NCBI GenBank assembly: GCA_001657385.1
Contig: LYSZ01000002.1
Location: 186,001 to 250,000 of the forward strand
From: Parvularcula sp. BBD 1991-13
GTDB lineage: Bacteria; Pseudomonadota; Alphaproteobacteria; Caulobacterales; Parvularculaceae
Direction: 5' to 3'
DNA length: 64,000 bases
This document shows positions 1 to 64,000 of this stretch, piece by piece (positions within the stretch are counted from its first letter, which is position 1; each line of letters begins with the position of its first letter). The notes under the pieces were generated by a model that saw nothing but the letters and a program-made list of their open reading frames with translations, was not told the origin of the DNA and did no database searches. The position numbers and the translations under genes are program-made.

Positions 1-513
1 ATATTCGGCGATGAGGTCGAAGGTGCGCTCCGTATGCGTCAGGGCCGGCGCAAGATAGCCGCGAATCCGCTTTCCGGTCGCCTTTTCAACGGTGTTGATG
101 GAGTCCTCCAGAACAGCGCGTTCCTGCGCCTCGCTCATGCCGTAAGAATAGCGCGTGTTGTAGACCCCATGGGAGAAAAACTCCCAGTCCCGCGCGGCGC
201 ACGCCTCGATGATCTCCGGGTGGTGATCGCACAGGGCGACGTTGAGCGAAATCGATCCGCGCATGGCGTATTTGTCGAGCAGCTCCATCAGCCGCCAGTG
301 GCCGACGCGATTGCCCCAATCGCGCTGGGAATACGCGGTCACGTCCGGCGCGGGCCGGGGCCAGCCGGGACGCGACGGATTGGCCGGCGGGTCGAACTCG
401 TAGAACTCGATATTCGGCGCGATCCAGAAGGCGAGTTTCCCGCCGCCCGGCCATTCGATCCGGGGGCGGTCCTTGTAGGGCCAGTAGTCGTAGAGATTGG
501 GATCGGCCTGCAT
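1..513 (-). CDS. polysaccharide deacetylase / allantoinase-like protein (3' part cut off by window edge)
   Basis: 171 codons are visible, starting at ATG 513 and running off the left edge, so the C-terminus is missing. My translation begins MQADPNLYDYWPYKDRPR and continues with a beta-strand segment (KLAFWIAPNIEFYEFDP), a DWGNRVGHWRLMELLDKY helix and SHGVYNTRYSYGMSE. This is the pattern of the NodB-fold deacetylases that include the metal-independent allantoinase PuuE. The start codon overlaps the stop of the upstream amidohydrolase by one base (TGATG), so the two are probably co-translated. The substrate is unknown. An amide or ureide ring-opening role fits the neighbour but is inference. 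Confidence 0.85.
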   Translation of the reverse strand, partial: MQADPNLYDYWPYKDRPRIEWPGGGKLAFWIAPNIEFYEFDPPANPSRPGWPRPAPDVTAYSQRDWGNRVGHWRLMELLDKYAMRGSISLNVALCDHHPEIIEACAARDWEFFSHGVYNTRYSYGMSEAQERAVLEDSINTVEKATGKRIRGYLAPALTHTERTFDLIAEY

Positions 514-1202
514 CACCGCGCCTCCAGCCTGTCCACAACCTCGCCCACCGGCGTCACGTCGGCGTATTTCAGTTGCAGGTCGGTGAGATTGGCGAAGTGA
601 TAGCTTTCATGTTTGTCGGCGACGCATTCTTCCGGCACGATCGTCCGGTAGCCGTGGGACAGGCTGTCGACCGCGGTGGCGCGCACGCAGCCCGAGGTGG
701 AGCCGCCGGTGACGACGAGCGTGTCCACTTTGTGCCAGGTGAGGTAGCTCGCCAGCGGGGTTTCGAAAAACGCGCTCGGCATCCGTTTCGTGTAGATCAT
801 GTCCACATCCTCGTCGATCTCGCAGCGCGGATCGAAAGCGTGGCGCTCGGATGCGTATTTGATGTTTTGCAGGCTGTCCGGCGTATCCGTCCGCGTGCCC
901 CACACGCCCGCGTCGCCGCCATCGGCCTTGTAGGCGACGCGCGACCAGATCACGGGCATGCCCCTGGCGCGGGCGAGCCGCGAGATGTCGTTGACGAAAC
1001 CGATCTGGTTCGGATGCGTTACATAAGCGGTCTTCGGAAACAGATCGGGCCGGGTGTAGGCCTGCTGGAAATCGACATTGACGATCGCCAGCTTCTCGCC
1101 GAACCCGAACCGGGCGCGCGCCGGGTTGGCCTTGACCTCCTCGTAGATTTCGCGGGCCGTCTTGCCCGGACAGGCCATGGTGGGCTCGAAGCTGAGACTC
1201 AT
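513..1202 (-). CDS. isochorismatase-fold cysteine hydrolase (N-carbamoylsarcosine amidase-like)
   Basis: 229 aa from ATG 1202. I prefer this to ATG 1211, because the GGAAGG Shine-Dalgarno abuts 1211 but lies 9 bases from 1202. The isochorismatase-family triad is visible: Asp44 (in NVDFQ), Lys139 (in YTKRMPS) and Cys172 (in GGSTSGCVRATAVD). These enzymes hydrolyse C-N bonds of carbamoyl compounds, nicotinamide or similar amides; the long N-terminus and SGCVRAT context resemble N-carbamoylsarcosine amidase relatives. It is coupled to the deacetylase-like gene and divergent from a symporter, which suggests a small import-and-hydrolysis module for a nitrogenous compound. Substrate not determined. 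Confidence 0.88.
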   Translation of the reverse strand: MSLSFEPTMACPGKTAREIYEEVKANPARARFGFGEKLAIVNVDFQQAYTRPDLFPKTAYVTHPNQIGFVNDISRLARARGMPVIWSRVAYKADGGDAGVWGTRTDTPDSLQNIKYASERHAFDPRCEIDEDVDMIYTKRMPSAFFETPLASYLTWHKVDTLVVTGGSTSGCVRATAVDSLSHGYRTIVPEECVADKHESYHFANLTDLQLKYADVTPVGEVVDRLEAR

Positions 1203-1222
1203 CGCTGACATCCTTCCCGTTT

Positions 1223-1238
1223 AAATGGTATATCATTT
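1223..1238. promoter_or_regulatory. GntR-like operator palindrome between divergent genes
   Basis: AAATGGTATATCATTT is a 16-bp inverted repeat with one mismatched pair (1228/1233). Its core TGGTATATCA is one base from TGGTATACCA, the type of site bound by FadR-subfamily GntR regulators. It lies between the amidohydrolase start (1202) and the symporter start (about 1300), where it could control both. No GntR gene is visible in the window. Confidence 0.5.
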
Positions 1239-1299
1239 TGACGGTTTCTGCTTTCCCGGTCAAAGGCAAGCTGGTAAATTATTCGAAAAAGAGGGCGTT

Positions 1300-2856
1300 T
1301 TGGAACCGCAGAACGGCATCAGCGACCCGGATTTCCCGGCGCCTGGCTTTTCAGGGCCTGGCGTTTCGGCGTCGGGCGCGTCAGGATTTGGCGTTTCGCT
1401 CCCGGTCGAGCTCAATCCGAGCGCGCTGACCCTTGTCGTCTACATGCTGGCGCTGGCGGCGATCGGCTTCTGGGCGTCGCGCAAGGCGAATACGCAGGCG
1501 GAGTTTCTCCTCGGCGGGCGTGCGCTCGGTCCGGTGGTCGCCGGCCTCGCCTATGCGGCCTCGACGTCGTCCGCATGGGTTCTTCTGGGGTTCACCGGCT
1601 TTGTCGCCGCCGCCGGCGTTTCGGCCCTGTGGATGGTTCCTGGCATTCTCGCCGGCTATGCGGCGGTGTGGCTGTGGCTCGGGCCGTATCTCAACCGGGT
1701 CTCCCGGGAAGAAGGCCATCTGACGGTCCTCGACGTTATTTCCGCCGGCGCGACGGGACCGGCCGGCCGGTCGATCAAGATCGTCGCCGCGCTGATGATC
1801 CTGTTCTGTTTTTCGTTCTACATCGCCGCCCAGTTCCAGGGCGCCGGCGAAGCGCTGGGGGATGTCTTCGGCGTATCCAGGGCCGCCGCGATCGTCGCCG
1901 GGGCGGCGGTCATCCTTCTGTATACGTTTCTTGGCGGGTTCTGGGCGGTGAGCCTGACCGATACGCTGCAAGGGCTCGCCATCGCCGCGATCGCCCTCAT
2001 TCTCCCCGTCGCCGTCTGGGGCGCCGCCGGCGGCCTGCCCGGCGTCGCCGCGGGCCTCGCGGCGGCGCCTGAAGCGCTGACGGCGCCGTTCGGCGCCCAT
2101 GTCGGCTGGTCGGCCGCGGGGTTCGCCGTCGGCGTCGGCGCCGTCGGGTTCGGCGCGCTGGGCCAGCCGCATCTCCTCACCTGGGTCATGGCGGTGCGCG
2201 ACCGCAAGGCGCGGTTGCAGGGCGCCGCGGTGGCGCTCGGCTGGGGCGCGCTGGTCTATGCCGGGATGGCGGTCGTCGCTCTCGCCGCGCGCGCGGCGGC
2301 GCCGCCTGGGGCGGCGCTGGGCGAAGCCATCGTTTTCGACGCCGCGCAAACCGTTTTGCCGGGAGTTCTTCCCGCCCTCGTCTACGCCGCCATCCTGTCG
2401 GCGATCATGTCGACGGTGGACAGCCAGCTTCTTGTCGCCTCCGCCGCCGCGAGCCATGACCTCGGTCTCGCCAGGGCCGCGCCAGGCCGCGAAGTGACGA
2501 TCACCCGCGCGGTCGTCGCATGCCTGTGCGCCGGCGCGGTCGTCCTGACGCTTTACCTGCCCGCGACGATTTTCGAGCGCGTGCTCTTTGCCTGGACGGC
2601 GCTGGGCGCCGCCTTCGGGCCGACGCTGGTCGCGCGCGCCGCAGGCCGCACGCCCGCGCCCGCGGCTATTCTCGCGGCCATGATCGCCGGTTTCGCCCTT
2701 GCGGTTGTATTCAACCAGATCCTGCCCGCGGGGCCGGGCGCCTGGAAAGAGCGTATCCTTCCCTGGGTTGTTGGTTTGCTGATTGTTTTTATGTGTTCCG
2801 GAAAACGCCGCGCCGCCGGGGCGCAGCGCGCGACAGGAAAGGCGACGCGACTATGA
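1300..2856 (+). CDS. sodium:solute symporter, PutP subfamily
   Basis: 518 aa integral membrane protein with about 13 hydrophobic segments. The N-terminal part (IGFWASRKANTQAEFLLGGR, GLAYAASTSSAWVLLGFTG) and the later GALGQPHLLTWVMAVRD and AAILSAIMSTVDSQLLVASA match the SSSF/PutP family, which moves proline or other small organic solutes with Na+. I chose TTG 1300 because AGAGGG precedes it; the in-frame ATG at 1225 has no ribosome site and sits inside the palindrome at 1223-1238. The first ~35 residues are a low-complexity Gly/Pro/Ser stretch. Its stop overlaps the next start (ATGA). Substrate unknown; proline is possible but not shown. Confidence 0.88.
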   Translation: MEPQNGISDPDFPAPGFSGPGVSASGASGFGVSLPVELNPSALTLVVYMLALAAIGFWASRKANTQAEFLLGGRALGPVVAGLAYAASTSSAWVLLGFTGFVAAAGVSALWMVPGILAGYAAVWLWLGPYLNRVSREEGHLTVLDVISAGATGPAGRSIKIVAALMILFCFSFYIAAQFQGAGEALGDVFGVSRAAAIVAGAAVILLYTFLGGFWAVSLTDTLQGLAIAAIALILPVAVWGAAGGLPGVAAGLAAAPEALTAPFGAHVGWSAAGFAVGVGAVGFGALGQPHLLTWVMAVRDRKARLQGAAVALGWGALVYAGMAVVALAARAAAPPGAALGEAIVFDAAQTVLPGVLPALVYAAILSAIMSTVDSQLLVASAAASHDLGLARAAPGREVTITRAVVACLCAGAVVLTLYLPATIFERVLFAWTALGAAFGPTLVARAAGRTPAPAAILAAMIAGFALAVVFNQILPAGPGAWKERILPWVVGLLIVFMCSGKRRAAGAQRATGKATRL

Positions 2857-3347
2857 AATCCTCAGCGGCGGTTATGGGAGCAATGCTGATCGGGGCGGGG
2901 CTGATCGGAGCGGGAATGGGCGCGGCTGGCCTGCGGGCCTATGACGCCGCGTCGTCCGGGTCGGGCGCGCCGCCCGTTCCGGAGGGTGCGGCCGGCGCGC
3001 CCGCCTATCTGGTCGTCGTCGGCGAGGTTTACGACCGCGACGCCTTCATCAGCGGCTATGCGGCGAAACTGCCGCCGATTTACGCCCGCTATGGCGGGGA
3101 GTATCTCGCCGTCGGCCGCGATTACGAGGTTCTTGAAGGCGAGGGAACGTTTCAGAGTTATGTGATCAGCAAATGGCCGTCGGCCGAAGCGGCCCGCGCC
3201 TTCTGGGACAGTCGCGAATACACGCCGATCCGTGAGGAACGCATCGCGAAGAACTGGGGCCGGTTCGACGTTTATCTGTTTGACGGGCTCGCCGCGCCGA
3301 CGACGGTGTCTCCGGCGCTGAACACGGAGAGATCAGACCGGGGTTGA
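2853..3347 (+). CDS. DUF1330 domain protein with N-terminal membrane anchor
   Basis: 164 aa, starting in a 4-base ATGA overlap with the symporter stop. Residues 1-25 form a Gly/Ala-rich hydrophobic segment (signal or anchor). Residues ~50-145 are a DUF1330 ferredoxin-like fold: AYLVVVGEVYDRDAFISGYA, then GRDYEVLEGEG, SYVISKWPSAEAARAFWDS and EYTPIREERIAKN. DUF1330 proteins are small and of uncertain biochemical role, often near catabolic genes. Translational coupling to the symporter suggests a shared function. Its last 15 bases overlap the convergent gene that ends at 3333. Confidence 0.85.
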   Translation: MKSSAAVMGAMLIGAGLIGAGMGAAGLRAYDAASSGSGAPPVPEGAAGAPAYLVVVGEVYDRDAFISGYAAKLPPIYARYGGEYLAVGRDYEVLEGEGTFQSYVISKWPSAEAARAFWDSREYTPIREERIAKNWGRFDVYLFDGLAAPTTVSPALNTERSDRG

Positions 3348-3986
3348 AAGACCCAGCCACGCCGCCGCAAGGAGGGCGAGCCAGATCATCACGACGGCGG
3401 GGCGCGCCCGGTTGAGCGACGATTTGATGATTCGATCCGTATCGGGAGAAGCGCCTTGCGTCGCCAGCGCGACATAGGCCGGACCGAAGGGTTTGAGCGC
3501 AATGCGTACGAGAAGACCCATCGCAATGGCGAAGGCGAGAAGAAGGAGCTTGAGCGACAGAAACAGGGGCAGCGCAAAAGCGCCGGCGAGCCCGCCGCCG
3601 CCGCCGGCCAGCAGCGCAGCCAGCAGGACGATACGCAGCAGCGCATCGAGCCGTTTCATGGTCTCCATGCCAGTATGATGCAGATGGAGTTGTATGACGA
3701 TGTAAATCCATGCGAATGCGGCGATGAAGGCCGCGATGAGCCATGGCGGATCAATCCGGAGCCAGCCCTTCACAGCCGCGAGGGCGAGGCCGGTGGGCAA
3801 GGCGAGCAGCAGGCAAAACCGCGGCGCGAGGTCCACGTCGGCGACAATCTTGCCGGCGGCCAGGCGCCCCGCCGCCGCGCGCTTTTCATCGGTAAGTAGC
3901 GTGCTCGCATAGAATACGCCGACATCCCCGCCGAGCCAGTAAACGAAGACCAGAAGATGCAGCAGCGTGAAAAGCGTCAGTTCCAT
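3333..3986 (-). CDS. conserved multi-pass membrane protein of unknown function
   Basis: 217 aa from ATG 3986 (MELTLFTLLHLLVFVYWLGG). I see about five transmembrane segments: residues ~5-25, ~55-75, ~85-110, ~125-165 and ~195-215. They carry HLLVFVYWLGGD near the start and a His-rich stretch (QLHLHHTGMETMKR) in the middle. The overall shape recalls small CopD/DUF2269-like membrane proteins, but I do not recognise the family with certainty. Its final codons overlap the convergent DUF1330 gene. A perfect 17-bp palindrome lies 14 bases upstream of its start, so it is probably regulated alone. Confidence 0.7.
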   Translation of the reverse strand: MELTLFTLLHLLVFVYWLGGDVGVFYASTLLTDEKRAAAGRLAAGKIVADVDLAPRFCLLLALPTGLALAAVKGWLRIDPPWLIAAFIAAFAWIYIVIQLHLHHTGMETMKRLDALLRIVLLAALLAGGGGGLAGAFALPLFLSLKLLLLAFAIAMGLLVRIALKPFGPAYVALATQGASPDTDRIIKSSLNRARPAVVMIWLALLAAAWLGLSTPV

Positions 3987-3999
3987 AATTATCCGTACC

Positions 4000-4016
4000 G
4001 TGTATGCCGCATACAC
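4000..4016. promoter_or_regulatory. perfect 17-bp palindrome (probable operator)
   Basis: GTGTATGCCGCATACAC has 8-bp perfect arms about one central base. It lies 14 bp upstream of ATG 3986 of the minus-strand membrane-protein gene, in the usual place of a repressor operator. The binding protein is unknown; the TGTATGC/GCATACA form suits a dimeric GntR- or TetR-type repressor. Confidence 0.55.
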
Positions 4017-4183
4017 AGTTAAGACCGAACCTGCATAGAGTGCAAATGATTTAGGCCGGTGCGGGAAAATGGAAAGCCATGCGCCCGACGCCGAACCGCG
4101 CTGCGGTCGGTGCGGTTGGCGCATGGAATAATAAAACGTACACGGAACTAGGTGCGCGAGAAGCCATGTGAAACCGGCCGCCT

Positions 4184-4210
4184 GGAGAGGGGCGCGTGGA
4201 GCGCCTCTCC
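4184..4210 (-). terminator. stem-loop just after paaZ stop
   Basis: A 10-bp stem (GGAGAGGCGC pairing with its complement, two bases bulged) with a 5-base loop sits 5 bases beyond the paaZ stop codon. There is no clear T tract, so it may be a weak terminator or an mRNA-end hairpin. Confidence 0.45.
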
Positions 4211-4215
4211 GGGGG

Positions 4216-6243
4216 CTACTTTCTGAGCGCGTTCATGGTGAGCAGGTCATAGGACGCGACGGCGTCGCCATCCTGATTGACCACCGATACGTCCCATCGC
4301 ACCTCGCCGTAATCGGCGTTCCTCGGGGTTTTGCGCTTGACGGTCAGGGTAACCGATATCGCGTCCCCCGGATTGGTCGGTTTCGCGAACCGCAGATTGT
4401 CGAGGCCGTAATTGGCGAGCACCGGGCCCGGCGCGGGTTCCACGAACAGCCCGGCCGCGAAGGACAGGACAAGATATCCATGCGCCACGCGCCCGTCGAA
4501 AAACGGATTGGCCTTTGCCGCCTCTTCGTCCATATGGGCGTAGAAACGATCCCCCGTAAAGGCCGCGAAGCGCTCGATGTCGTCAAGCGTAATCGCGCGC
4601 GCCGCCGTTTCGATCGAATCGCCGACCGCCAGTTCCTCGAAATATTTCGTAAACAGATGTTCCGGGCTTTTCCGCCGCGCTGCGCCCGTGACATAAGCGC
4701 CGGTGACGCGCGACAGCAGACTCGGCGAACCCTGGATTGCTGTCCGCTGCATGTAGTGCGTCACGCCGCGCACGCCGCCCAGCTCCTCGCCCCCGCCGGC
4801 CCGGCCAGGTCCGCCGTGAACCAGTTGCGGCAATGGCGAGCCATGTCCCGTGGAGCTTTTCGCGGTGCTCTCGTCGACGGCGAGCAGCCGGCCGTGATAC
4901 GCGGCGGCTCCGAGGACGAGATGTTTTGCGATATCGACATCGTTCGTAAACACCGAGCCGGCCAGTGAGCCGCCGCCGCGTTTGGCGAGCGCGATCGCCT
5001 CGTTTTCGTCATTATACGCAATAATGGAACTGACGGGTCCGAAGGCTTCAATTTCATGCACGCGCCTGGATGCGCCGGGGTCGCGCACGCGCATGAGGAC
5101 CGGCGACATGAACGCGCCCGCCTCGGCGTCGGCGCCGATGACCTCGACGTTGTGGGCGTCGCCGAAGACGAGGTTCGCTTCTTCAAGCAGGTCGCGCACG
5201 CTGGCGCGCACGCTGGCGCGTTGATCAAGGCTCACGAGCGCGCCCATCCGGACCGCCTCATGGCGCGGATCGCCGACGGTTACGGCCTCAAGCCTGGCGG
5301 CGACGGCGTCGGCGACCGCGTCGGCGGTTTCCGCGGGAACGAGGATTCGCCTTATGGCCGTGCATTTCTGTCCCGCCTTGGCCGTCATCTCGCGAACGAT
5401 TTCCCTGATGAAGGCGTCGAAGACCGGCGCGCCCGGCGCCGCGTCGCGGCCGAGGATCGAACAGTTCAGAGAGTCCTGTTCGGCGATGAACCGCGTGGCG
5501 TTGCGGACGATATTTTCCTTCGTCCGTACAAGCCGCGCCGTTTGCGCCGAACCCGTAAACGCGACGACATCCTGTGAGCCGACAAAATCGAGCAAGCCGT
5601 CCGGCTTGCCGCAGATCAGTTGCAGGGCGCCTTCCGGCAGCAGTCCGGACTCGGCGATCAGCCTGACCATCGCTTCGGCGAGATAGCATGTTTGCGGCGC
5701 GGGCTTCGCGATCGTCGGCGCTCCCGCCAGGAAGGCGGCCGCGAACTTCTCCAGCATGCCCCAGCACGGGAAGTTGAAGGCGTTGATCTGATAGGCCGCG
5801 CCCTCAAGGGACGTGAAAATGTGCTGGCCCGCGAAACTGCCGTCTTTTGACAGGGGCTCGACATCACCGTCGATCATCAGGGTCGCATCCGGCATTTCCC
5901 GACGGCCCTTGGAGGAATAGGCGAACAATGTCCCGATCCCCCCGTCGATATCGATCTGGCTGTCCCGCAAGGTCGCGCCCGTATGATAGGAGAGATCGTA
6001 AAGGCCGTCTTTCCGCTCACTGAGATAAAGCGCAAGGCTTTTCAGGATATGCGCGCGATCGTGAAACGTAAGCGCGCGAAGGGCCGGCCCGCCTGTCTTA
6101 ACCGCATAATTGCGAACGCCTTCGAAATCGAGGCCCGCCGACGAGCATGCGCCGAGCGGCTCGCCCGTGACGGCGCTTGTCAGCGCCAGCGTTTCGCCCC
6201 GGCCCGTCAGCCAGCCGCCTTTGACATAATTCTGTACACTCAT
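4216..6243 (-). CDS. paaZ: oxepin-CoA hydrolase / 3-oxo-5,6-dehydrosuberyl-CoA semialdehyde dehydrogenase
   Basis: 675 aa bifunctional ring-opening enzyme of aerobic phenylacetyl-CoA catabolism. Residues 1-~525 are an aldehyde dehydrogenase domain with Glu255 (AEQDSLNCS) and nucleophile Cys294 (AGQKCTAIRR). Residues ~535-675 are an (R)-specific MaoC-type hydratase domain with Asp565 and His570 (GDRFYAHMDEE) and the FFDGRVAHGY motif. The hydratase domain opens the oxepin ring; the dehydrogenase oxidises the resulting semialdehyde with NADP+. Length matches E. coli PaaZ (681 aa). A strong GGAGGAG precedes ATG 6243. It is the last gene of a five-gene operon, 21 bases after paaG. Confidence 0.96.
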   Translation of the reverse strand: MSVQNYVKGGWLTGRGETLALTSAVTGEPLGACSSAGLDFEGVRNYAVKTGGPALRALTFHDRAHILKSLALYLSERKDGLYDLSYHTGATLRDSQIDIDGGIGTLFAYSSKGRREMPDATLMIDGDVEPLSKDGSFAGQHIFTSLEGAAYQINAFNFPCWGMLEKFAAAFLAGAPTIAKPAPQTCYLAEAMVRLIAESGLLPEGALQLICGKPDGLLDFVGSQDVVAFTGSAQTARLVRTKENIVRNATRFIAEQDSLNCSILGRDAAPGAPVFDAFIREIVREMTAKAGQKCTAIRRILVPAETADAVADAVAARLEAVTVGDPRHEAVRMGALVSLDQRASVRASVRDLLEEANLVFGDAHNVEVIGADAEAGAFMSPVLMRVRDPGASRRVHEIEAFGPVSSIIAYNDENEAIALAKRGGGSLAGSVFTNDVDIAKHLVLGAAAYHGRLLAVDESTAKSSTGHGSPLPQLVHGGPGRAGGGEELGGVRGVTHYMQRTAIQGSPSLLSRVTGAYVTGAARRKSPEHLFTKYFEELAVGDSIETAARAITLDDIERFAAFTGDRFYAHMDEEAAKANPFFDGRVAHGYLVLSFAAGLFVEPAPGPVLANYGLDNLRFAKPTNPGDAISVTLTVKRKTPRNADYGEVRWDVSVVNQDGDAVASYDLLTMNALRK

Positions 6244-6264
6244 TACTGCGTCTCCTCCTGCTTG

Positions 6265-7056
6265 TTACCGTCCGGCGAAACTGGGTGCGCGCTTTTCCAT
6301 GAACGCCGCAACGCCTTCGGCGTAGTCGGCGCTCCGTCCAAGCCGGCGCATCGCATCGCGTTCGGCGTCAAGCGCCTCGTCAAGCGTGTTCAGGCCGGCC
6401 GCGCGGATCCGCGCCTTGGTGGCGGCGAGACCCAGGGTCGGACCGGCGGCGAATTTTCGCAGGAGCGCGCGCGCTTCCTGAACAAGCGCGTCGTCGGAAA
6501 CGCATTTCCAGATCAGGCCCCAGTCTTCCGCGTCCTTCGCCTGCAACGGCTCGCCGGTGAGCGCCAAACCGAGCGCGCGCGCCTGGCCCGCCAGCCGCGG
6601 CAGGATCCATGTGCCTCCGGAGTCGGGGATCAGCCCGATATTGGCGAAGGACTGGATGAACGTCGCGCTTTGCGCGGCGAAAACCACGTCGCACGCCAGG
6701 GCGATATTCGCGCCGGCGCCCGCCGCCACGCCGTTGACCGCGCAGATGACCGGCATGGGCAGGGATGTCAGCCTGCGGATGAGAGGGTTGTAGTATGTCT
6801 CGACGGACTCGCCGAGATCGACCGCGTCGCCGCCCGGCGAGACGGCGCGGTCGGACAGGTCCTGACCCGCGCAGAAACCGCGCCCCGCGCCGGTGATCAT
6901 CAACGCCCTGACGGCTTCGTCGTTTTCCACGAGATGCAGCGCGTCCCGCACTTCTTCGTGCATCCGGGCGGTAAAGCTGTTGAGCCGTTCAGGCCGGTTC
7001 AGGGTGAGCGTCGCCGCGCCGTCCTCCAGCTCGAAACGGATCGTTTCATAGGTCAT
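6265..7056 (-). CDS. paaG: ring 1,2-epoxyphenylacetyl-CoA isomerase (enoyl-CoA hydratase family)
   Basis: 263 aa crotonase-fold protein. It closely follows remembered E. coli PaaG: TLTLNRPERLNSF at the N-terminus, TGAGRGFCAGQDLSDR (oxyanion loop), VICAVNGVAAGAGANIALACD, the catalytic-Asp motif GLIPDSGGTW, and GRSADYAEGVAAFMEKR at the C-terminus. The enzyme isomerises ring-1,2-epoxyphenylacetyl-CoA to oxepin-CoA, the substrate of PaaZ encoded next to it. AGGGAGAAG precedes the ATG. It sits 18 bases after an osmC-family gene. Confidence 0.95.
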   Translation of the reverse strand: MTYETIRFELEDGAATLTLNRPERLNSFTARMHEEVRDALHLVENDEAVRALMITGAGRGFCAGQDLSDRAVSPGGDAVDLGESVETYYNPLIRRLTSLPMPVICAVNGVAAGAGANIALACDVVFAAQSATFIQSFANIGLIPDSGGTWILPRLAGQARALGLALTGEPLQAKDAEDWGLIWKCVSDDALVQEARALLRKFAAGPTLGLAATKARIRAAGLNTLDEALDAERDAMRRLGRSADYAEGVAAFMEKRAPSFAGR

Positions 7057-7074
7057 TGTTCTTCTCCCTGAGCT

Positions 7075-7521
7075 TCAGCTGCTTGAAAAGACGATTTCCG
7101 TAGAAACTGAATTCGCGATGAAGCACTGCCTGTGCGCCTCTTCGTGCATCGCGCGCAGGTCGTCGTCACCGGGGGCGTCGCCGTCGAATTCGATCTCGGG
7201 AGAAAGCGTCACCCTCGTGATCGCCATGGCGCCGCTATTCGTTTTTCCCAGCTCGCCTTCGGCGTCGTCCACATAGGACAGAACCCTGTAGCCCCGCTTG
7301 CAGGCCACCATCAGGAAAGTCAGCAAATGACAACTGGACAGCGCGCCGACGAAGGCTTCCTCCGGGTCCATGCAATCCGGGTCGCCGAGATAATGCGGCG
7401 CCGCCGACAGCGTCACCTGCTGGCCGCCATCCAGCCGCCAATGGTGGCGCCTGTTATAGGTTTTGTACGTGAACGCTTTCGCGCCGGCTTCCCATTCAAC
7501 AAGGGCGCGATGCACCGTCAT
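7075..7521 (-). CDS. OsmC family protein
   Basis: 148 aa from ATG 7521, starting one base after the upstream E2 stop codon, with GGGGGGAA overlapping that stop. OsmC/Ohr proteins are thiol peroxidases or related redox proteins. The two expected cysteines are visible in ALSSCHLLTFLMV and EEAHRQCFIANS, and the MDPEEAFVGAL helix is typical. Its location between a 2-oxo acid dehydrogenase E2 and paaG suggests a role in this pathway, perhaps peroxide protection or a non-redox thiol function. That is inference. Confidence 0.85.
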   Translation of the reverse strand: MTVHRALVEWEAGAKAFTYKTYNRRHHWRLDGGQQVTLSAAPHYLGDPDCMDPEEAFVGALSSCHLLTFLMVACKRGYRVLSYVDDAEGELGKTNSGAMAITRVTLSPEIEFDGDAPGDDDLRAMHEEAHRQCFIANSVSTEIVFSSS

Positions 7522-7522
7522 G

Positions 7523-8809
7523 CTATTCCCCCCGCCAGTCGGCGATCGTGTCGGTGAAAACGGTGAGGAATTTGTTTGTCTGGTAACCATCCAGGACCCG
7601 GTGGTCGATCGACAGGGTCACGAACGCCCTCAGCCGGATGGCGATGACGTCGCCCTTGTCCGTCTCTTCCACGACCGCGCGTTTTTCCATTTTCCCGAGC
7701 CCCAGGATCGCCGACTGCGGCTGATTGATGATGACCGGGGCCGCGAGCAGGCTTCCGCTTACGCCGTGATTTGAAATGGTGAAGGTGCCGCCCTGCACGT
7801 CTTGCGGCGTTAGCGCGCCGGACTTGGCCCGCGTTGTCAGATCCTGCAGCCGCGTCGCAATGCCGAGGAGATTCAAATCCTGCGCCTCGTGGATGACCGG
7901 CGCCACGAGGCCGTCATCGCCGAGGGCGACGCCGACGCCGATATTGAGACTCTTGTAGATATCGATCCGGTCCTCGTGGAACCGGCTGTTCACCTCTGGG
8001 ACGGCTTTCAGGGCTTCAATCGCCGCCCGGACGAAATAGGCGGTGTAGGTCAGGTTCACGCCTTTTTCCGCGTACGCCGCCTTGCGCGCGCGCCGGTCCG
8101 CCGCGATCGCCGTCAAGTCCGTTTCGAAAAGAGCGGTGACATGGGGGGCGACGCTGACGCTCTTGTGCATATGCGCCGCGATCTGTTTGCGCATCGGCGT
8201 GTGCGGAACCTGAACGACGCCCGCGCCGGACAGGGCCGGGTGCGCGCCCGGCGCGGGTGCGGCTGCGGCCCCCGTCGCGGGCGGCGCGGCCGGCGCGGTC
8301 AATACGGACGGGGCAGGCTGGGCCGCGCGGGACGGCGCTGTTTCCAGGTGATCAAGGACGTCCTGTTTTGTCAGCCGGCCGTGTTTTCCCGTTCCCGTAA
8401 TGGTCTCGGCCGCGAGATTGTGTTCATTCAGCAGACGGCGCACCGCGGGACTGTGACGGGGGACCTTCGTTTCGTCGGCCGGGGTGGCCGGCGAGGCTTT
8501 CGCGGCGCCGTTTGCGGCGTTTTCCCCGCCGCCGTCCGAACCCGGGCGCGCCTTATCGCCGGCGGCGGCGGGCGCAAGCTGCGCGATTACCGACCCCGGT
8601 TCGATCTCCTCGTCGATCTCGCGCACGAGCGCGTGCAGAACCCCGTCCGCCGGCGCGCATACCTCCACCGCAACCTTGTCGGTTTCAAGCTCGGCGACCG
8701 GTTCGTCCTTACACACTGCATCTCCCGGCGATTTCAGCCAGGAGCGCAGGATCGCGAAGGTTCCTTCCTGGTGGTCGGCGGGCGTGGCGATGTCGATTAA
8801 TTCGGCCAT
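7523..8809 (-). CDS. 2-oxo acid dehydrogenase complex dihydrolipoyl acyltransferase (E2)
   Basis: 428 aa with the full E2 architecture. The lipoyl domain is at residues ~3-78 with the lipoylated Lys in ETDKVAVEV. An Ala/Pro-rich linker is followed by a peripheral-subunit (E3)-binding domain at ~115-155 (RHSPAVRRLLNEHNL, GRLTKQDVLDHL), a second Ala/Pro linker, and the catalytic domain (~200-428) ending with SIDHRVLDGYQTNKFL. It transfers the acyl group from E1-bound thiamine diphosphate to CoA. The gene begins 5 bases after the fused E1. No E3 gene is present, so it probably uses a shared lipoamide dehydrogenase. Family resemblance is to branched-chain E2; context suggests phenylpyruvate. Confidence 0.92.
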   Translation of the reverse strand: MAELIDIATPADHQEGTFAILRSWLKSPGDAVCKDEPVAELETDKVAVEVCAPADGVLHALVREIDEEIEPGSVIAQLAPAAAGDKARPGSDGGGENAANGAAKASPATPADETKVPRHSPAVRRLLNEHNLAAETITGTGKHGRLTKQDVLDHLETAPSRAAQPAPSVLTAPAAPPATGAAAAPAPGAHPALSGAGVVQVPHTPMRKQIAAHMHKSVSVAPHVTALFETDLTAIAADRRARKAAYAEKGVNLTYTAYFVRAAIEALKAVPEVNSRFHEDRIDIYKSLNIGVGVALGDDGLVAPVIHEAQDLNLLGIATRLQDLTTRAKSGALTPQDVQGGTFTISNHGVSGSLLAAPVIINQPQSAILGLGKMEKRAVVEETDKGDVIAIRLRAFVTLSIDHRVLDGYQTNKFLTVFTDTIADWRGE

Positions 8810-8814
8810 GGCGT

Positions 8815-10914
8815 CTAGAATTCCAAAAGCTCGGTGATGGCGGCGCGGATATCGTCCATGGACGGAACAACCGCGTTCAGCAGGACAGGGCTGTGCGGGC
8901 TCGGCACGTCCGGCATCGTCAGCCGGCGGACAGGCGCGTCAAGATCCAGAAAGACTTCCTCGGTGACAGTCGCGGAGATTTCCGCGCCGAAACCGGCCGT
9001 CATCGTGTCCTCATGGACGATCAGGCACCGGCCGGTGCGGCGCACCGACGACAGCACCGCGTCCTTGTCCCACGGAGAAAGCGTGCGGAGATCGATCACC
9101 TCAACCCGGCCGTTCTCCGCAAGGGCGGCGGTCTCGCAGCGCTCCACCATGGCGCCCCAGGTAACGACCGTAAGTCTTTCCCCCGGCGTAACTTTCCGTG
9201 CGCGTCCGAACGGAAGCGCGTAGTCGTCTCCCGGATATGGGCGGCGCGCCGACATGGCGTCGAGCATGTTGCGGTGTTCGAAGAAAATCACGGGGTCGTC
9301 GCCGCGCATCGCCGAGCGCAGAAGGCCGACCGCGTCCTCTGCGTTCGACGGCATGGCGAGTTTCCAGCCGATGGAATGGAGCCATTGCACCTCGTTCATC
9401 TGGCTGTGCCAGGGATCGCCGCATTTAAAGAAGCCGCCCGGCATACGAATGACCATCGGCGCCGAGAACCGGTTATCCGTCCGCCAGCGAACGGTTCCGC
9501 AATCGTTGATCTGTTCCGTCGCGGGTTCGGCGTATTTTCGAAACTGGATTTCCGGAACCGGCACCAGCCCGGCCATCGCCATGCCGACGGCGCGCCCGAT
9601 GATCCCTTCCTCGGAAAGGCTGGTGTCGAACACGCGCTCGGTTCCGTATTTTTCCTGCAGGCCCATGGTGACCGCGTGCACGCCGCCCTTGGGGCCGACA
9701 TCCTCACCGAAAACGGCGATCCGCGAATTCACGGCGAGTTCATGGTCGAGCGTCATCCGGATCGCCGTCACCATGTTGATGCGCTTGCCCGTCGGCGCCG
9801 GCGTGTCAGCGCCCTTCGCCGGCGCAACGCCTTCCGCCGCCATGCCGCCGATTAGCGCCGGGCGGTCCGCCTCGGCGAAGACATGCGTCGAGACGCTTGC
9901 AGTGTCCGGCGCGGCTTTGGCCTCCGCCGCGGCGAGCGCCGCCTCGATGCGCCGGTCGGCTTCTTTCTCAAGCCGGGCCCATTCGGCGCTGGCGACGCCC
10001 TTGTCCGAGATATGTTTGCGCAGCCTGGGCAGGGGATCGCGCGCCCATTCCGCCGCGACATGATCGTCGCTCTTGTAAGCTTGCGTGTCTTGCGCGGAGT
10101 GTCCGTTCAGGCGCGGGACGGTCAGACGCAGCAGAGCCGGACCATGGCCTCCGCGCACGTGCAGGACAGCGTCGTCGATCATCCGACCGGCCTCTTTCGG
10201 GTCCGTGCCGTCGCCGTCATGGATCTTGAGGTTTTTAAACGAGGCGAGGTTTTCGGCGATATTCGCGCCCGGCGTCTGGAAATCCGACGTCACGGAGATG
10301 CCGAAGCCGTTGTCTTCGATAAAGAATAGCATCGGCAGGCGGAGCGTGGTCGCAATGGTCAGCGCCGCCCAGAACCCGTTCGTCGCCACCGAGGCTTCGC
10401 CGCCATGCGCGACCGCGATCGCCCCCTCGTAGGCGACGTCGCCGAGCACCTTGCGCCGATAGTCGATCGCCTGCGCCCAGCCTGCCGCCGGGGTGTACTG
10501 AGCGCCGACGCCGCCGCACATGGGCAGGGCCGTCGGTCCGCCCGGGTTCGGAAAGTTGAACACCGCGCCGATGTCGCGGCCGTTGCTGTATCCGCCTTCC
10601 TTCGCCATGCAGGATGAAAGCGCGTCTTCAATCGGCATGCCGAGCGACAGGACCATCGGCCTCGACCTGTAGTACCCGGTCACCGCGTCATGGGGGTGCG
10701 TCAGGCGTTGGGCGAGGAGAATTTGCGACAGCTCATGACCGCGCGCCGAGAACTGATAGAGAATCTTTTTTTGCGGGACGAGCGTTTTCTCTTCCAGGTC
10801 GTCCAGCTTGCGCGATGTCAGGAGGGTCAGCGCGATCCCGGCCCAATCATGCGCGGGCAGTTCGTTCGATGCGTGTCTGGCGGGCGCGTTGTCTAGGGGG
10901 GCTGTTGCGGACAT
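8815..10914 (-). CDS. fused E1 alpha-beta 2-oxo acid dehydrogenase
   Basis: 699 aa from ATG 10914 (AAGG ribosome site). Residues ~20-340 are E1-alpha with the thiamine-diphosphate region GGEASVATNGFWAAL...EDNGFGISV. Residues ~375-699 are E1-beta (MVTAIRMTLDHELA, GEDVGPKGGVHAVTMGL, DTSLSEEGIIGRAVGMA). An Ala/Pro-rich linker joins them. Alpha-beta fusion is known in branched-chain/2-oxoisovalerate dehydrogenase E1 enzymes. E1 decarboxylates a 2-oxo acid and passes the acyl group to the E2 encoded next. The gene heads an operon ending in paaG-paaZ. I infer phenylpyruvate as the likely substrate; branched-chain 2-oxo acids remain possible. Confidence 0.9.
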   Translation of the reverse strand: MSATAPLDNAPARHASNELPAHDWAGIALTLLTSRKLDDLEEKTLVPQKKILYQFSARGHELSQILLAQRLTHPHDAVTGYYRSRPMVLSLGMPIEDALSSCMAKEGGYSNGRDIGAVFNFPNPGGPTALPMCGGVGAQYTPAAGWAQAIDYRRKVLGDVAYEGAIAVAHGGEASVATNGFWAALTIATTLRLPMLFFIEDNGFGISVTSDFQTPGANIAENLASFKNLKIHDGDGTDPKEAGRMIDDAVLHVRGGHGPALLRLTVPRLNGHSAQDTQAYKSDDHVAAEWARDPLPRLRKHISDKGVASAEWARLEKEADRRIEAALAAAEAKAAPDTASVSTHVFAEADRPALIGGMAAEGVAPAKGADTPAPTGKRINMVTAIRMTLDHELAVNSRIAVFGEDVGPKGGVHAVTMGLQEKYGTERVFDTSLSEEGIIGRAVGMAMAGLVPVPEIQFRKYAEPATEQINDCGTVRWRTDNRFSAPMVIRMPGGFFKCGDPWHSQMNEVQWLHSIGWKLAMPSNAEDAVGLLRSAMRGDDPVIFFEHRNMLDAMSARRPYPGDDYALPFGRARKVTPGERLTVVTWGAMVERCETAALAENGRVEVIDLRTLSPWDKDAVLSSVRRTGRCLIVHEDTMTAGFGAEISATVTEEVFLDLDAPVRRLTMPDVPSPHSPVLLNAVVPSMDDIRAAITELLEF

Positions 10915-11247
10915 GCGAAACCTTGAAACTACAATCAGCGTTTCGCGCCAGCCTGTCATGACGATCCGGCGGGATATTGAAGAATTGTGCCCCGGGTTCG
11001 GCGGAACGCAAGAATTTTCAAGAAGCAAGAGCGCTGACGGCCATATCCTGCGCGCCGGTATCGGGAGGTTTTATGCTGACAGGTTTCGCAACGCCGCCGG
11101 GCGCAGCGGCCAAGTCCGGCCCGCTCGGCTTTCCGCGAGGGCGCCATGACCGCCGGTTTGACGATTGATGATCTGAAGCCGCTTCGCGCTTTCACCGCGC
11201 AACAGGCGAAACAGGGTGAACGGCGACATAGGGATAGGGAGAGTGCT
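10915..11247. other. divergent intergenic region between E1 operon and proline dehydrogenase
   Basis: 333 bases with no convincing gene. It should hold the promoters of both flanking units. On the minus strand TTGCGT and CACAAT, 16 bases apart near 11000, form a weak sigma70-like candidate. I found no copy of the ACCGNNCGNNCGGT site seen near paaA and paaH. Confidence 0.4.
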
Positions 11248-12207
11248 ATGATCCGGCGCCACTGGCAGTCCATGATGATCGCGCTGGCGCGATCGAGCGG
11301 CTGGAAGAATTTCATGCAGAACTGGGGCGCCACGAGCGCGCTGGCCTCGCGTTATGTCGGCGGCGCCGATCCCGCGAGCAGCATCGCCACCGCGAAGCGG
11401 CTTGCGGATCAGAAAATCGCCAGTTCGCTTTTCTATCTCGGGGAATATGTGGATACGGACGATCTCGTTCGGGAAAACGTCGAAAACAAGATCAACGTGG
11501 CGCGGGCCTTGGGGCGGGCCGGTCTCGACGTTCATGTGTCCGTGGACCCCACCCAGGTCGGGTGCTCCATGGACTGGGACATGGGCGCCGACAACATCGC
11601 CAGGATCGCTGAGGCGGTGCGCGGCGCCGCGGGCAATGCGCCCGGCGTTCACTGCCTCATGCTCGACATGGAAGACTCCGCGGTCACCCAGAAAACGATC
11701 GACCTCTTCGATGATCTCCATGGCAGGGGCTTTCTCATGGCGCAGACGCTTCAGGCCTATCTCAAGCGCACCCGCGCCGACATGGAGCGGAAAATTGAAC
11801 AGGGCGCGAAAGTCCGCCTCGTCAAGGGCGCGTTTGCGGCGCCGCCTGAAATATCGTTTTCCACCCATGCGCAGATCAAGGCCAACTACCAGAAACTGAT
11901 CGATCTGATGTTGTCGGAAAAAGCGAAGGCGTCTGGATTTTATCCGATCTTCGCCACTCATGATCACAGATTGCATGAATACGCCTGCGAGGCTGCGCGC
12001 CGCAACGGATGGGAGCGCGGGCGCTACGAATTTGAAATGCTGTATGGCGCGCGCGACGACGTCGCCCGCTCCCTTGCCGATGCGGGCGAGCGGGTTCGCC
12101 TTTATCTGCCCTTCGGCGAAGACTGGTGGCCTTATGCGGTCAGGCGCATCGGCGAGAACCCGTCGAATGCGATGCTTCTCGGGCGCGCCGTCCTTGCCCG
12201 GGCCTGA
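11248..12207 (+). CDS. proline dehydrogenase
   Basis: 319 aa from ATG 11248, preceded by AGGGAGAG. The in-frame ATG at 11146 would add 34 residues with no family similarity. The PRODH beta/alpha barrel is recognisable: SSLFYLGEYV near the start, CLMLDMEDS, RLVKGAFAAPPE, and the C-terminal signature YLPFGEDWWPYAVRR with ENPSN. It is the short, monofunctional form oxidising L-proline to pyrroline-5-carboxylate with FAD and feeding electrons to quinone; no P5C dehydrogenase domain is attached. The neighbour is a convergent AraC regulator 21 bases away. A PutP-type symporter lies 9 kb upstream but is not linked. Confidence 0.9.
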   Translation: MIRRHWQSMMIALARSSGWKNFMQNWGATSALASRYVGGADPASSIATAKRLADQKIASSLFYLGEYVDTDDLVRENVENKINVARALGRAGLDVHVSVDPTQVGCSMDWDMGADNIARIAEAVRGAAGNAPGVHCLMLDMEDSAVTQKTIDLFDDLHGRGFLMAQTLQAYLKRTRADMERKIEQGAKVRLVKGAFAAPPEISFSTHAQIKANYQKLIDLMLSEKAKASGFYPIFATHDHRLHEYACEAARRNGWERGRYEFEMLYGARDDVARSLADAGERVRLYLPFGEDWWPYAVRRIGENPSNAMLLGRAVLARA

Positions 12208-12228
12208 GGCGTTTCCCGTTCGCGGTTC

Positions 12229-13065
12229 CTATGTGCGGCTGTCCGCGTCGGGGCCTTCGCTGACCGACCGCGCGAAGTGGCCGGGGGTCAGGCCGTATAC
12301 GCGCTTGAACTCCCGCGTCAGGTGCGCCTGGTCCGAAAAGCCGACCTCCAGCGCGACGTCCACCAGGCGGCGTCCTTCAAGGATAAGATTGCGCGCTTCG
12401 GCGAGGCGCACCTGGCGCAGGAACGCCCCCGGCGACATGCCGGTGGCCTTGGTGAAGACGCGCGTGAAATGAAAGCGGCTGAAGCCGACGCGCGCGGCGA
12501 TTTCGTGGAGGTCGAGCGGCTCTTGCGGGAACGCCTGCATCAGTTCGCATGCGAGGTGAACAGCGGCAATCTGATTTTCAGGCGTCGGATCGAAACGCCT
12601 GGGCGCGCCGCGATGGCGGAAAACGCCCGTGAAGGCGTTCTCAAGGCGGGTTTGCGACCGGGTCTCCGGCGGCGCGTCGATATAGTCTTCGATGGCTGTC
12701 AGCAGGTCTTCGGTGCGGCCGCATTTGCGCAACACCGTCGGGCCGAACCTTGGAATCTCGCCGGCCCGGATCGCCAGCCCCATCGCATCCGCCATCAAGG
12801 CCGTTGACGGATAAAGCACGTCATATTCGATATTGGGGTCCGCCGTGTTGGCGTCATGCACTTCGTAAGGGTGAACGATGAAAACGTCCCCCGGATGCGC
12901 GCGATGGCGCTGGTCGCGGATGACAAAATTCGCGGTGCCCGACCGCATGACGCCGATCGTATAGGTGTCGTGCAGGTGGAAATCGAAATGGGAAGCCTTG
13001 ATCCGCGCCGCGAGCAGGTCCTGGCGGTTTGTGATCGTCGTCCATACTGTTACCGAACCGGACAT
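12229..13065 (-). CDS. AraC family transcriptional regulator
   Basis: 278 aa. Residues ~15-140 form an AraC-type cupin sensing domain (HDTYTIGVMRSGTANFVIRD, HPGDVFIVHPYEVHDA). Residues ~180-275 hold the double helix-turn-helix: LHEIAARVGFSRFHFTRVF and DVALEVGFSDQAHLTREF, ending YGLTPGHFARS. The gene is convergent with proline dehydrogenase and divergent from paaH, so it could regulate either. I cannot assign an effector. Confidence 0.92.
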   Translation of the reverse strand: MSGSVTVWTTITNRQDLLAARIKASHFDFHLHDTYTIGVMRSGTANFVIRDQRHRAHPGDVFIVHPYEVHDANTADPNIEYDVLYPSTALMADAMGLAIRAGEIPRFGPTVLRKCGRTEDLLTAIEDYIDAPPETRSQTRLENAFTGVFRHRGAPRRFDPTPENQIAAVHLACELMQAFPQEPLDLHEIAARVGFSRFHFTRVFTKATGMSPGAFLRQVRLAEARNLILEGRRLVDVALEVGFSDQAHLTREFKRVYGLTPGHFARSVSEGPDADSRT

Positions 13066-13372
13066 CTCGTTCGGACCTTAACTCCGCACTGCGCCGTTAC
13101 TGTCTGGTTGCATTTCTTTCATCATCGTAGGCTCTCCCGGCCTCCTTGTCATGCGTATCAAGATCATGAGCGCGTCATGGCCCGTCGCCGCTGTTCCGAT
13201 CTGGCGGCGCGGCGGCGCGATCCGTTGCGGATTTTGCCCGGCAGTCGCGCAAAAAAAAGGCTTGCGCGCGGGCGGCCCTATGGTATCTGATTAATAGTAT
13301 GACCGGTCGGACGATAAATAGCAAGTCGCGTCGGGGCGCGCCTCCTACGTCCGGCATGCGAGCAGGGAAAGC
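13066..13372. other. divergent intergenic region, araC-type gene / paaH
   Basis: 307 bases with no supported gene. The right end holds the paaH promoter and PaaR-like operator, described separately. No other feature seen. Confidence 0.5.
13298..13319 (+). promoter_or_regulatory. PaaR-like operator overlapping the paaH promoter
   Basis: The core ACCGGTCGGACGAT (13302-13315) matches ACCGNNCGNNCGGT except at one base (13314). It overlaps a plausible promoter, TTAATA at 13291-13296 and ATAAAT at 13314-13319, spaced by 17. The same core occurs upstream of paaA. As I remember it, this is also the core of the motif bound by the TetR-family PaaR of Corynebacterium glutamicum. Confidence 0.6.
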
Positions 13373-14911
13373 GTGGCGCAGATCGATCTGAAAGACGGCG
13401 TCGTCGGGGTTGTCGGCGCGGGGACGATGGGGATTGGCGTCGCGGAAACCGCCGCGCGCGCCGGGCATCGGGTTTTCCTGTTCGACGTGAGCGAGTCGGC
13501 GGCGCAAACCGCGTTGAGCGCGCTTGCGGATCGGTTGGACGGTCGCGTCGCCCGGGGGAAAATCGCCCGCGACGATGCCGACGCAATCCTCTCGCGGTTG
13601 ACCTGCGCGCCCGCGCTGGACGCGCTCGCCCCGTGCGCGCTTATCGTCGAGGCGGTGGTCGAGGATCTCAAGATCAAACAGGATCTTTTCTCCAGCCTTG
13701 AGCGGCTTGCCGGTCCCGACGCGATCCTCGCCAGCAACACCTCCTCCATCTCGATCACCGCCATCGCGCGCCCGCTTGAAAAGCCCGGCCGGGTCGCCGG
13801 CCTTCATTTCTTCAATCCGGCGCCCGTCATGAAACTGGTCGAGGTCGTCCCCGGCCTGCAAACCACGCAGGCAACGGTTCGTACGCTTCTCGGCCTGTGC
13901 GCGCACTGGGAAAAAGTCGGCGTTCAGGCAAAGTCAGTTCCCGGATTTATTGTCAACCGTGTGGCGCGGCCGTTTTACGCCGAAGGGTTTCTCGCGCTGG
14001 AGCAGGGCGTCGCCGCGCCGGCGCAGATCGACGCGCTTATCGAAAAGTCCGCCGGTTTCCGGATGGGCCCTCTCGCGCTCGCGGACCTGATCGGTCACGA
14101 CGTCAACGCCGCCGTCGCGCAGGGCGTCTTTGACGCCTGTAACGGTCATACGCGGTTTCGCCCCTCCCTTGCGCAGCAGGAACTGGTCGCCGCCGGCAGG
14201 CTTGGCCGAAAATCCGGCTGCGGCATTTATCGCTATGACGGCGCGGGCGATCCGCAAACGCCGCCCGCGCCGTCGCTCTCGCCGCCGCCTCCGCCGGCAG
14301 CGCAGATTGCGGCGATGGCGGTGCGGTTTTCGCCGGCGCCGACGGGCGCCGCCCTGTGGTGCAGGGACGCCCTTCGGAAAGCGGGCCATGCGCCGGAAAC
14401 CGATCGCGATCTCGCGCCAGGCCAGTGGGCGCTGGCGGGCGGCGTGGTCAGCCCCAATGCCGGCAGGTCCGCCCTTGCGCTCTCGACCGAGATCGACAAG
14501 CCCTGCATCGTCCATGACTGGGCGCATGATCCTGGCGGATCGCGGTTGCTCGGCTTTTCCGCGTCGACGCCGGACATGGAACAGGCGTTCCTGGCCCTCC
14601 TGTCCGCCGTCGGCGTCGAGGGAGTCGTCCTGAAAGACCGCCCCGGCCTGATCGCCCTGCGGACGATCGCCATGATCGTCAATGCGGCGTGCGACGCCGC
14701 GCGCGACGAGGTCGCTCGTGAAGATGATATCGATCGCGCCATGCGTTTCGGGGTGAACTACCCGAGAGGCCCCTTCGAGTGGGCGGACCTCATCGGTCCG
14801 GCTTTTCTGACGCGGGCGCTGAGCAGCATAGCTGAGGAAACCGGCGATCCGATTTATCTGCCATCGGAATATCTCCGAAGGCGGGCCGCTCTGTCCGGGG
14901 CGCGCATGTGA
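13373..14911 (+). CDS. paaH: 3-hydroxyadipyl-CoA dehydrogenase
   Basis: 512 aa starting at GTG 13373 with AGGGAAA upstream. The N-terminal NAD-binding motif is VVGAGTMGIGVAETAARAGH. The 3-hydroxyacyl-CoA dehydrogenase signature is SNTSSISITAIARPLEKPGRVAGLHFFNPAPVMKLVEVV in pieces, followed by VPGFIVNRVARPFYAEG. A second, smaller C-terminal HAD domain (~residues 410-500, GLIALRTIAMIVNAACDA and MRFGVNYPRGPFEW) matches the long E. coli PaaH-type architecture. It oxidises 3-hydroxyadipyl-CoA to 3-oxoadipyl-CoA. A Pro-rich linker lies at ~300-315. paaJ follows by 58 bases. Confidence 0.93.
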   Translation: MAQIDLKDGVVGVVGAGTMGIGVAETAARAGHRVFLFDVSESAAQTALSALADRLDGRVARGKIARDDADAILSRLTCAPALDALAPCALIVEAVVEDLKIKQDLFSSLERLAGPDAILASNTSSISITAIARPLEKPGRVAGLHFFNPAPVMKLVEVVPGLQTTQATVRTLLGLCAHWEKVGVQAKSVPGFIVNRVARPFYAEGFLALEQGVAAPAQIDALIEKSAGFRMGPLALADLIGHDVNAAVAQGVFDACNGHTRFRPSLAQQELVAAGRLGRKSGCGIYRYDGAGDPQTPPAPSLSPPPPPAAQIAAMAVRFSPAPTGAALWCRDALRKAGHAPETDRDLAPGQWALAGGVVSPNAGRSALALSTEIDKPCIVHDWAHDPGGSRLLGFSASTPDMEQAFLALLSAVGVEGVVLKDRPGLIALRTIAMIVNAACDAARDEVAREDDIDRAMRFGVNYPRGPFEWADLIGPAFLTRALSSIAEETGDPIYLPSEYLRRRAALSGARM

Positions 14912-14969
14912 TGATGGCGCACATCCGGGAAGGTTTACCGGCGCCGGCGGGCGCGAGGAGGGAGGCGTC

Positions 14970-16172
14970 ATGACAGCCTATATCTGCGACGGCGTGAGGA
15001 CGCCAATCGGCCGCTATGGCGGCGCCCTGTCTTCGGTGCGCGCCGATGACCTTGCGGCGGCGCCGATCAAGGCCCTGATGGCGCGCCATGACAGGGTCGA
15101 CTGGTCGTCCGTAGACGACGTTATTCTCGGCTGCGCCAATCAGGCCGGCGAAGACAATCGCAATCTTGCGCGCATGGCCGCTTTGCTCGCAGGGCTGGGC
15201 GAGACGGTTCCCGGCGTGACCGTCAACCGTCTGTGCGGTTCGGGCATGGACGCCGTCGCCGTCGCGGCGAACGCCATCGCCGCCGGCGCGGGCGATCTTT
15301 TCATCGCCGGCGGCGCGGAGAGCATGTCCCGGGCGCCGTTGGTGATGCCGAAAGCGGACAAGCCTTTTTCGCGCAATGCCGAAGTGTACGACACGACGAT
15401 CGGCTGGCGGTTCGTCAATCCGGCGTTGAAAGCGCAATACGGCGTCGATTCCATGCCGGAGACCGCTGAAAACGTCGCCGAGGAATTCCGTGTCTCGCGG
15501 GACGACCAGGATGCGATGGCGCTCCGCTCCCAGCAGCGCGCCGCTGCGGCGCGGGACAGCGGTTTCTTCGACGGCGAAATCGTTCCCGTGACCATACCGG
15601 TCCGGCGGGGCGAGGACGTCGTGGTCCGCGAGGACGAACATCCGCGGGCGGATACGACGATGGAAAGGTTGGCCGGGCTGAAAACACCGTTCCGCGAAAA
15701 CGGGACCGTTACGGCGGGCAATGCGTCGGGGGTCAATGACGGCGCCGCAGCGTTGTTGATCGCCTCGGAAAAGGCCGTCGCGGAAAACGGCCTGACGCCG
15801 ATGGCGCGGGTGGTGACAAGCGCGGTCGCCGGCGTCGCGCCGCGGATCATGGGCGTCGGCCCCGCGCCGGCGGCGCAAAAAGCCCTGGCGCGCGCGGACC
15901 TGTCGCTTGACCGGATCGACGTCATTGAACTCAACGAAGCGTTCGCCGCCCAGGGGCTCGCGGTCTTGCGCCAATTGAATCTGCCTGACGACGCCGATCA
16001 CGTTAACCCGAACGGCGGCGCTATCGCGCTTGGCCATCCTCTCGGCATGAGCGGCGCGCGCCTCGTCCTCACCGCCGCGCGGGAGCTGGAACGACGCCAT
16101 GGAACTTATGCGCTCTGTACAATGTGCATCGGCGTCGGTCAGGGCGTGGCGATGATCATAGAACGGATCTGA
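14970..16172 (+). CDS. paaJ: 3-oxoadipyl-CoA / 3-oxo-5,6-dehydrosuberyl-CoA thiolase
   Basis: 400 aa with a strong AGGAGGGAGG site. Thiolase catalytic residues are visible: Cys89 ([12 protein letters not shown]), His356 ([14 protein letters not shown]) and Cys386 ([10 protein letters not shown]). The [22 protein letters not shown] start and the [19 protein letters not shown] segment fit the PcaF/PaaJ branch. It performs the two thiolytic cleavages of the pathway, yielding acetyl-CoA and finally succinyl-CoA. It forms a two-gene unit with paaH and is convergent with the aminotransferase. Confidence 0.94.
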
Positions 16173-16226
16173 GATGCGGGCGCCCGGCCATGTTCCGCCC
16201 GGTGACGACGTTCCGCGGCCCGGCGC

Positions 16227-17432
16227 CTAATCGGCCAGTTCACCTGCGAGCGCTTCGGCAAAGCGCTCGATATTGCTGTTGTTCAGGGCCGCGAAATTGA
16301 TCCTGCCGGAGCCGGGCATGTACACCGCCCGGCGTTCGCGCAACCGCGCGCCGGCGCCGTCCCGAAGCGGCAGGATTGAGAACATCCCCTTCTGGTCGGT
16401 GAGGAAAGAGAAGCTCCGTGTGTTCATCATCTGGGTCAGCGCCCGGTGAAGCCCGCGCCGGGCTTCCTCGATTTGCCGGCGCATGGCCGTCAGCTCTTCG
16501 GACCAGGTTCGGCGCAATCCCGGGTTCGTCAGGATGGCGTTGACGACGGCCTGGCCATGCGCAGGCGGCATGGAGTAAACGGCGCGCGTTGCGTCGGCGA
16601 TGTGAAGCGCCGTTCTGTTGGCGGCCCGCCGATCGTCGCAGACCGCCAGCAGGCAACCGGCGCGCTCCCTGTATAGCCCGAAGTTTTTCGAGCATGAATA
16701 GGAGACGAAGAACTCCGATTGTCGTTCCATGAAAAGCCGCGGGCCGAACAGGTCCGCTTCCGGCTCGGCGCCGAAGCCGTGATAGGCGATATCGAGAAAG
16801 GCGATAAGCGCGCGCTCTTCAAAGACGGCCGCAAGCTGAAGCCATTGCGCGTCAGTCAGGTCCGCCCCCGTCGGATTGTGGCAGGGGCCCTGAAGGATGA
16901 CGATATCGCCGGCGCGCGCCCGGGTCAGGCTTGCAACGAAACCGTCGAAGTCGAGCGTCTGAGAGGCCGGGTCCCAGTATCGGTATTCCAGCGCCTCAAA
17001 GCCCGCCGCCGCCGCAATATGGCGGTGGTTGATCCAGGTCGGCGCGCTTATCCACACCCGGCCATCCGGCAGCGCGCGGCGCGCCACGGCCATGCCGGCC
17101 CACAGGGCGCCGCATCCGCCGGGCGTCGCGTAGGAGACCAGGCGTTCCCCGAGGTCCGCACGCAGATCGTCTCCAAGGCAAAAGCGCTCTATCGCCGCGC
17201 AGAAATCCGTATTGCCGCGCTGGCCCTCATACGCCTTCGTCGCCTGGCCGGCCGCGAGGCGCCTTTCCGCTTCCCGCACCGCGTCCATAACCGGCGTCAC
17301 GCCGGCGTCATTGCGATAGACGCCCACGCTGACGTCGATCTTCTCGGCGCGCATATCGGCGCCGGCCCGCGCCATCATGTCGAGCAGCGGGTCAGGGGTT
17401 AAGGCGTGTAGGGCGGAAAGATACGATGACAT
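16227..17432 (-). CDS. class I aminotransferase, aspartate/aromatic amino acid type
   Basis: 401 aa from ATG 17432. It follows the AspC/TyrB pattern: VSVGVYRNDAGVTPVMDAVREAE, AYEGQRGNTDF, LQGPCHNPTGADLTDAQW and FLDIAYHGFG. The PLP lysine is Lys249 in SYSCSKNFGLYRERAG, and FSFLTDQKGMFS is near the C-terminus. The family converts aspartate, tyrosine or phenylalanine and 2-oxoglutarate to the 2-oxo acid and glutamate. It lies inside the paa region and shares the 208-base divergent promoter region, with its operator, with paaA. That makes phenylalanine to phenylpyruvate the attractive role. Sequence alone does not exclude aspartate. Confidence 0.88.
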   Translation of the reverse strand: MSSYLSALHALTPDPLLDMMARAGADMRAEKIDVSVGVYRNDAGVTPVMDAVREAERRLAAGQATKAYEGQRGNTDFCAAIERFCLGDDLRADLGERLVSYATPGGCGALWAGMAVARRALPDGRVWISAPTWINHRHIAAAAGFEALEYRYWDPASQTLDFDGFVASLTRARAGDIVILQGPCHNPTGADLTDAQWLQLAAVFEERALIAFLDIAYHGFGAEPEADLFGPRLFMERQSEFFVSYSCSKNFGLYRERAGCLLAVCDDRRAANRTALHIADATRAVYSMPPAHGQAVVNAILTNPGLRRTWSEELTAMRRQIEEARRGLHRALTQMMNTRSFSFLTDQKGMFSILPLRDGAGARLRERRAVYMPGSGRINFAALNNSNIERFAEALAGELAD

Positions 17433-17571
17433 GACGGTCGTTCCATAGTCGTGGATGAGAAAAGGCGCCGGCGCGCGCCCGACGCTCTTTTTTCGCGCGC
17501 CGGGCCGCGCGCCGTATTGAACGTCTGTGCCGCGCCGGCCCGCAGCAGCCTGCGGCGGGATGATAAAATTA

Positions 17572-17601
17572 ATTGACCGTCCGGTCGGTCTTATGTATTG
17601 T
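17572..17601 (+). promoter_or_regulatory. paaA promoter with embedded PaaR-like operator
   Basis: TTGACC (17573-17578) and TATTGT (17596-17601) are spaced by exactly 17 bases. The spacer is occupied by ACCGTCCGGTCGGT (17576-17589), an exact match to the ACCGNNCGNNCGGT core. Bound repressor would block RNA polymerase. The site is about 140 bases upstream of the divergent aminotransferase start, so it may control both units. Confidence 0.7.
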
Positions 17602-17640
17602 GCCGGCATCATCGCCACGGCGCAAAAGAGGACGCCCGCC

Positions 17641-18633
17641 ATGTACACCACTGATTTCAGCCGCCAGACGCAATCGGACGCGTCGCCCGGACCGGCCGAA
17701 GACGCGGCGCAGAACGACCGCTTCCAGGCCCGGATCGACGCCGACCAGACGATCGAACCCAAGGACTGGATGCCCGCCGCCTATCGCAAGACGCTCATCC
17801 GTCAGATGTCCCAGCACGCCCATTCCGAAGTCGTCGGCATGCTGCCCGAAGCCAACTGGATCACCCGCGCGCCGACCCTCAAGCGCAAGGCGATCCTCCT
17901 CGCCAAGGTGCAGGATGAAGGCGGCCACGGTCTTTATCTCTACAGCGCGGCCGAAACCCTCGGCGTTTCGCGCGACGACATGATCGACGCGCTGCATAAG
18001 GGGAAGGCGAAATATTCCTCGATCTTCAATTATCCGACGCTCACCTGGGCCGACATCGGCGCCGTCGGCTGGCTTGTGGACGGCGCGGCGATCATGAACC
18101 AGGTTCCCCTGCAACGCTGTTCCTACGGGCCTTATGCGCGCGCCATGGTGCGCATCTGCAAGGAGGAAAGCTTTCACCAGCGCCAGGGCTTCGAGATCAT
18201 GGCGACGCTCATGAAGGGGACCGACGCGCAGAAGGCCATGGCCCAGGACGCCCTCGATCGCTGGTGGTGGCCGTCGCTGATGATGTTCGGGCCGAGCGAC
18301 GATAACTCGCCGAACTCGGCGCAGTCGATGAAATGGCGCATCAAACGCAATTCCAACGACGAGCTTCGTCAAAAGTTCGTGGACGTCACCGCGCCGCAGG
18401 CCGAAGCCATCGGCCTTGTCGTTCCCGATCCCGATCTTTCCTGGAACGAAGCGCGCGGCCATTACGATTTCGGCGATATCGATTGGGACGAGTTTTTCGC
18501 CGTCATCGCCGGCGACGGTCCGTGTAACGCGGACCGCATGGCGGCGCGCCGCCGCGCCCATGACGAGGGCGCCTGGGTGCGCCGCGCCGCGCTCGCCTAT
18601 GACAGGAAAACGCGGGCCAAGGCGGCCGCATAA
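17641..18633 (+). CDS. paaA: phenylacetyl-CoA 1,2-epoxidase catalytic subunit
   Basis: 330 aa from ATG 17641, preceded by AGAGGA. This is the oxygenase subunit of the multicomponent epoxidase PaaABCE, which adds one oxygen atom from O2 across the ring of phenylacetyl-CoA. Ferritin-like di-iron ligands are visible in [16 protein letters not shown] and [13 protein letters not shown]. Other family segments are [30 protein letters not shown] and [16 protein letters not shown]. It is slightly longer than E. coli PaaA (309 aa) through an N-terminal extension. It is the first gene of paaABCDEF-paaR. Confidence 0.97.
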
Positions 18634-18648
18634 GCGATGGAGCGCATC

Positions 18649-18933
18649 ATGTCTGGAGAATGGCCCCTCTACGAAGTTTTCGTCCGTTCCAGAAACGGTT
18701 TGTCGCACAAGCATGTCGGCAGCGTGCATGCGCCGGACGGTCATGCCGCCGTCGAAGCGGCCCGCGACGTCTACACCCGCCGCCTGGAAGGCGTCAGTCT
18801 CTGGGTCGTTCCATCCAGGGAAATAACAGCTGCCGATCCCGACGCCGCCGGCATGCTTTACGAACCGGCGAAAGACAAGATCTATCGCCACCCGACCTTT
18901 TACGAGATCCCGGAAAACGTGAAGAACCTCTAG
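18649..18933 (+). CDS. paaB: phenylacetyl-CoA epoxidase subunit PaaB
   Basis: 94 aa from ATG 18649, with GGAG six bases upstream; the ATG at 18637 has no ribosome site. The sequence WPLYEVFVRSRNGLSHKHVGS, YTRRLEGVSLWVVPS and YRHPTFYEIPE is near-diagnostic for PaaB. This small subunit bridges PaaAC heterodimers in the epoxidase complex. Length equals E. coli PaaB (95 aa). Confidence 0.96.
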   Translation: MSGEWPLYEVFVRSRNGLSHKHVGSVHAPDGHAAVEAARDVYTRRLEGVSLWVVPSREITAADPDAAGMLYEPAKDKIYRHPTFYEIPENVKNL

Positions 18934-18942
18934 GAGGGGGAC

Positions 18943-19707
18943 GTGACGGACCGCATAGAAGACGCCAAGACGATTTTCTGTCTGCGCCAGGGCGATGCGT
19001 GTCTCGTCCTCGGCCAGCGCCTCGCCGAATGGTGCGGCCATGGCCCTGCGCTCGAACTCGATCTCAGCCTGTCCAATCTCGCGCTGGACCAGATCGGCCA
19101 GGCCCGTCTGTTCCTTCAGTATGCCGGCGAACTGGAAGGGAAGGGACGCGATGAAGACATGCTCGCTTACGGCCGGGACGCCTTTGACTATCGCAACGTC
19201 CTGCTGGTGGAACAGCCCAATGGCGATTTCGGGCGGACCGTTCTGAGACAGTTTCTGTTCGCCGCTTATCAACGCCGCCTTTACGACGCCCTGTCCGCGT
19301 CCGCCGACAAGCGCCTTGCCGCCATTGCGCAAAAGTCACTGAAGGAGGCGCAGTATCACGAGCGCTTCTCGCGCGACTGGGTGATCCGTCTCGGCGCCGG
19401 CACGGAAGAAAGCCATGACCACATGCAACAGGCGCTGGAGGCGCTTTGGCGCTTCGTCGGCGAACTCTTCGAGCGGGACGACGTCGAAACGGCGCTGGTC
19501 GCCGAAGGCGTGCTTCCCGACATGGCAGACGCGGAAGAGTCATGGCGCGCGGATATGCAGGCGACGTTCGCGCAGGCCGGCCTCACGCCGCCGGACGTGC
19601 GGCGCGGCGTCGCCGGCGGGCGGGCCGGACGCCATACCGAGCATCTGGGCCGCCTTCTGTCGGATTTGCAGTTCCTGCAGCGCGCCTATCCCGGCGCGCA
19701 ATGGTGA
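18943..19707 (+). CDS. paaC: phenylacetyl-CoA epoxidase structural subunit
   Basis: 254 aa starting at GTG 18943 behind GGAGGGGG. PaaC is the ferritin-like structural partner of PaaA. Visible family blocks are GQRLAEWCGHGPALELDLSL, LALDQIGQARLFLQYAGELEG, FLFAAYQRRLYDALSAS, LKEAQYHERFSRDWVIRLG and GRHTEHLGRLLSDLQFLQR. It overlaps the start of paaD by several bases. Confidence 0.96.
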   Translation: MTDRIEDAKTIFCLRQGDACLVLGQRLAEWCGHGPALELDLSLSNLALDQIGQARLFLQYAGELEGKGRDEDMLAYGRDAFDYRNVLLVEQPNGDFGRTVLRQFLFAAYQRRLYDALSASADKRLAAIAQKSLKEAQYHERFSRDWVIRLGAGTEESHDHMQQALEALWRFVGELFERDDVETALVAEGVLPDMADAEESWRADMQATFAQAGLTPPDVRRGVAGGRAGRHTEHLGRLLSDLQFLQRAYPGAQW

Positions 19708-20255
19708 CGCGCATGGAACGCGCTCCCGAAAAAACAGCAAACGGAAAATCCGGCACCGGACGGCAAAACCGGGAAGCGGCGGTCTGGCGTCTTCTGGAAA
19801 CCGTTCCGGACCCGGAGATCCCGGTGCTGACGGTGGTCGACCTCGGCGTCGTGCGGGCCGTTCGCGTCGATGAGACCGTCTCGCCCGCAGTGGTTCACGT
19901 CGACATGACGCCCACCTATTCGGGCTGCCCGGCCATCGACGCCATGGGGATGTCCGTGCGCGCAGTTCTTGAAGCCGCCGGCTTCGCCGTCAGGTTGAAA
20001 CAGGTGCTGTCTCCGCCCTGGACGACCGACTGGCTGACGCAGGAGGCCCGCCGGAAGCTGAAAGCCTACGGCATCGCGCCGCCGGCCGGCGCGAGCGCCG
20101 ACAAGGCGCGCCTTTCCGGCGCGCCGCGCCCGGCCTGTCCGCAATGCGGCAGTCACCATACGGAGCTTATCAGCGAATTCGGCTCAACCGCCTGCAAGTC
20201 GCTCCACCGTTGCCGAAACTGCGCGGAGCCTTTCGACCATTTCAAGTGCCACTGA
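19701..20255 (+). CDS. paaD: phenylacetate degradation protein PaaD (Fe-S maturation, MIP18/SufT family)
   Basis: 184 aa. The N-terminal half (~residues 20-105) is a MIP18/DUF59 domain (LLETVPDPEIPVLTVVDLGVVR, TPTYSGCPAIDAMGMSV). The C-terminus has two CxxC pairs (PACPQCGS and HRCRNCAEPFDHFKCH). PaaD is needed for PaaABCE activity, probably in maturing the iron centres. ATG 19701 overlaps the paaC stop; GTG 19704 or ATG 19713 are alternatives. About 20 residues longer at the N-terminus than E. coli PaaD. Confidence 0.94.
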   Translation: MVTRMERAPEKTANGKSGTGRQNREAAVWRLLETVPDPEIPVLTVVDLGVVRAVRVDETVSPAVVHVDMTPTYSGCPAIDAMGMSVRAVLEAAGFAVRLKQVLSPPWTTDWLTQEARRKLKAYGIAPPAGASADKARLSGAPRPACPQCGSHHTELISEFGSTACKSLHRCRNCAEPFDHFKCH

Positions 20256-20303
20256 CCGGCCGAAACGACACGAAAACCGCTCCGAAGAACGCCAGGATTC
20301 GCC

Positions 20304-21392
20304 ATGAAACTGTTCTATCCCCTTCCCATCCGCGACATCCGGCGCGAGACCGCCGACGCCGTCTCCCTTGCGTTCGACGTGCCGGAGGCGCTGCGCGAAG
20401 AATTCCGGTTCACCCAGGGCCAGTACCTCACCTTTCGTCACGAAGTGGACGGCGAGGAGTTAAGGCGGTGCTATTCGATTTGCGCCGGCGTCGACGACGG
20501 CGAGCTGCGCATCGCGGTGAAGGCCGTCGCGGGAGGCCGGTTTTCGACCTTCGCCAACGCCGCGCTCTCCGTGGGCGATGTTCTGCATGTCTTCCCGCCC
20601 CTCGGCGACTTTCACACCGAGCTGGACCCGGCCGCCTCGCGCCGCTACGTCGCTTTCGCCGGCGGCTCCGGGGTGACGCCCATCCTGTCGCTCGTCAAGA
20701 CGACCCTGGCGCGGGAGCCGACCTCGTCTTTCTCCATTTTTTACGGCAACCGCGACAGCCGCTCGATCATCTTCATGGAAGAACTCGCGGCCCTGAAGGA
20801 CCGTTTTCTCGACCGCCTCGCCGTGACGCACATCCTCTCCGAGGACGTGCAGGAAATCGACCTTTTCAACGGCCAGCTCGACCGGGAGAAATGCAACGAG
20901 ATCGTTTCAGCCATTCCCCGGCTCGACGACGTGCATGCTTTTTTCATCTGCGGACCCGCGCTGATGATGGACGCCGCGGAAGCGGCCCTCGTCGACGCGG
21001 GCGTCGGGAAGGACAGGATCCTGATCGAGCGTTTTTCCAGCGACGGGCCGTCCGCCTCGGTCGATCCCGTCGCGCCGCCGTCCGCCGCGCGCCGCGCCGT
21101 CGCCGAAGACGCCCTCGCCAGGGTGAGCGCGGTCATCGACGGACGGCGGATCGAGTTCGGTTTCGGCCCGGCCGACGCAAGCGTTCTCGAAGCCGGGCAC
21201 GCCGCCGGCGCGCCGCTGCCCTTCGCCTGCAAGGGCGGGGTCTGCGGCGCCTGCCGCGCCAGGGTCCTTGAGGGCGAGGCGGAGATGAAGGTCAATTACG
21301 CGCTGGAAGAGGACGAGGTGGCGGCGGGCCACATCCTCACATGCCAGGCGGTTCCCAGGAGCGAGACCCTGGTGGTGAGTTTCGATGAGTAA
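20304..21392 (+). CDS. paaE: phenylacetyl-CoA epoxidase reductase subunit
   Basis: 362 aa two-domain reductase. The FAD/NADPH (ferredoxin-NADP reductase-like) part spans ~1-235, with RRCYSICAGVDDGELRIAVK, FAGGSGVTPILSLVKTTL and FFICGPALMMDAAE. The C-terminal plant-type [2Fe-2S] ferredoxin domain (~275-362) carries CKGGVCGACRARV and the distal Cys in ILTCQAVP. It passes electrons from NADPH to PaaA. Its stop overlaps the paaF start by 8 bases. Confidence 0.96.
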   Translation: MKLFYPLPIRDIRRETADAVSLAFDVPEALREEFRFTQGQYLTFRHEVDGEELRRCYSICAGVDDGELRIAVKAVAGGRFSTFANAALSVGDVLHVFPPLGDFHTELDPAASRRYVAFAGGSGVTPILSLVKTTLAREPTSSFSIFYGNRDSRSIIFMEELAALKDRFLDRLAVTHILSEDVQEIDLFNGQLDREKCNEIVSAIPRLDDVHAFFICGPALMMDAAEAALVDAGVGKDRILIERFSSDGPSASVDPVAPPSAARRAVAEDALARVSAVIDGRRIEFGFGPADASVLEAGHAAGAPLPFACKGGVCGACRARVLEGEAEMKVNYALEEDEVAAGHILTCQAVPRSETLVVSFDE

Positions 21393-22164
21393 CCCGGCCG
21401 GACAACTGCTGATCGACGCGCCGGCCCCGTCGATCCGGGTACTGACGCTCAATCGTCCGGATCAGCGCAATGCGGTGCGCACGTCGCTCCTGGAAGACAT
21501 CGCCGATGCGCTCCATGACGCGGACGCCGATGCGGCGGTGCGCGCCGTCGTCATCACCGGCGGCCCCGACATCTTCGCCGCCGGCGCCGACATCCGCGAA
21601 ATGGCGGCCATGTCCGCCGTCGACGCCGCCGGGGACAGCCGCCCGGAATTCTGGCGGCGCATCGCCGCGTTCGCCAAACCCCTGATCGGCGCGGTCAACG
21701 GCTATTGCCTGGGCGCCGGGAACGAACTTCTCCTGCGGTGCGACCTCGCTGTCGCCGGGCCGACCGCCAGGTTCGGTCAGCCGGAAATCAATGTCGGCGT
21801 CATGCCCGGGGCCGGCGGCGCGGCGCTCCTGCCGCGGTTGATCGGTCCGAAGCGCGCCGCGCGTCTTGCGATGCTGTGCGAATTCCTCACTGCGCACGAG
21901 GCGTTGTCCTGCGGGCTGGTTTCCCATGTGAGCGACAAGGACGCATTGGCGGACGCGATCAGGCTTGCCGAGAAACTGAGCGTCCGGGCGCCGCTCGCCG
22001 TGGAGGCGGTCAAGGACATGATCCGCCATGGCGGCGACATGACCGCGGCCCAGGCGCTCGCCTATGAGCGCAAGCACTTTTCGCTGCTGTTTGCGACGGA
22101 CGACAAGCGCGAGGGCGTCGATGCGTTTCTGGGCAAGCGCAAGCCGGCGTTCAGGGGCGTCTAG
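21385..22164 (+). CDS. paaF: 2,3-dehydroadipyl-CoA hydratase
   Basis: 259 aa crotonase-family protein. VLTLNRPDQRNAVRTSLLE, FAAGADIREMAAM, AAFAKPLIGAVNGYCLGAGNEL, FGQPEINVGVMPGAGG and EGVDAFLGKRKPAFRG match E. coli PaaF. Both catalytic glutamates expected of enoyl-CoA hydratases are present (GAGNEL and QPEIN), unlike PaaG with its Asp. It hydrates 2,3-dehydroadipyl-CoA to 3-hydroxyadipyl-CoA for PaaH. Confidence 0.93.
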   Translation: MSNPAGQLLIDAPAPSIRVLTLNRPDQRNAVRTSLLEDIADALHDADADAAVRAVVITGGPDIFAAGADIREMAAMSAVDAAGDSRPEFWRRIAAFAKPLIGAVNGYCLGAGNELLLRCDLAVAGPTARFGQPEINVGVMPGAGGAALLPRLIGPKRAARLAMLCEFLTAHEALSCGLVSHVSDKDALADAIRLAEKLSVRAPLAVEAVKDMIRHGGDMTAAQALAYERKHFSLLFATDDKREGVDAFLGKRKPAFRGV

Positions 22165-22239
22165 AAGCCGCGCGCCGCCCGCGCCGGTCCGGATCGCCTG
22201 CGCTGGACGGCCGGCCCGGACGCCGTTAAGCGTATCGGC

Positions 22240-22848
22240 ATGGCCCGGACCCTCGCCCCCGACTATGACGACCGTCGGCAGCATATCGTCGATCACGCCG
22301 CCCGCCTTTTCGCGGCCGAAGGATTTCACAAGGCTTCCATGTCCGGCATTGCGCGCGCCTGCGACACGTCGAAGTCCGCCCTTTATCACTATTTTCCGTC
22401 AAAGGAAGATATTCTTTACGCGGTCATGCACGACCATACGGAGCTGCTGCTCGGGATCGCGGACGAGGCGATCGGCCGGGGCGGCGCGCCGGCCGAACAG
22501 CTTCTCGCCGTCACCCGGTCCCTGATGCAGGTATACGCCACCGCCCAGGCGCGCCATGTGGTCCTGCTCAACGAACTCGGCAGCCTGCCGGAGGAGGCGC
22601 GCCGCACGATCGTCGATATGCAGAACCGGATTCTCGACCGCATTCAGTCGGTCCTGGAAGCGATCGAGCCCGGCCTGAAGAAAAAGACGAAACTGCGCCG
22701 GCCGGTCGCGATGATCTTTATGGGAATGATCAACTGGACGTACACATGGTTCGACGCCGACGGTCCCGTCAGTCCCGACGCGTTCGCCGAGCTTGTCGTC
22801 GCCATCCTCCTCAACGGGTTGCCGGGATCGACGTCTTCCGGCCGGTGA
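22240..22848 (+). CDS. paaR: TetR family regulator, probable phenylacetyl-CoA-responsive PaaR
   Basis: 202 aa. The N-terminal TetR helix-turn-helix is plain: AARLFAAEGFHKASMSGIAR, ACDTSKSALYHYFPSKEDILY. The C-terminal ligand domain is of the TetR_C_33-like type (EEARRTIVDMQNRILDRI, INWTYTWFDADGPVSPDAFAEL). It is the last gene of the paa operon, 75 bases after paaF. Two ACCG-type palindromes at the paaA and paaH promoters are its likely operators. TetR-type PaaR is the usual regulator outside the gamma-proteobacterial PaaX group. Effector inferred as phenylacetyl-CoA. Confidence 0.88.
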   Translation: MARTLAPDYDDRRQHIVDHAARLFAAEGFHKASMSGIARACDTSKSALYHYFPSKEDILYAVMHDHTELLLGIADEAIGRGGAPAEQLLAVTRSLMQVYATAQARHVVLLNELGSLPEEARRTIVDMQNRILDRIQSVLEAIEPGLKKKTKLRRPVAMIFMGMINWTYTWFDADGPVSPDAFAELVVAILLNGLPGSTSSGR

Positions 22849-22851
22849 CGC

Positions 22852-23718
22852 TTATCGGCGGGTGAGGAAGCCGAGCCCCGTTTTCTTCTTCGGTTTCTTG
22901 TCGCCGAAGGCCCGCGCGCAAAACTCCAGGCACTGTTCGTTGAACCGTTCCGGGAATTCCCAGAACAGCATGTGACTGGGATAGACTTCCACGTCCGCCT
23001 CCGGCGCATGGTCGTCAAGCCACGCCTTCGCCGCCGGCGCGGAGGCTTCGTTCACCATCACCATGGCGGCGACGGATCTTGCCGCCGCGATAAACGCGTC
23101 GCGCCCGTCGCTGAAATGGCCGTCCGCGAACGTCGCCGCCGCCGCGAAGGGATCGACGCTGGCGGCATGGCGCACGATCCAGTTGCGTTCGGCGTCCGTC
23201 AGCGGGCGGGACACCATGGCGTCGGCGTAGCCGGCGAAGAAGTCGCGCTGTCCGTCCCGGACCGCCTGGTAATAGCCCGCCAGTTCATCCGGGCCGCCGT
23301 CGCGCCAGGCGTGCGCGTCGCTGGACATCGGTTTCGGCGAACTGTCTATGTTGAGGTAGCCGCGGACGCGGCCGAGCTGGTTCGCGGCGATATAGTTGAG
23401 CGCCGCGTGATTGCCGTAGGACCACGGCGCCAGGACGCACTCCATGACGCCCAACCGGTCGAGCAGGCGCGCCAGGTCTTCGCCGTGGCGGGCGTAGTTG
23501 TTGCCGCCGAGACTGGTAGACGACCGGCCCGCGCCGCGCGGATCGTAGAAGATCGTGCGATAGGACGTAGAAAAAGCGCCGAACTGATGGACAAAGAAAT
23601 CGTGGGTGCAGGACCAGCCCGTGATGAAAACGATCGCCCGCTCGCCGGCGCCCTCGTCGCGGACGTAAAGCTCCACGTCGTCGCTGACGGTGACAAAATG
23701 CTCGGCAACGCTTGTCAT
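22852..23718 (-). CDS. alpha/beta hydrolase
   Basis: 288 aa from ATG 23718 with AGGAG eight bases upstream. The fold signature includes AIVFITGWSCTHDFFVHQFG (oxyanion region), TIFYDPRGAGRSS and the nucleophile elbow APWSYGNHAALNYI. The elbow lacks the usual first glycine (P-W-S-Y-G rather than G-x-S-x-G). The likely catalytic His lies in YPSHMLFWEFPERFN near the C-terminus. The gene ends 3 bases from the convergent paaR stop. Substrate unknown; the next gene on this strand is a TonB receptor, so an imported ester is conceivable. Confidence 0.87.
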   Translation of the reverse strand: MTSVAEHFVTVSDDVELYVRDEGAGERAIVFITGWSCTHDFFVHQFGAFSTSYRTIFYDPRGAGRSSTSLGGNNYARHGEDLARLLDRLGVMECVLAPWSYGNHAALNYIAANQLGRVRGYLNIDSSPKPMSSDAHAWRDGGPDELAGYYQAVRDGQRDFFAGYADAMVSRPLTDAERNWIVRHAASVDPFAAAATFADGHFSDGRDAFIAAARSVAAMVMVNEASAPAAKAWLDDHAPEADVEVYPSHMLFWEFPERFNEQCLEFCARAFGDKKPKKKTGLGFLTRR

Positions 23719-23800
23719 GGGCAAGATCTCCTCGCTGCATCCTAGCAGCGCACGATGCGCGCTCACTTGAAGATTTTTGCCCTCGACGCGACGCCCGCGC

Positions 23801-23829
23801 AAAAAAAGCCCGCGGCGGTCGCCGCGGGC
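23801..23829 (-). terminator. intrinsic terminator of the TonB receptor gene
   Basis: A perfect 9-bp stem GCCCGCGGC/GCCGCGGGC with a four-base loop is followed on the minus strand by seven T residues, 33 bases beyond the receptor stop. Textbook rho-independent terminator. Confidence 0.9.
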
Positions 23830-23862
23830 CCAAGTCACAGGGAGGGTTCTTGCGGCGGCGGT

Positions 23863-26238
23863 TCAGAAACGCGCGCGCAGATCGACGCCGAAGGTCCGCG
23901 GCCGGTTGCGAACCACGCGCGGTCTGCCGCCGACTTCCGCCGCGAGCGTGCGGTTGTCGGCGAAGACGGCGTCTTCATCCAGAAGGTTGTTGACGAAGAC
24001 CCCGACCGAATACTGATCGCTGCGGAAGCCGAGGCGGGCGTTCAGGATTTCATAGCCCGGGCGCAGGCGCGGGTTGCCCGAATCGACCACCCGGCTGATG
24101 CTTTCGCCGACATGGGCGAAGTCCGCACGGAAGAAGCCTTCATAGGCGTCGCTGATAGGCCGGGCGTAATCGACCGTCGAGGACACAGTCCATTCCGGCA
24201 CCTGCTGGAGACGGTCGCCGTCGTTCACAAGCCCCGGCACGGTCTCCGTGAACTGTGCGTCCGTGTACCCCGCGGCGAATTGCAGGGTGAGGTCGCTTGT
24301 CGGCCGGACCGTCGTCTCGACTTCAAACCCTGCGCTGCGCGCTTCGCCGATATTGGCGATGAAGCTGAACCCGCATGACAACAGGATGCGCTGCTGAATG
24401 CCGGAGAAGTCGATGAAGAAGCCGGCCGCGTTGACCTGCACCTTGCCGCCGGCAAGCGTGGATTTCACCCCGCCCTCATAGCTCCAAAGGCTGTCGGATT
24501 CGAAGGTCCGCGCCTCGTCGGTGGAAATGCCGAGCGCCGCCGCATCGGCCGGGCAGCCGAGCGCCGCGGGGAGATCGCCGTTGGCGCCGCCGATGCGGAA
24601 GCCCTCCGAGGCCGATGCGTAAAGGTAAAGGTCGTCGGTCGCTTCGAATTCGATCAACCCCTTGAAGTTGAAGCCGTCTTCGGCCTGCACCACGGGGCCG
24701 ATATCGACCGCGCCGATCCCGCCGACGGCGAAACCGCTCTGAAGATCCTCGAACTCGGTCTCCGTGTCGAAATAGCGTACGCCGAACGTCGCCGACAGCC
24801 GGTCGGTGAGATTGTAGGTGAACTCGCCGTAAACGCCGAGTTCCTTGACTTCGAACCCCGTATTGGAAAGGAAGATCAGATCGCCGACGCCGGAAAACCC
24901 GGTCGCCGGCGCGCCGCCGTTGAGCTGCGTCGAGAAAACCGCGTCGAAGCCTTCGGCGACGTTCGGCGGATTGAACGCCTCGTCATCGTCGGTGCGCTGA
25001 TAGAAGACCCCCGTGGTCATCTGGAACGGGCCTTCGAAATCGGACACGAACCGCGTTTCCTGAACGATCGTGCGGAAATCCAGCTCCTGAAAAATGGGCG
25101 ACGGGACCGGCGCCGGCGATGTCGGCAGGCCCGCGCCGCCGGGGCCGAGTATGTCGCGCAGCAGGGTGAAGGAGACGAATTCGCTTGAATCCTCCCCTTC
25201 TTGCGTGTTGCGCTCGAAGTATCCGGTTGACGAGGTAAACGCGCCGAACCCGGCGTCGTAGGTTCCCGTCAGGCTGAACTGCGCGAACTGGTCCTCGCCG
25301 AATTCCTCGATATCGAACAGGCGCTCCTGGGTGAAATCGTCCGCGGCCAGTTCGACCTGGCCCGGCGCCGCGGGATCGAAGACGAAGTCCGCCAGCGGGA
25401 ACCCGTCGATTTCCGTGCGCTGCAGGAAGGCGCGCGCAACGATGTCGAGCGACGCCGTCGGCGCCCAGCGCAGCGCCGCCTGCCCGCCGACCGTGCGCCT
25501 GTTGTCGACATTTTCGACGGTGCGCGGCGCGTCCCCCACAAGAGCGCCGGGCGCGCCAGCCGGCGCTATGACGCCGGGCGTTGCGATCGGGCCGACCACA
25601 CGGTCGAATATCCCGCCCTCGTCCTGATAATAGGCGGTCAGGCGCAGCGCCGCGTTTTCCGCCAGCGGAAGGTTTACGGAGCCGTCCACGGTGTAATTGA
25701 TTTCCCCTTCCTCGGTGTAGGAAACGCCCGCATGGATGCGGCCCGAATAGGCGTCGAAATCCGGCTGCCTGGTGATCAGGCGAACGGTCCCGCCGAGGCC
25801 GCGCGCGCCGTAAAGCGTGCCCTGCGGCCCGCGCAGCACCTCGACGCGCTCCACATCCAGCACCAAGGGATTGACGGATTCGTCGAGCGGGATGTCGTCG
25901 ATGTAAAAGCCCGTCGTGTTCAGCCCCTCGATTCCGCGAATGGAGATGGTCCGGTTGGCGAGAATGCCGTCATCCGTCGCGCCGAAGGAAAGGTTCGGTA
26001 CGGAGATCGCGAAATCCTCGAAATCCTCCGCGCCGCGCGCCTGCAACTCTTCTCCGGAGAGGGCCGTCACGCTCAGCCCTACTGTTTGTATAGACTCCGC
26101 GCGTTTCGTGGCCGTCACCACGATCGTATCCTGTACGGACGAGTTATCCTCTGCCGGCGAATTGTCTTGAGCGATGGCCGGCCCCATGCTGAGCATTAAC
26201 GCTGCCGCGCTCGTTTTCATGTAGTGGGCGTTACGCAT
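23863..26238 (-). CDS. TonB-dependent outer-membrane receptor
   Basis: 791 aa from ATG 26238, chosen for GGGAGGG five bases upstream. A signal peptide covers ~1-24 (cut after AIAQ). The TonB box/plug follows (DTIVVTATKRAES, LSGEELQARGAED, ERVEVLRGPQGTLYGARGLGGTVRLIT) and then a long beta-barrel ending in the typical aromatic RARF. The FYIDDIPLDESVNPLVLD and YLYASASEGFRIGGANGD segments place it with the large receptor group of Caulobacter- and Sphingomonas-like bacteria. Substrate unknown. It stands alone with a strong terminator, next to the alpha/beta hydrolase and the paa operon. Confidence 0.93.
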   Translation of the reverse strand: MRNAHYMKTSAAALMLSMGPAIAQDNSPAEDNSSVQDTIVVTATKRAESIQTVGLSVTALSGEELQARGAEDFEDFAISVPNLSFGATDDGILANRTISIRGIEGLNTTGFYIDDIPLDESVNPLVLDVERVEVLRGPQGTLYGARGLGGTVRLITRQPDFDAYSGRIHAGVSYTEEGEINYTVDGSVNLPLAENAALRLTAYYQDEGGIFDRVVGPIATPGVIAPAGAPGALVGDAPRTVENVDNRRTVGGQAALRWAPTASLDIVARAFLQRTEIDGFPLADFVFDPAAPGQVELAADDFTQERLFDIEEFGEDQFAQFSLTGTYDAGFGAFTSSTGYFERNTQEGEDSSEFVSFTLLRDILGPGGAGLPTSPAPVPSPIFQELDFRTIVQETRFVSDFEGPFQMTTGVFYQRTDDDEAFNPPNVAEGFDAVFSTQLNGGAPATGFSGVGDLIFLSNTGFEVKELGVYGEFTYNLTDRLSATFGVRYFDTETEFEDLQSGFAVGGIGAVDIGPVVQAEDGFNFKGLIEFEATDDLYLYASASEGFRIGGANGDLPAALGCPADAAALGISTDEARTFESDSLWSYEGGVKSTLAGGKVQVNAAGFFIDFSGIQQRILLSCGFSFIANIGEARSAGFEVETTVRPTSDLTLQFAAGYTDAQFTETVPGLVNDGDRLQQVPEWTVSSTVDYARPISDAYEGFFRADFAHVGESISRVVDSGNPRLRPGYEILNARLGFRSDQYSVGVFVNNLLDEDAVFADNRTLAAEVGGRPRVVRNRPRTFGVDLRARF

Positions 26239-26504
26239 TTTTCCCTCCCGTTCTTTGATGGCGTTCTGCGCGTTCATCGACGCGCGCCCGCCCCTTGGAG
26301 GGGCGCGCCGTCGCTAAAATGGTATTCACGCGCCGCCATGGTTGTTTTGAAGATTTGTGCCCCCAGTGGGAGAAATTGGCGGCCAGCCCGTGAGAAGAGC
26401 GCGGTGTTGTCAAAAAGACATAGGAGGAAGACAGATTATTCTTCGTTGACAGAATGCGCGCCTGCCGGACGCGGCCGGAACCGTCAGCAGTCGGATCCAG
26501 CCCA

Positions 26505-26560
26505 GGCCCGCCGCTCATGGCCCGCCGCTCATGGCCCGTCGCTCACAGGCCGTCGCTCCA
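26505..26560. repeat. four-unit 14-bp tandem repeat, decaying
   Basis: Units GGCCCGCCGCTCAT (twice exact), then GGCCCGTCGCTCACA and GGCCGTCGCTCCA. Non-coding, between two divergent genes. Probably slippage-derived. Confidence 0.7.
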
Positions 26561-26688
26561 GGACCGAGGCAAGCCTCGCCCCGCGGTCGCCCGGGGATGA
26601 GGCGAGGTCGGGGCCGTCCCGGCGCCGGGACGGGCGAGCCCCGCCGGGATGGGCCGGGCCGCCCCCTGGACTTCTCACGGCTTTATAG

Positions 26689-26716
26689 TTGACATTATCG
26701 TAAATTGTATTACGTT
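26689..26716 (+). promoter_or_regulatory. promoter and inverted repeat upstream of peroxiredoxin
   Basis: TTGACA at 26689-26694 with TACGTT at 26711-26716 (16 apart) is a plausible promoter. The inverted repeat CGTAA(N6)TTACG at 26699-26714 lies across the spacer and -10 box, an ideal place for repression by the ArsR-family protein encoded two genes on. Assignment to that regulator is inference. Confidence 0.5.
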
Positions 26717-26738
26717 AATCGACAACTAAGGACGCAGC

Positions 26739-27404
26739 ATGACGGAAACGCCCCAGAACCCTCCCGCGGTCGCCGCGCGCATTGACGACGTCGCGCCGGA
26801 TTTCGAGGCCCGAACGACGCAAGGTCTCGTGCGGCTTTCCGATTACCGCGGCCGGTGGCTCCTGTTCTTTTCCCATCCGGCGGATTTCACCCCGGTCTGT
26901 ACGTCCGAGTTCGTGGCGCTCGAAAACGCCAGGGATCGTTTCGGCGCCCTGAACTGCGACCTTCTGGGCCTCTCGGTGGACAGCCTCTATGCGCATATCG
27001 CCTGGGTGAAAGACATCGAGGAGCGGTTCGGCGTCAGGATCGCCTTTCCCATCGTCGAGGACATTTCCATGGCCGTGTCGCGCGCTTACGGCATGATCCA
27101 CGAGGCGTCGGCGACCACCGCCGCGGTGCGGTCGGTCTTTTTCATCGATCCGGAAGGAATCGTTCGCGCCCTGATCCATTACCCGATGAATGTCGGCCGG
27201 TCTGTCGACGAACTTCTTCGCGTGCTGGCGGCGCTTCAGGAAGCGGAAGCCTCGGACGTCGCGACGCCTGAAGGCTGGCGCCCCGGCGAGGCCGCCGTCC
27301 TGCCGCCTCCGCTCGACCAGGACGAGGCGGATACGCGCGCCGGGATGAACGGCGGCGCCTGGTACCTGACGCATGCGGATAAACATCATGGCGGCGCGCG
27401 ATGA
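26739..27404 (+). CDS. peroxiredoxin, Prx6-like
   Basis: 221 aa. The AhpC/TSA fold starts APDFEARTTQGLVRLSDYRG, with peroxidatic Cys54 in HPADFTPVCTSEF. The later segments GLSVDSLYAHIAWVKDIEE, RSVFFIDPEGIVRALIHYPMNVGR and a long C-terminal extension to GWRPGEAAVLPPP match the Prx6 group. It reduces peroxides or peroxide-like species at a cysteine. As first gene of a sulfide/persulfide operon it may handle per- or polysulfides, or the oxidative by-products of sulfide. It overlaps the ArsR start by 4 bases (ATGA). Confidence 0.9.
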   Translation: MTETPQNPPAVAARIDDVAPDFEARTTQGLVRLSDYRGRWLLFFSHPADFTPVCTSEFVALENARDRFGALNCDLLGLSVDSLYAHIAWVKDIEERFGVRIAFPIVEDISMAVSRAYGMIHEASATTAAVRSVFFIDPEGIVRALIHYPMNVGRSVDELLRVLAALQEAEASDVATPEGWRPGEAAVLPPPLDQDEADTRAGMNGGAWYLTHADKHHGGAR

Positions 27405-27823
27405 CGGAGACGGTTCGGGATATGGAGCCGCTGGCCGAGGAAGCGACCGCGTTGTTGAAGGCGCTGGCCCACCCCGCCCGGCTGATGATCTGTTGCCTGC
27501 TGAAGGAAACGGAGATGTCGGTCGGCGAGATCGAGGAAACCCTAGGCGTCAGGCAGCCCAGGCTGTCGCGCGAACTCTCGAAGCTTCGCGAAGAGGGCCT
27601 CGTCAGGACCCGGCGCGAGTCCAAGGTCGTTTTTTACCGGCTGAGCGACGGGCGGGCGCGCGCGATGGCGGACGCGATTTGCGCCGTCATGCTCGGCCGC
27701 GGGGCGGCCGTTTCCGATGCGCGCGCGCCGAGCCTCCCGGCGCCGCGGGCGCCAAGCCGCCGGGGCGGCTACGGGGTTTTCGCGCGAACCGATCTTGCGC
27801 CGGCCGATCGCCAACTCAAATGA
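27401..27823 (+). CDS. ArsR family regulator, SqrR/BigR-like persulfide sensor candidate
   Basis: 140 aa winged helix protein: LLKALAHPARLMICCLL, MSVGEIEETLGVRQPRLSRELSKLREEGLVRTRRESKVVFYRLSD. Cysteines at 31, 32 and 94 (RLMICCLL and ADAICAVM) are spaced 62-63 apart. This is similar to the dithiol pair that forms a tetrasulfide in the sulfur sensors SqrR and BigR (about 66 apart, from memory). No ArsR arsenic-site motif is obvious. The C-terminal ~35 residues are Arg/Pro/Ala-rich. It is translated from an overlap with the peroxiredoxin and precedes persulfide dioxygenase. Confidence 0.85.
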   Translation: MTETVRDMEPLAEEATALLKALAHPARLMICCLLKETEMSVGEIEETLGVRQPRLSRELSKLREEGLVRTRRESKVVFYRLSDGRARAMADAICAVMLGRGAAVSDARAPSLPAPRAPSRRGGYGVFARTDLAPADRQLK

Positions 27824-27834
27824 GGAGCCTTTCC

Positions 27835-28701
27835 ATGTCAAAGCCAACCGTCACCGGATTTTTCGACGACGCGACATACACGATCAGCTACGTTGTCGCC
27901 GATCCAGAAACGAAACGCTGCGCGGTCATCGACTCGCTCCTCGATTTCGACCAGGCGTCCGGACGCACCGACACGGCTTCCGCCGACAGGCTGATAGACT
28001 TCGTCCGTCGGAACGGCCTTGCCTGCGACTGGATCATCGACACCCATGTCCACGCCGATCATTTGACCGCCGCGCCCTATATCAAGGCGAAGCTCGGCGG
28101 CAAGATGGCGATCGGCGACAATATTCCTACGGTCCAGCGCGTTTTCGGAGAGATCTTCAACGAAGGACAGGCTTTCCATACGGACGGAAGCCAGTTCGAC
28201 CACCTTTTCCACGACGGGGAAGCCTATCGCGTCGGCGGGATTGAGGCGAAGGCCATTCACACGCCCGGCCATACGCCGGCCTGCATGAGCCACCTGATCG
28301 GCGACGCGCTGTTCGTCGGCGACACCATCTTCATGCCGGATTTCGGCACGGCCCGGTGCGACTTTCCGGGCGGCGACGCCGGCACGCTGTTCGATTCCAT
28401 TCAGAAACTCTTCGCCCTGCCGGACGAGACGCGGATGTTCCTGTGCCACGATTACAAGGCGCCGGGGCGCGACCAGTATCAGTGGGAGACGACCGTCGGC
28501 GAACAGAAGCGGTCCAACATCCACGTGAAGGCGGGCATGTCGCGCGAGGACTTCATCGCCATGCGCACGGCGCGCGATGCGACGCTCGACATGCCCAAAC
28601 TCATCCTGCCGTCCGTCCAGGTCAACATGCGCGCGGGCGAGATGCCCCCGCCCGAGGACAACGGCCAGCGCTACATGAAGATTCCGATCAACGCGCTCTG
28701 A
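27835..28701 (+). CDS. metallo-beta-lactamase-fold persulfide dioxygenase (ETHE1/Blh-like)
   Basis: 288 aa from ATG 27835; GAGGAG overlaps the upstream stop. The metal motif is THVHADH (His71, His73, Asp75, His76), with HTPGHTPACMSH (His146), GDTIFMPDFGTARCDFPGG and a later FLCHDYKAPG. The DFGTARCDFPGGDA block is typical of ETHE1-like persulfide dioxygenases, which oxidise glutathione persulfide to sulfite with O2. The longer C-terminus (QKRSNIHVKAGMSREDFIAMR...LPSVQVNMRAG) marks the Blh subgroup of bacterial bigR operons. Confidence 0.9.
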   Translation: MSKPTVTGFFDDATYTISYVVADPETKRCAVIDSLLDFDQASGRTDTASADRLIDFVRRNGLACDWIIDTHVHADHLTAAPYIKAKLGGKMAIGDNIPTVQRVFGEIFNEGQAFHTDGSQFDHLFHDGEAYRVGGIEAKAIHTPGHTPACMSHLIGDALFVGDTIFMPDFGTARCDFPGGDAGTLFDSIQKLFALPDETRMFLCHDYKAPGRDQYQWETTVGEQKRSNIHVKAGMSREDFIAMRTARDATLDMPKLILPSVQVNMRAGEMPPPEDNGQRYMKIPINAL

Positions 28702-28726
28702 GGCCATAAAACGGAGGACTACTCCC

Positions 28727-30466
28727 ATGGACATCAAGACCATCGCGCCGGACCTGTCGGTTTCGCCGCAAATCACGCCGCAGGATGTCGGCGTCGCGGC
28801 CGGTCAGGGGTTCCGGGCCGTTATCATCAACCGCCCGGACGGGGAGACAAGCGATCAGCCCGGTCAGCGGGAGATCGCCGAGGCCGCGCGGCGCCACGGT
28901 CTTGAGGTTCGCTATGTGCCCGTCGTGCCGGGCAACGTCACCGACGCCGATGTCGAAGCCTTCGCAAGGGCGATGCGCGACCTGCCTGCGCCGGCGCTCG
29001 CGTTCTGCCGCTCGGGCACGCGCTCGGCGACGCTGTGGGCGCTGTCGCAGGCCGGCCATTTGTCCACGGACGCCATTTTAAAAACCACGCGCGCCGCCGG
29101 CTACGATCTGGAGGGGCTCCGCGCCAGGCTCGATGCGCGGGACAAGGCGGCGGCCGGCGAAACAGGACCCGTGAAATCCCACGACGTCGTCATCATTGGC
29201 GGCGGCGCGGCCGGCGTCTCGACCGCGGCGTCCATTCTGCGCCGGCGCAAGGGCGTCGATATCGCCATCATCGAGCCGCGCACCGAGCATTACTACCAGC
29301 CCGGATGGACGCTTGTCGGCGGCGGCGTTTTCAAACGCGAGCAGACCGAGCGCCAGATGGCGAGCCTGATCCCGAAGGGCGTTCAGTGGGTGCGCGCGGC
29401 CTGCGCCGGCTTCGCGCCCGAGCGCAACCAGGTCATTCTCGAAGACGGCGAGCGCGTCGGCTACAAAGTGCTGGTCGTCGCGCCGGGCCTCAAACTCGAC
29501 TGGGACGCCATCGACGGTCTGAAGGAGACGCTGGGCAGGAACGGCGTCACCTCGAATTACCTCTTCGACATGGCGTCCTACACCTGGGAGCTGGTGCAAT
29601 CGCTCAAGGGCGGACGGGCGTTGTTCACCCAGCCGCCGATGCCGATCAAATGCGCCGGCGCGCCGCAGAAGGCGATGTATCTTGCCTGCGACGCATGGCG
29701 CCGGCGCGGCGTTCTGAAAGATATCGAGGTTGCGTTTCACAACGCCGGCGGCGCCCTGTTCGGCGTGAAGGACTATGTTCCCGCCCTGATGGAATATGTC
29801 GAACGGTACGGCATTGATCTGTGTTTCAACGAAACGCTTGTCGCGGTGGATGGGCCGGCCAGGACGGCCTATTTCGATGTAAAGGACGGCGACGGCCGCG
29901 TCTCGCGTCAGGCGCGGGCGTTCGACATGCTGCATGTCTGCCCGCCCCAGACATCTCTCGATTTCGTCAAAGCCTCCCCCCTCGCCAATGACGCCGGCTG
30001 GGTCGACGTCGACGGCGAAACCCTTCAGCATACGAAGTACGGCAATGTCTTCGGTCTTGGCGACGCCGGGTCCACGCCGAACGCGAAAACGGCGGCGGCC
30101 GTGCGCAAGCAGGCGCCGGTCGCGGCGCATAATGTTCTCTGCGCGCTCGACGGCAAGGCGCCCAACGCGGTCTATAACGGATACGGCTCCTGTCCGCTGA
30201 CCGTGGAACGGGGCAAGATCGTGCTCGCTGAATTCGCCTATGGCGGCAAGCTTGACCCGACCTTCCCGAGATGGGCCCTGGACGGAACGAAGCCGAGCCG
30301 GGCGGCGTGGTTCCTGAAGGAGAAGATGCTGCCCGGCATCTATTTCAACCAGATGCTTCGCGGCGACGAAACGCTGGCCAGGCCCAAACTTCTGCCGCAC
30401 CGGCCCGCCGCGCACGAGGCGCAGGAGGCCTGCGATTTCTCGGGAACGCCGTCCAAGGCGGCGTGA
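28727..30466 (+). CDS. DUF442-sulfide:quinone oxidoreductase fusion
   Basis: 579 aa. Residues 1-~125 are a DUF442 protein-tyrosine-phosphatase-like domain with Cys94 in FCRSGTRSATLWA. Residues ~150-579 are an SQR-type flavoprotein: SHDVVIIGGGAAGVSTAASI for FAD binding, EHYYQPGWTLVGGGVF, then Cys309 (PIKCAGAPQK) and Cys405 (LHVCPPQTS), likely the redox pair that accepts sulfide sulfur, and VFGLGDAGSTPNAKTAAA for the second FAD contact. It oxidises H2S to persulfide and reduces quinone at the membrane. The DUF442 domain may carry or transfer persulfide; that is inference. Confidence 0.9.
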   Translation: MDIKTIAPDLSVSPQITPQDVGVAAGQGFRAVIINRPDGETSDQPGQREIAEAARRHGLEVRYVPVVPGNVTDADVEAFARAMRDLPAPALAFCRSGTRSATLWALSQAGHLSTDAILKTTRAAGYDLEGLRARLDARDKAAAGETGPVKSHDVVIIGGGAAGVSTAASILRRRKGVDIAIIEPRTEHYYQPGWTLVGGGVFKREQTERQMASLIPKGVQWVRAACAGFAPERNQVILEDGERVGYKVLVVAPGLKLDWDAIDGLKETLGRNGVTSNYLFDMASYTWELVQSLKGGRALFTQPPMPIKCAGAPQKAMYLACDAWRRRGVLKDIEVAFHNAGGALFGVKDYVPALMEYVERYGIDLCFNETLVAVDGPARTAYFDVKDGDGRVSRQARAFDMLHVCPPQTSLDFVKASPLANDAGWVDVDGETLQHTKYGNVFGLGDAGSTPNAKTAAAVRKQAPVAAHNVLCALDGKAPNAVYNGYGSCPLTVERGKIVLAEFAYGGKLDPTFPRWALDGTKPSRAAWFLKEKMLPGIYFNQMLRGDETLARPKLLPHRPAAHEAQEACDFSGTPSKAA

Positions 30467-30562
30467 CCCCGGCGTGATGCGGGGCCGCGCCGGCACGCCT
30501 TTCCCGCCGCCGGCCGTGGGCGGTTTCCAGTGTCCCTTCATGTTCGAGACAGGTCGCGCCCG

Positions 30563-32368
30563 ATGAAGCTCGCCAGATATTTTCCGATCCTTGACTGGGG
30601 CGCCGGGTATCGCGGCGAGACCTTCGTCAACGACCTGGTCGCCGCGGTCATCGTGACGATCATGCTGATTCCGCAATCGCTCGCTTATGCGCTGCTTGCG
30701 GGCCTGCCGCCGCAAATCGGTCTTTACGCGTCAATTTTGCCGCTCATCGCCTATGCGGTGTTCGGCACCAGCCGCCAGCTCGCCGTCGGCCCCGTTGCGA
30801 TCCTGTCGCTTATGACGGCCGCCGCCGCCGGAAAGATCGCGCCCCAGGGCACGGCGGAATACATCGAGGCGGCGCTGATCCTCGCCGTCTTGTCTGGCGC
30901 GATCCTTCTCGCCATGGGCCTGTTTCGCATGGGGTTCCTGGCGAACTTCCTCAGTCACCCCGTTGTTTCCGGATTTATCACGGCGTCGGGGATCATCATC
31001 GCCGCTTCTCAGCTCAAGCATATTCTCGGCGTCGATGCGGGCGGGCACACCCTGTTCGAGATTGTCCGCACGCTGGCCGGGAGCGCGCCGGAAACAAATC
31101 CGCCTACGCTCTATATCGGCGGCGCGTCGCTCATCTTCCTGTTCTGGGTCCGCAAACAGTTCAGGCCCCTGCTGAAACGGCTCGGCCTGTCCGACAAGAC
31201 TGCGACGATCATCGCCCGGGCGGGGCCTGTCTTCGCGGTGGCCGCGGGCATCGCGGCGGTCGCCGGCCTCAACCTCGACGCGCAGGGCGTGAAGATCCTG
31301 CGCGAGGTGCCGCAGGACCTGCCGGCGCTGGGCGCGCCGCGGTTCGCCCCGGATTTGTGGATGCAGCTTCTCGGGTCGGCGGCGCTCATCAGTCTCATCG
31401 GGTTCGTCGAGTCGGTCTCCGTCGGTCAGACGCTGGCCGCGAAGAAACGCGAGCGCATTGATCCGAACCAGGAACTGATCGCGCTGGGCGCGGCGAGCCT
31501 CTCGGCCGGGGTCTCGTCCGGTTATCCGGTGACGGGCGGTCTTGCCCGCTCCGCCGTCAATTTCGACGCCGGCGCGCAAACGCCGGCGGCGGGCGCGTTC
31601 ACCGCTATCGGCATCGCCCTCGCGACGGTGTTTCTCACGCCCTTTCTGTTCTACCTGCCCCAGGCCGTGCTGGCCGCCACCATTATCGTCGCCGTCCTGT
31701 CGCTCGTCGACATGGGCGAAGTGATCAACGTCTGGCGGTATTCGAAATCCGATTTCGCGGCCATGGCGGCGACGATCCTCGCAACGCTCGCTTTCGGCGT
31801 TGAACTCGGCGTGACCACGGGTGTGGCGCTGTCCCTGCTTTTGCATCTCTACAACACCAGCCGCCCGCATTTCGCCGTCGTCGGTCAGGTTCCGGGCACG
31901 CAGCATTACAGAAACATAGAACGCCACGCCGTCGTCACTTCTGAACGTGTGCTGACGATACGCATCGACGAGAGTCTTTATTTCGCCAATGCGCGTTTTC
32001 TCGAAGACGTGGTTTACGGCGTTATCGGCGAGCGGCCGGATCTGCGCCACCTCGTCTTGATGTGCCCCGCCGTCAACCGGATCGACGCCAGCGGGCTGGA
32101 AAGCCTCGAACGCATCAATCACGCCCTGAAAGACGCCGGCGTCACGCTGCACCTTTCTGAGGTGAAGGGGCCGGTCATGGACCGGTTGAAACGAACGCAT
32201 TTCCTGGAAGACCTGACCGGGAAGGTTTTTTTGCACCAGTTCGAGGCCATGGAGGCGCTCGACGCGGACTGTGCGAGGACGGCGTTCGGGCCGGGCGCCG
32301 CGGCGGCAAGCGCGCCGGGCGGTTCCGCGGCTCCTTCGCAGGCCGGCGCCTATCCCGGAAAGCTCTGA
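30563..32368 (+). CDS. SulP family anion transporter with STAS domain
   Basis: 601 aa from ATG 30563 (KLARYFPILDWGAGYRGETF is a typical SulP start); a GTG at 30530 would add 11 residues. The family segments VTIMLIPQSLAYALLAGLPPQIGLYASILP and VGPVAILSLMTAAA are followed by ~12 hydrophobic segments. A cytoplasmic STAS domain begins near residue 450 (LTIRIDESLYFANARFLED, NRIDASGLESLERIN). SulP proteins carry sulfate, bicarbonate or related anions. Position 96 bases after the SQR fusion suggests removal or uptake of the sulfite/sulfate end product. Confidence 0.9.
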   Translation: MKLARYFPILDWGAGYRGETFVNDLVAAVIVTIMLIPQSLAYALLAGLPPQIGLYASILPLIAYAVFGTSRQLAVGPVAILSLMTAAAAGKIAPQGTAEYIEAALILAVLSGAILLAMGLFRMGFLANFLSHPVVSGFITASGIIIAASQLKHILGVDAGGHTLFEIVRTLAGSAPETNPPTLYIGGASLIFLFWVRKQFRPLLKRLGLSDKTATIIARAGPVFAVAAGIAAVAGLNLDAQGVKILREVPQDLPALGAPRFAPDLWMQLLGSAALISLIGFVESVSVGQTLAAKKRERIDPNQELIALGAASLSAGVSSGYPVTGGLARSAVNFDAGAQTPAAGAFTAIGIALATVFLTPFLFYLPQAVLAATIIVAVLSLVDMGEVINVWRYSKSDFAAMAATILATLAFGVELGVTTGVALSLLLHLYNTSRPHFAVVGQVPGTQHYRNIERHAVVTSERVLTIRIDESLYFANARFLEDVVYGVIGERPDLRHLVLMCPAVNRIDASGLESLERINHALKDAGVTLHLSEVKGPVMDRLKRTHFLEDLTGKVFLHQFEAMEALDADCARTAFGPGAAAASAPGGSAAPSQAGAYPGKL

Positions 32369-32372
32369 AAAC

Positions 32373-32447
32373 TGGAGCGGGCGATGAGATTCGAACTCAC
32401 GACTTCAACCTTGGCAAGGTTGCGCTCTACCCCTGAGCTACGCCCGC
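32373..32447 (-). tRNA. tRNA-Gly(GCC)
   Basis: Cloverleaf read on the minus strand: acceptor GCGGGCG/CGCCCGC, D-stem GCTC/GAGC, anticodon stem CAACC/GGTTG with loop TTGCCAA (anticodon GCC), T-arm with GTTCGAAT, discriminator T and an encoded CCA end (32373-32375). Confidence 0.97.
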
Positions 32448-32814
32448 TCGTCAACGAGAAACATCGTTGAGGCGGGAGATATGCGCCAAGCGCAGGCGTA
32501 TTGCAAGCCTAAATCCGCGTTCCGGCGGCTCGATCCCCAGAGCGCTGGCGCAAGGCCTTCGGGGCCGCTGGTCGCGACGCCTTCGGGCGGGCGGGGCCAG
32601 GGTTTCGGGGAACATTGGCGCTGCGCCGCAACGGACTTCGCCGGCAAGGCGGGGCGTCGCGGGTGAGGCCCATGGAGTGAGACTTGCACGAAGACTTGAA
32701 TGAAGACTTGCATGAAGAGAAGAAATGGCGCCGCGAGATGGCGGGGACTTGCGCCGGCGCGCGCCGGCGACGTAAAGCCGGGGCCTGTTCACGGAACCCG
32801 TGGGGACATCCGCC
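32448..32814. other. intergenic region after tRNA-Gly
   Basis: About 367 bases without a convincing gene. It contains the 12-bp triple repeat at 32682-32717. Short reading frames on either strand here have no recognisable protein features. Confidence 0.5.
32682..32717. repeat. three-unit 12-bp tandem repeat
   Basis: ACTTGCACGAAG, ACTTGAATGAAG, ACTTGCATGAAG in direct order, about 100 bases upstream of the prolyl-tRNA editing gene. Non-coding in my reading. Confidence 0.75.
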
Positions 32815-33342
32815 ATGCCCGCCGCCCGCGCCGATTTGTTCGCCATGCTCGACCGCCTGGGTCTTGACCATCGCACGGTCGATCACCCGGCGATTTTCAC
32901 CGTCGAGGAGGGCCGCGATTTCAAGGCCGACATGCCCGGCGGGCACTCAAAAAATCTCTTTCTGAAAGACAAGAAAGGCGCGCTGACCCTGGCCGTCGCC
33001 CATTGCGACACGCGGGTCGATCTGGTCGGCCTGGGCAGGGCGATCGGCGCCAAAGGGCGTCTGTCCTTCGGCAGGCCCGAGCTGATGACGCAGACCCTCG
33101 GCGTCGTCCCGGGCGCGGTGACGCCGTTCGCCTTGATCAATGAGACCGCGCGGGCGCTGGGGACGCTGGTGCTGGACCGCGCGCTCCTCGACCACGACCC
33201 GGTATGGTTCCATCCGCTTGAAAACACTGCGTCCACAGCCGTCTCGCCGGCGGGACTGCTGCGCTTTATCGAGGCGTGCGGCTTTTTCCCGCGGATCGAA
33301 GACCTCGCCGCGCCCCTGGGATCGCAGGGCGAGGCCCGCTAG
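32815..33342 (+). CDS. YbaK/ProX-type prolyl-tRNA editing protein
   Basis: 175 aa from ATG 32815 (GTG 32800 possible). The YbaK/aminoacyl-tRNA deacylase fold spans most of the protein: [71 protein letters not shown], and [16 protein letters not shown]. The Lys in KNLFLKDKK and the GAVTPF loop are family hallmarks. ProX-type proteins hydrolyse Ala-tRNA(Pro) in trans. Confidence 0.9.
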
Positions 33343-33403
33343 ACGGTTGCCTTTCCGCGCCTGCGCCCTCATTTAAGAGAGCGACAGGATGGAGGCGCAA
33401 GAG

Positions 33404-34327
33404 ATGAGCGAGTTGCTGAACGCGGGACCGAAGGCGGGCGACGGTTTGATCAAGGACGCCACGATCGAGACATTCGAACAGGACGTGCTCGCCGCGTCCA
33501 TGCAAACCCCGGTTATCGTCGATTTCTGGGCCGAGTGGTGCGGACCGTGCAAACAGCTTGCGCCGGCGCTGGAAAAGGCGGTTGCGGCCGCAGGCGGCAA
33601 GGTCCGGCTCGTCAAGGTCGATATCGACCAGAACCAGATGCTCGCCTCGCAATTGCGCATCCAGTCGATCCCGACGGTTTATGCGTTTTTCCAGGGCCGT
33701 CCCGTCGACGGGTTCCAGGGCGCGGTGCCGGAAAGCGAGATCAAGGCGTTCATCGACCGTCTCGTCCAGGCTGCGGGCGCGGCCGGCCTCGGCGCTCAGC
33801 CTGCCGGCGCGGACTATGTGGAGGCGGGCAACGCCGCCCTCGACGCCGGCGATCTCGCCGGCGCGGCCCAGGCCTTCGCCCAGGCCGCCCAGGACGACCC
33901 CGGCAATGTCGCCGCGATCGCGGGGCTTGCGCGCTGCCAGCTCGCCCTCGGCGACGCGGCCCAGGCCCGCAACACCCTCTCGATGGCGCCGGAAGACAAA
34001 CAGAACGATCCGGCCCTCGCCAGCGTCCGGGCGGCCGTCGCGCTCGCCGAAGACAACCCGCCTGTCGCGGATATTGCGGCCATCGAAGCGCGCGCCGGCG
34101 CCGATCCCGGCGATTTCGACGCCCTGTTCGAGTTGGCGCGGGCGCGTCTGGGCGCCGGGGCCATGGGCCCGGCGATGGATGCGCTGCTTTCCATTATCGA
34201 GCGCGAGCGCGACTGGAACGAGGGCGCCGCGCGGCAGAAGCTGCTGACCGTGTTCGAGGCGCTGGGCCCCACGCATCCGGAAACCCTGCGCGGGCGGCGC
34301 CGCCTGTCGTCGATTCTGTTTTCCTAG
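33404..34327 (+). CDS. thioredoxin-TPR protein, CnoX/YbbN-like
   Basis: 307 aa from ATG 33404 (GGAGG eight bases upstream; ATG 33389 is also possible). The N-terminal thioredoxin domain (~20-120) has an intact WAEWCGPCKQ redox motif. It is followed by Ala-rich TPR-like helices and a conserved C-terminal YbbN region (FELARARLGAGAMGPAMDALLSIIERERDWNEG, RGRRRLSSILFS). Such proteins act as redox-linked holdases. Here both active-site cysteines remain, whereas E. coli CnoX has one. It starts a conserved alphaproteobacterial trio with the Lon-domain protein and Trm112. Confidence 0.9.
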   Translation: MSELLNAGPKAGDGLIKDATIETFEQDVLAASMQTPVIVDFWAEWCGPCKQLAPALEKAVAAAGGKVRLVKVDIDQNQMLASQLRIQSIPTVYAFFQGRPVDGFQGAVPESEIKAFIDRLVQAAGAAGLGAQPAGADYVEAGNAALDAGDLAGAAQAFAQAAQDDPGNVAAIAGLARCQLALGDAAQARNTLSMAPEDKQNDPALASVRAAVALAEDNPPVADIAAIEARAGADPGDFDALFELARARLGAGAMGPAMDALLSIIERERDWNEGAARQKLLTVFEALGPTHPETLRGRRRLSSILFS

Positions 34328-34364
34328 AGCCGTTTGCAGTTCATGTGATTCATTCAAACGGCTC
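34327..34364 (+). terminator. 10-bp stem-loop overlapping the cnoX-like stop
   Basis: GAGCCGTTTG and CAAACGGCTC flank an 18-base loop; the stem starts at the last base of the TAG stop. No T tract follows. It could be a terminator or a copy of a dispersed palindromic repeat. Confidence 0.5.
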
Positions 34365-34379
34365 CGGGTTATTGTTCGA

Positions 34380-34426
34380 GCGAGTTGCGGGATACAAACC
34401 TGCCAACCACTTGTGCTGCAACTCGC
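34380..34426. repeat. second stem-loop, 9-bp arms
   Basis: GCGAGTTGC (34380-34388) and GCAACTCGC (34418-34426) with a 29-base loop, immediately after the preceding hairpin and 46 bases before the Lon-domain gene start. Confidence 0.6.
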
Positions 34427-34472
34427 CCCAGCGCCGCGCGCAAGCTGCTTACGGGAGGCTCCCAACCGCTCC

Positions 34473-35135
34473 ATGACCGATCACGAAACGCCGTCCTCGC
34501 CCCATCGTCCGCCCGAAATCATTCCCCTGTTTCCGCTTTCAGGGGCGCTCCTGTTGCCTGGCGGCCAGTTGCCCCTCAACATTTTCGAGCCGCGATACCT
34601 GCGCATGGTGGACGACGCCCTCGGCGGCGAACGGCTGATCGGCATGATCCAGCCCTCGGGAGAAGACAGCCCGCGCGGGGCCTCTCTGTTTTCGGTGGGA
34701 TGCGCCGGCCGCATCACGTCCTTCTCCGAGACCGGGGACGGGCGCTATCTGATCACGCTCACGGGCCAGCGCCGGTTCCGGCTCGCCGCGGAGATCGCCG
34801 CCGATACCCCCTACCGGCAGGGCGAGGCGGACTGGGCCCCGTTCGATATCGACGTTCATGAAGACCCGACCGGCGAAGCGGTGGACCGCGAGGCCCTTCT
34901 GGAGGTGATGCGCGATTATCTGGCGGCGGAAGGGCTGAAGACCGACTGGGACGCGGCGGCGGCGGCGCCGATCGATGCGCTGATTGCGTCCCTGGCCATG
35001 GGCTGCCCGTTCGAGCCGACGGAAAAACAGGCGCTCCTCGAAGCGCTGACGACGCTCGACCGCGCGCAGTGCCTGACCGCGCTGATGGAAATGTCGGGCG
35101 CGGCGGATCCCGACGGCGACCAGCGCCTGCAATGA
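34473..35135 (+). CDS. Lon N-terminal substrate-binding domain protein
   Basis: 220 aa from ATG 34473. It is only the Lon N-domain, without ATPase or protease: [27 protein letters not shown] in pieces, then [46 protein letters not shown] and a helical C-terminal half. Function of these stand-alone proteins is unclear. It is part of the conserved trio with the CnoX-like protein and Trm112. Confidence 0.9.
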
Positions 35136-35187
35136 ACGGCCCTTTGACGCACGACCAAACCGACACCCAGTAGCGAAGAGACGACCC

Positions 35188-35445
35188 ATGTCAGATCGTG
35201 ACGCCCCAGACGGTAACGCCCCAGCCCACAACGCTTCAGCCCACAACGCCCCGGCCCCCGGCGCGGTCGATCCCCGGTTGCTCGATATATTGGTCTGTCC
35301 CCAGACCAAGGGGCCGCTGACCTTCGACCGGGAAAAGTCGGAACTGATCAGCAAGACCGCAATGCTGGCCTACCCGGTGCGCGACGGCGTGCCGATCATG
35401 CTGGTCGACGAAGCCCGCCCCTTGAGCGACGACGAGGTCGTCTAA
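35188..35445 (+). CDS. Trm112 family protein
   Basis: 85 aa. Residues ~29-78 are the Trm112/UPF0434 fold: [43 protein letters not shown]. The first 28 residues are a repeated Asn-Ala-Pro/His tract. Such small proteins partner methyltransferases or stabilise other enzymes in bacteria. Only one cysteine remains in the CPQTKG knuckle, as is common in bacterial members. Confidence 0.9.
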
Positions 35446-35535
35446 GGCCGGCGCCTGGAGAGAGGCGCTGGGTGAGAGGCGTCGGGTTGCGCCGAAGGGC
35501 TATGCAGAAACGGCGGCAGCGACTAGAAAAGATCG

Positions 35536-37023
35536 ATGCCGACACTCAATCCGTCCCCCGGTTCTGCGCCGCGCGCCGCGGTCCCCGCCACGGAACTCGC
35601 CTCATGCGAGACGCCGCAGGACGCCATCGACCGCCTGGGCCAGCTTTACGAGGACGCCCTCGTCCGGATCGAAGCGCTGTTCGAGCGTTACATCGCTGGG
35701 GATGCGAGCGCCGGCGTCGATGAAGCGCCGGTCTATCCCTATCTCTGCGCCGAGGTGCCGGCCCAGAGCGTGCTGCATACCTCCAAGCTGGCGCTCGGCC
35801 GCATCCCCGCGACAAGCCTGCACGGCACCACCGTCACCCAGCCCGCGCTCTTCACCGACTATTTGCGCGAGCAGCTCGCGCGGGTGATCGACCGGTTCTC
35901 CGCGCGGCTTTTCGTGGGCAAGTCGACCACGCCGATCCCGCTCAGTTTCGCCCTGGAAAAGGCGACGGCGTCGCTGACGCCGCCGCTGCGCGCCGGGCTG
36001 CAATATCATTTCCACACGCCCAACCTCGTCAACACCAATGACGACATCGTCGACGGCCATTCGATCCTGCAGAGCGAAGGCCCGCTGCCCATGTCGCTCT
36101 TCACCGCCGAGCGCGTGGATTACTCCCTGCACCGCATTCGTCACTACACCGCGACGCAGCCGGAGCATTTTCAGGATTTCATTCTTTTTACGAACTATCA
36201 GCGCTATGTGGACGAGTTCGTCGAATACGGCCTTCGGGAAGTCGAGGCCGGCCGCGCCGCCTCTCTTGTCGAGCCGGGCGAGCGGATCACCGTCAAGGAC
36301 GGCGCCCCGCCGGGGCCGCGCCTCGCCAAGCTGCCGCAGATGCCGGCCTATCACCTGACCCAGCCCGGAAAGAAAGGCGTCACCCTCGTCAATATCGGCG
36401 TCGGGCCGTCCAACGCCAAGACGATTACGGATCATCTCGCGGTCCTGCGCCCGCAGGTATGGCTGATGATCGGCCATTGCGGCGGTCTGCGCCGCACCCA
36501 GCGGCTTGGCGATTACGTCCTCGCCCACGCCTATCTGCGTGAGGATAACGTGCTCGACGCGGTCCTGCCGCCTTCGGTGCCGTTGCCGACCCTTGCCGAG
36601 GTGCAGCTCGCCCTCACCAGCGCCGTCAAGCACGTAACCGGCATCGAGGACGACAAGTTGAAAGAGCAGCTGCGCACCGGCACCGTCGTCACCACCGACG
36701 ACCGCAACTGGGAGCTGCGCTTCGAACGGGTCGCTGCCCGCCTCAATCAGGCGCGCGCCATCGCCATCGACATGGAATCGGCGACCATCGCCGCCAACGG
36801 CTATCGTTACCGGGTTCCCTACGGCACGCTTCTGTGCGTTTCCGACAGGCCGCTCCACGGCGAGATCAAGCTTCCCGGCATGGCGGACGCGTTTTATCAG
36901 GAGCGGGTCAGTCAGCATCTGGAGATCGGCCTGCGCGCCATCGATCTCCTCCGCCGGGAAGCGGAGGCCGGGGCGCTCCACTCGCGCAAGCTGCGCAGCT
37001 TCGACGAGCCGTTCCTGCGCTGA
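35536..37023 (+). CDS. amn: AMP nucleosidase
   Basis: 495 aa. The N-terminal AMP-nucleosidase-specific domain is followed by a nucleoside phosphorylase-like catalytic domain: KGVTLVNIGVGPSNAKTITDHLAVLRP in pieces, WLMIGHCGGLRRTQRLGDYVLAHAYLRED, AIAIDMESATIAANGYRYRVPYGTLLCVSDRPLHGE. It hydrolyses AMP to adenine and ribose 5-phosphate in the cytosol. Length is close to E. coli Amn (484 aa). Followed by a TonB receptor. Confidence 0.94.
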   Translation: MPTLNPSPGSAPRAAVPATELASCETPQDAIDRLGQLYEDALVRIEALFERYIAGDASAGVDEAPVYPYLCAEVPAQSVLHTSKLALGRIPATSLHGTTVTQPALFTDYLREQLARVIDRFSARLFVGKSTTPIPLSFALEKATASLTPPLRAGLQYHFHTPNLVNTNDDIVDGHSILQSEGPLPMSLFTAERVDYSLHRIRHYTATQPEHFQDFILFTNYQRYVDEFVEYGLREVEAGRAASLVEPGERITVKDGAPPGPRLAKLPQMPAYHLTQPGKKGVTLVNIGVGPSNAKTITDHLAVLRPQVWLMIGHCGGLRRTQRLGDYVLAHAYLREDNVLDAVLPPSVPLPTLAEVQLALTSAVKHVTGIEDDKLKEQLRTGTVVTTDDRNWELRFERVAARLNQARAIAIDMESATIAANGYRYRVPYGTLLCVSDRPLHGEIKLPGMADAFYQERVSQHLEIGLRAIDLLRREAEAGALHSRKLRSFDEPFLR

Positions 37024-37199
37024 CCCGTCCGGCTCCATTCATCTTTCTACGGATTTCTTGCGGATCAAGGCGAGCCTGCGCCGATCGTCGCCTTTCACGG
37101 TAAAGTTATTTGCAGGCGAGGCCGCTTCCATCAAAAACTCCGGGTCGACAAAAGGGGACAGGGCCGAGCCCCGCGACGCCGATCTTGAAGGGGAAATCC

Positions 37200-39434
37200 A
37201 TGGCTGACTTGCGTTTACGCCGCGTCCTGCTGTCTATGGCGAGTGTCGGGAGCGCCGTTTCGGCGCCCCTGACCGCGCACGCCCAGGACGATGCGCTTAA
37301 CGCCGACGTCATCATCGTCACGGCGCAGAAAAAAGAACAGGATCTTCAGGATGTGCCGTTCTCCGTCGACGTTCTTTCCGGACAGAAGCTCGATGCGCTG
37401 AGCGCGGCGGGCGAGGATATCCTGTTCCTCGCGGGGCGCAGCCCCAGCCTTTACGCCGAAGCCTCGTCGGGCCGCACGTTTCCCCGGTTCTATATCCGCG
37501 GCCTCGGCAACACCGATTTTGATCTGAACGCCAATCAACCGGTCAGCCTCGTTTACGATGAAATCGTTCTGGAAAACTCCATTCTCAAGGGGTTTCCGGT
37601 TTTCGACCTGGAGCGGGTGGAAGTGTTGCGCGGGCCGCAGGGCGCGCTGTTCGGCCGCAACACCCCCGCGGGAACGATCAAGTTCGAATCCGCAAAGCCG
37701 ACAGAGACTTTCGAAGGATATGCCCGCGCCTCATACGGACGGTTCGATACGGTCGACGCCGAAGCGGCGATCAGCGGCCCCATTGCCGGCGACGTGCTGA
37801 CGGGTCGGCTCTCGCTGCTTTTTCAGGACAGGGACGATTTCGTCGACAACACGTTTGACGGCGGTGAGGAGGGGTTCGAGGAGTTTTCTGAATTCGCCGG
37901 AAGGGCGCAGCTCCTGTTCAGGCCCGGCGACCGCATATCCGCGCTCCTCAATATCCACGGCCGCCGCCTCGACGGCGGGTCGCGCCTCTTCCGCGCCAAT
38001 GTGATCGAGCCGGGCGCCGGCGGGCTTGTCGACGGGTTCGACCGCCGCCGCACGGCGCAGGATGCAACGCAGGTTCTTGAGGTGTTCAACATTGGGGCGA
38101 GCCTGAAGACCGATATCGAGTTCGCCGCCGGAACGCTGACCAGCGTGACGGGGTACGAACAGGCAGGCGTGACCGGGCGCGGCGATGTGGATGGCGGCTT
38201 CGGCGCCTCCTTCGCGCCGCCTTCCGGACCGGGGTTTATTCCGTTCTCGGCGGAAAGCGCCGACAACATCACCGGTCACGATCAGATCACTCAGGAGCTG
38301 CGCTTCGCGTTCAGGCCGGGCCGGGATCTCGACGCGACGGTTGGCGCGTTTTTCTTTTTCGAGGATTTGCAGCTTGAGAATTTGAGCTTCGACACGCTTG
38401 CCGGCGGCGTCGAGAACGGCCGCGCCGTGCAGGACCAGCGCACGTTTTCCGGCGCCCTGTTCGCCTCCGCGTCATGGGCGGCGACGGACCGGCTCACCTT
38501 GAGCGGCGGCGTTCGGATCACCGCCGAGGACCGCCGGTTTTCCGCCGAGCGCCTTGTCGGGCCGTTCGGGTCCGGAACGCTTGGACCGCTTACGGAAAAC
38601 CTCGACGACGTGGTCGTCTCCGGGGATGTCAGCGCGCGCTATGCGCTGAGCGAGGGGGTTAGCGTCTACGCCCGCTACGCGCGCGGGTTCAGGGCGCCGA
38701 ATGCGCAGGGGCGCATCGTCTTCGGCGACGTCGTCACCGTCGCCGACACCGAGACCGTCGATTCCTTCGAGGGCGGGGTGAAAACACGGTTCTGGAACGG
38801 GCGCGGCCGCCTTAACGCCTCCGGGTTTTATTTCCGCACCAACGATCAGCAATTGACCGCGGTCGGCGGCGCCGGCAATTTCAACCAGCTTCTGAACGCC
38901 GAGCGTGTCGTCGGATACGGTTTCGAGCTGGACGCCGCGCTGACCCCGGTCGAGCGGCTTGACCTGACCGCGGGCCTCAGCCTGAACGAGACCGAAATCC
39001 GCGACCCCGACCTGGAAGTCGGCGTTTGCGGCGCGCCCTGCACGCTGCTCGATCCGGTCAATCCGCAGACCGGCAACGCGCTGATCGACGGCAACCCCTT
39101 GCCCCAGGCGCCGCGCTTCATCGCCAGTCTCACCGCGCGTTACGGCGTTCCCGCCGCCGCCGCGCGGGGCGAGTTTTTCATCTTCACGGACTGGTATTAC
39201 CGTAGCCGGATCAATTTCTTTCTATACGAGAGCGTTGAGTTCCAGGACCGGGACCTGGTCGAGGGCGGCGTGCGCGTCGGTTACGCCCATGAGAGCGGCA
39301 AGTGGGAAGCGGCGGCGTTCGGCCGCAATATCCTGAACGACGTTTCGATAGAGGGCGCGATCGACTTCAACAACTTCTCCGCCTTCGTCAACGAACCGCC
39401 GGTCTGGGGCGTGGAGCTGCTCGCGCGGTTCTAA
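37200..39434 (+). CDS. TonB-dependent outer-membrane receptor
   Basis: 744 aa from ATG 37200 (AAGGGGAAA upstream). The signal peptide covers ~1-29 (LTAHAQDD). TonB-box/plug segments are ADVIIVTAQKKEQDLQDVPFSV in part, RFYIRGLGNTDFDLNANQPVS and ERVEVLRGPQGALFGRNTPAG. The barrel includes SVYARYARGFRAPNAQG and ends in LLARF. Substrate unknown. It lies 176 bases after amn with no terminator seen between. Confidence 0.93.
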   Translation: MADLRLRRVLLSMASVGSAVSAPLTAHAQDDALNADVIIVTAQKKEQDLQDVPFSVDVLSGQKLDALSAAGEDILFLAGRSPSLYAEASSGRTFPRFYIRGLGNTDFDLNANQPVSLVYDEIVLENSILKGFPVFDLERVEVLRGPQGALFGRNTPAGTIKFESAKPTETFEGYARASYGRFDTVDAEAAISGPIAGDVLTGRLSLLFQDRDDFVDNTFDGGEEGFEEFSEFAGRAQLLFRPGDRISALLNIHGRRLDGGSRLFRANVIEPGAGGLVDGFDRRRTAQDATQVLEVFNIGASLKTDIEFAAGTLTSVTGYEQAGVTGRGDVDGGFGASFAPPSGPGFIPFSAESADNITGHDQITQELRFAFRPGRDLDATVGAFFFFEDLQLENLSFDTLAGGVENGRAVQDQRTFSGALFASASWAATDRLTLSGGVRITAEDRRFSAERLVGPFGSGTLGPLTENLDDVVVSGDVSARYALSEGVSVYARYARGFRAPNAQGRIVFGDVVTVADTETVDSFEGGVKTRFWNGRGRLNASGFYFRTNDQQLTAVGGAGNFNQLLNAERVVGYGFELDAALTPVERLDLTAGLSLNETEIRDPDLEVGVCGAPCTLLDPVNPQTGNALIDGNPLPQAPRFIASLTARYGVPAAAARGEFFIFTDWYYRSRINFFLYESVEFQDRDLVEGGVRVGYAHESGKWEAAAFGRNILNDVSIEGAIDFNNFSAFVNEPPVWGVELLARF

Positions 39435-39510
39435 AGCAAGTCCCGGTTAATCGGCTTCGGCCGGCATGCTTCGCAGGGCTCCGTGTCGCGCTTCGCCGGC
39501 GCGCTACGCT

Positions 39511-40731
39511 TCACAGCGCCTTTTCGTAGAAGCGGTAGGTTTTGTAAATCTCGCCGCCGATATCCGTCAGCATGGTGAGCATTGCGGTGTTGTTCTCAAG
39601 AATCCAGGACAGCTCCGCGTGCTTGCAGCCATGGTCCATATTGGCGGAGTTGACGAGATCGATGATCTTGTAGGCGAACGCCGCGCCGACGGGCTTTCCC
39701 TGAAGGCGTTTGCGCACGCCCATCAGCGGCATGCGCGAGCGCCCGACGCCTTTCACTTTCAGGCGCCACAGAAACGTCGCCCAGTTGAACGGCGCCAGCT
39801 TGCCGTTGAAGCCGCGGATCGCCGCGTTGACGTCGGGCAGGACGAGACCGAAGGCGACCGGCTCGCCGTCCAGCTCGCAGAACACCACATTGTGCCGTTC
39901 GATGATCGGGCGCAGTTCCTTGGCCATGTGGGCGATCTGTTCGTCCGACATCGGAACGTATCCCCAGTTATCCGACCACGCATCGTTATAGATGTCGATC
40001 ACCAGTCGGATTTCGGTGTTGAATTTGGCGAAATCGATATTGCGGATGGTGATGTTCGATTTCGACAGGACCTTGTCGACGAAACGCTGGCGCTTTTCGG
40101 GGATGAACTGTCGCCGCGGCAGATAGCTGAGCGCGTAGGCGTCCATCGCCTTGCGAAACCCCAGCCGTTCCAGGTGCCCGGCGTAATAGGGCCGCCCATG
40201 GGGCATCATCACGTAAGGCGGCGTGTCGAATCCGTCCACCAGGAGCCCGCACTCTTCGTTTACGGAGAAACTGAACGGCCCTGCGATCTTGCTCATGCCC
40301 TGCCGTTTCAGCCAGTCGCTCGCGGTTGCCAGAAGGGCGTTCGCCACGGCCTCGTCGTCGATCATCTCGATAAAGCCGAAATGGCCGGCCCCGTCGCGAT
40401 GGGTGTCGAGATGCGCCTTGTTGACGATGGCGGCGATCCGGCCCGCCGGGGCGCCGTTCCTGTAGGCGATCCAGAGCCGGTGCGGCGCGTTTTTCAGACC
40501 CGGATTTTTCTCCGGGTCGATGCGCGGGCCGATCTCGAACTCCAGGGGGGCGACGTAATTCGGATCGTCGCGATATATGTCATGAACGAGCCGGATGAAC
40601 GCGCGCCGGTCCCTCGCGGTCTCGACCGGCCGGATCTCAACGCCGGCGCCGGCCTTTAGGGGCCCGGCGTCGTCGATGGCGTCCTTGGCGGCGTCGTCGA
40701 TGGCGGGGCGGGGCGGGGCGGATGCGGACAT
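39511..40731 (-). CDS. GNAT-fold acyltransferase, candidate bacterial ceramide synthase
   Basis: 406 aa. N-terminal ~30 residues are low-complexity. The rest holds a tandem GNAT-like fold: VETARDRRAFIRLVHDIYRDDPNYVAPL, GPFSFSVNEECGLLVDGFDTPPYVMMPHG in pieces, YYAGHLERLGFRKAMDAYALSYL, and WILENNTAMLTMLTDIGGEIYKTYRFYEK. It heads downstream in the same direction as serine palmitoyltransferase, ACP, a CerR-like reductase and an acyl ligase. In Caulobacter, the ceramide synthase bCerS is, as I recall, a GNAT-like protein near these genes. I therefore infer N-acylation of the sphingoid base. Confidence 0.8.
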   Translation of the reverse strand: MSASAPPRPAIDDAAKDAIDDAGPLKAGAGVEIRPVETARDRRAFIRLVHDIYRDDPNYVAPLEFEIGPRIDPEKNPGLKNAPHRLWIAYRNGAPAGRIAAIVNKAHLDTHRDGAGHFGFIEMIDDEAVANALLATASDWLKRQGMSKIAGPFSFSVNEECGLLVDGFDTPPYVMMPHGRPYYAGHLERLGFRKAMDAYALSYLPRRQFIPEKRQRFVDKVLSKSNITIRNIDFAKFNTEIRLVIDIYNDAWSDNWGYVPMSDEQIAHMAKELRPIIERHNVVFCELDGEPVAFGLVLPDVNAAIRGFNGKLAPFNWATFLWRLKVKGVGRSRMPLMGVRKRLQGKPVGAAFAYKIIDLVNSANMDHGCKHAELSWILENNTAMLTMLTDIGGEIYKTYRFYEKAL

Positions 40732-40810
40732 GACGGGGCTTGCTTTCTCAAGGGCGGGACGGCGCGCGGGAACGGCGCCGGCGGGGGCTTTCGGCGGGCC
40801 TGGCCTAGCC

Positions 40811-41425
40811 CTAATTCAGCTCGATTTCCAGCGCCGCGCCGCCGGCGTCGACCTCGAACAGGGTGCGCTCGATCTTGGGCGGTCCGAACAGGCCGCGCGG
40901 ATTGTTGGACAGGCCCCAGGGCTCCGCCGGCAGGCCCAGCCCCGTCTTGTCGAAATTGCCGTTGGCGTTGCGGTCGTGATAGACGGCCATGGCGAAGACG
41001 CCCGGTCCCGGCGCCGGGACGCAGAATTTCGTTTCCGGCGCCCGCGCCGCGTAGCGGACCTTCTTGATCCGCCCCCGACCGCGCAGGAACACCTCCTGGT
41101 CGTTGGGGTACATGTCGGCGATGATCAGCCCCTCATTGCGCTTCACGCCGGTCACGATCACCCGGATTTCGTTCTCGCCGCCGCGGCAGCTCACATGCTC
41201 GAAGTCGAAACGGTTGTCGATCTTGGCGCTTTTCCCGGCAGCGCTGGGGGCGCCGATGTTATCGCCGCGCGCTCCGCTTGCATCGTCATGCGCCGCCGCG
41301 ACCACCGATGCGCCGCCCAATGCGCCGCCAACTGCGATGTCGGTCGCCGCGTCACCGTCCTGCGGGGGAAGGGTTGCGAAGGCCGCGGCGACGGCGGCGA
41401 TCGCGATTAGTCTTCGGGTCGTCAT
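40811..41425 (-). CDS. secreted DUF2141 domain protein
   Basis: 204 aa with a signal peptide (~1-26, RRLIAIAAVAAAFATLPP). A ~45-residue disordered Ala/Gly/Asp linker follows, then a DUF2141 domain at ~75-200 (NEIRVIVTGVKRNEGLIIADMYP, VFAMAVYHDRNANGNFDKTGLGLPAEPWGLSNN in pieces). DUF2141 proteins are periplasmic beta-sandwiches of unknown function. The gene lies between serine palmitoyltransferase and the ceramide synthase candidate on the same strand, so a role in sphingolipid handling is inferred. Confidence 0.87.
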   Translation of the reverse strand: MTTRRLIAIAAVAAAFATLPPQDGDAATDIAVGGALGGASVVAAAHDDASGARGDNIGAPSAAGKSAKIDNRFDFEHVSCRGGENEIRVIVTGVKRNEGLIIADMYPNDQEVFLRGRGRIKKVRYAARAPETKFCVPAPGPGVFAMAVYHDRNANGNFDKTGLGLPAEPWGLSNNPRGLFGPPKIERTLFEVDAGGAALEIELN

Positions 41426-41571
41426 TATTCATTCCTTCAGCCGGCGCCGGCCCGTCTTACGCTCAGATTGGTCTCACGCTCCGATTGGGTGGGGAAACTG
41501 TGTCGAGAATTGGGTCAGATCCGATGCTTCGGCCTTGCTGACGGGATCGTGACGACGCGTCGGAGGCCGCG

Positions 41572-42780
41572 CTAGGCGCTCGCCTCCACAACGGAAAGTG
41601 CTTCGGAAACAGCCGTGTACGCGCTGATGACGACATCGAGATCCTCGCTTGTGTGCGCCGCGGAAACGCTGAGGCGCAGGATCGAGGCTGCATTCGGCGT
41701 GCCAGGCGGGATCGCCAGGTTCACGTAAACGCCGTGCTCCATGAGCATGTTCCAGGCCGTCACCGCTTCCTCGCGGCTTTTCATCAGCACCGCGACGACC
41801 GGGCCGACGTCGGCGCAGAGCTCAAAGCCAAGCTGGGTGAACGCCTCATGCACGCGCCTGGCGTTGGACCACAGGGACTTGCGCATGGAATCGTCGGCGG
41901 CCAGGGTCTTCAGCGCCGCCGACGCCGCGGCGACATTGGCCGGCGAGGGCGAGGCGGTGAACATGTAAGGCCGGCTGGAAAAGCGCAAATACTCCAGTTC
42001 CGGATGGTTCGAGGCGACGAAGCCGCCGATCGACGCCAGGCTCTTGGAGAAGGTGCCGGTGTAGAAGTCCACCTCCTCCAGAACGCCTTCCGCCTCGCAC
42101 ACGCCGCGCCCGCCCGGTCCGTAGACGCCGAAGGAGTGGGCTTCGTCGAGCAGAAGATAGGCGCCGTGTTTGTGCGCGACCTCGGCGAACGCCTTCACCG
42201 GGGCGGTGTCGCCGAACATGGAGTACATCCCCTCGATGCAGACGAGCTTGCCCTTCACCGCCGGGCCGAGGCGGGCGAGGCGCTTGTCGAGGCTCTCCGG
42301 ATCATTGTGCCGGAAGCGGATCGTCTGCGCGCCGGACAACTGGCAGCCGTCATAGATGCAGGCGTGACAGTCGGCGTCGATCAGGATGACGTCGTCGGGC
42401 GGCTGCGCCAGGGCGGAAATCGCGCCGAGATTGCTCTGGTAGCCGGTGGAGAACACCATGCAGTGCTTGAAGCCGAGAAACTCGGCGAGGTCGCGTTCAA
42501 GCTGGCGGTGTCCGTCATAGGTGCCGTTGGCGAAGCGCGAGCCGGTCGTGCCGGTGCCCGACGCCGCGACCGCGTCCTTGGCGGCTTCGACCGCGTCCTC
42601 GTTATAGGTGAGGCCGAGATAGTTGTTCGTCCCGGCAAGGACGATCTCGCGCCCCTTCACCATGGCGCGGGTCGGGCCCAGCATCTTGTCCATGGAGACG
42701 CCGAACGGATCGCGCCCGCCCGCCGCGCAGATGGCGTTGTACTGCTCGGCGGTGCTTGCGAATTTATCAAAAAGGCTCAT
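41572..42780 (-). CDS. spt: serine palmitoyltransferase
   Basis: 402 aa alpha-oxoamine synthase. PLP lysine is Lys246 in TGTFSKSLASIGGF. Other signatures are GTNNYLGLTYNEDAVEAAK, GSRFANGTYDGHRQLERDLAEF, STGYQSNLGAISAL and LLLDEAHSFGVYGPGGRG. It condenses L-serine with an acyl thioester to 3-oxosphinganine, the first sphingolipid step. It overlaps the ACP gene by four bases, and a dedicated ACP next to spt separates this from other family members (BioF, Kbl, HemA). Symbol assigned from that context. Confidence 0.92.
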   Translation of the reverse strand: MSLFDKFASTAEQYNAICAAGGRDPFGVSMDKMLGPTRAMVKGREIVLAGTNNYLGLTYNEDAVEAAKDAVAASGTGTTGSRFANGTYDGHRQLERDLAEFLGFKHCMVFSTGYQSNLGAISALAQPPDDVILIDADCHACIYDGCQLSGAQTIRFRHNDPESLDKRLARLGPAVKGKLVCIEGMYSMFGDTAPVKAFAEVAHKHGAYLLLDEAHSFGVYGPGGRGVCEAEGVLEEVDFYTGTFSKSLASIGGFVASNHPELEYLRFSSRPYMFTASPSPANVAAASAALKTLAADDSMRKSLWSNARRVHEAFTQLGFELCADVGPVVAVLMKSREEAVTAWNMLMEHGVYVNLAIPPGTPNAASILRLSVSAAHTSEDLDVVISAYTAVSEALSVVEASA

Positions 42781-43046
42781 GAGGCGCTCTGCTCTTTCTT
42801 GATGGCGTGAATGGCGTCCACCAGTTCGCCGATCGTCTTGATTTCCGAGATCGTGTTGACCGGAATCGAAATGTCGTAATTGTCCTCGATATCCATGACG
42901 ATATCCAACACGGATACCGAATCCACCTCAAGATCTGCAATCATGTCGGTGTCGCGGGTCAGTTTGACGCCCTTGTCGTTCAGCGGCTCGAGCAGGGAGC
43001 AGATTTTGTGAAATACGAGATCGTCGTCTTCCTGGATGCCGGACAT
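42777..43046 (-). CDS. acyl carrier protein dedicated to sphingolipid synthesis
   Basis: 89 aa from ATG 43046 (GGAGAGG upstream). Acidic four-helix ACP with the phosphopantetheine Ser in DLEVDSVSVLDIVMDIED. It probably carries the fatty acyl chain from the ligase at 44206 to serine palmitoyltransferase. Caulobacter has an equivalent (AcpR, from memory) in the same position. The stop/start overlap with spt indicates tight coupling. Confidence 0.92.
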   Translation of the reverse strand: MSGIQEDDDLVFHKICSLLEPLNDKGVKLTRDTDMIADLEVDSVSVLDIVMDIEDNYDISIPVNTISEIKTIGELVDAIHAIKKEQSAS

Positions 43047-43107
43047 GGTGATCCTCTCCGTGGACGCGGGGCCGGGCGGGCGCAATCCGCGCCCGCGGCC
43101 TCGCCGG

Positions 43108-44151
43108 TTACAGTAAACCGTTTTCTTGATACCAAAGAACGGTTTTTGCAAACCCTTCTTTGAGCGGCGTCGCCGGCGTCCAGCCGCAGGCTTGCGACAG
43201 CAGGCGTTCGCGCGCGACCCAGTCCGGGTGGAAGAATTCCCTCGCCTGTCCGGGGCGCACGCTGGGGCGTTTTCCCGTTATGCGCTCAATGGCGATGGTC
43301 GCCCCGTGCAGCGCGCTCACGACCGGCCGCGGCACGCGCAAGGGGCGCGGCGCCGACCCCATCACCTCGCCGAGGCAGCGGCCGATCTCGCGCCAGGGGC
43401 GCCCGCCGCCGGGGCTTTCGTCGCCGACCTCGTAGACGGCCCCGGCCGGCGCGTCGAGGGCCGCGACGGCGGCCGCCGCGGCGTCCGCCACGAACAGGAG
43501 GGAAGCCTGCGCCGGCGGCTCGGTGCGCGGCTCAAGGGCGAACCCCGCGCGAACCAGCTTGAAATAGGGCAGGGTCGCGTGATCGCCGGGGCCGTAGATT
43601 GCCGGCAGGCGCAAGGCGCGCCAAGGATTTTCTCCGGACGCGGCGCGGACCGCCGCCTCGCTTTCGGCCTTGCTGTCCGCATAGGCCGAGGTCCAGGGCG
43701 CGCGGGCGGAGAGCGAGGAGATATGGATGAAGGCGGCCCCGGCGGCGGCGGCGGCGCGCGCGACGTTCGCCGCGCCCTCCACATTCGCCGCGCGATATGC
43801 CGCCGCCTCGCGGGCGTGGGTCACGCCGGCAAGGTGGAAAAACGCGTCCGCGCCCGCCGCCAGGTCGGCCAGGGCCTCGTCGCTGGCGAGGTCGCCCTTG
43901 ACCACGCGCAGGTCTCCCGGCCGCATTTCGCCCGCCCGCGCGAGCCCGCCGGGATTGCGCGCCAGCGCCGTTACGCGCCAGCCTCCCGCGAGCAGGAGAT
44001 CGATCAGCGCCGCGCCGATCAGTCCGGTGCCCCCGGTGACGGCGGCGCGCCCGGCCCTGGCGACGCCAGGAACCCTCCCATGCGCGGCCGCCCTGTCCGG
44101 GTCCGTCTTTTCCGGGTCCGTCTTTTCCGGATTTGTCGCGTTCGAATTCAT
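43108..44151 (-). CDS. NAD(P)-dependent epimerase/reductase, CerR-like (3-oxosphinganine/ceramide reductase candidate)
   Basis: 347 aa from ATG 44151; a TTG at 44199, with TGAGG and only 6 bases from the upstream stop, is a serious alternative. Extended-SDR fold: RAAVTGGTGLIGAALIDLLL nucleotide motif, HLAGVTHAREAAAYRAANVEGAANV, then the catalytic ISSLSARAP...AYADSKAESE (S-Y-K), RLPAIYGPGD. The N-terminus holds a duplicated 15-bp unit (44101-44130) encoding DPEKT repeats. CerR in Caulobacter reduces the 3-keto group of oxidised ceramide. Operon position matches. Confidence 0.87.
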   Translation of the reverse strand: MNSNATNPEKTDPEKTDPDRAAAHGRVPGVARAGRAAVTGGTGLIGAALIDLLLAGGWRVTALARNPGGLARAGEMRPGDLRVVKGDLASDEALADLAAGADAFFHLAGVTHAREAAAYRAANVEGAANVARAAAAAGAAFIHISSLSARAPWTSAYADSKAESEAAVRAASGENPWRALRLPAIYGPGDHATLPYFKLVRAGFALEPRTEPPAQASLLFVADAAAAAVAALDAPAGAVYEVGDESPGGGRPWREIGRCLGEVMGSAPRPLRVPRPVVSALHGATIAIERITGKRPSVRPGQAREFFHPDWVARERLLSQACGWTPATPLKEGFAKTVLWYQENGLL

Positions 44152-44205
44152 CGTGTCCGGAGCGCTGCTGTCCGCGGCTCCGGAGGGGGCGGCGGGCAAG
44201 GGGCC

Positions 44206-45990
44206 TCAGCCTCGCGCTTCGGCGAGGGCCGGCCGGCCGGCCTCGCTCTCGCCGCGATGCTCGTCAAAGGCGCCGTCGAGATATTTCTGCTTGACCTTGG
44301 CGCGCGACAGTTTGCCCGACGATGTCATTACCATCGAATGCGGCCGGGCCAGCACCACCTCCGCCGCCGCGCCGGCGGCGTTCTGGATCACCGCGCTGAC
44401 TTCGCGTTTCAGCGCGGAGCGGGCCGCGTCGTCCATGCCGCGGCGTTCCGCGACGACGACGATGCGCTCGCCGCGGCCGTCGTCGACGGAAAACGCGGCG
44501 ACGCCGCCGCTCCTGACGCCGTCGACTTTCTCCACCGCCCATTCAATGTCCTGCGGCCAGATATTCCGTCCATTGATGATGATGAGATCCTTGGCGCGTC
44601 CCGTGATCACGATCTGTCCGTTCAGGAAGTATCCCATGTCGCCGGTGTCGAGCCACTCGCCCGCATACATCGCCGCGGAGGCTTCGGGGTCGGAGAAATA
44701 GCCGGGCGTCAGGCTTGGCCCCTTGATGAAGATGCGCCCGACGATGCGGTCGGCGAGGGCGGCGCCGTCTTCGTCGCGCACCTCGATCGCGTGCCCCGGC
44801 AGCGCCCGGCCGCAGGGCACGAAGCCGCGCTTGTGCTCCGGCGAGGTGATCGCCGAAGCCGGCTGCGCCACGCCGGAGCGCGTATAGTGGCGCATGTCCA
44901 CCTCGTCGACGATGACGTCGTCGCCCAGCGTCGGGAAGGAAATCGCCAGCGTCGCCTCGGCCATGCCGTAGCTCGGCGTGAACGCAGCGCGTTTGAAGCC
45001 GAACGGGCCGAACGCTTCTGCGAACGCGTCGAGCGCCTCGGGCCGCACCATGTCGCCGCCGATGCCGGCGACGCGCACCGGCGCCAGGTTGATGGCGCCC
45101 GGCTCGGCCCGGGCGGCGCGTTTCGCGGCAAGCTCGTACCCGAAGGACGGGCTGTAGGTGATGGTCGCCCCGCTCTCGGTCATGATCCGCAGCCACAACA
45201 GGGGACGGCGGACGAAGTCGGACGTGGCGAGGAAATCGACGCTCATCTGCGCGGCCATCGGCGCCAGCAGAAAGCCGATCAGGCCCATGTCGTGATAGAG
45301 CGGCAGCCAGCTTGCGGCCCGGTCGTTCGGCGTGCAGACCATGCCGTGCCGCGTGATGGCGGTAAGGTTGCTGCTGACCGAGGCCTGCGTGCCGATCACG
45401 CCCTTCGGCGCGCTGGTCGATCCCGAGGAATACTGAATGTAGCAGTGCTCGTCGGGAGCGAACGGGCGGGCGGCGGCGCCGTTGGCCTTCAGCGCCGACA
45501 GGGCGGCGTAATCGAGGGTTTCCACACCGTCGAGGCCGGCGACGGCTTCGGTCAGGAAGCCGGTCAACTGGGCCGGGCCGACCGCGGCGGCGGCCTTCGC
45601 GCCGGCGATCATCTGGCGCGCCTGGTTGATATAGCCTTCCTTGCCGCCGAGATTGATCGGCATCGGCATCGGCGCGGGCACGAGCCCGGCATACTGACAG
45701 GCGAAAAAGACGGTGGCGAAATCGGGGCTGGTCTCGGCGATCACCGCGATGCGCGCGCCGCGCTCGAACCGCGCGGCCAGGCGATCGGCGAGGGCGCGGG
45801 CGCGCTCGCGAAGGTCCGCATAGGGCAGAACATGCGCGATCTCGCCCCGCAGATCGTAGAAGGTGTATCCGGTCTCGCCGCGCGCCGCGTAATCGAGCGC
45901 GTCGGCAAGCGTGGAAAAGTCGCCGACCCGGTGATCGAGATTTTTGTTTCCGGTCGGTGTCGCCAGAGATTGTTCCGAATTGACGGCCAT
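44206..45990 (-). CDS. fatty acyl-AMP ligase / acyl-ACP synthetase of the sphingolipid operon
   Basis: 594 aa from ATG 45990 (GGGGGCG upstream). ANL-superfamily adenylating enzyme: YIQYSSGSTSAPKGVIGTQASV (P-loop-like), YGMAEATLAISFP, EWLDTGDMGYFLNGQIVITGRAKDLIIINGRNIWPQDIEW, and the C-terminal KLSRAKVKQKYLDG. The LYHDMGLIGFLLAPM block is typical of FadD32-like fatty acyl-AMP ligases. It probably activates a fatty acid and loads the ACP encoded two genes on. First gene of the ceramide operon. Confidence 0.9.
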   Translation of the reverse strand: MAVNSEQSLATPTGNKNLDHRVGDFSTLADALDYAARGETGYTFYDLRGEIAHVLPYADLRERARALADRLAARFERGARIAVIAETSPDFATVFFACQYAGLVPAPMPMPINLGGKEGYINQARQMIAGAKAAAAVGPAQLTGFLTEAVAGLDGVETLDYAALSALKANGAAARPFAPDEHCYIQYSSGSTSAPKGVIGTQASVSSNLTAITRHGMVCTPNDRAASWLPLYHDMGLIGFLLAPMAAQMSVDFLATSDFVRRPLLWLRIMTESGATITYSPSFGYELAAKRAARAEPGAINLAPVRVAGIGGDMVRPEALDAFAEAFGPFGFKRAAFTPSYGMAEATLAISFPTLGDDVIVDEVDMRHYTRSGVAQPASAITSPEHKRGFVPCGRALPGHAIEVRDEDGAALADRIVGRIFIKGPSLTPGYFSDPEASAAMYAGEWLDTGDMGYFLNGQIVITGRAKDLIIINGRNIWPQDIEWAVEKVDGVRSGGVAAFSVDDGRGERIVVVAERRGMDDAARSALKREVSAVIQNAAGAAAEVVLARPHSMVMTSSGKLSRAKVKQKYLDGAFDEHRGESEAGRPALAEARG

Positions 45991-46500
45991 CAACGCCCCC
46001 GCACTTTGCTCGGCGCAAGGTATCGAGCGCCGTACATGGATTTTCAAAGGTTTCGGCCCGCCCTTAGAGCCGCTCGCCGTCTCTTCTCCAGTGACCCCGG
46101 TCTCTCGGGAGAGGTCTTGCTCCCGCGATCCCGGTCCAGACGTCCTTCAGATCACATGCCTTTTCAGGTCAGATGCCCCTGAAGGCGCCTACGCCCCGGA
46201 TTTACAATTCACACTTTTCCAGCAGATATTCAAGCTTGAGCGGATACAAGCCTGCGCCGCGCCGGGCAAGCCCCCGCCGGATGAAGAATTTCATCAAGAT
46301 TTACGCGCAGTTGTTACAGCCCTGTTACAAAACTTCGTTCAATGCCTTGAAGTTGCGGGGGGTGTTCCGCGCCCGGGATGCGTCATAGGGGCCATCGGCG
46401 TCAGCGGCGCTTGATCAACGACGCCCACGGTCATAATTCTACCGGCGCGGAACCTTCCGCAGGCGCGAACGCGCCGGAAATTCGCAAGGGAGCGGCGGCA
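45991..46500. other. divergent promoter region of sphingolipid operon and hydroxylase
   Basis: 510 bases without a supported gene. The only pattern I noted is two direct TGTTACA copies near 46310-46330 (in GTTGTTACAGCCCTGTTAC), a possible regulator or promoter element for the hydroxylase side. Confidence 0.4.
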
Positions 46501-47277
46501 ATGCGGTTGTTTGTGGGATACAAGGCCTGGAAAGAAGAGGACTATCTCCTCAATCGCATGACCCTGAAGGACCTGGTCCGGGCCTACGTCACCTATCCGG
46601 GCATACAGGTTTACGCCGTGATCATCCTGATCTCGCTCGTCGGCGGGCTGGCGACCATGACCTCCCCTTGGGTGTTCGCAGGTGCGATCGCGGCGGGCAT
46701 GTTCCTGTTTCAGCTTGCCTGGTACCTCATCCACCGTTTCGTCCTGCATGGCAGCTGGATGTATAAATCGCCGCATCTCGCGAAACTGTGGAAGCGCGTC
46801 CACTACGACCATCATCTTTATCCCAACGATCTGTCGGTGCTGTTCGGCGGTCTGCACACCACTCTGCCGACCATCCTCGCGGTGGCCGGGCCGGTCGGCT
46901 GGCTCATCGGCGGGCTGCCGGGGGCTTTCGGCGCGGTGACCGGCACGCTCTTGATGACCTGCATCACCGAGTTTCTGCACGCCGGCCAGCATCTCGCTTT
47001 CGAGCCGAAATGGAAATACTGGCAGGACATCAAACGCCGTCACCTCGCCCACCATTTTCACAATGAAAACGGCAATCACGGCATTTCGGAGTTCTTCTGG
47101 GACAAGGTGTTCGGCACCTATTACGACGAGGCGAAGGACATGCCGCGCACGCAGACGGCGCGCAATCTTGGTTACACTGCCGAAATGGCCCGCAAATATC
47201 CTTGGGTCAAGGAGCTGACCGACGCGGACGCGCACCGCACCGGCGCCCGCCGCGCCCGCGCCGGCGAGGCGGTCTGA
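46501..47277 (+). CDS. fatty acid hydroxylase/sterol desaturase superfamily protein, probable sphingolipid hydroxylase
   Basis: 258 aa from ATG 46501 with AAGGGAG upstream. Di-iron membrane hydroxylase pattern: about four hydrophobic segments and clustered histidines at 78/83, 101/104/105, 160/164 and 181/184/185/187/193 (HRFVLH, HYDHH, HAGQH, HLAHHFHNENGNH). It is divergent from the ceramide operon, so I infer hydroxylation of the sphingoid base or the acyl chain. Substrate is unproven. Confidence 0.87.
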   Translation: MRLFVGYKAWKEEDYLLNRMTLKDLVRAYVTYPGIQVYAVIILISLVGGLATMTSPWVFAGAIAAGMFLFQLAWYLIHRFVLHGSWMYKSPHLAKLWKRVHYDHHLYPNDLSVLFGGLHTTLPTILAVAGPVGWLIGGLPGAFGAVTGTLLMTCITEFLHAGQHLAFEPKWKYWQDIKRRHLAHHFHNENGNHGISEFFWDKVFGTYYDEAKDMPRTQTARNLGYTAEMARKYPWVKELTDADAHRTGARRARAGEAV

Positions 47278-47295
47278 GGCGTTCGCCCGCCGCGC

Positions 47296-47321
47296 CCCGC
47301 GCCCGTCGCGGGTAACTTTTT
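47296..47321 (+). terminator. probable terminator after the hydroxylase gene
   Basis: CCCGCG (47296-47301) and CGCGGG (47307-47312) with a five-base loop are followed by TAAC and a T run, 18 bases beyond the hydroxylase stop. Short stem, so moderate confidence. Confidence 0.5.
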
Positions 47322-47496
47322 GTTGCTTTTCCCCAAGGGCTTTGCCACCTTCCCGCCGATGAAAACGGGGGCTGGATCGAAGGCTAACGCGCGCGTTCGC
47401 GCGTGCTGTCGCCAAGCCGGCGAATGATAAGAACATCCCAGGCATGAACCCAGGAATAACTCCCCAAGGAAAGAAACTCCCAAGGAAAGGTACAAC

Positions 47497-49617
47497 ATGA
47501 GCTTGGAGCTTTGGTTGGTCATTGCGGCCGGCTTGCTTGCGATCGCCTATGGCGCGTTCACGGTGAACTCGGTCATGGCGATGTCGGCGGGCAGCGACCG
47601 CATGAAAGAAATCGCCGCCGCCATTCAGGAAGGGGCGCAGGCCTATTTGAACCGTCAATACACGACCATCGCGGCTGTCGGCGCGGTCGTCTTTCTTCTC
47701 CTGCTGGTCCTCCTCGATCTGCCGACGGCGATCGGTTTCGCCATCGGCGCGGTGCTGTCCGGCGCGGCCGGGTTCATCGGCATGCTGGTGTCGGTGCGGG
47801 CGAATGTGCGCACCACCCAGGCCGCGAGCGAGAGCCTCGGCAAGGGGCTGTCGGTGGCGTTCCGGTCGGGCGCAGTCACCGGCATGCTCGTCGCCGGCCT
47901 CGCCCTGCTCGGCCTGTCGGGATATTACGCGATTTTAACCTTCGCCATGGGCAACGCGCCGGAAAGCCGGACCGTGATCAACGGTCTTGTCGCCCTTTCC
48001 CTCGGCGCTTCGCTGATTTCGGTCTTCGCCCGTCTCGGCGGCGGCATCTTCACCAAGGGCGCCGATGTCGGCGGCGACCTTGTCGGCAAGGTCGAAGCCG
48101 GCATTCCCGAGGACGATCCGCGCAATCCGGCCACCATCGCCGACAATGTGGGCGACAATGTCGGCGACTGCGCCGGCATGGCCGCGGACCTGTTCGAGAC
48201 TTATGTGGTGACGCTGGTCGCGACCATGGTGCTCGGCTCGATCCTGTTCACCGCCGACGCGGCGCAATTCATGTTCTACCCGATGGCGATCGGCGCGGTG
48301 TGCATCGCGACCTCCATCATCGGCACCTTCGCGGTGACCCTCGGCAAGGGCTCGACCAACATCATGGCCGCGCTCTACAAGGGGCTGATCGCCACCGGCG
48401 TCCTCTCGCTCCTGGCGATCGCGGTCGTCACGTTCCAGGTTTTCGGTTTTTCCGAGGAGATCGCCGAGACGTCGAGCGGCGCGCCGTTTACCGGGCTCAG
48501 CCTGTTCCTGTGCGGCGTCATCGGCCTTGTCGTCACGGGACTGATCGTCTGGATCACGGAATATTACACCGGCACCGGCTTCCGCCCGGTGAAGTCGGTC
48601 GCCAAGTCGTCGGAATCCGGCCACGGCACCAATGTCATCCAGGGGCTCGCGGTCTCCATGGAAGCGACCGCGCTGCCCGCGCTGGTGATCGTCATCGCCA
48701 TCGTCGCCACCTATTCGCTGGCCGGCCTTTACGGCATCGCGACCGCGGTGACGACCATGCTGGCGCTGGCGGGGATGATCGTCGCCCTCGACGCCTTCGG
48801 TCCGGTCACGGACAACGCCGGCGGCATCGCCGAGATGTCCGGCCTTGAAGGCTCGGTGCGCGACACCACCGACGCCCTGGACGCGGTCGGCAACACCACC
48901 AAGGCGGTGACCAAGGGGTACGCGATCGGGTCCGCCGGCCTCGGCGCGCTCGTTCTGTTCGCGGCCTATACCGAGGACATCAAACACTTCGTCAGCCATC
49001 CGGGCGACTATCCGTTCTTCGCGGATGTGGCGATCGACTTCTCCCTGTCCAACCCTTACGTGGTCGTCGGTCTGTTCGTCGGCGGGCTCTTGCCCTACCT
49101 CTTCGGCTCCATGGCGATGATGGCCGTGGGCCGGGCGGCGGGCGCTATCGTTGAAGAGGTGCGCCGTCAGTTCCGCGAGAAGCCGGGCATCATGCAGGGT
49201 ACGGAAAAACCCGATTACGCGGCGGCGGTGAACATGCTCACCGGCGCGGCGATCAAGGAAATGGTGGTGCCGTCCATGCTGCCGATCCTGTCGCCGATCG
49301 CGCTTTACGGCATCGTCAGCATCGTCGCGGACAAGTCCGCCGCGCTGTCCGCGCTGGGCGCGATGCTGATGGGCGTCATCATCACCGGCCTCTTCGTCGC
49401 GCTGTCCATGACCGCCGGCGGCGGCGCGTGGGACAACGCCAAAAAGTACATCGAGGACGGCAATCACGGCGGCAAGGGATCGGAAGCCCACAAGGCGGCG
49501 GTCACCGGCGACACGGTGGGCGATCCGTACAAGGACACCGCCGGCCCCGCGGTCAACCCGATGATCAAGATCACGAATATCGTCGCCCTCCTGTTGCTCG
49601 CGGTGCTCGCCGGCTGA
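47497..49617 (+). CDS. hppA: membrane-bound proton-translocating pyrophosphatase, K+-independent type
   Basis: 706 aa with ~16 transmembrane segments. The pyrophosphate-binding motifs are present: [37 protein letters not shown] in pieces, [19 protein letters not shown], and [10 protein letters not shown] plus [21 protein letters not shown] near the end. The [10 protein letters not shown] segment has Lys and Thr where K+-dependent enzymes have Ala residues, indicating the K+-independent H+ pump. It couples pyrophosphate hydrolysis to proton export. The leader has a duplicated AAGGAAAG (47466-47473 and 47482-47489), the second being the likely ribosome site. Confidence 0.96.
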
Positions 49618-49641
49618 CGGCGGACGCGGTTTCATGATAGG

Positions 49642-49671
49642 AAAAGCCCCGGTTCCGGCCGGGGCTTTTTT
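49642..49671 (+). terminator. intrinsic terminator of hppA
   Basis: An 11-bp stem AAAAGCCCCGG/CCGGGGCTTTT, six-base loop and T run, 24 bases after the hppA stop. Strong and roughly symmetric. Confidence 0.93.
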
Positions 49672-49700
49672 GTGCGCAATACGAGGCGGAACGGCGGCGT

Positions 49701-50369
49701 ATGTTCGAGGCGGTGATTTTCGATTGCGACGGGGTGCTCGTCGATTCCGAGGTGCTGGCGATCCGCGGCGAGCGCGTCGCGCTGGCGCAAATGGGCCTCG
49801 ACTACAGTCCCCAAGACTATGTGCGCCGTTTCGTCGGCCTGCATGACAAGGCGTTTCTCGGCCAGTTGCGCGCGGATTACCGCGCCCGCATCGGCGCGCC
49901 GCCGCCGGCCGATTTCGAGGACCGGATCATCGACGGGCGGCGCCGGGAGATGGGCGCGCTGACGGTCGTCGACGGGGCTGGCGAGGCCCTCGCCGCGGCG
50001 CGGGCGCGCGTCGGCCGCGTCGCCGTCGCTTCCTCCTCCCGGGCGCATTTCCTGGAATCCAAGCTGAAGCGCATGGCGCTGTGGGATGCGGCCGCGCCGC
50101 ATGTTTACTCGGCCGATCTCGTGGCGCAGGGAAAGCCGGCGCCGGATATTTTTCTGTATGCCGCTGAAAAGATCGCCGTCGCCCCCGAACGCTGTCTCGT
50201 CCTTGAGGACAGCGTCAACGGGGTTGCGGCGGGCGTCGCCGCGGGCATGACCGTATGGGGCTTTCTCGGCGGCGGCCATGTTTTCGACGGCCATGGCGCG
50301 CGCCTGAAAGAGGCGGGCGCAAGCGCGACCGTCGATGACTTCGAGGCGTTTTTATCCGCGCTGACTTAA
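49701..50369 (+). CDS. HAD superfamily hydrolase (subfamily IA, phosphatase/mutase-like)
   Basis: 222 aa. Motif I is IFDCDGVLVDSEVL (nucleophile Asp), motif II VAVASSSRAHFLESKL, motif III Lys in AQGKPAPDIFLYAAEK and motif IV LVLEDSVNGVAAGVAAGM. The cap insert after motif I and the DSVNG block resemble beta-phosphoglucomutase/YieH/YniC-type enzymes acting on sugar or small phosphates. Substrate not inferable. Its TAA overlaps the TAA of the convergent gene by 3 bases. Confidence 0.9.
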   Translation: MFEAVIFDCDGVLVDSEVLAIRGERVALAQMGLDYSPQDYVRRFVGLHDKAFLGQLRADYRARIGAPPPADFEDRIIDGRRREMGALTVVDGAGEALAAARARVGRVAVASSSRAHFLESKLKRMALWDAAAPHVYSADLVAQGKPAPDIFLYAAEKIAVAPERCLVLEDSVNGVAAGVAAGMTVWGFLGGGHVFDGHGARLKEAGASATVDDFEAFLSALT

Positions 50370-51340
50370 AGGTCCAGCACGACCCAGGCCGGGTCGTGGT
50401 CCGAACCGTCGCCGCCATGCCTGGTGCGCCGGTCGATGCTCGCCGATTGCAGCCTGGGGGCGAGCCCCTTGCTGAGCCAGACCTGGTCGAACAGCTCGTA
50501 TCGCGGCGGTTCGGCGCCCGGCGGGTTGAAGCGGTGCGTCCATTGCGGGGTCGCCGGGCCGTCTCCCTGTCCCGGCGTTTCCGGCTTCGGCGGACGCGTT
50601 TCCTGCGCGCCGGCGAGACCGTTCGTGAGCGGATCGCCGTCGACGGTGAGCATCGGCGCCAGGAATTCGGAGTCCGGCGGATCGTTCATGTCGCCGAGCA
50701 GGATGAAATTCGCCCCTTTGCGCTCCTGCCTGGAAATGATCCGCGCGGTTGTCTCCGCCTGGCGTCTGCGCCGCGCATTGGCGCGGGCGGCGCCTTCCTC
50801 CTGGTCTTCGTGGAACGGAACGAAGTGGCTCTTCATATGCGTGTTGTAAAGGCTGAACAGCCGGGCGCCGTCGGGCTTCAGGATTTCCACCTGCAACAGA
50901 TCGCGGCCAAAGACGCGCGTCTCCGAATCGTCCGGGTGCGTCGCGGTCTGGTGCGAGGTGATCGCGCCGATCGGCAGTTTCGACAGGACGCCGACGTCGA
51001 TCAGGCGCGGGTCGTTGCCTTCGACCAGCGCCACATGACCGTAGAGCCCGCCGAGCTGGTCGCGGTTGAACTGTTTCAGGATCTCGATATGTTCGACTTC
51101 CTGCACCGCGAGGACGTCGGCGTTCATCACTTCCCTGATGCGCCTGGCGATCGTTTCTGTATCGCCCGGATCTTTCTGCCGCACCAGCCGGCCCATGAAC
51201 GTTCGTACACGAACGTCGCCTTCCGCGAAAGTCATCTCCAGGCCGCCGGCGCTGACGCTGGGGTCGTCGGCCACCGTCGCCTGGAAGTTAAACCGCGAAA
51301 AAAGGTTGTTGAGATTGAAGGTTCCTACCGTGATTGCCAT
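50366..51340 (-). CDS. endonuclease/exonuclease/phosphatase family protein
   Basis: 324 aa from ATG 51340 (GGGGAGA upstream). EEP fold: ITVGTFNLNNLFSRF start, NADVLAVQEVEHIEILKQF (metal Glu), GRDLLQVEILKPDGARLFSLYNTHMKSHF, NFILLGDMNDPPDSEFLAP (D-x-N), and the C-terminal GSDHDPAWVVLDL (catalytic His). The family cleaves phosphodiesters in nucleic acids or lipids; no signal peptide is seen, so it acts in the cytoplasm. The frame stays open upstream to 53269 but that part is antisense to other genes. Confidence 0.9.
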   Translation of the reverse strand: MAITVGTFNLNNLFSRFNFQATVADDPSVSAGGLEMTFAEGDVRVRTFMGRLVRQKDPGDTETIARRIREVMNADVLAVQEVEHIEILKQFNRDQLGGLYGHVALVEGNDPRLIDVGVLSKLPIGAITSHQTATHPDDSETRVFGRDLLQVEILKPDGARLFSLYNTHMKSHFVPFHEDQEEGAARANARRRRQAETTARIISRQERKGANFILLGDMNDPPDSEFLAPMLTVDGDPLTNGLAGAQETRPPKPETPGQGDGPATPQWTHRFNPPGAEPPRYELFDQVWLSKGLAPRLQSASIDRRTRHGGDGSDHDPAWVVLDL

Positions 51341-51442
51341 AAATCTCCCCGTTTTATTGCATCGTTTCTTAGTCATGCGCCTTAAATGTGACAAAAGCGA
51401 GCCCGGCTTGACCGGCCCGCTCGGTCCGGGCGAAAAACGGGG

Positions 51443-52492
51443 ATGATTTTCGCATCGGACAACTGGGCGGGCGCGGCCCCGCAGGTGATGGAGGCGCTGG
51501 CGCGCGCCAATGAGGAGCCGGCGCCGGCCTATGGCGGCGACGCGCTGACGCGTCGGGTCGAGGCGCGGATCGCGGAGATCTTCGAGCGCGACTGCGCTGT
51601 CTTCTTCGTCGCCACCGGCGGGGCGGCGAACGGGCTCGCCCTGTCGGTGCTGACGCCCCCCTACGGCATGATCCTGTGCCATGAGGAAAGCCATATCCAG
51701 ATGGACGAATGCGGCGGGCCGGAGTTTTTCACCGGCGGTGCGAAGCTGCTGCCCGTGGCCGGGCGCGCGGCGAAGCTGACGCCCGATGCGGTGCGGGCGG
51801 CGCTGGCGGGGTTTCCCCATCGCCCGCCCCATGGCGCGCCGGCGGCGGTTCTCTCCCTGACCCAGGCGAGCGAATGCGGAACGCTCTATTCGGCGCGGGA
51901 ACTGATGGATCTTTGCGCCGTCGCGAGGGAAAACGCGCTCGCCGTGCACATGGACGGCGCGCGCTTCGCCAACGCCGTCGCCGCGTCCGGCGCCTCGCCC
52001 GCCGAGCTGAGCTGGAAGGCCGGCGTTGACGTTTTGTGTTTCGGCGGCACCAAGAACGGCTGCCTCGCGGCGGAGGCGGTGGTGTTCTTCGATCCGGAAA
52101 AGGCTGCGGATTTCGAGTTCCGGCGCAAGCGCGCCGGGCATCTGTGGTCGAAGATGCGGTTCATCGCGGCCCAGTTCGACGCCTATCTGGCGGACGGGCT
52201 GTGGCTTGACCTGGCGACCCGCGCCAACGCCATGGCGGGACGGCTCGCCGGCGGCCTCTCGGCGATCGACGGGGTCGAGATCGCCTATCCCGCCGAGATC
52301 AACGAGGTCTTCGCGATCTTTCCGGATGGCGTCGCGGACCGGCTCCGGGCGGCGGGGGCGACATTCTATCCGTGGGTGACCCCTGGCGATCCGGCGGGCG
52401 GACGCATGCAGCGGCTGATCGCGTCGTTCGGGACGACCGGGGAGGATGTCGATGCTTTCCTCGCGCTTGTGCGGGAGATGACGCAACGGTGA
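51443..52492 (+). CDS. low-specificity L-threonine aldolase
   Basis: 349 aa PLP enzyme of fold type I. FASDNWAGAAPQVMEALARAN, YGGDALTRRVEARIAEIFERD, CHEESHIQMDECGGPEFFTGGAKL, HMDGARFANAVAA and the PLP lysine Lys204 in LCFGGTKNGCLAAEAVVFF define it. It cleaves L-threonine or allo-threonine to glycine and acetaldehyde. The CDS starts just after CGGGGATG, with the ATG at 51443. Confidence 0.92.
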   Translation: MIFASDNWAGAAPQVMEALARANEEPAPAYGGDALTRRVEARIAEIFERDCAVFFVATGGAANGLALSVLTPPYGMILCHEESHIQMDECGGPEFFTGGAKLLPVAGRAAKLTPDAVRAALAGFPHRPPHGAPAAVLSLTQASECGTLYSARELMDLCAVARENALAVHMDGARFANAVAASGASPAELSWKAGVDVLCFGGTKNGCLAAEAVVFFDPEKAADFEFRRKRAGHLWSKMRFIAAQFDAYLADGLWLDLATRANAMAGRLAGGLSAIDGVEIAYPAEINEVFAIFPDGVADRLRAAGATFYPWVTPGDPAGGRMQRLIASFGTTGEDVDAFLALVREMTQR

Positions 52493-52528
52493 TTTGGACG
52501 CGGCGCGCCCCGGAACGAGGATGAGCAC

Positions 52529-53155
52529 ATGACCCTGCCGGCGACATTTCGGATCGTCCTCGCGGCGCTCGCCGGCGCTGCGGTTCTCGCGGCCTGCGCG
52601 TCCACGCCGCCGGACGACATTTCCGACGCCTGCGAGATCTTCGAGGACAAGGGCGGCTGGTACGGCGCGACCCGCCGCGCGGAGAAGCGCTGGGGACTGC
52701 CCAAGCATATCCAGCTCGCCATCATCCGCCAGGAATCCGGCTTCGACGCCGACGCCAAGCCTGCGCGCCGCCGCTTCCTGTTCGTCTTTCCGGGATCGCG
52801 CAAGTCGTCCGCCCGCGGATATCCGCAGGCGGTGGAAGGCACGTGGGAGCGCTATCAGCGCGACAGCGGCAATCGCGGCGCCAGCCGGCGCAGCTTTTCG
52901 GACGCCGCCGATTTCGTCTCCTGGTACGGCCGGCAGAGCAACCGCCGCGCCGGCGTGCCCATGGACAACGCCTATCGTCAGTATCTCGCCTATCACGAAG
53001 GCTGGGAGGGCTATCGCAGCGGAACCTGGCGGCGCAAGCGCTGGCTCCAGGACGTCGCCGAGCAGGTCTCGCGCAACGCCGCGCGCTATCGCGCCCAGCT
53101 CGACCGCTGCGAGCGCCGGCTCCGGCGCGGCATTCCCCTGGTGCCGTTCATCTAG
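52529..53155 (+). CDS. lipoprotein with lytic transglycosylase (SLT) domain
   Basis: 208 aa. Lipoprotein signal at 1-22 with lipobox VLAAC (Cys23). An SLT-like domain follows with probable catalytic Glu69 in LAIIRQESGFDADAKPARRR, then GYPQAVEGTWERYQRDSGNRGASRRSF and YLAYHEGWEGYR. It probably cleaves peptidoglycan from the outer membrane. Four bases overlap none of its neighbours; the threonine aldolase ends 36 bases before it. Confidence 0.88.
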   Translation: MTLPATFRIVLAALAGAAVLAACASTPPDDISDACEIFEDKGGWYGATRRAEKRWGLPKHIQLAIIRQESGFDADAKPARRRFLFVFPGSRKSSARGYPQAVEGTWERYQRDSGNRGASRRSFSDAADFVSWYGRQSNRRAGVPMDNAYRQYLAYHEGWEGYRSGTWRRKRWLQDVAEQVSRNAARYRAQLDRCERRLRRGIPLVPFI

Positions 53156-53160
53156 AGCGT

Positions 53161-53211
53161 CGTGCAGCAAAAGCGGATTGCCGATGCTGCGGTTCGCGGG
53201 CGCGCTGCACG
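53161..53211. repeat. inverted repeat after the lytic transglycosylase
   Basis: CGTGCAGC (53161-53168) and GCTGCACG (53204-53211), 8-bp arms with a 35-base loop, directly after the stop codon context CTAGAGC. The same CTAGAGC start introduces the hairpin at 34327. Confidence 0.5.
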
Positions 53212-53256
53212 TCAGAATCCAAAGCCAATTGTAAATCGCGTCGAGGGCAATTGGCG

Positions 53257-54156
53257 TCAGAACCGCCACAGCGTTTTCGCGACGCGATAGGTGTTGGCGT
53301 AGGCCGCGACACTCGCCTCGATCGGGTCGGCGTAGCCGCCGCCGATGGCCATCGACACCGGAACCCCGCGCCCCTTGGCCCCGCCGAGCACCATCTCGTC
53401 GCGCTGCATCAGCCCGTCATGGGTGAGCGCCATGCGCCCCAGCTTGTCCTCCGCCAGCGGATCGACCCCCGCCTGGTAGAGGACGAGGTCGGGCCGGAAG
53501 CCCCATACCGCCGGCAGCGCCTCGTCGAGGGCGCGCAGATAGGCCGCGTCCTCCGTCCCGTCCGCGAGGGCGACGTCCAGATCGGACGCGACCTTGCGGA
53601 ACGGGAAGTTCTTCTCGCCATGGAGCGAGAGAACAAAGACGTCGTCGCGCGGGGAGAGGATCGCGGCGTTGCCGTCGCCCTGATGCACGTCGAGATCGAT
53701 GACGGCGACCCGCTCGGCCAGCCCTTCGGCGAGGACGGCCAGGGCCGCCACGGCGAAGTCGTTGAAAACGCAGTAGCCGGACCCGAAATCGTAATGGGCG
53801 TGATGGGTGCCGCCGGCGAGCTGGCCGGAAAGGCCGTGCTTGAGCGCCGCCCTGGCGGCGGCCGCGGCCCCGCCCATGGTGGCGCGCGCCCGGCGCGGGA
53901 TATGCTCGGTCCACGGAAACCCGATCCGGCGCATGGCGGCGGCGTCGATTGTTCCGCTGTCGATGGCGGCGACGTAAGCCGGATCGTGGGCGCGCAGAAG
54001 ATCGGCGTCGGCGACGGCGGGCGCGAGGCGCAGCCGCGCCGGGGCGACGATCCCTTCCTCTGCGAGCGCCCGGCGCAGCAAGGCGTATTTGCCGCCGGGA
54101 AAGCGGTGTCCGGCGGGAAGGTTCAGGTTGAAGACGTCGGAATAGAAAAAGTGCAT
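53257..54156 (-). CDS. histone deacetylase-family hydrolase (HDAC11/class IV-like)
   Basis: 299 aa. Catalytic histidines His118/His119 are in LAGGTHHAHYDFGSGYCVFND. Zinc ligands Asp156 and His158 are in VIDLDVHQGDGNA, with the third Asp in YQAGVDPLAEDKLG; Gly-rich MAIGGGYADP is near the end. Bacterial members deacetylate acetyl-lysine proteins, polyamines or small molecules; this compact form resembles HDAC11-like bacterial proteins, which can act as defatty-acylases. Encoded 17 bases after ferrochelatase, so probably co-transcribed. Confidence 0.9.
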   Translation of the reverse strand: MHFFYSDVFNLNLPAGHRFPGGKYALLRRALAEEGIVAPARLRLAPAVADADLLRAHDPAYVAAIDSGTIDAAAMRRIGFPWTEHIPRRARATMGGAAAAARAALKHGLSGQLAGGTHHAHYDFGSGYCVFNDFAVAALAVLAEGLAERVAVIDLDVHQGDGNAAILSPRDDVFVLSLHGEKNFPFRKVASDLDVALADGTEDAAYLRALDEALPAVWGFRPDLVLYQAGVDPLAEDKLGRMALTHDGLMQRDEMVLGGAKGRGVPVSMAIGGGYADPIEASVAAYANTYRVAKTLWRF

Positions 54157-54173
54157 CCGCGGCCGGCGCGCGC

Positions 54174-55295
54174 CTAATCGACCCAGCCGGCGGTCTCGCG
54201 CCGGACGATCGTCTCAAGCAGCGCGATCGCCTCCGGCGCGTCGTTGAGGCAGGGGATGGCGTCGAATTCCTTGCCGCCGGCCGCGATGAAGGTTTCGCGG
54301 GCCGCCATGTCGATTTCCTCCAGCGTTTCGATGCAGTCCGCGGTGAAGCCCGGCGTGATCACCGCGAGACGCTTCACGCCGTCGGCGGCGAGTTCCTCGA
54401 TCGTGTCCTCCGTGGCCGGCTCCAGCCATTTCTCGCGGCCGAATTTCGACTGGAACGCCATCGGCGCGAACTTGTCCGTCCACCCCATCGCCTCGCGCAG
54501 GAGCCTGGCGGTCTTGGCGCAGTGGCAGTGATAGGGATCGCCCGCGTCGAAATAGCGCTGCGGCAGGCCGTGGAAGGAGATGACGACGCATTCCGGCGCC
54601 CAGTCGAGGGCGGCCAGGCGCGCGCGCGTCACCGCCGCCAGGGCGTCGATATAGGCGGGCTCGTCATGGAACGCCGGCGCGAACCGCAGCGCCGGCTGCC
54701 AGCGCATGCCCCTGACCGCGTCGAAGACGGCGTCGTGGACGCTGGCGGTCGTGGTCGCCGAATATTGCGGATAGAGCGGAACGACGAGAATGCGCGTACA
54801 GCCCTTGTCCTTCAGCGCCTCAAGCCGCGAGGCGACGGAGGGCTCGCCATAGCGCATCGCCCAGTCCGTCACGATCCTGTCGCCGAACGCCTTGCCGACG
54901 CCCGCAGCCTGGGCGCGGGTGTAGGTGCGCAGCGGGCTCTCATTGCGCTCATTGTCCCAGATCTTGGCGTAATTTCGCGCCGTCGCGCCGGGCCGCACGT
55001 TCAGGATGACGCCGTGGAGGATCGGCAGCCACAGGGCCCGCGGCAGATCGACGATCCGCTCGTCGCTGAGAAACTCCGCGAGATACCGGCGCACCGCCGG
55101 CGCCGTCGGCGCATTGGGGGTGCCCAGATTGACCAGCAGCACGCCGACGCGGCCCTGCTTTATCTCCGGATGGCCGACCGGGGCGTATCGCGCCTGATAG
55201 CCGGGCGCGCGCCGGGACCGGTCATGGTCCTGCGGCCGCTCCCCGGACGGGGTTGCGGGGTCGGCGGCGTCGAAACTGGCGGCGGGCTTGTTCAT
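54174..55295 (-). CDS. hemH: ferrochelatase
   Basis: 373 aa from ATG 55295; ATG 55340 would add 15 residues. A disordered N-terminal ~45 residues precede the chelatase fold: RVGVLLVNLGTPNAPTAPAVRRYLAEFL in pieces, DWAMRYGEPSV, LVVPLYPQYSATTTASVHDAV, the catalytic His in ECVVISFHGLPQRYF and the acidic TPGFTADCIETLEEIDM. HemH inserts Fe2+ into protoporphyrin IX. No ribosome site is obvious at either start. Upstream gene is divergent. Confidence 0.95.
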   Translation of the reverse strand: MNKPAASFDAADPATPSGERPQDHDRSRRAPGYQARYAPVGHPEIKQGRVGVLLVNLGTPNAPTAPAVRRYLAEFLSDERIVDLPRALWLPILHGVILNVRPGATARNYAKIWDNERNESPLRTYTRAQAAGVGKAFGDRIVTDWAMRYGEPSVASRLEALKDKGCTRILVVPLYPQYSATTTASVHDAVFDAVRGMRWQPALRFAPAFHDEPAYIDALAAVTRARLAALDWAPECVVISFHGLPQRYFDAGDPYHCHCAKTARLLREAMGWTDKFAPMAFQSKFGREKWLEPATEDTIEELAADGVKRLAVITPGFTADCIETLEEIDMAARETFIAAGGKEFDAIPCLNDAPEAIALLETIVRRETAGWVD

Positions 55296-55481
55296 GCGCT
55301 TGCTTTCGGAAGGTCGTGTTTTGGCTGATATAAACGTCATCGCACGGATTAGGAAATCGCCGTATCGTCACAAAACTGAAACATAAAAAAAGGTTTCCCG
55401 TGTTTTCATAATATGCTTGTTCTGGCCTGTTCGGGGACAGTGGCGTCGGTAGACTGAAGCGATTAAAGAATAGGGGTACGT

Positions 55482-56495
55482 GTGGAAATCGACATCGGAT
55501 TGTGGGCGGCGATCGGCTTTCTGTTCGCCGCTTATGCGGTTGTGGGCAACGACGCCCTGCAAACCCTCGGCACTTTCATCAATTCAAACCGCAAACTCCC
55601 CTGGTGGGCGCTGTTTCTCTACGCGGCGACCGTTCTCGTCGTGGTGTTTGCGTTCGGCTACGTCACCAGCGGGGGCGATCCGTCCTTCGGCCGGTTGGAC
55701 AACACCGACAAATACCCGATTTTCGAGCCGCAATGGTACCACGCCGTGCCGCCGCTCGTGCTGTTGGTGCTGACCCGGTTCGGCATCCCGGTCTCGACCT
55801 CCTTCATGGTGCTGGCCAGTTTCGCCACGATGGCCGGTCTTTACAGCATGCTGGAGAAGTCCATCATCGGCTATGTCGTCGCATTCCTCACCGGCGGGAT
55901 CATTTATGTCGTGCTGGCGCCGACGCTGGAGCGGTGGTTCCTGAAAACCGCCGACGGCCAGCGCGCGCCGGTCTGGGTCCTGTTGCAGTGGATCACCACC
56001 GGCTATCTGTGGTCGGTCTGGCTGATGCAGGATTTCGCCAACATTTTCATCTTCCTGCCCCGCGGCGTCGACGAGACCGGCGCGGCCGCGCTGAACCCGG
56101 TCGAGGCCGCGGGCGCGGTGGCGGTGCTGGTCCTCCTGCTCGGCTACACGTTCTGGAACGGCGGCGGACCGGTGCAGAAGGTGCTGAAGAGCAAGACGAG
56201 CGTCACCGATATCCGCTCGGCCACCATCATCGACTTCACCTATGCGTGCCTGCTGTTCTATTTCAAGGAAATGAGCGACATTCCGATGTCGACCACCTGG
56301 GTCTTTCTGGGTCTGATCGCCGGCCGGGAATTCGCCATCGCCACCCTGGACAAGGTCCGCTCGGTCGGCGCGCCCGCCCGCATCGTCGGCGTGGACGCGG
56401 CGAAAGCGCTCACCGGTCTCGTGATCAGCATCGCCCTGGCGCTCGGCCTGCCGCCGCTGGCCGAAGCGCTGAGCGCGGGGATCGCCGGCGGCTGA
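55482..56495 (+). CDS. PiT-like multi-pass membrane protein (putative phosphate/anion permease)
   Basis: 337 aa starting at GTG 55482 with AGGGG upstream. About 9 transmembrane segments. Two internally related motifs recall the inverted repeats of PiT phosphate permeases: VGNDALQTLGTFINSN near the start (compare GANDxANALGT), IPVSTSFMVLASF in the middle, and DIPMSTTWVFLGLIAGRE near the end (compare PVSTTH). I infer a distant PiT relative; the substrate could be another anion. Divergent from hemH, convergent with the DUF547 gene. Confidence 0.75.
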   Translation: MEIDIGLWAAIGFLFAAYAVVGNDALQTLGTFINSNRKLPWWALFLYAATVLVVVFAFGYVTSGGDPSFGRLDNTDKYPIFEPQWYHAVPPLVLLVLTRFGIPVSTSFMVLASFATMAGLYSMLEKSIIGYVVAFLTGGIIYVVLAPTLERWFLKTADGQRAPVWVLLQWITTGYLWSVWLMQDFANIFIFLPRGVDETGAAALNPVEAAGAVAVLVLLLGYTFWNGGGPVQKVLKSKTSVTDIRSATIIDFTYACLLFYFKEMSDIPMSTTWVFLGLIAGREFAIATLDKVRSVGAPARIVGVDAAKALTGLVISIALALGLPPLAEALSAGIAGG

Positions 56496-56525
56496 CGCCG
56501 GCGTCCTGGCTGGCGCGCGGGCGCG

Positions 56526-57431
56526 TTATCGCGCCGCCGCCGCGTCGTTGAGGGTCCAGTCATAGTCGTGACCGTCGATGCGCGCGCGCCCTTCCAGGGC
56601 GGCGGCGAGATCCGGGTCGGCGTATTGGCGGATGTGGTTCAGCACCGCCGCGTCGGCGTCGCCGAAATCCTCCCGGAACCAGACGAAGATGCTGGAGACC
56701 GTCACCCGCCCGTCGTCGACGCTGACGCCGCGCGGGTGGTTGACGAAGGCGCGCGCCGCCTGCGTCAGGGCCTCGTCAAGCGTCGCGCCGGCAAAGGCGG
56801 TCGGCTGAAGGTTCGGACACCCGATCGAGGCGCAGTTGACGCCGTAGTGGATGCGCGGCTCGGCGTAGAGCCGGCGGATGATTCCGTGCTCGATGTCGTC
56901 AAGCGAAAGCGCCGCGCCGTTGACCGTGACGCGCTTGTTGTTCCACGGCCCCTTGAAGTCGAAGGGACCGTCCTTGATGTCGCGGATGGACGCCAGCGGG
57001 TAATTGTCGAGAATGACCTTCACCGTCAGCGCGTTGTAGAAGTTCAGCCAGTAGGCGAGTTGCTCGTCGGAGGAAAGCGCCGTCGGGTCCGTCGCCTCCA
57101 GCATCGCGACATAGCCGTTGAGCGCAGCCCTGTCGGCCGGGGAGACGGCGCCGTAATCGACCAGCACGACGCCGTCCGGAGACCGCAGCAGATAGCGGCC
57201 CAGAAACCCGTTCCACGCTGCGTTGTCCACCGTCGCCTCGGAGGCGTTGTCCGCCCCCGCCAGGGCGGGGAAATCGAACGCGGCGTCCTTCGTGCGGCGG
57301 TCGATCTCGTTCCGCGCGGCGGCGTTCAAGGTGGGGGCATTCAAGGTGGGGGCGTTCAAGGTGGGGGCGTTCTGGGCATATGCGTTCGGGGCGGCGGCGC
57401 AAAGCGCGAGCGCGAACAGGATTGTCTTCAT
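56526..57431 (-). CDS. secreted DUF547 domain protein
   Basis: 301 aa with a signal peptide (1-19, ends AYAQ). A repeated NAPTL tract (three 15-bp units, 57321-57365) follows, then the DUF547 domain ~70-260: AYWLNFYNALTVKVILDNYPLASIRDI in pieces, DDIEHGIIRRLYAEPRIHYGVNCASIGCPNL, YDWTLND at the end. DUF547 has a papain-like cysteine-hydrolase look (Cys in NCASIGCPNLQ), but activity is unproven. Confidence 0.9.
   Translation of the reverse strand: MKTILFALALCAAAPNAYAQNAPTLNAPTLNAPTLNAAARNEIDRRTKDAAFDFPALAGADNASEATVDNAAWNGFLGRYLLRSPDGVVLVDYGAVSPADRAALNGYVAMLEATDPTALSSDEQLAYWLNFYNALTVKVILDNYPLASIRDIKDGPFDFKGPWNNKRVTVNGAALSLDDIEHGIIRRLYAEPRIHYGVNCASIGCPNLQPTAFAGATLDEALTQAARAFVNHPRGVSVDDGRVTVSSIFVWFREDFGDADAAVLNHIRQYADPDLAAALEGRARIDGHDYDWTLNDAAAAR
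57321..57365. repeat. 15-bp tandem repeat (3 units) inside the DUF547 gene
   Basis: GGCGTTCAAGGTGGG, GGCATTCAAGGTGGG, GGCGTTCAAGGTGGG. In frame, encoding NAPTL repeats between the signal peptide and the domain. Unit number could vary by slippage without changing the frame. Confidence 0.85.
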
Positions 57432-57542
57432 GACGGTCTGGCCTTGTTGTTGTCGACGCCGGTTTCGCTGGTCGCGAGATTGACTATAGAGCGCGCCGCG
57501 GCGCGCGCGGAAATCACAAGTCCGGCGCCCTGGGCCCGCGCT

Positions 57543-58199
57543 TCAGGTTTCGCCGGACGACGGCGGCATGCGGCGGCGGATGTCGGCGGCGACGCGCGCG
57601 GCGTCCGGCGAACCCGTCCTGTCGAGGTGGTCGGCGACGCTCGCCCGGTCCTCCGCCGGGAAGTCCTGATGGAACTTGGCGATGCCCTGAACGCGCTCGA
57701 CGGCGATTTCGAACGATACGAGCTTGGGAAAGAGCCGGTCGACATAGGGCGCGGGCGCGTCGTCATAGGACCAGTCCGGCCGGTCGGAGACGTCGCGGTA
57801 TCGCGGTTCGACGGCGGCGGCGAGGTCGTTGACGAGATCGCGGAAAAACGCCCGCTCCGGGCGGACCGTGATCCGGCCCCACGCATGCGCCGCGGCGTAG
57901 TCCCATGTCGCCCCCCGCCCCTTGTCGACCCGCCAGTTCGGGGAGACGTAATGATCCGGTCCGGAAAACGCGACCAGCGCCCGCGCGCCCTCCAGCGTCG
58001 CCGCCTGGGGGTTGTTGGCGTTCATATGCGCGCGCAGGCGGACGATTTGGGCGCCGTCCGCGTCGATGGCGAAGGGAAGACGCGTCGCCAGCGGTTGATC
58101 GCCGACGCTGGTGAAAAGATGCGCGAAGGGATGCGCGCGCATCAGCGCCGCAATCGAGGCGGCGTCCCGGTCGGCGTGCGGCGGCGGCGGATAGGCCAT
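57543..58199 (-). CDS. PaiB-like FMN-binding protein
   Basis: 218 aa from ATG 58199. FMN-binding split-barrel fold of the PaiB (negative transcriptional regulator) family: ADRDAASIAALMRAHPFAHLFTS, ATRLPFAI, LRAHMNANNPQAATLEGARALVAFSGPDHYVSPNW in pieces, WDYAAAHAWGRITVRPERAFFRDLVNDL, and KLVSFEIAVERVQGIAKFHQD. Often annotated as a transcriptional regulator, but the fold suggests flavin-dependent small-molecule binding. Confidence 0.88.
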   Translation of the reverse strand: MAYPPPPHADRDAASIAALMRAHPFAHLFTSVGDQPLATRLPFAIDADGAQIVRLRAHMNANNPQAATLEGARALVAFSGPDHYVSPNWRVDKGRGATWDYAAAHAWGRITVRPERAFFRDLVNDLAAAVEPRYRDVSDRPDWSYDDAPAPYVDRLFPKLVSFEIAVERVQGIAKFHQDFPAEDRASVADHLDRTGSPDAARVAADIRRRMPPSSGET

Positions 58200-58242
58200 G
58201 TCGGGTTCCTGTCGTAATCTGGCGCGCGCCGCCTTGAGGCGG

Positions 58243-60546
<2,304 letters not shown>

Positions 60547-60948
60547 GGTGGGTGTCGCCTGTTTTCTTAATCGTCCTGTGTATTCTCGTCCGTCGTTCCT
60601 GTCGCCCGTCGTCCCTCTCGCCCCCCGTCCCTCTCGCCCGTCATTCTGGCCGCTTTTCTCCGTCGCCGGCGCCGTCTCCGGAAGGGGGCTTCGTGGCGCG
60701 CCAAGCTGCGGACGTCGTTCAGGTCGTTGGTTTTGCGCTGATGATGCAAGATTGCCTGGATGCGGGGCGCATCCTAGCGCTTACGCGCTTGATCCTGCGC
60801 GCGCAAGGACCGCGGTCGCGGCCCCCGAGGCGCCCTCCCAGGCGCGCCTTTTCCCTGCGCGTCCTTTGTTGCAGGGCCGCCGGCGAATGCCTAGATAAGC
60901 AGAACGTAAGATTGCGACGCAAAAGCCAGAAAGAGGCGCGAGGAGCCG
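60547..60948. other. divergent intergenic region maeB / nfuA
   Basis: About 400 bases without a supported gene. A pyrimidine-rich 16-bp repeat (three units, 60591-60638, pattern CGTCG(T/C)CC(C/T)CTCGCC) stands near the maeB side. Promoters of both genes should lie here. Confidence 0.5.
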
Positions 60949-61557
60949 ATGTTCATCCAGACCGAAGACACGCCGAACCCTCAATCCATGAAATTCCTGC
61001 CGGGTCAGGCGGTGCTGGGCCTCGACGAGCGGGGCGCGCCGATGATGGGCATGGACTTTCCGACACCGGGGTCGGCCGAGACGTCGCCCCTCGCCCGGAC
61101 CCTGTTCGAGGTCGACGGCGTGATGAGCGTTTATCTGGGCGCGGATTTTGTCACCGTGACCAAGACCGAGGCGGTGGAGTGGCTGCACATCAAGCCCGCG
61201 ATCCTCGGCGCGCTGGCCGATTTCCTCGCCGCCGGCCTGCCGGTGCTGGAGGACGGGGCGCTCGGCGCGGCCGGCGGCCACAAGCCCGCCACCAGCCTCG
61301 ACGACTATGAGGGAGAGGACCGCGAGACGGTCGAGCAGATCATCGAGCTGATCGAAACCCGCGTCCGACCGGCGGTGGCGGCGGACGGCGGCGACATCGT
61401 TTTCCAGCATTTCGAGCCGCGCACCGGCGTCGTCTTCCTGTCCATGCGCGGCGCCTGCGCCGGCTGTCCGTCCTCGACCATGACGCTCAAGGCCGGCATC
61501 GAGAACATGCTGAAGCATTACGTGCCGGAAGTCGCAAAGGTTGAAGCGGCGATGTAA
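60949..61557 (+). CDS. NifU/NfuA-type Fe-S scaffold or carrier
   Basis: 202 aa with GAGGAG upstream. N-terminal Nfu_N domain (MFIQTEDTPNPQSMKFLPGQ, ARTLFEVDGVMSVYLGADFVTVTK). C-terminal NifU domain with the cluster-binding Cys170/Cys173 pair (RGACAGCPSSTMTLKAGIENMLK). It delivers [4Fe-4S] clusters to client proteins. Confidence 0.93.
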   Translation: MFIQTEDTPNPQSMKFLPGQAVLGLDERGAPMMGMDFPTPGSAETSPLARTLFEVDGVMSVYLGADFVTVTKTEAVEWLHIKPAILGALADFLAAGLPVLEDGALGAAGGHKPATSLDDYEGEDRETVEQIIELIETRVRPAVAADGGDIVFQHFEPRTGVVFLSMRGACAGCPSSTMTLKAGIENMLKHYVPEVAKVEAAM

Positions 61558-61596
61558 ACCGCTACCCTCCCTGGTTGTTGCAACAGGGAGGCATGC

Positions 61597-61806
61597 ATGT
61601 CCGCCAATGTCTACGCCGTCTCGAAAGTCGTCGGCACGTCCAAGGAATCCATCGAAGACGCCATCAGGAACGCGGTCGAGACCGCCGCGAAGTCGATCAA
61701 CAATCTCGACTGGTTCGAGGTGAAGGAAACCCGCGGCTATATCGACGGCGGCAAGGTGGCGTATTATCAAGTCAGTCTGGAGCTTGGCTTCCGCTACGAG
61801 AAGTAA
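61597..61806 (+). CDS. dodecin family flavin-binding protein
   Basis: 69 aa with GGGAGG upstream. The whole sequence is dodecin: VYAVSKVVGTSKESIEDAIRNAVETAAKSI in pieces, then NNLDWFEVKETRGYIDGGKVAYYQVSLELGFRYE. The Trp in LDWFEV stacks on flavin in known dodecins; the protein forms hollow dodecamers that store or quench flavins. Confidence 0.95.
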   Translation: MSANVYAVSKVVGTSKESIEDAIRNAVETAAKSINNLDWFEVKETRGYIDGGKVAYYQVSLELGFRYEK

Positions 61807-61893
61807 GGCGCGGCCGGCTTGACGGAACGGCCCGCGGAGTCTGATTGCGCGCGCTGAACGGCGTCAAAAGGGGCCAAAACGTGATCGAACGCC

Positions 61894-62487
61894 ATGGCGA
61901 AGAAAGTCCTTATCCTTCAGGGGCATCCTGATCCGGCCGGCGGGGGCCTGTGCCACGCCCTCGCCGACGCTTATGCGGCGGGCGCGCGCGACGCCGGCGC
62001 CGAGGTGCGCCGCGTGGAGATCGCGCAGCTCGACTTTCCCGTTCTGCGCACCAAGGCCGACTGGAGCGCTGGCGAGGCCGGCGCGCCGGAAAGCCTTCGC
62101 CCCGCCATCGCCGACAGCCGCTGGGCCGAGCACATGCTCATCATCTACCCGCTATGGCTCGGGACTATGCCGGCGCTGCTGAAAGCGTTTCTGGAACAGG
62201 CCTACCGCCCCGGCGTGGCGCTGCTTGAAGGGACCAAGGGGTTTCCAAAACCCGCCTTCACGGGCAAGTCGGCGCGGGTCGCGGTCACCATGGGCATGCC
62301 CGCGCTGGCCTATCGCTGGTTTTTCGGCGCCCACAGCCTCAAAAGCCTTGAGCGGAACATCCTGAAATTCGCCGGCGTGAGGCCGGTGCGCGAATCCCTG
62401 TTCGGCCTCGTCGACGCCGGCTCGCGCGAGGACGCCGAAAAACGCATTGCAAAGTTCCGTGAAACCGGGCGAAAAGACGCCGGCTGA
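61894..62487 (+). CDS. NAD(P)H-dependent quinone oxidoreductase, flavodoxin-like
   Basis: 197 aa. Flavodoxin_2/NQO family: [31 protein letters not shown] in pieces, the FMN/FAD-contact [25 protein letters not shown], and [23 protein letters not shown] near the end. It reduces quinones or azo compounds by two electrons, limiting redox cycling. Confidence 0.9.
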
Positions 62488-62512
62488 GCCAGGCGAAGAA
62501 AGGACGGGCCCA

Positions 62513-63106
62513 ATGTCCGACAAGATGATCAACGACGAAGCCCTCGACATCATTTTCCGCGCCGCGCGCACGCGCAACGGCTGGGAAGACCGCCCGGTCT
62601 CCGAAACCCTGATGCAGGCGGTCTACGACCTCATGAAGTGGGGGCCGACCTCGGCCAACTGCTCGCCGGCGCGGTTCGTCTTCGTCGCTTCCCAGGCGGC
62701 CAAGGAACGGCTGAAGCCGCATCTGCTCGGCAGTAATGCGGACAAGACCATGGCGGCGCCGGCCTGCGTCATCATCGGTCACGACATGGAATTCTACGAA
62801 AGGCTGCCCGAGCTTTTTCCGCATACGGACGCAAAAAGCTGGTTCGTGGGCAATGACGATCTGATCAGGGAAACCGCCTTCCGCAACGGCTCGCTCCAGG
62901 GCGCCTATTTCATGATCGCGGCGCGCGCGCTCGGCCTCGATTGCGGCCCGATGTCCGGCTTCGACCAGGACGGCGTCAACAAGGAGTTCTTCGCCGGCAC
63001 GACCTGCAAGGCGAATTTCCTGTGCAATATCGGCTACGGCACGGACGAAAACCTGTTCGAGCGCAGCCCCCGCCTTCCCTTCGACGAGGCGTGCCGGATC
63101 ATCTAG
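62513..63106 (+). CDS. nitroreductase-fold malonic semialdehyde reductase (RutE-like)
   Basis: 197 aa from ATG 62513 (AAAGGACG upstream). FMN-dependent nitroreductase fold with RutE-type motifs: [48 protein letters not shown] in pieces, [22 protein letters not shown], and [11 protein letters not shown]. RutE reduces malonic semialdehyde in the uracil (Rut) pathway; other rut genes are not in the window, so the in vivo substrate is uncertain. Confidence 0.88.
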
Positions 63107-63233
63107 GGCCGGATCATCCAGGCTCTGTCGCGGCGCTCGCGGATCGGCGGTTTCGCGGCCCGCGGGCGGGCGCCGATCCGACCCCGACGCGGCGGGTTTT
63201 GCCATTCCGGTCCCTTTCCCATAGGAGAGCCCG

Positions 63234-63959
63234 ATGAACATCCTGGGGCTCGATACCGCGTTGCAGCGCTGCTCCGTGGCGATCCTGCGCGACGGCGCGG
63301 TCGCCGTGCGGATCGTCGAGGAGATGGCCAGGGGCCATGCGGAGCGGCTCGCCCCCATGGCGGCCTCGGCGCTGGCGGCGGCGGGCCTCGGCGTCGGCGA
63401 TCTCGACCGGGTCGGCGTCGTCGTCGGGCCGGGGGGCTTTACCGGCGTGCGCGTCGGCCTCGCCTTCGCGCGGGGGCTCGCCATCGGCACGGACCTTGGC
63501 GTTGTCGGCGTCTCCAGCCTGGCCGCGATCGCGGCGAACGCGCGACTTGAAGAGCGCCCGGATGACCTCGGAGACGGGCGCGACGGTCTTGTCGCCCCGC
63601 TGATCGACGCCCGCCGGGGCCAGGTTTACGCCGCCCTCTACGACGCGGCGGGCGCGGCGCGCCTGGCGCCCTTCGTCGCCGCGCCGGCGGCGGCCCGCGA
63701 CATCCTCGCCGCCGCCGCCGGGGCGCAGCCCGTCAGCCTGATCGGGAGCGGCGCGGCGCTTGTTCCCGGCCCGCCGCCGGCCTGGCGCCTGTCCATGGAG
63801 GGAGACCCGCAGATCGATCCGGTCGTCGTCGCCCGCCTCGCCGCCGCCGCGCCCCCGGACGCGCTCCGCCGGTCAGGGAGCGGACCCGCGCCGCTCTATC
63901 TGCGCGCGCCGGACGCCAAGCCGCCGAAGCCGGTCCTGTTGCGGGGCGGGGGGCCGTGA
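63234..63959 (+). CDS. tsaB: tRNA t6A synthesis protein TsaB
   Basis: 241 aa. ASKHA-fold start NILGLDTALQRCSVAILRDG, then GHAERLAPMAASALAAAGL, VVVGPGGFTGVRVGLAFARGLAIGTDLGVVGVSSLAAI in pieces, and IDARRGQVYAALYD. TsaB is the partner of TsaD in threonylcarbamoyl transfer to tRNA A37. Its stop overlaps a GTG start, the usual place of rimI. Confidence 0.93.
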   Translation: MNILGLDTALQRCSVAILRDGAVAVRIVEEMARGHAERLAPMAASALAAAGLGVGDLDRVGVVVGPGGFTGVRVGLAFARGLAIGTDLGVVGVSSLAAIAANARLEERPDDLGDGRDGLVAPLIDARRGQVYAALYDAAGAARLAPFVAAPAAARDILAAAAGAQPVSLIGSGAALVPGPPPAWRLSMEGDPQIDPVVVARLAAAAPPDALRRSGSGPAPLYLRAPDAKPPKPVLLRGGGP

Positions 63960-64000
63960 CCGCCCAGGACGGGGCGGGCGCCGCCGCGCACGGAGCCCCC
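63956..64000 (+). CDS. start of probable rimI (ribosomal protein S18 alanine acetyltransferase), cut by window edge
   Basis: Only 15 codons are visible, from GTG 63956 in a GTGA overlap with the tsaB stop. They read VTAQDGAGAAAHGAP, which is too little for domain evidence. The assignment rests on the common tsaB-rimI order. Confidence 0.35.
   Translation, partial: MTAQDGAGAAAHGAP

Follow-up and report, generated by a model that had tools for sequence, protein, structure and literature searches.

The fused E1 and the E2 encoded within a phenylacetyl-CoA (paa) catabolic cluster of Parvularcula sp. BBD 1991-13, together with a shared E3, probably form a phenylpyruvate dehydrogenase. The best explanation of the whole, to which a probability of roughly 0.8 can be given on sequence grounds, is that this enzyme feeds the paa pathway, with an aromatic aminotransferase acting upstream of it. 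The aminotransferase would convert phenylalanine to phenylpyruvate. From the domain anatomy, E1 with thiamine diphosphate would decarboxylate phenylpyruvate, E2 would pass the phenylacetyl group from its lipoyl-lysine to CoA, and E3 (dihydrolipoyl dehydrogenase), presumably shared from elsewhere, would reoxidise the lipoate with NAD. Phenylacetyl-CoA would then be processed by PaaABCDE, PaaG, PaaZ and PaaF/H/J, whose gene families are observed, and the ATP-dependent activation of free phenylacetate would be spared. Phenylpyruvate is favored as the substrate because of the synteny with paa genes, the co-occurrence with PaaA and the E1-E2-aminotransferase runs of relatives, as well as the PaaR-type palindromes common to E1 and paaA in relatives, an operon on contig C22 and a separate BCKDH-like set. 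As a counterpoint, the aminotransferase of the window lies outside the E1 operon.

Gene content of the cluster and anatomy of E1-E2

The window, i.e. the whole 64,000-nucleotide stretch that was analysed, holds the complete pathway set PaaABCDE, PaaG and PaaZ (Table 1). PaaE is 2 bits short of its cut-off and PaaB was called by position and by its likeness to the copy on contig C22 (56.8% identity over 88 residues with the frame in between PaaA and PaaC of locus L118). Family scans place paaA, C, D, E, F-like, G, Z, H-like, J and the TetR gene as the first-pass annotation had them. The scores of PaaE, PaaH (TIGR02279), PaaF and TetR being below cut-offs, these calls lean partly on position. 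The operon-like spacing that had been claimed for the E1-E2-osmC-paaG-paaZ run was recovered (5, 1, 18 and 21 bases, in that order), the window again showed no paaK, and the aminotransferase is indeed divergent from paaA, with an exact TTGACCG-N2-CG-N2-CGGTY palindrome between them. The closest solved structure to this aminotransferase is chain 1ay4_A, an aromatic amino acid aminotransferase. Upon inspection of start codons, E1 likely starts at the ATG at 10914 of a frame that extends to 11028, and the paaA start was read as the ATG at 17641 of a frame open from 17527. A gene 54% identical to that of the AraC-family regulator is found upstream of E1 in locus L010.

Table 1. Features of the paa cluster (positions within the window; scores in bits against family cut-offs)
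Feature	Position	Strand	Basis
paaZ, bifunctional oxepin-CoA hydrolase / semialdehyde dehydrogenase	4216..6243	-	TIGR02278, 993.6 vs 562.8
paaG, 1,2-epoxyphenylacetyl-CoA isomerase	6265..7056	-	TIGR02280, 401.4 vs 345.15
OsmC-like protein, inside operon-like run	7075..7521	-	PF02566, 55 vs 27.5
E2 dihydrolipoyl acyltransferase	7523..8809	-	lipoyl PF00364, E3-binding PF02817, catalytic PF00198
Fused alpha-beta 2-oxo acid dehydrogenase E1, proposed phenylpyruvate dehydrogenase	8815..10914	-	PF00676, PF02779, PF02780 and family motifs
Proline dehydrogenase-like protein, divergent from E1	11146..12207	+	PF01619, 108
AraC-family regulator	12229..13065	-	PF12833, PF02311
paaH-like 3-hydroxyacyl-CoA dehydrogenase	13373..14911	+	NF006124, 533.4 vs 508; TIGR02279, 480 vs 669.4
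paaJ / 3-oxoadipyl-CoA thiolase	14970..16172	+	NF006551, 707.4 vs 605; TIGR02430, 695.9 vs 597
Aspartate/aromatic aminotransferase	16227..17420 (query part; open frame to 17762)	-	NF006719, 456.2 vs 377
PaaR-type palindrome, aminotransferase/paaA intergenic	17573..17590	.	exact match to TTGACCGNNCGNNCGGTY
paaA, epoxidase subunit	17641..18633	+	TIGR02156, 539.7 vs 280
paaB	18637..18933	+	98-aa ORF, position in between paaA and paaC
paaC	18943..19707	+	TIGR02158, 289.9 vs 133.35
paaD	19704..20255 (approximate start; mechanical ORF from 19446)	+	TIGR02159, 180.7 vs 108.15
paaE reductase	20304..21392	+	TIGR02160, 418.7 vs 420.8, just under
paaF-like enoyl-CoA hydratase	21385..22164	+	NF007239, 276.3 vs 371, under
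paaR-like TetR-family regulator	22240..22848	+	TetR-family matches, all below cut-off

The domain scan found E1_dh, Transket_pyr and Transketolase_C on one E1 chain, i.e. an alpha-beta fusion. With the lipoyl, E3-binding and acyltransferase domains of E2, the domain set of a ThDP-dependent 2-oxo acid dehydrogenase complex is complete. E2 carries the sequences ETDKVAV and SIDHRVLDG, which we take to be the lipoyl-lysine and catalytic-His motifs, respectively. The ThDP/Mg motif, for which we assume the form GDG...NN, reads GEA...DN in the window E1, and the histidines of DPWHS and GHS, presumably catalytic, are retained. Across 84 rows of the E1 family this motif begins with GDA (53), GDG (16), GEA (14) or GEG (1). 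The family motifs SARGH[DE], YYRSRP, GRDIG and GDPWHS were not seen in the BCKDH-like set of the same genome. We take Phe66a, Tyr95a, Met128a, His131a and Tyr86b to be the substrate-pocket sites of the Thermus BCKDH; in alignments read by eye, E1 keeps Tyr95a and Tyr86b, has Tyr for Phe66a and Ile for Met128a, and the His131a region is replaced.

Association of E1 with paa genes

Relatives of E1 were collected by a pattern scan of species genomes and the best 80 of 355 were retained. Among these best 80 of 355, E2 adjoins E1 in 79 loci, a strict paa marker is present in the fetched DNA of 52 (36 of the 49 with near-full flanks), an Lrp-type gene lies at most 1.5 kb from E1 in 58, and an aromatic-type aminotransferase is found in 20, in 16 of which it follows E2 on the same strand. 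Two of the locus aminotransferases were checked and both are aromatic transaminases above cut-off. No osmC relative was seen across the same 80 loci, so that recurrence of the E1-E2-osmC-paaG-paaZ order as such, a point raised by the first-pass annotation, was not found.

PaaA is present in 49 of the 50 E1-bearing genomes tested (the exception is G012), versus 52 of 387 genomes class-wide. In the class sample, all four E1-bearing genomes are among the 52 PaaA-bearing ones (hypergeometric 2.9e-4); the statistic becomes 3/3 without the window's own genome (0.0022) and 2/2 when counted by genus (0.016). These co-occurrence data argue that the arrangement is not due to chance. On two Rhizobiaceae replicons (NZ_CP032690.1 and NZ_CP023068.1) paaA is located about 2 kb from E1. 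Two annotated plasmid regions, of Sinorhizobium meliloti and Shinella, carry E1-E2 with Lrp and do not adjoin paa genes.

Homologues of the window paaR-like gene (45-50% identical) adjoin E1 in seven loci (L024, L031, L042, L049, L053, L056 and L068). In five of them (L024, L049, L053, L056 and L068) paaR and E1 are divergent with an exact-core PaaR-type palindrome between them, and a palindrome of the window form is also found ahead of paaA in L014, L049 and L056. No PaaR-type palindrome stands in front of the window E1. The exact core occurs at 20 sites in the 80 loci; the script placed 13 of them close to the start of a paa gene, paaR or E1 and left 7 unassigned. In the window, the core ACCGNNCGNNCGGT with one mismatch allowed is unenriched (6 found vs 8.4 expected by shuffling), and the longer form with two mismatches was found 6 times vs 2.8 expected, several of the 6 overlapping. 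Only position and recurrence therefore carry weight.

The same genome encodes a second fused E1-E2, on contig C22, where genes for a CmlA-type hydroxylase, E1, E2 and PaaA, B, C, D and E follow each other in one direction. This run sits between condensation-domain frames, i.e. NRPS fragments. The separate BCKDH-like set consists of three genes, E1a-E1b-E2, on contig C4.

Substrate range and entry into the pathway

The complex could act on a wider range of aromatic 2-oxo acids, such as 4-hydroxyphenylpyruvate and indolepyruvate, phenylacetyl-CoA being one product of several. This overlaps with the phenylpyruvate dehydrogenase explanation and agrees with the broadly aromatic aminotransferase family and with certain E1-Lrp units that stand apart from paa genes. 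It is nevertheless unlikely, given the genome-wide tie of E1 to the phenylacetyl-CoA epoxidase and the palindromes common to E1 and paa genes. Phenylalanine possibly has a second fate in this genome, where a phenylalanine 4-monooxygenase (hydroxylase) is encoded elsewhere. A search for an alternative phenylpyruvate decarboxylase gave three TPP_enzyme_N matches. The first is an acetolactate synthase above cut-off; the second resembles pyruvate oxidase and reaches no listed cut-off. The third matches PRK07586 (named acetolactate synthase) above cut-off and, partially and under cut-off, benzoylformate decarboxylase; it could be an aromatic decarboxylase.

The absence of paaK extends beyond the window. 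The whole-genome search suggested by the first-pass annotation gave no match above the TIGR02155 cut-off of 646.3 bits (genome 97.95% complete; best of 6 matches, 158.2 bits), so E1-E2 is the sole paa entry identified there. Rather improbably, free phenylacetate might still be activated in this genome by a ligase, PaaK-like or other, with E1-E2 as an extra route here too. The candidates for such a ligase are the 158.2-bit protein itself, encoded some 5 kb to the left of the window (G000:C32:180026-181264), and the 28 of 30 AMP-binding PF00501 matches that are above cut-off, unsorted by function. The former is, however, far below 646.3 bits and is flanked by genes that were named by eye as MmgE/PrpD-like and amidase-like. 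Moreover, many of the 52 genomes, G062 and G177 among them, have matches of 140-271 bits in addition to a PaaK-like match above 550 bits, which makes the 158-bit protein look like a member of another family.

In many other lineages, the complex would be an extra entry next to PaaK. Of the 50 E1-bearing genomes, 33 keep a PaaK-like match that scores 550 bits or more, and E1-E2 is thus usually an added entry. Steroidobacter agaridevorans (locus L060), for instance, has both E1 and PaaK, and Sphingorhabdus soli (locus L013) is an isolate with E1 and no PaaK. The ligase-free route from phenylalanine to phenylacetyl-CoA read from the window is supported as a predicted route by synteny and PaaA co-occurrence, but the 'bypass' of ATP activation would be limited to genomes that lack PaaK. 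PaaK is missing from 11 of 16 E1 genomes with an aminotransferase in the locus vs 6 of 34 without (Fisher 0.0009, kinship uncorrected), and MAGs make up most of the PaaK-less E1 genomes. Within the class sample, 2 of 4 E1-bearing and 6 of 48 E1-less paa genomes lack PaaK. This difference is too small to carry weight, so other explanations for PaaK loss apply too; five of the six E1-less cases belong to one family (f67). PaaK-less loci are ungrouped in the E1 tree (15 changes vs 16.5 with shuffled labels, a count that low being reached in 92 of 500 shuffles), hence neither a single loss nor a dated replacement is claimed.

It is very improbable that E1-E2 is a 2-oxo acid dehydrogenase of the branched-chain or general type, present in the paa cluster by happenstance: among solved structures the E1 beta half is closest to PDH and BCKDH E1 beta chains and the Lrp-type genes near E1 in 58 of the best 80 of 355 loci are typical of bkd operons, but the PaaA co-occurrence, the repeated paa synteny, the runs with an aromatic aminotransferase, the second copy adjoining paaABCDE and the genome's own BCKDH-like set all stand against it.

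Comparison with known systems

The pyruvate dehydrogenase-like complex PglB/PglC of Streptomyces pristinaespiralis is suggested to convert phenylpyruvate to phenylacetyl-CoA for phenylglycine biosynthesis, and a paa operon there drains the same precursor (PMC7089894, PMC10685826). The likeness to the window E1-E2, an E1-type complex proposed here for the same conversion, is one of proposed function: PglB/PglC have two separate E1 subunits and a biosynthetic operon, whereas the window E1 is fused. A direct route from phenylpyruvate to phenylacetyl-CoA that skips phenylacetate is described for Phaeobacter inhibens (PMC7497051, PMC8283759). Phenylalanine would likewise be converted via phenylpyruvate to phenylacetyl-CoA without phenylacetate in the system proposed for the window. 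The Phaeobacter enzyme is, we assume, of the indolepyruvate ferredoxin oxidoreductase type, in contrast with the window genome, in which no IorA was found. The direct conversion is thus already known from Phaeobacter and suggested for PglB/PglC; no description of a fused E1-E2 within a paa cluster was found in the accessible parts of the open-licence literature.

The canonical paa pathway with PaaK comprises PaaABCDE, PaaG, PaaZ, the lower genes and a TetR-type PaaR (PMC13186573, PMC2653477, PMC9493321). The window has the same catabolic genes and TetR-type regulator but no PaaK above cut-off, and has E1-E2 within the cluster. BCKDH shares the E1 alpha/beta domains and the E2 architecture, and differs from the window system in that the window E1 is fused, with its own family motifs and a paa context.

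A recent survey used PaaK predictions, of which there were 853 in 825 of 6,536 genomes, to define the pathway-bearing genomes, and went on to put forward PaaA and PaaC as markers (PMC13186573). PaaK-based surveys would miss genomes such as that of Parvularcula, or these could be misread as belonging to phenylacetate users though they perhaps degrade only phenylalanine. With a candidate enzyme family for it, the poorly resolved entry reaction from phenylpyruvate to phenylacetyl-CoA becomes directly testable. Tentatively, the paa pathway might have in the fused E1-E2 family a portable module with phenylpyruvate dehydrogenase activity, controlled by regulators of the Lrp or PaaR type. This module would have freed several lineages from the need for PaaK and would have been taken up with PaaABCDE into the NRPS cluster of contig C22. 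If so, the C22 module would draw on primary metabolism, with no free phenylacetate involved, to yield a phenylacetyl unit of the epoxidised or oxepin type. The C22 operon suggests that the tropone/oxepin precursor for a natural product has a ready-made source there.

A probable route to phenylacetyl-CoA in Parvularcula sp. BBD 1991-13

The α-β fused 2-oxo acid dehydrogenase E1 and its dihydrolipoyl acyltransferase E2 probably function as a phenylpyruvate dehydrogenase giving phenylacetyl-CoA, a reading that we place, from gene content and context, at a probability of about 0.8. The chemistry is already known. For PglB/PglC, a pyruvate dehydrogenase-like complex, a conversion of phenylpyruvate into phenylacetyl-CoA has been suggested (PMC7089894), and the accessible sections of two other papers describe this conversion without phenylacetate in Phaeobacter inhibens (PMC7497051, PMC8283759). 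A recent survey, as excerpted, takes predictions of the phenylacetate-CoA ligase PaaK as its starting point (PMC13186573). Phenylacetate or phenylacetyl-CoA are intermediates of phenylalanine degradation in a study of catabolic-pathway gaps, in whose accessible text no mention of such an E1-E2 complex was found (PMC9007349). In the accessible portions of the literature on paa and phenylpyruvate routes, no description of fused E1-E2 in paa clusters was found either. What appears to be a new variant is the enzyme family with its fused E1, its association with paa clusters and its use where PaaK is absent.

The paa cluster is arranged as four blocks in a genome of 4.24 Mb (36 contigs, 97.95% complete). 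The spacings of 5, 1, 18 and 21 bases that the first-pass annotation gave for the block paaZ-paaG-osmC-E2-E1 agree with the measured gaps. E1 is a single chain. E2 has lipoyl, E3-binding and acyltransferase domains with two intact motifs, which we take to be the lipoyl-lysine site and the catalytic histidine; the complex would use a shared E3.

Location of the features discussed (positions without prefix are those of the window, contig C32, bases 186001-250000, of its genome G000; L007 is the region left of the window)
Feature	Position	Strand	Remark
paa cluster	4216-22848		four blocks
Block 1: paaZ-paaG-osmC-E2-E1		minus	
OsmC-like gene	7075-7521	minus	
E2	7523-8809	minus	
E1	8815-10914	minus	
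Proline dehydrogenase-like gene, AraC regulator gene	11146-13065		
Block 2: paaH, paaJ		plus	
Block 3: aromatic aminotransferase		minus	
Palindrome	17573-17590		
Block 4: paaA-B-C-D-E-F-R		plus	
Peroxiredoxin-like group	26739-30466		
PaaK-like ligase	L007:11903-13324 = G000:C32:179903-181324		158 bits, under cut-off
Second E1-E2 copy	G000:C22:1-11153		whole contig
Three-gene set	contig C4		E1 alpha 410 aa, E1 beta 338 aa, E2 473 aa

The same annotation had noted the absence of paaK from the window and proposed a search of the complete genome, in which no match reaches 646.3 bits, the TIGR02155 cut-off. With 158.2 bits, the highest-scoring of six matches is encoded some 5 kb to the left of the window, flanked by MmgE/PrpD-like and amidase-like genes in an island that also has CoA-transferase-like and acyl-CoA dehydrogenase-like genes (neighbours named by eye from sequence). 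This protein looks like a member of another family, since in 52 genomes bearing PaaA, of the phenylacetyl-CoA epoxidase PaaABCDE, a match in the range of 140-271 bits is often accompanied by a PaaK-like one above 550 bits (e.g. G062, G177). An unrelated phenylacetate ligase may exist among the 30 AMP-binding matches of the genome, 28 of them over the cut-off and of all functions together. IorA was not found in this genome, and a phenylalanine 4-monooxygenase is present over the cut-off. That E1-E2 is the sole entry to the paa pathway here is considered fairly likely.

Recurrence and co-occurrence with PaaA and PaaK

From the 355 E1 relatives that a pattern scan found in an 84,980-species collection, the 80 best were analysed further; locus markers were defined by identity to the window's proteins. 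E2 adjoins E1 in 79 of these 80, and strict paa markers occur in the fetched DNA of 52/80 loci and of 36/49 with near-full flanks. In 58 loci an Lrp/AsnC-type gene stands no more than 1.5 kb away, and 15 have a PaaK-like gene (names given to both clusters by eye, each from a single member; in two plasmid regions the Lrp name is annotated). According to record titles and tree labels, the hosts include Acetobacteraceae, Hyphomonadaceae, Parvularculaceae, Sphingomonadales, Rhizobiaceae, Pseudomonas, Steroidobacteraceae, Acidobacteriota and Marinimicrobia.

Twenty of the 80 loci hold an aromatic-type aminotransferase. In 16 of them its gene is downstream of E2 and co-oriented with it, at spacings ranging from overlap of the mechanical open frames to 24 bases in 15 cases and of 142 bases in one; in two (L012, L057) it is co-oriented but upstream of E1, and in two (L013, L021) it is on the opposite strand. 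Those of L041 and L080, the two that were checked, score over the cut-off as aromatic transaminases, and chain 1ay4_A is the best solved relative of the L041 enzyme and of the window's own alike. Among plasmids, E1 was found in 92 of 72,556 records, 76 of them Sinorhizobium. The two annotated regions opened (S. meliloti, Shinella) read Lrp-E1-E2 without paa neighbours. Among the matches listed, paaA lies about 42 kb from E1 on the same replicon of S. meliloti CP140934.1, and about 2 kb from it in NZ_CP032690.1 (Rhizobium) and NZ_CP023068.1 (S. sojae).

Whole-genome searches covered 50 of the 80 E1 bearers, a set picked by closeness to the window E1 and not by paa content. All but one of these genomes encode PaaA (49/50); the exception, G012, is a MAG. 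A class-wide sample of 387 genomes, each at least 90% complete, contains PaaA in 52 and E1 (E <= 1e-100) in four, all among the 52 (hypergeometric 2.9e-4; by genus 0.0022). Without the window's own genome, one of the four, the overlap is 3/3 (0.0022; by genus 2/2, 0.016). Two genomes are common to both samples (G019/G321 and G035/G062, with identical PaaA coordinates).

As 33 of the 50 E1-bearing genomes keep a PaaK-like match of at least 550 bits (27 over the cut-off) and 17 have no PaaK match at E <= 1e-60, the best reading of E1-E2 is an additional pathway entry that in some lineages has become the only one identified. Among the PaaK-less genomes are, besides the window genome, two whose record titles name a strain: Sphingorhabdus soli (L013) and Steroidobacter gossypii (L079). 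PaaK is absent from 11/16 genomes with an aminotransferase in the locus versus 6/34 without (Fisher 0.0009, kinship ignored and many of the genomes MAGs). In the class sample it is missing from 2/4 E1-bearing versus 6/48 E1-less paa genomes, too few to lean on. Six genomes (G072, G115, G213, G293, G360, G421), five from one family, have PaaA, no PaaK match above 271 bits and no such E1.

A second E1-E2 copy and the substrate of E1

Contig C22 of the same genome (11,153 bases; GC 65.2% versus 65.7% in the window) carries, in one direction, a condensation-domain end, a CmlA-type diiron hydroxylase, E1, E2, PaaA-B-C-D-E and a TubC-docking plus condensation domain. Its E1 is also fused and is 58% identical to the window E1; its PaaB is 56.8% identical to the window's over 88 residues. 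No match to the window's PaaG, PaaZ, PaaH, PaaJ, PaaF or aminotransferase was found on the contig by tblastn. Because E1-E2 is tied there to the epoxidase alone, this copy provides the strongest independent argument for phenylpyruvate as the substrate. The contig looks like a fragment of an NRPS gene cluster that would make phenylacetyl-CoA and then epoxidise it, possibly a natural-product cluster supplying its own phenylacetyl-CoA epoxide. It is short and may be a contaminant (estimated contamination of the genome 1.11%), though AMP-binding matches in open frames of at least 900 aa occur on several other contigs.

Nine E1_dh matches were found in this genome. The tabulated C4 set, whose E1 parts have only NCBIfam matches under cut-off, is presumably the classical branched-chain complex, from size and N-terminus. 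Also present are a further three-gene set on C4 and, on contig C23, a fused E1 that is unrelated (30% identical); the conserved motifs of the window E1 family are missing from these other E1 sets. Aligned to the Thermus branched-chain E1, the window E1 differs at part of the sites that we take to form the pocket. These differences would agree with a changed specificity, phenylpyruvate itself not being singled out.

Palindromes and neighbouring genes

The palindrome ATTGACCGnnCGnnCGGT lies between the aminotransferase gene and paaA. In five loci (L024, L049, L053, L056, L068), E1 and a homologue of the TetR-type regulator gene paaR are divergently oriented, with an exact-core palindrome 7 to 53 bases ahead of the start of the E1 frame; none of this type precedes the window's E1. 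A second palindrome occurs before paaA in L049 and also in L056, where paaA starts about 40 bases further and is truncated by the end of the locus. The longer form is found in nine records including the window (1.86 Mb of compared sequence, with overlaps): before paaA in L014, L049, L056 and the window, before paaG or paaH in L009, L018, L023 and L039, and before E1/paaR in L053 and L056. The 80 loci contain 20 exact cores, 13 near paa, paaR or E1 genes by script assignment and seven not; the short core alone is not enriched within the window. We infer that PaaR binds this motif. A similar core occurs in the sites of other PaaR proteins.

Between E1 and paaH lie a proline dehydrogenase-like gene, whose recurrence was not seen in the 80 E1 loci, and an AraC regulator gene that is 54% identical to one lying ahead of E1 in L010. 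For the OsmC-like gene between E2 and paaG, no relative was detected in these loci at the search settings used. The ThDP/Mg motif of the window E1 has GEA in place of GDG; 84 aligned rows of the family have GDA (53), GDG (16), GEA (14, window included) and GEG (1). Elsewhere in the window, translations read by eye point to a group of peroxiredoxin-like, ArsR-like regulator and metallo-beta-lactamase-fold genes with a 579-aa FAD oxidoreductase-like fusion, which resembles a putative sulfide/persulfide oxidation cluster.
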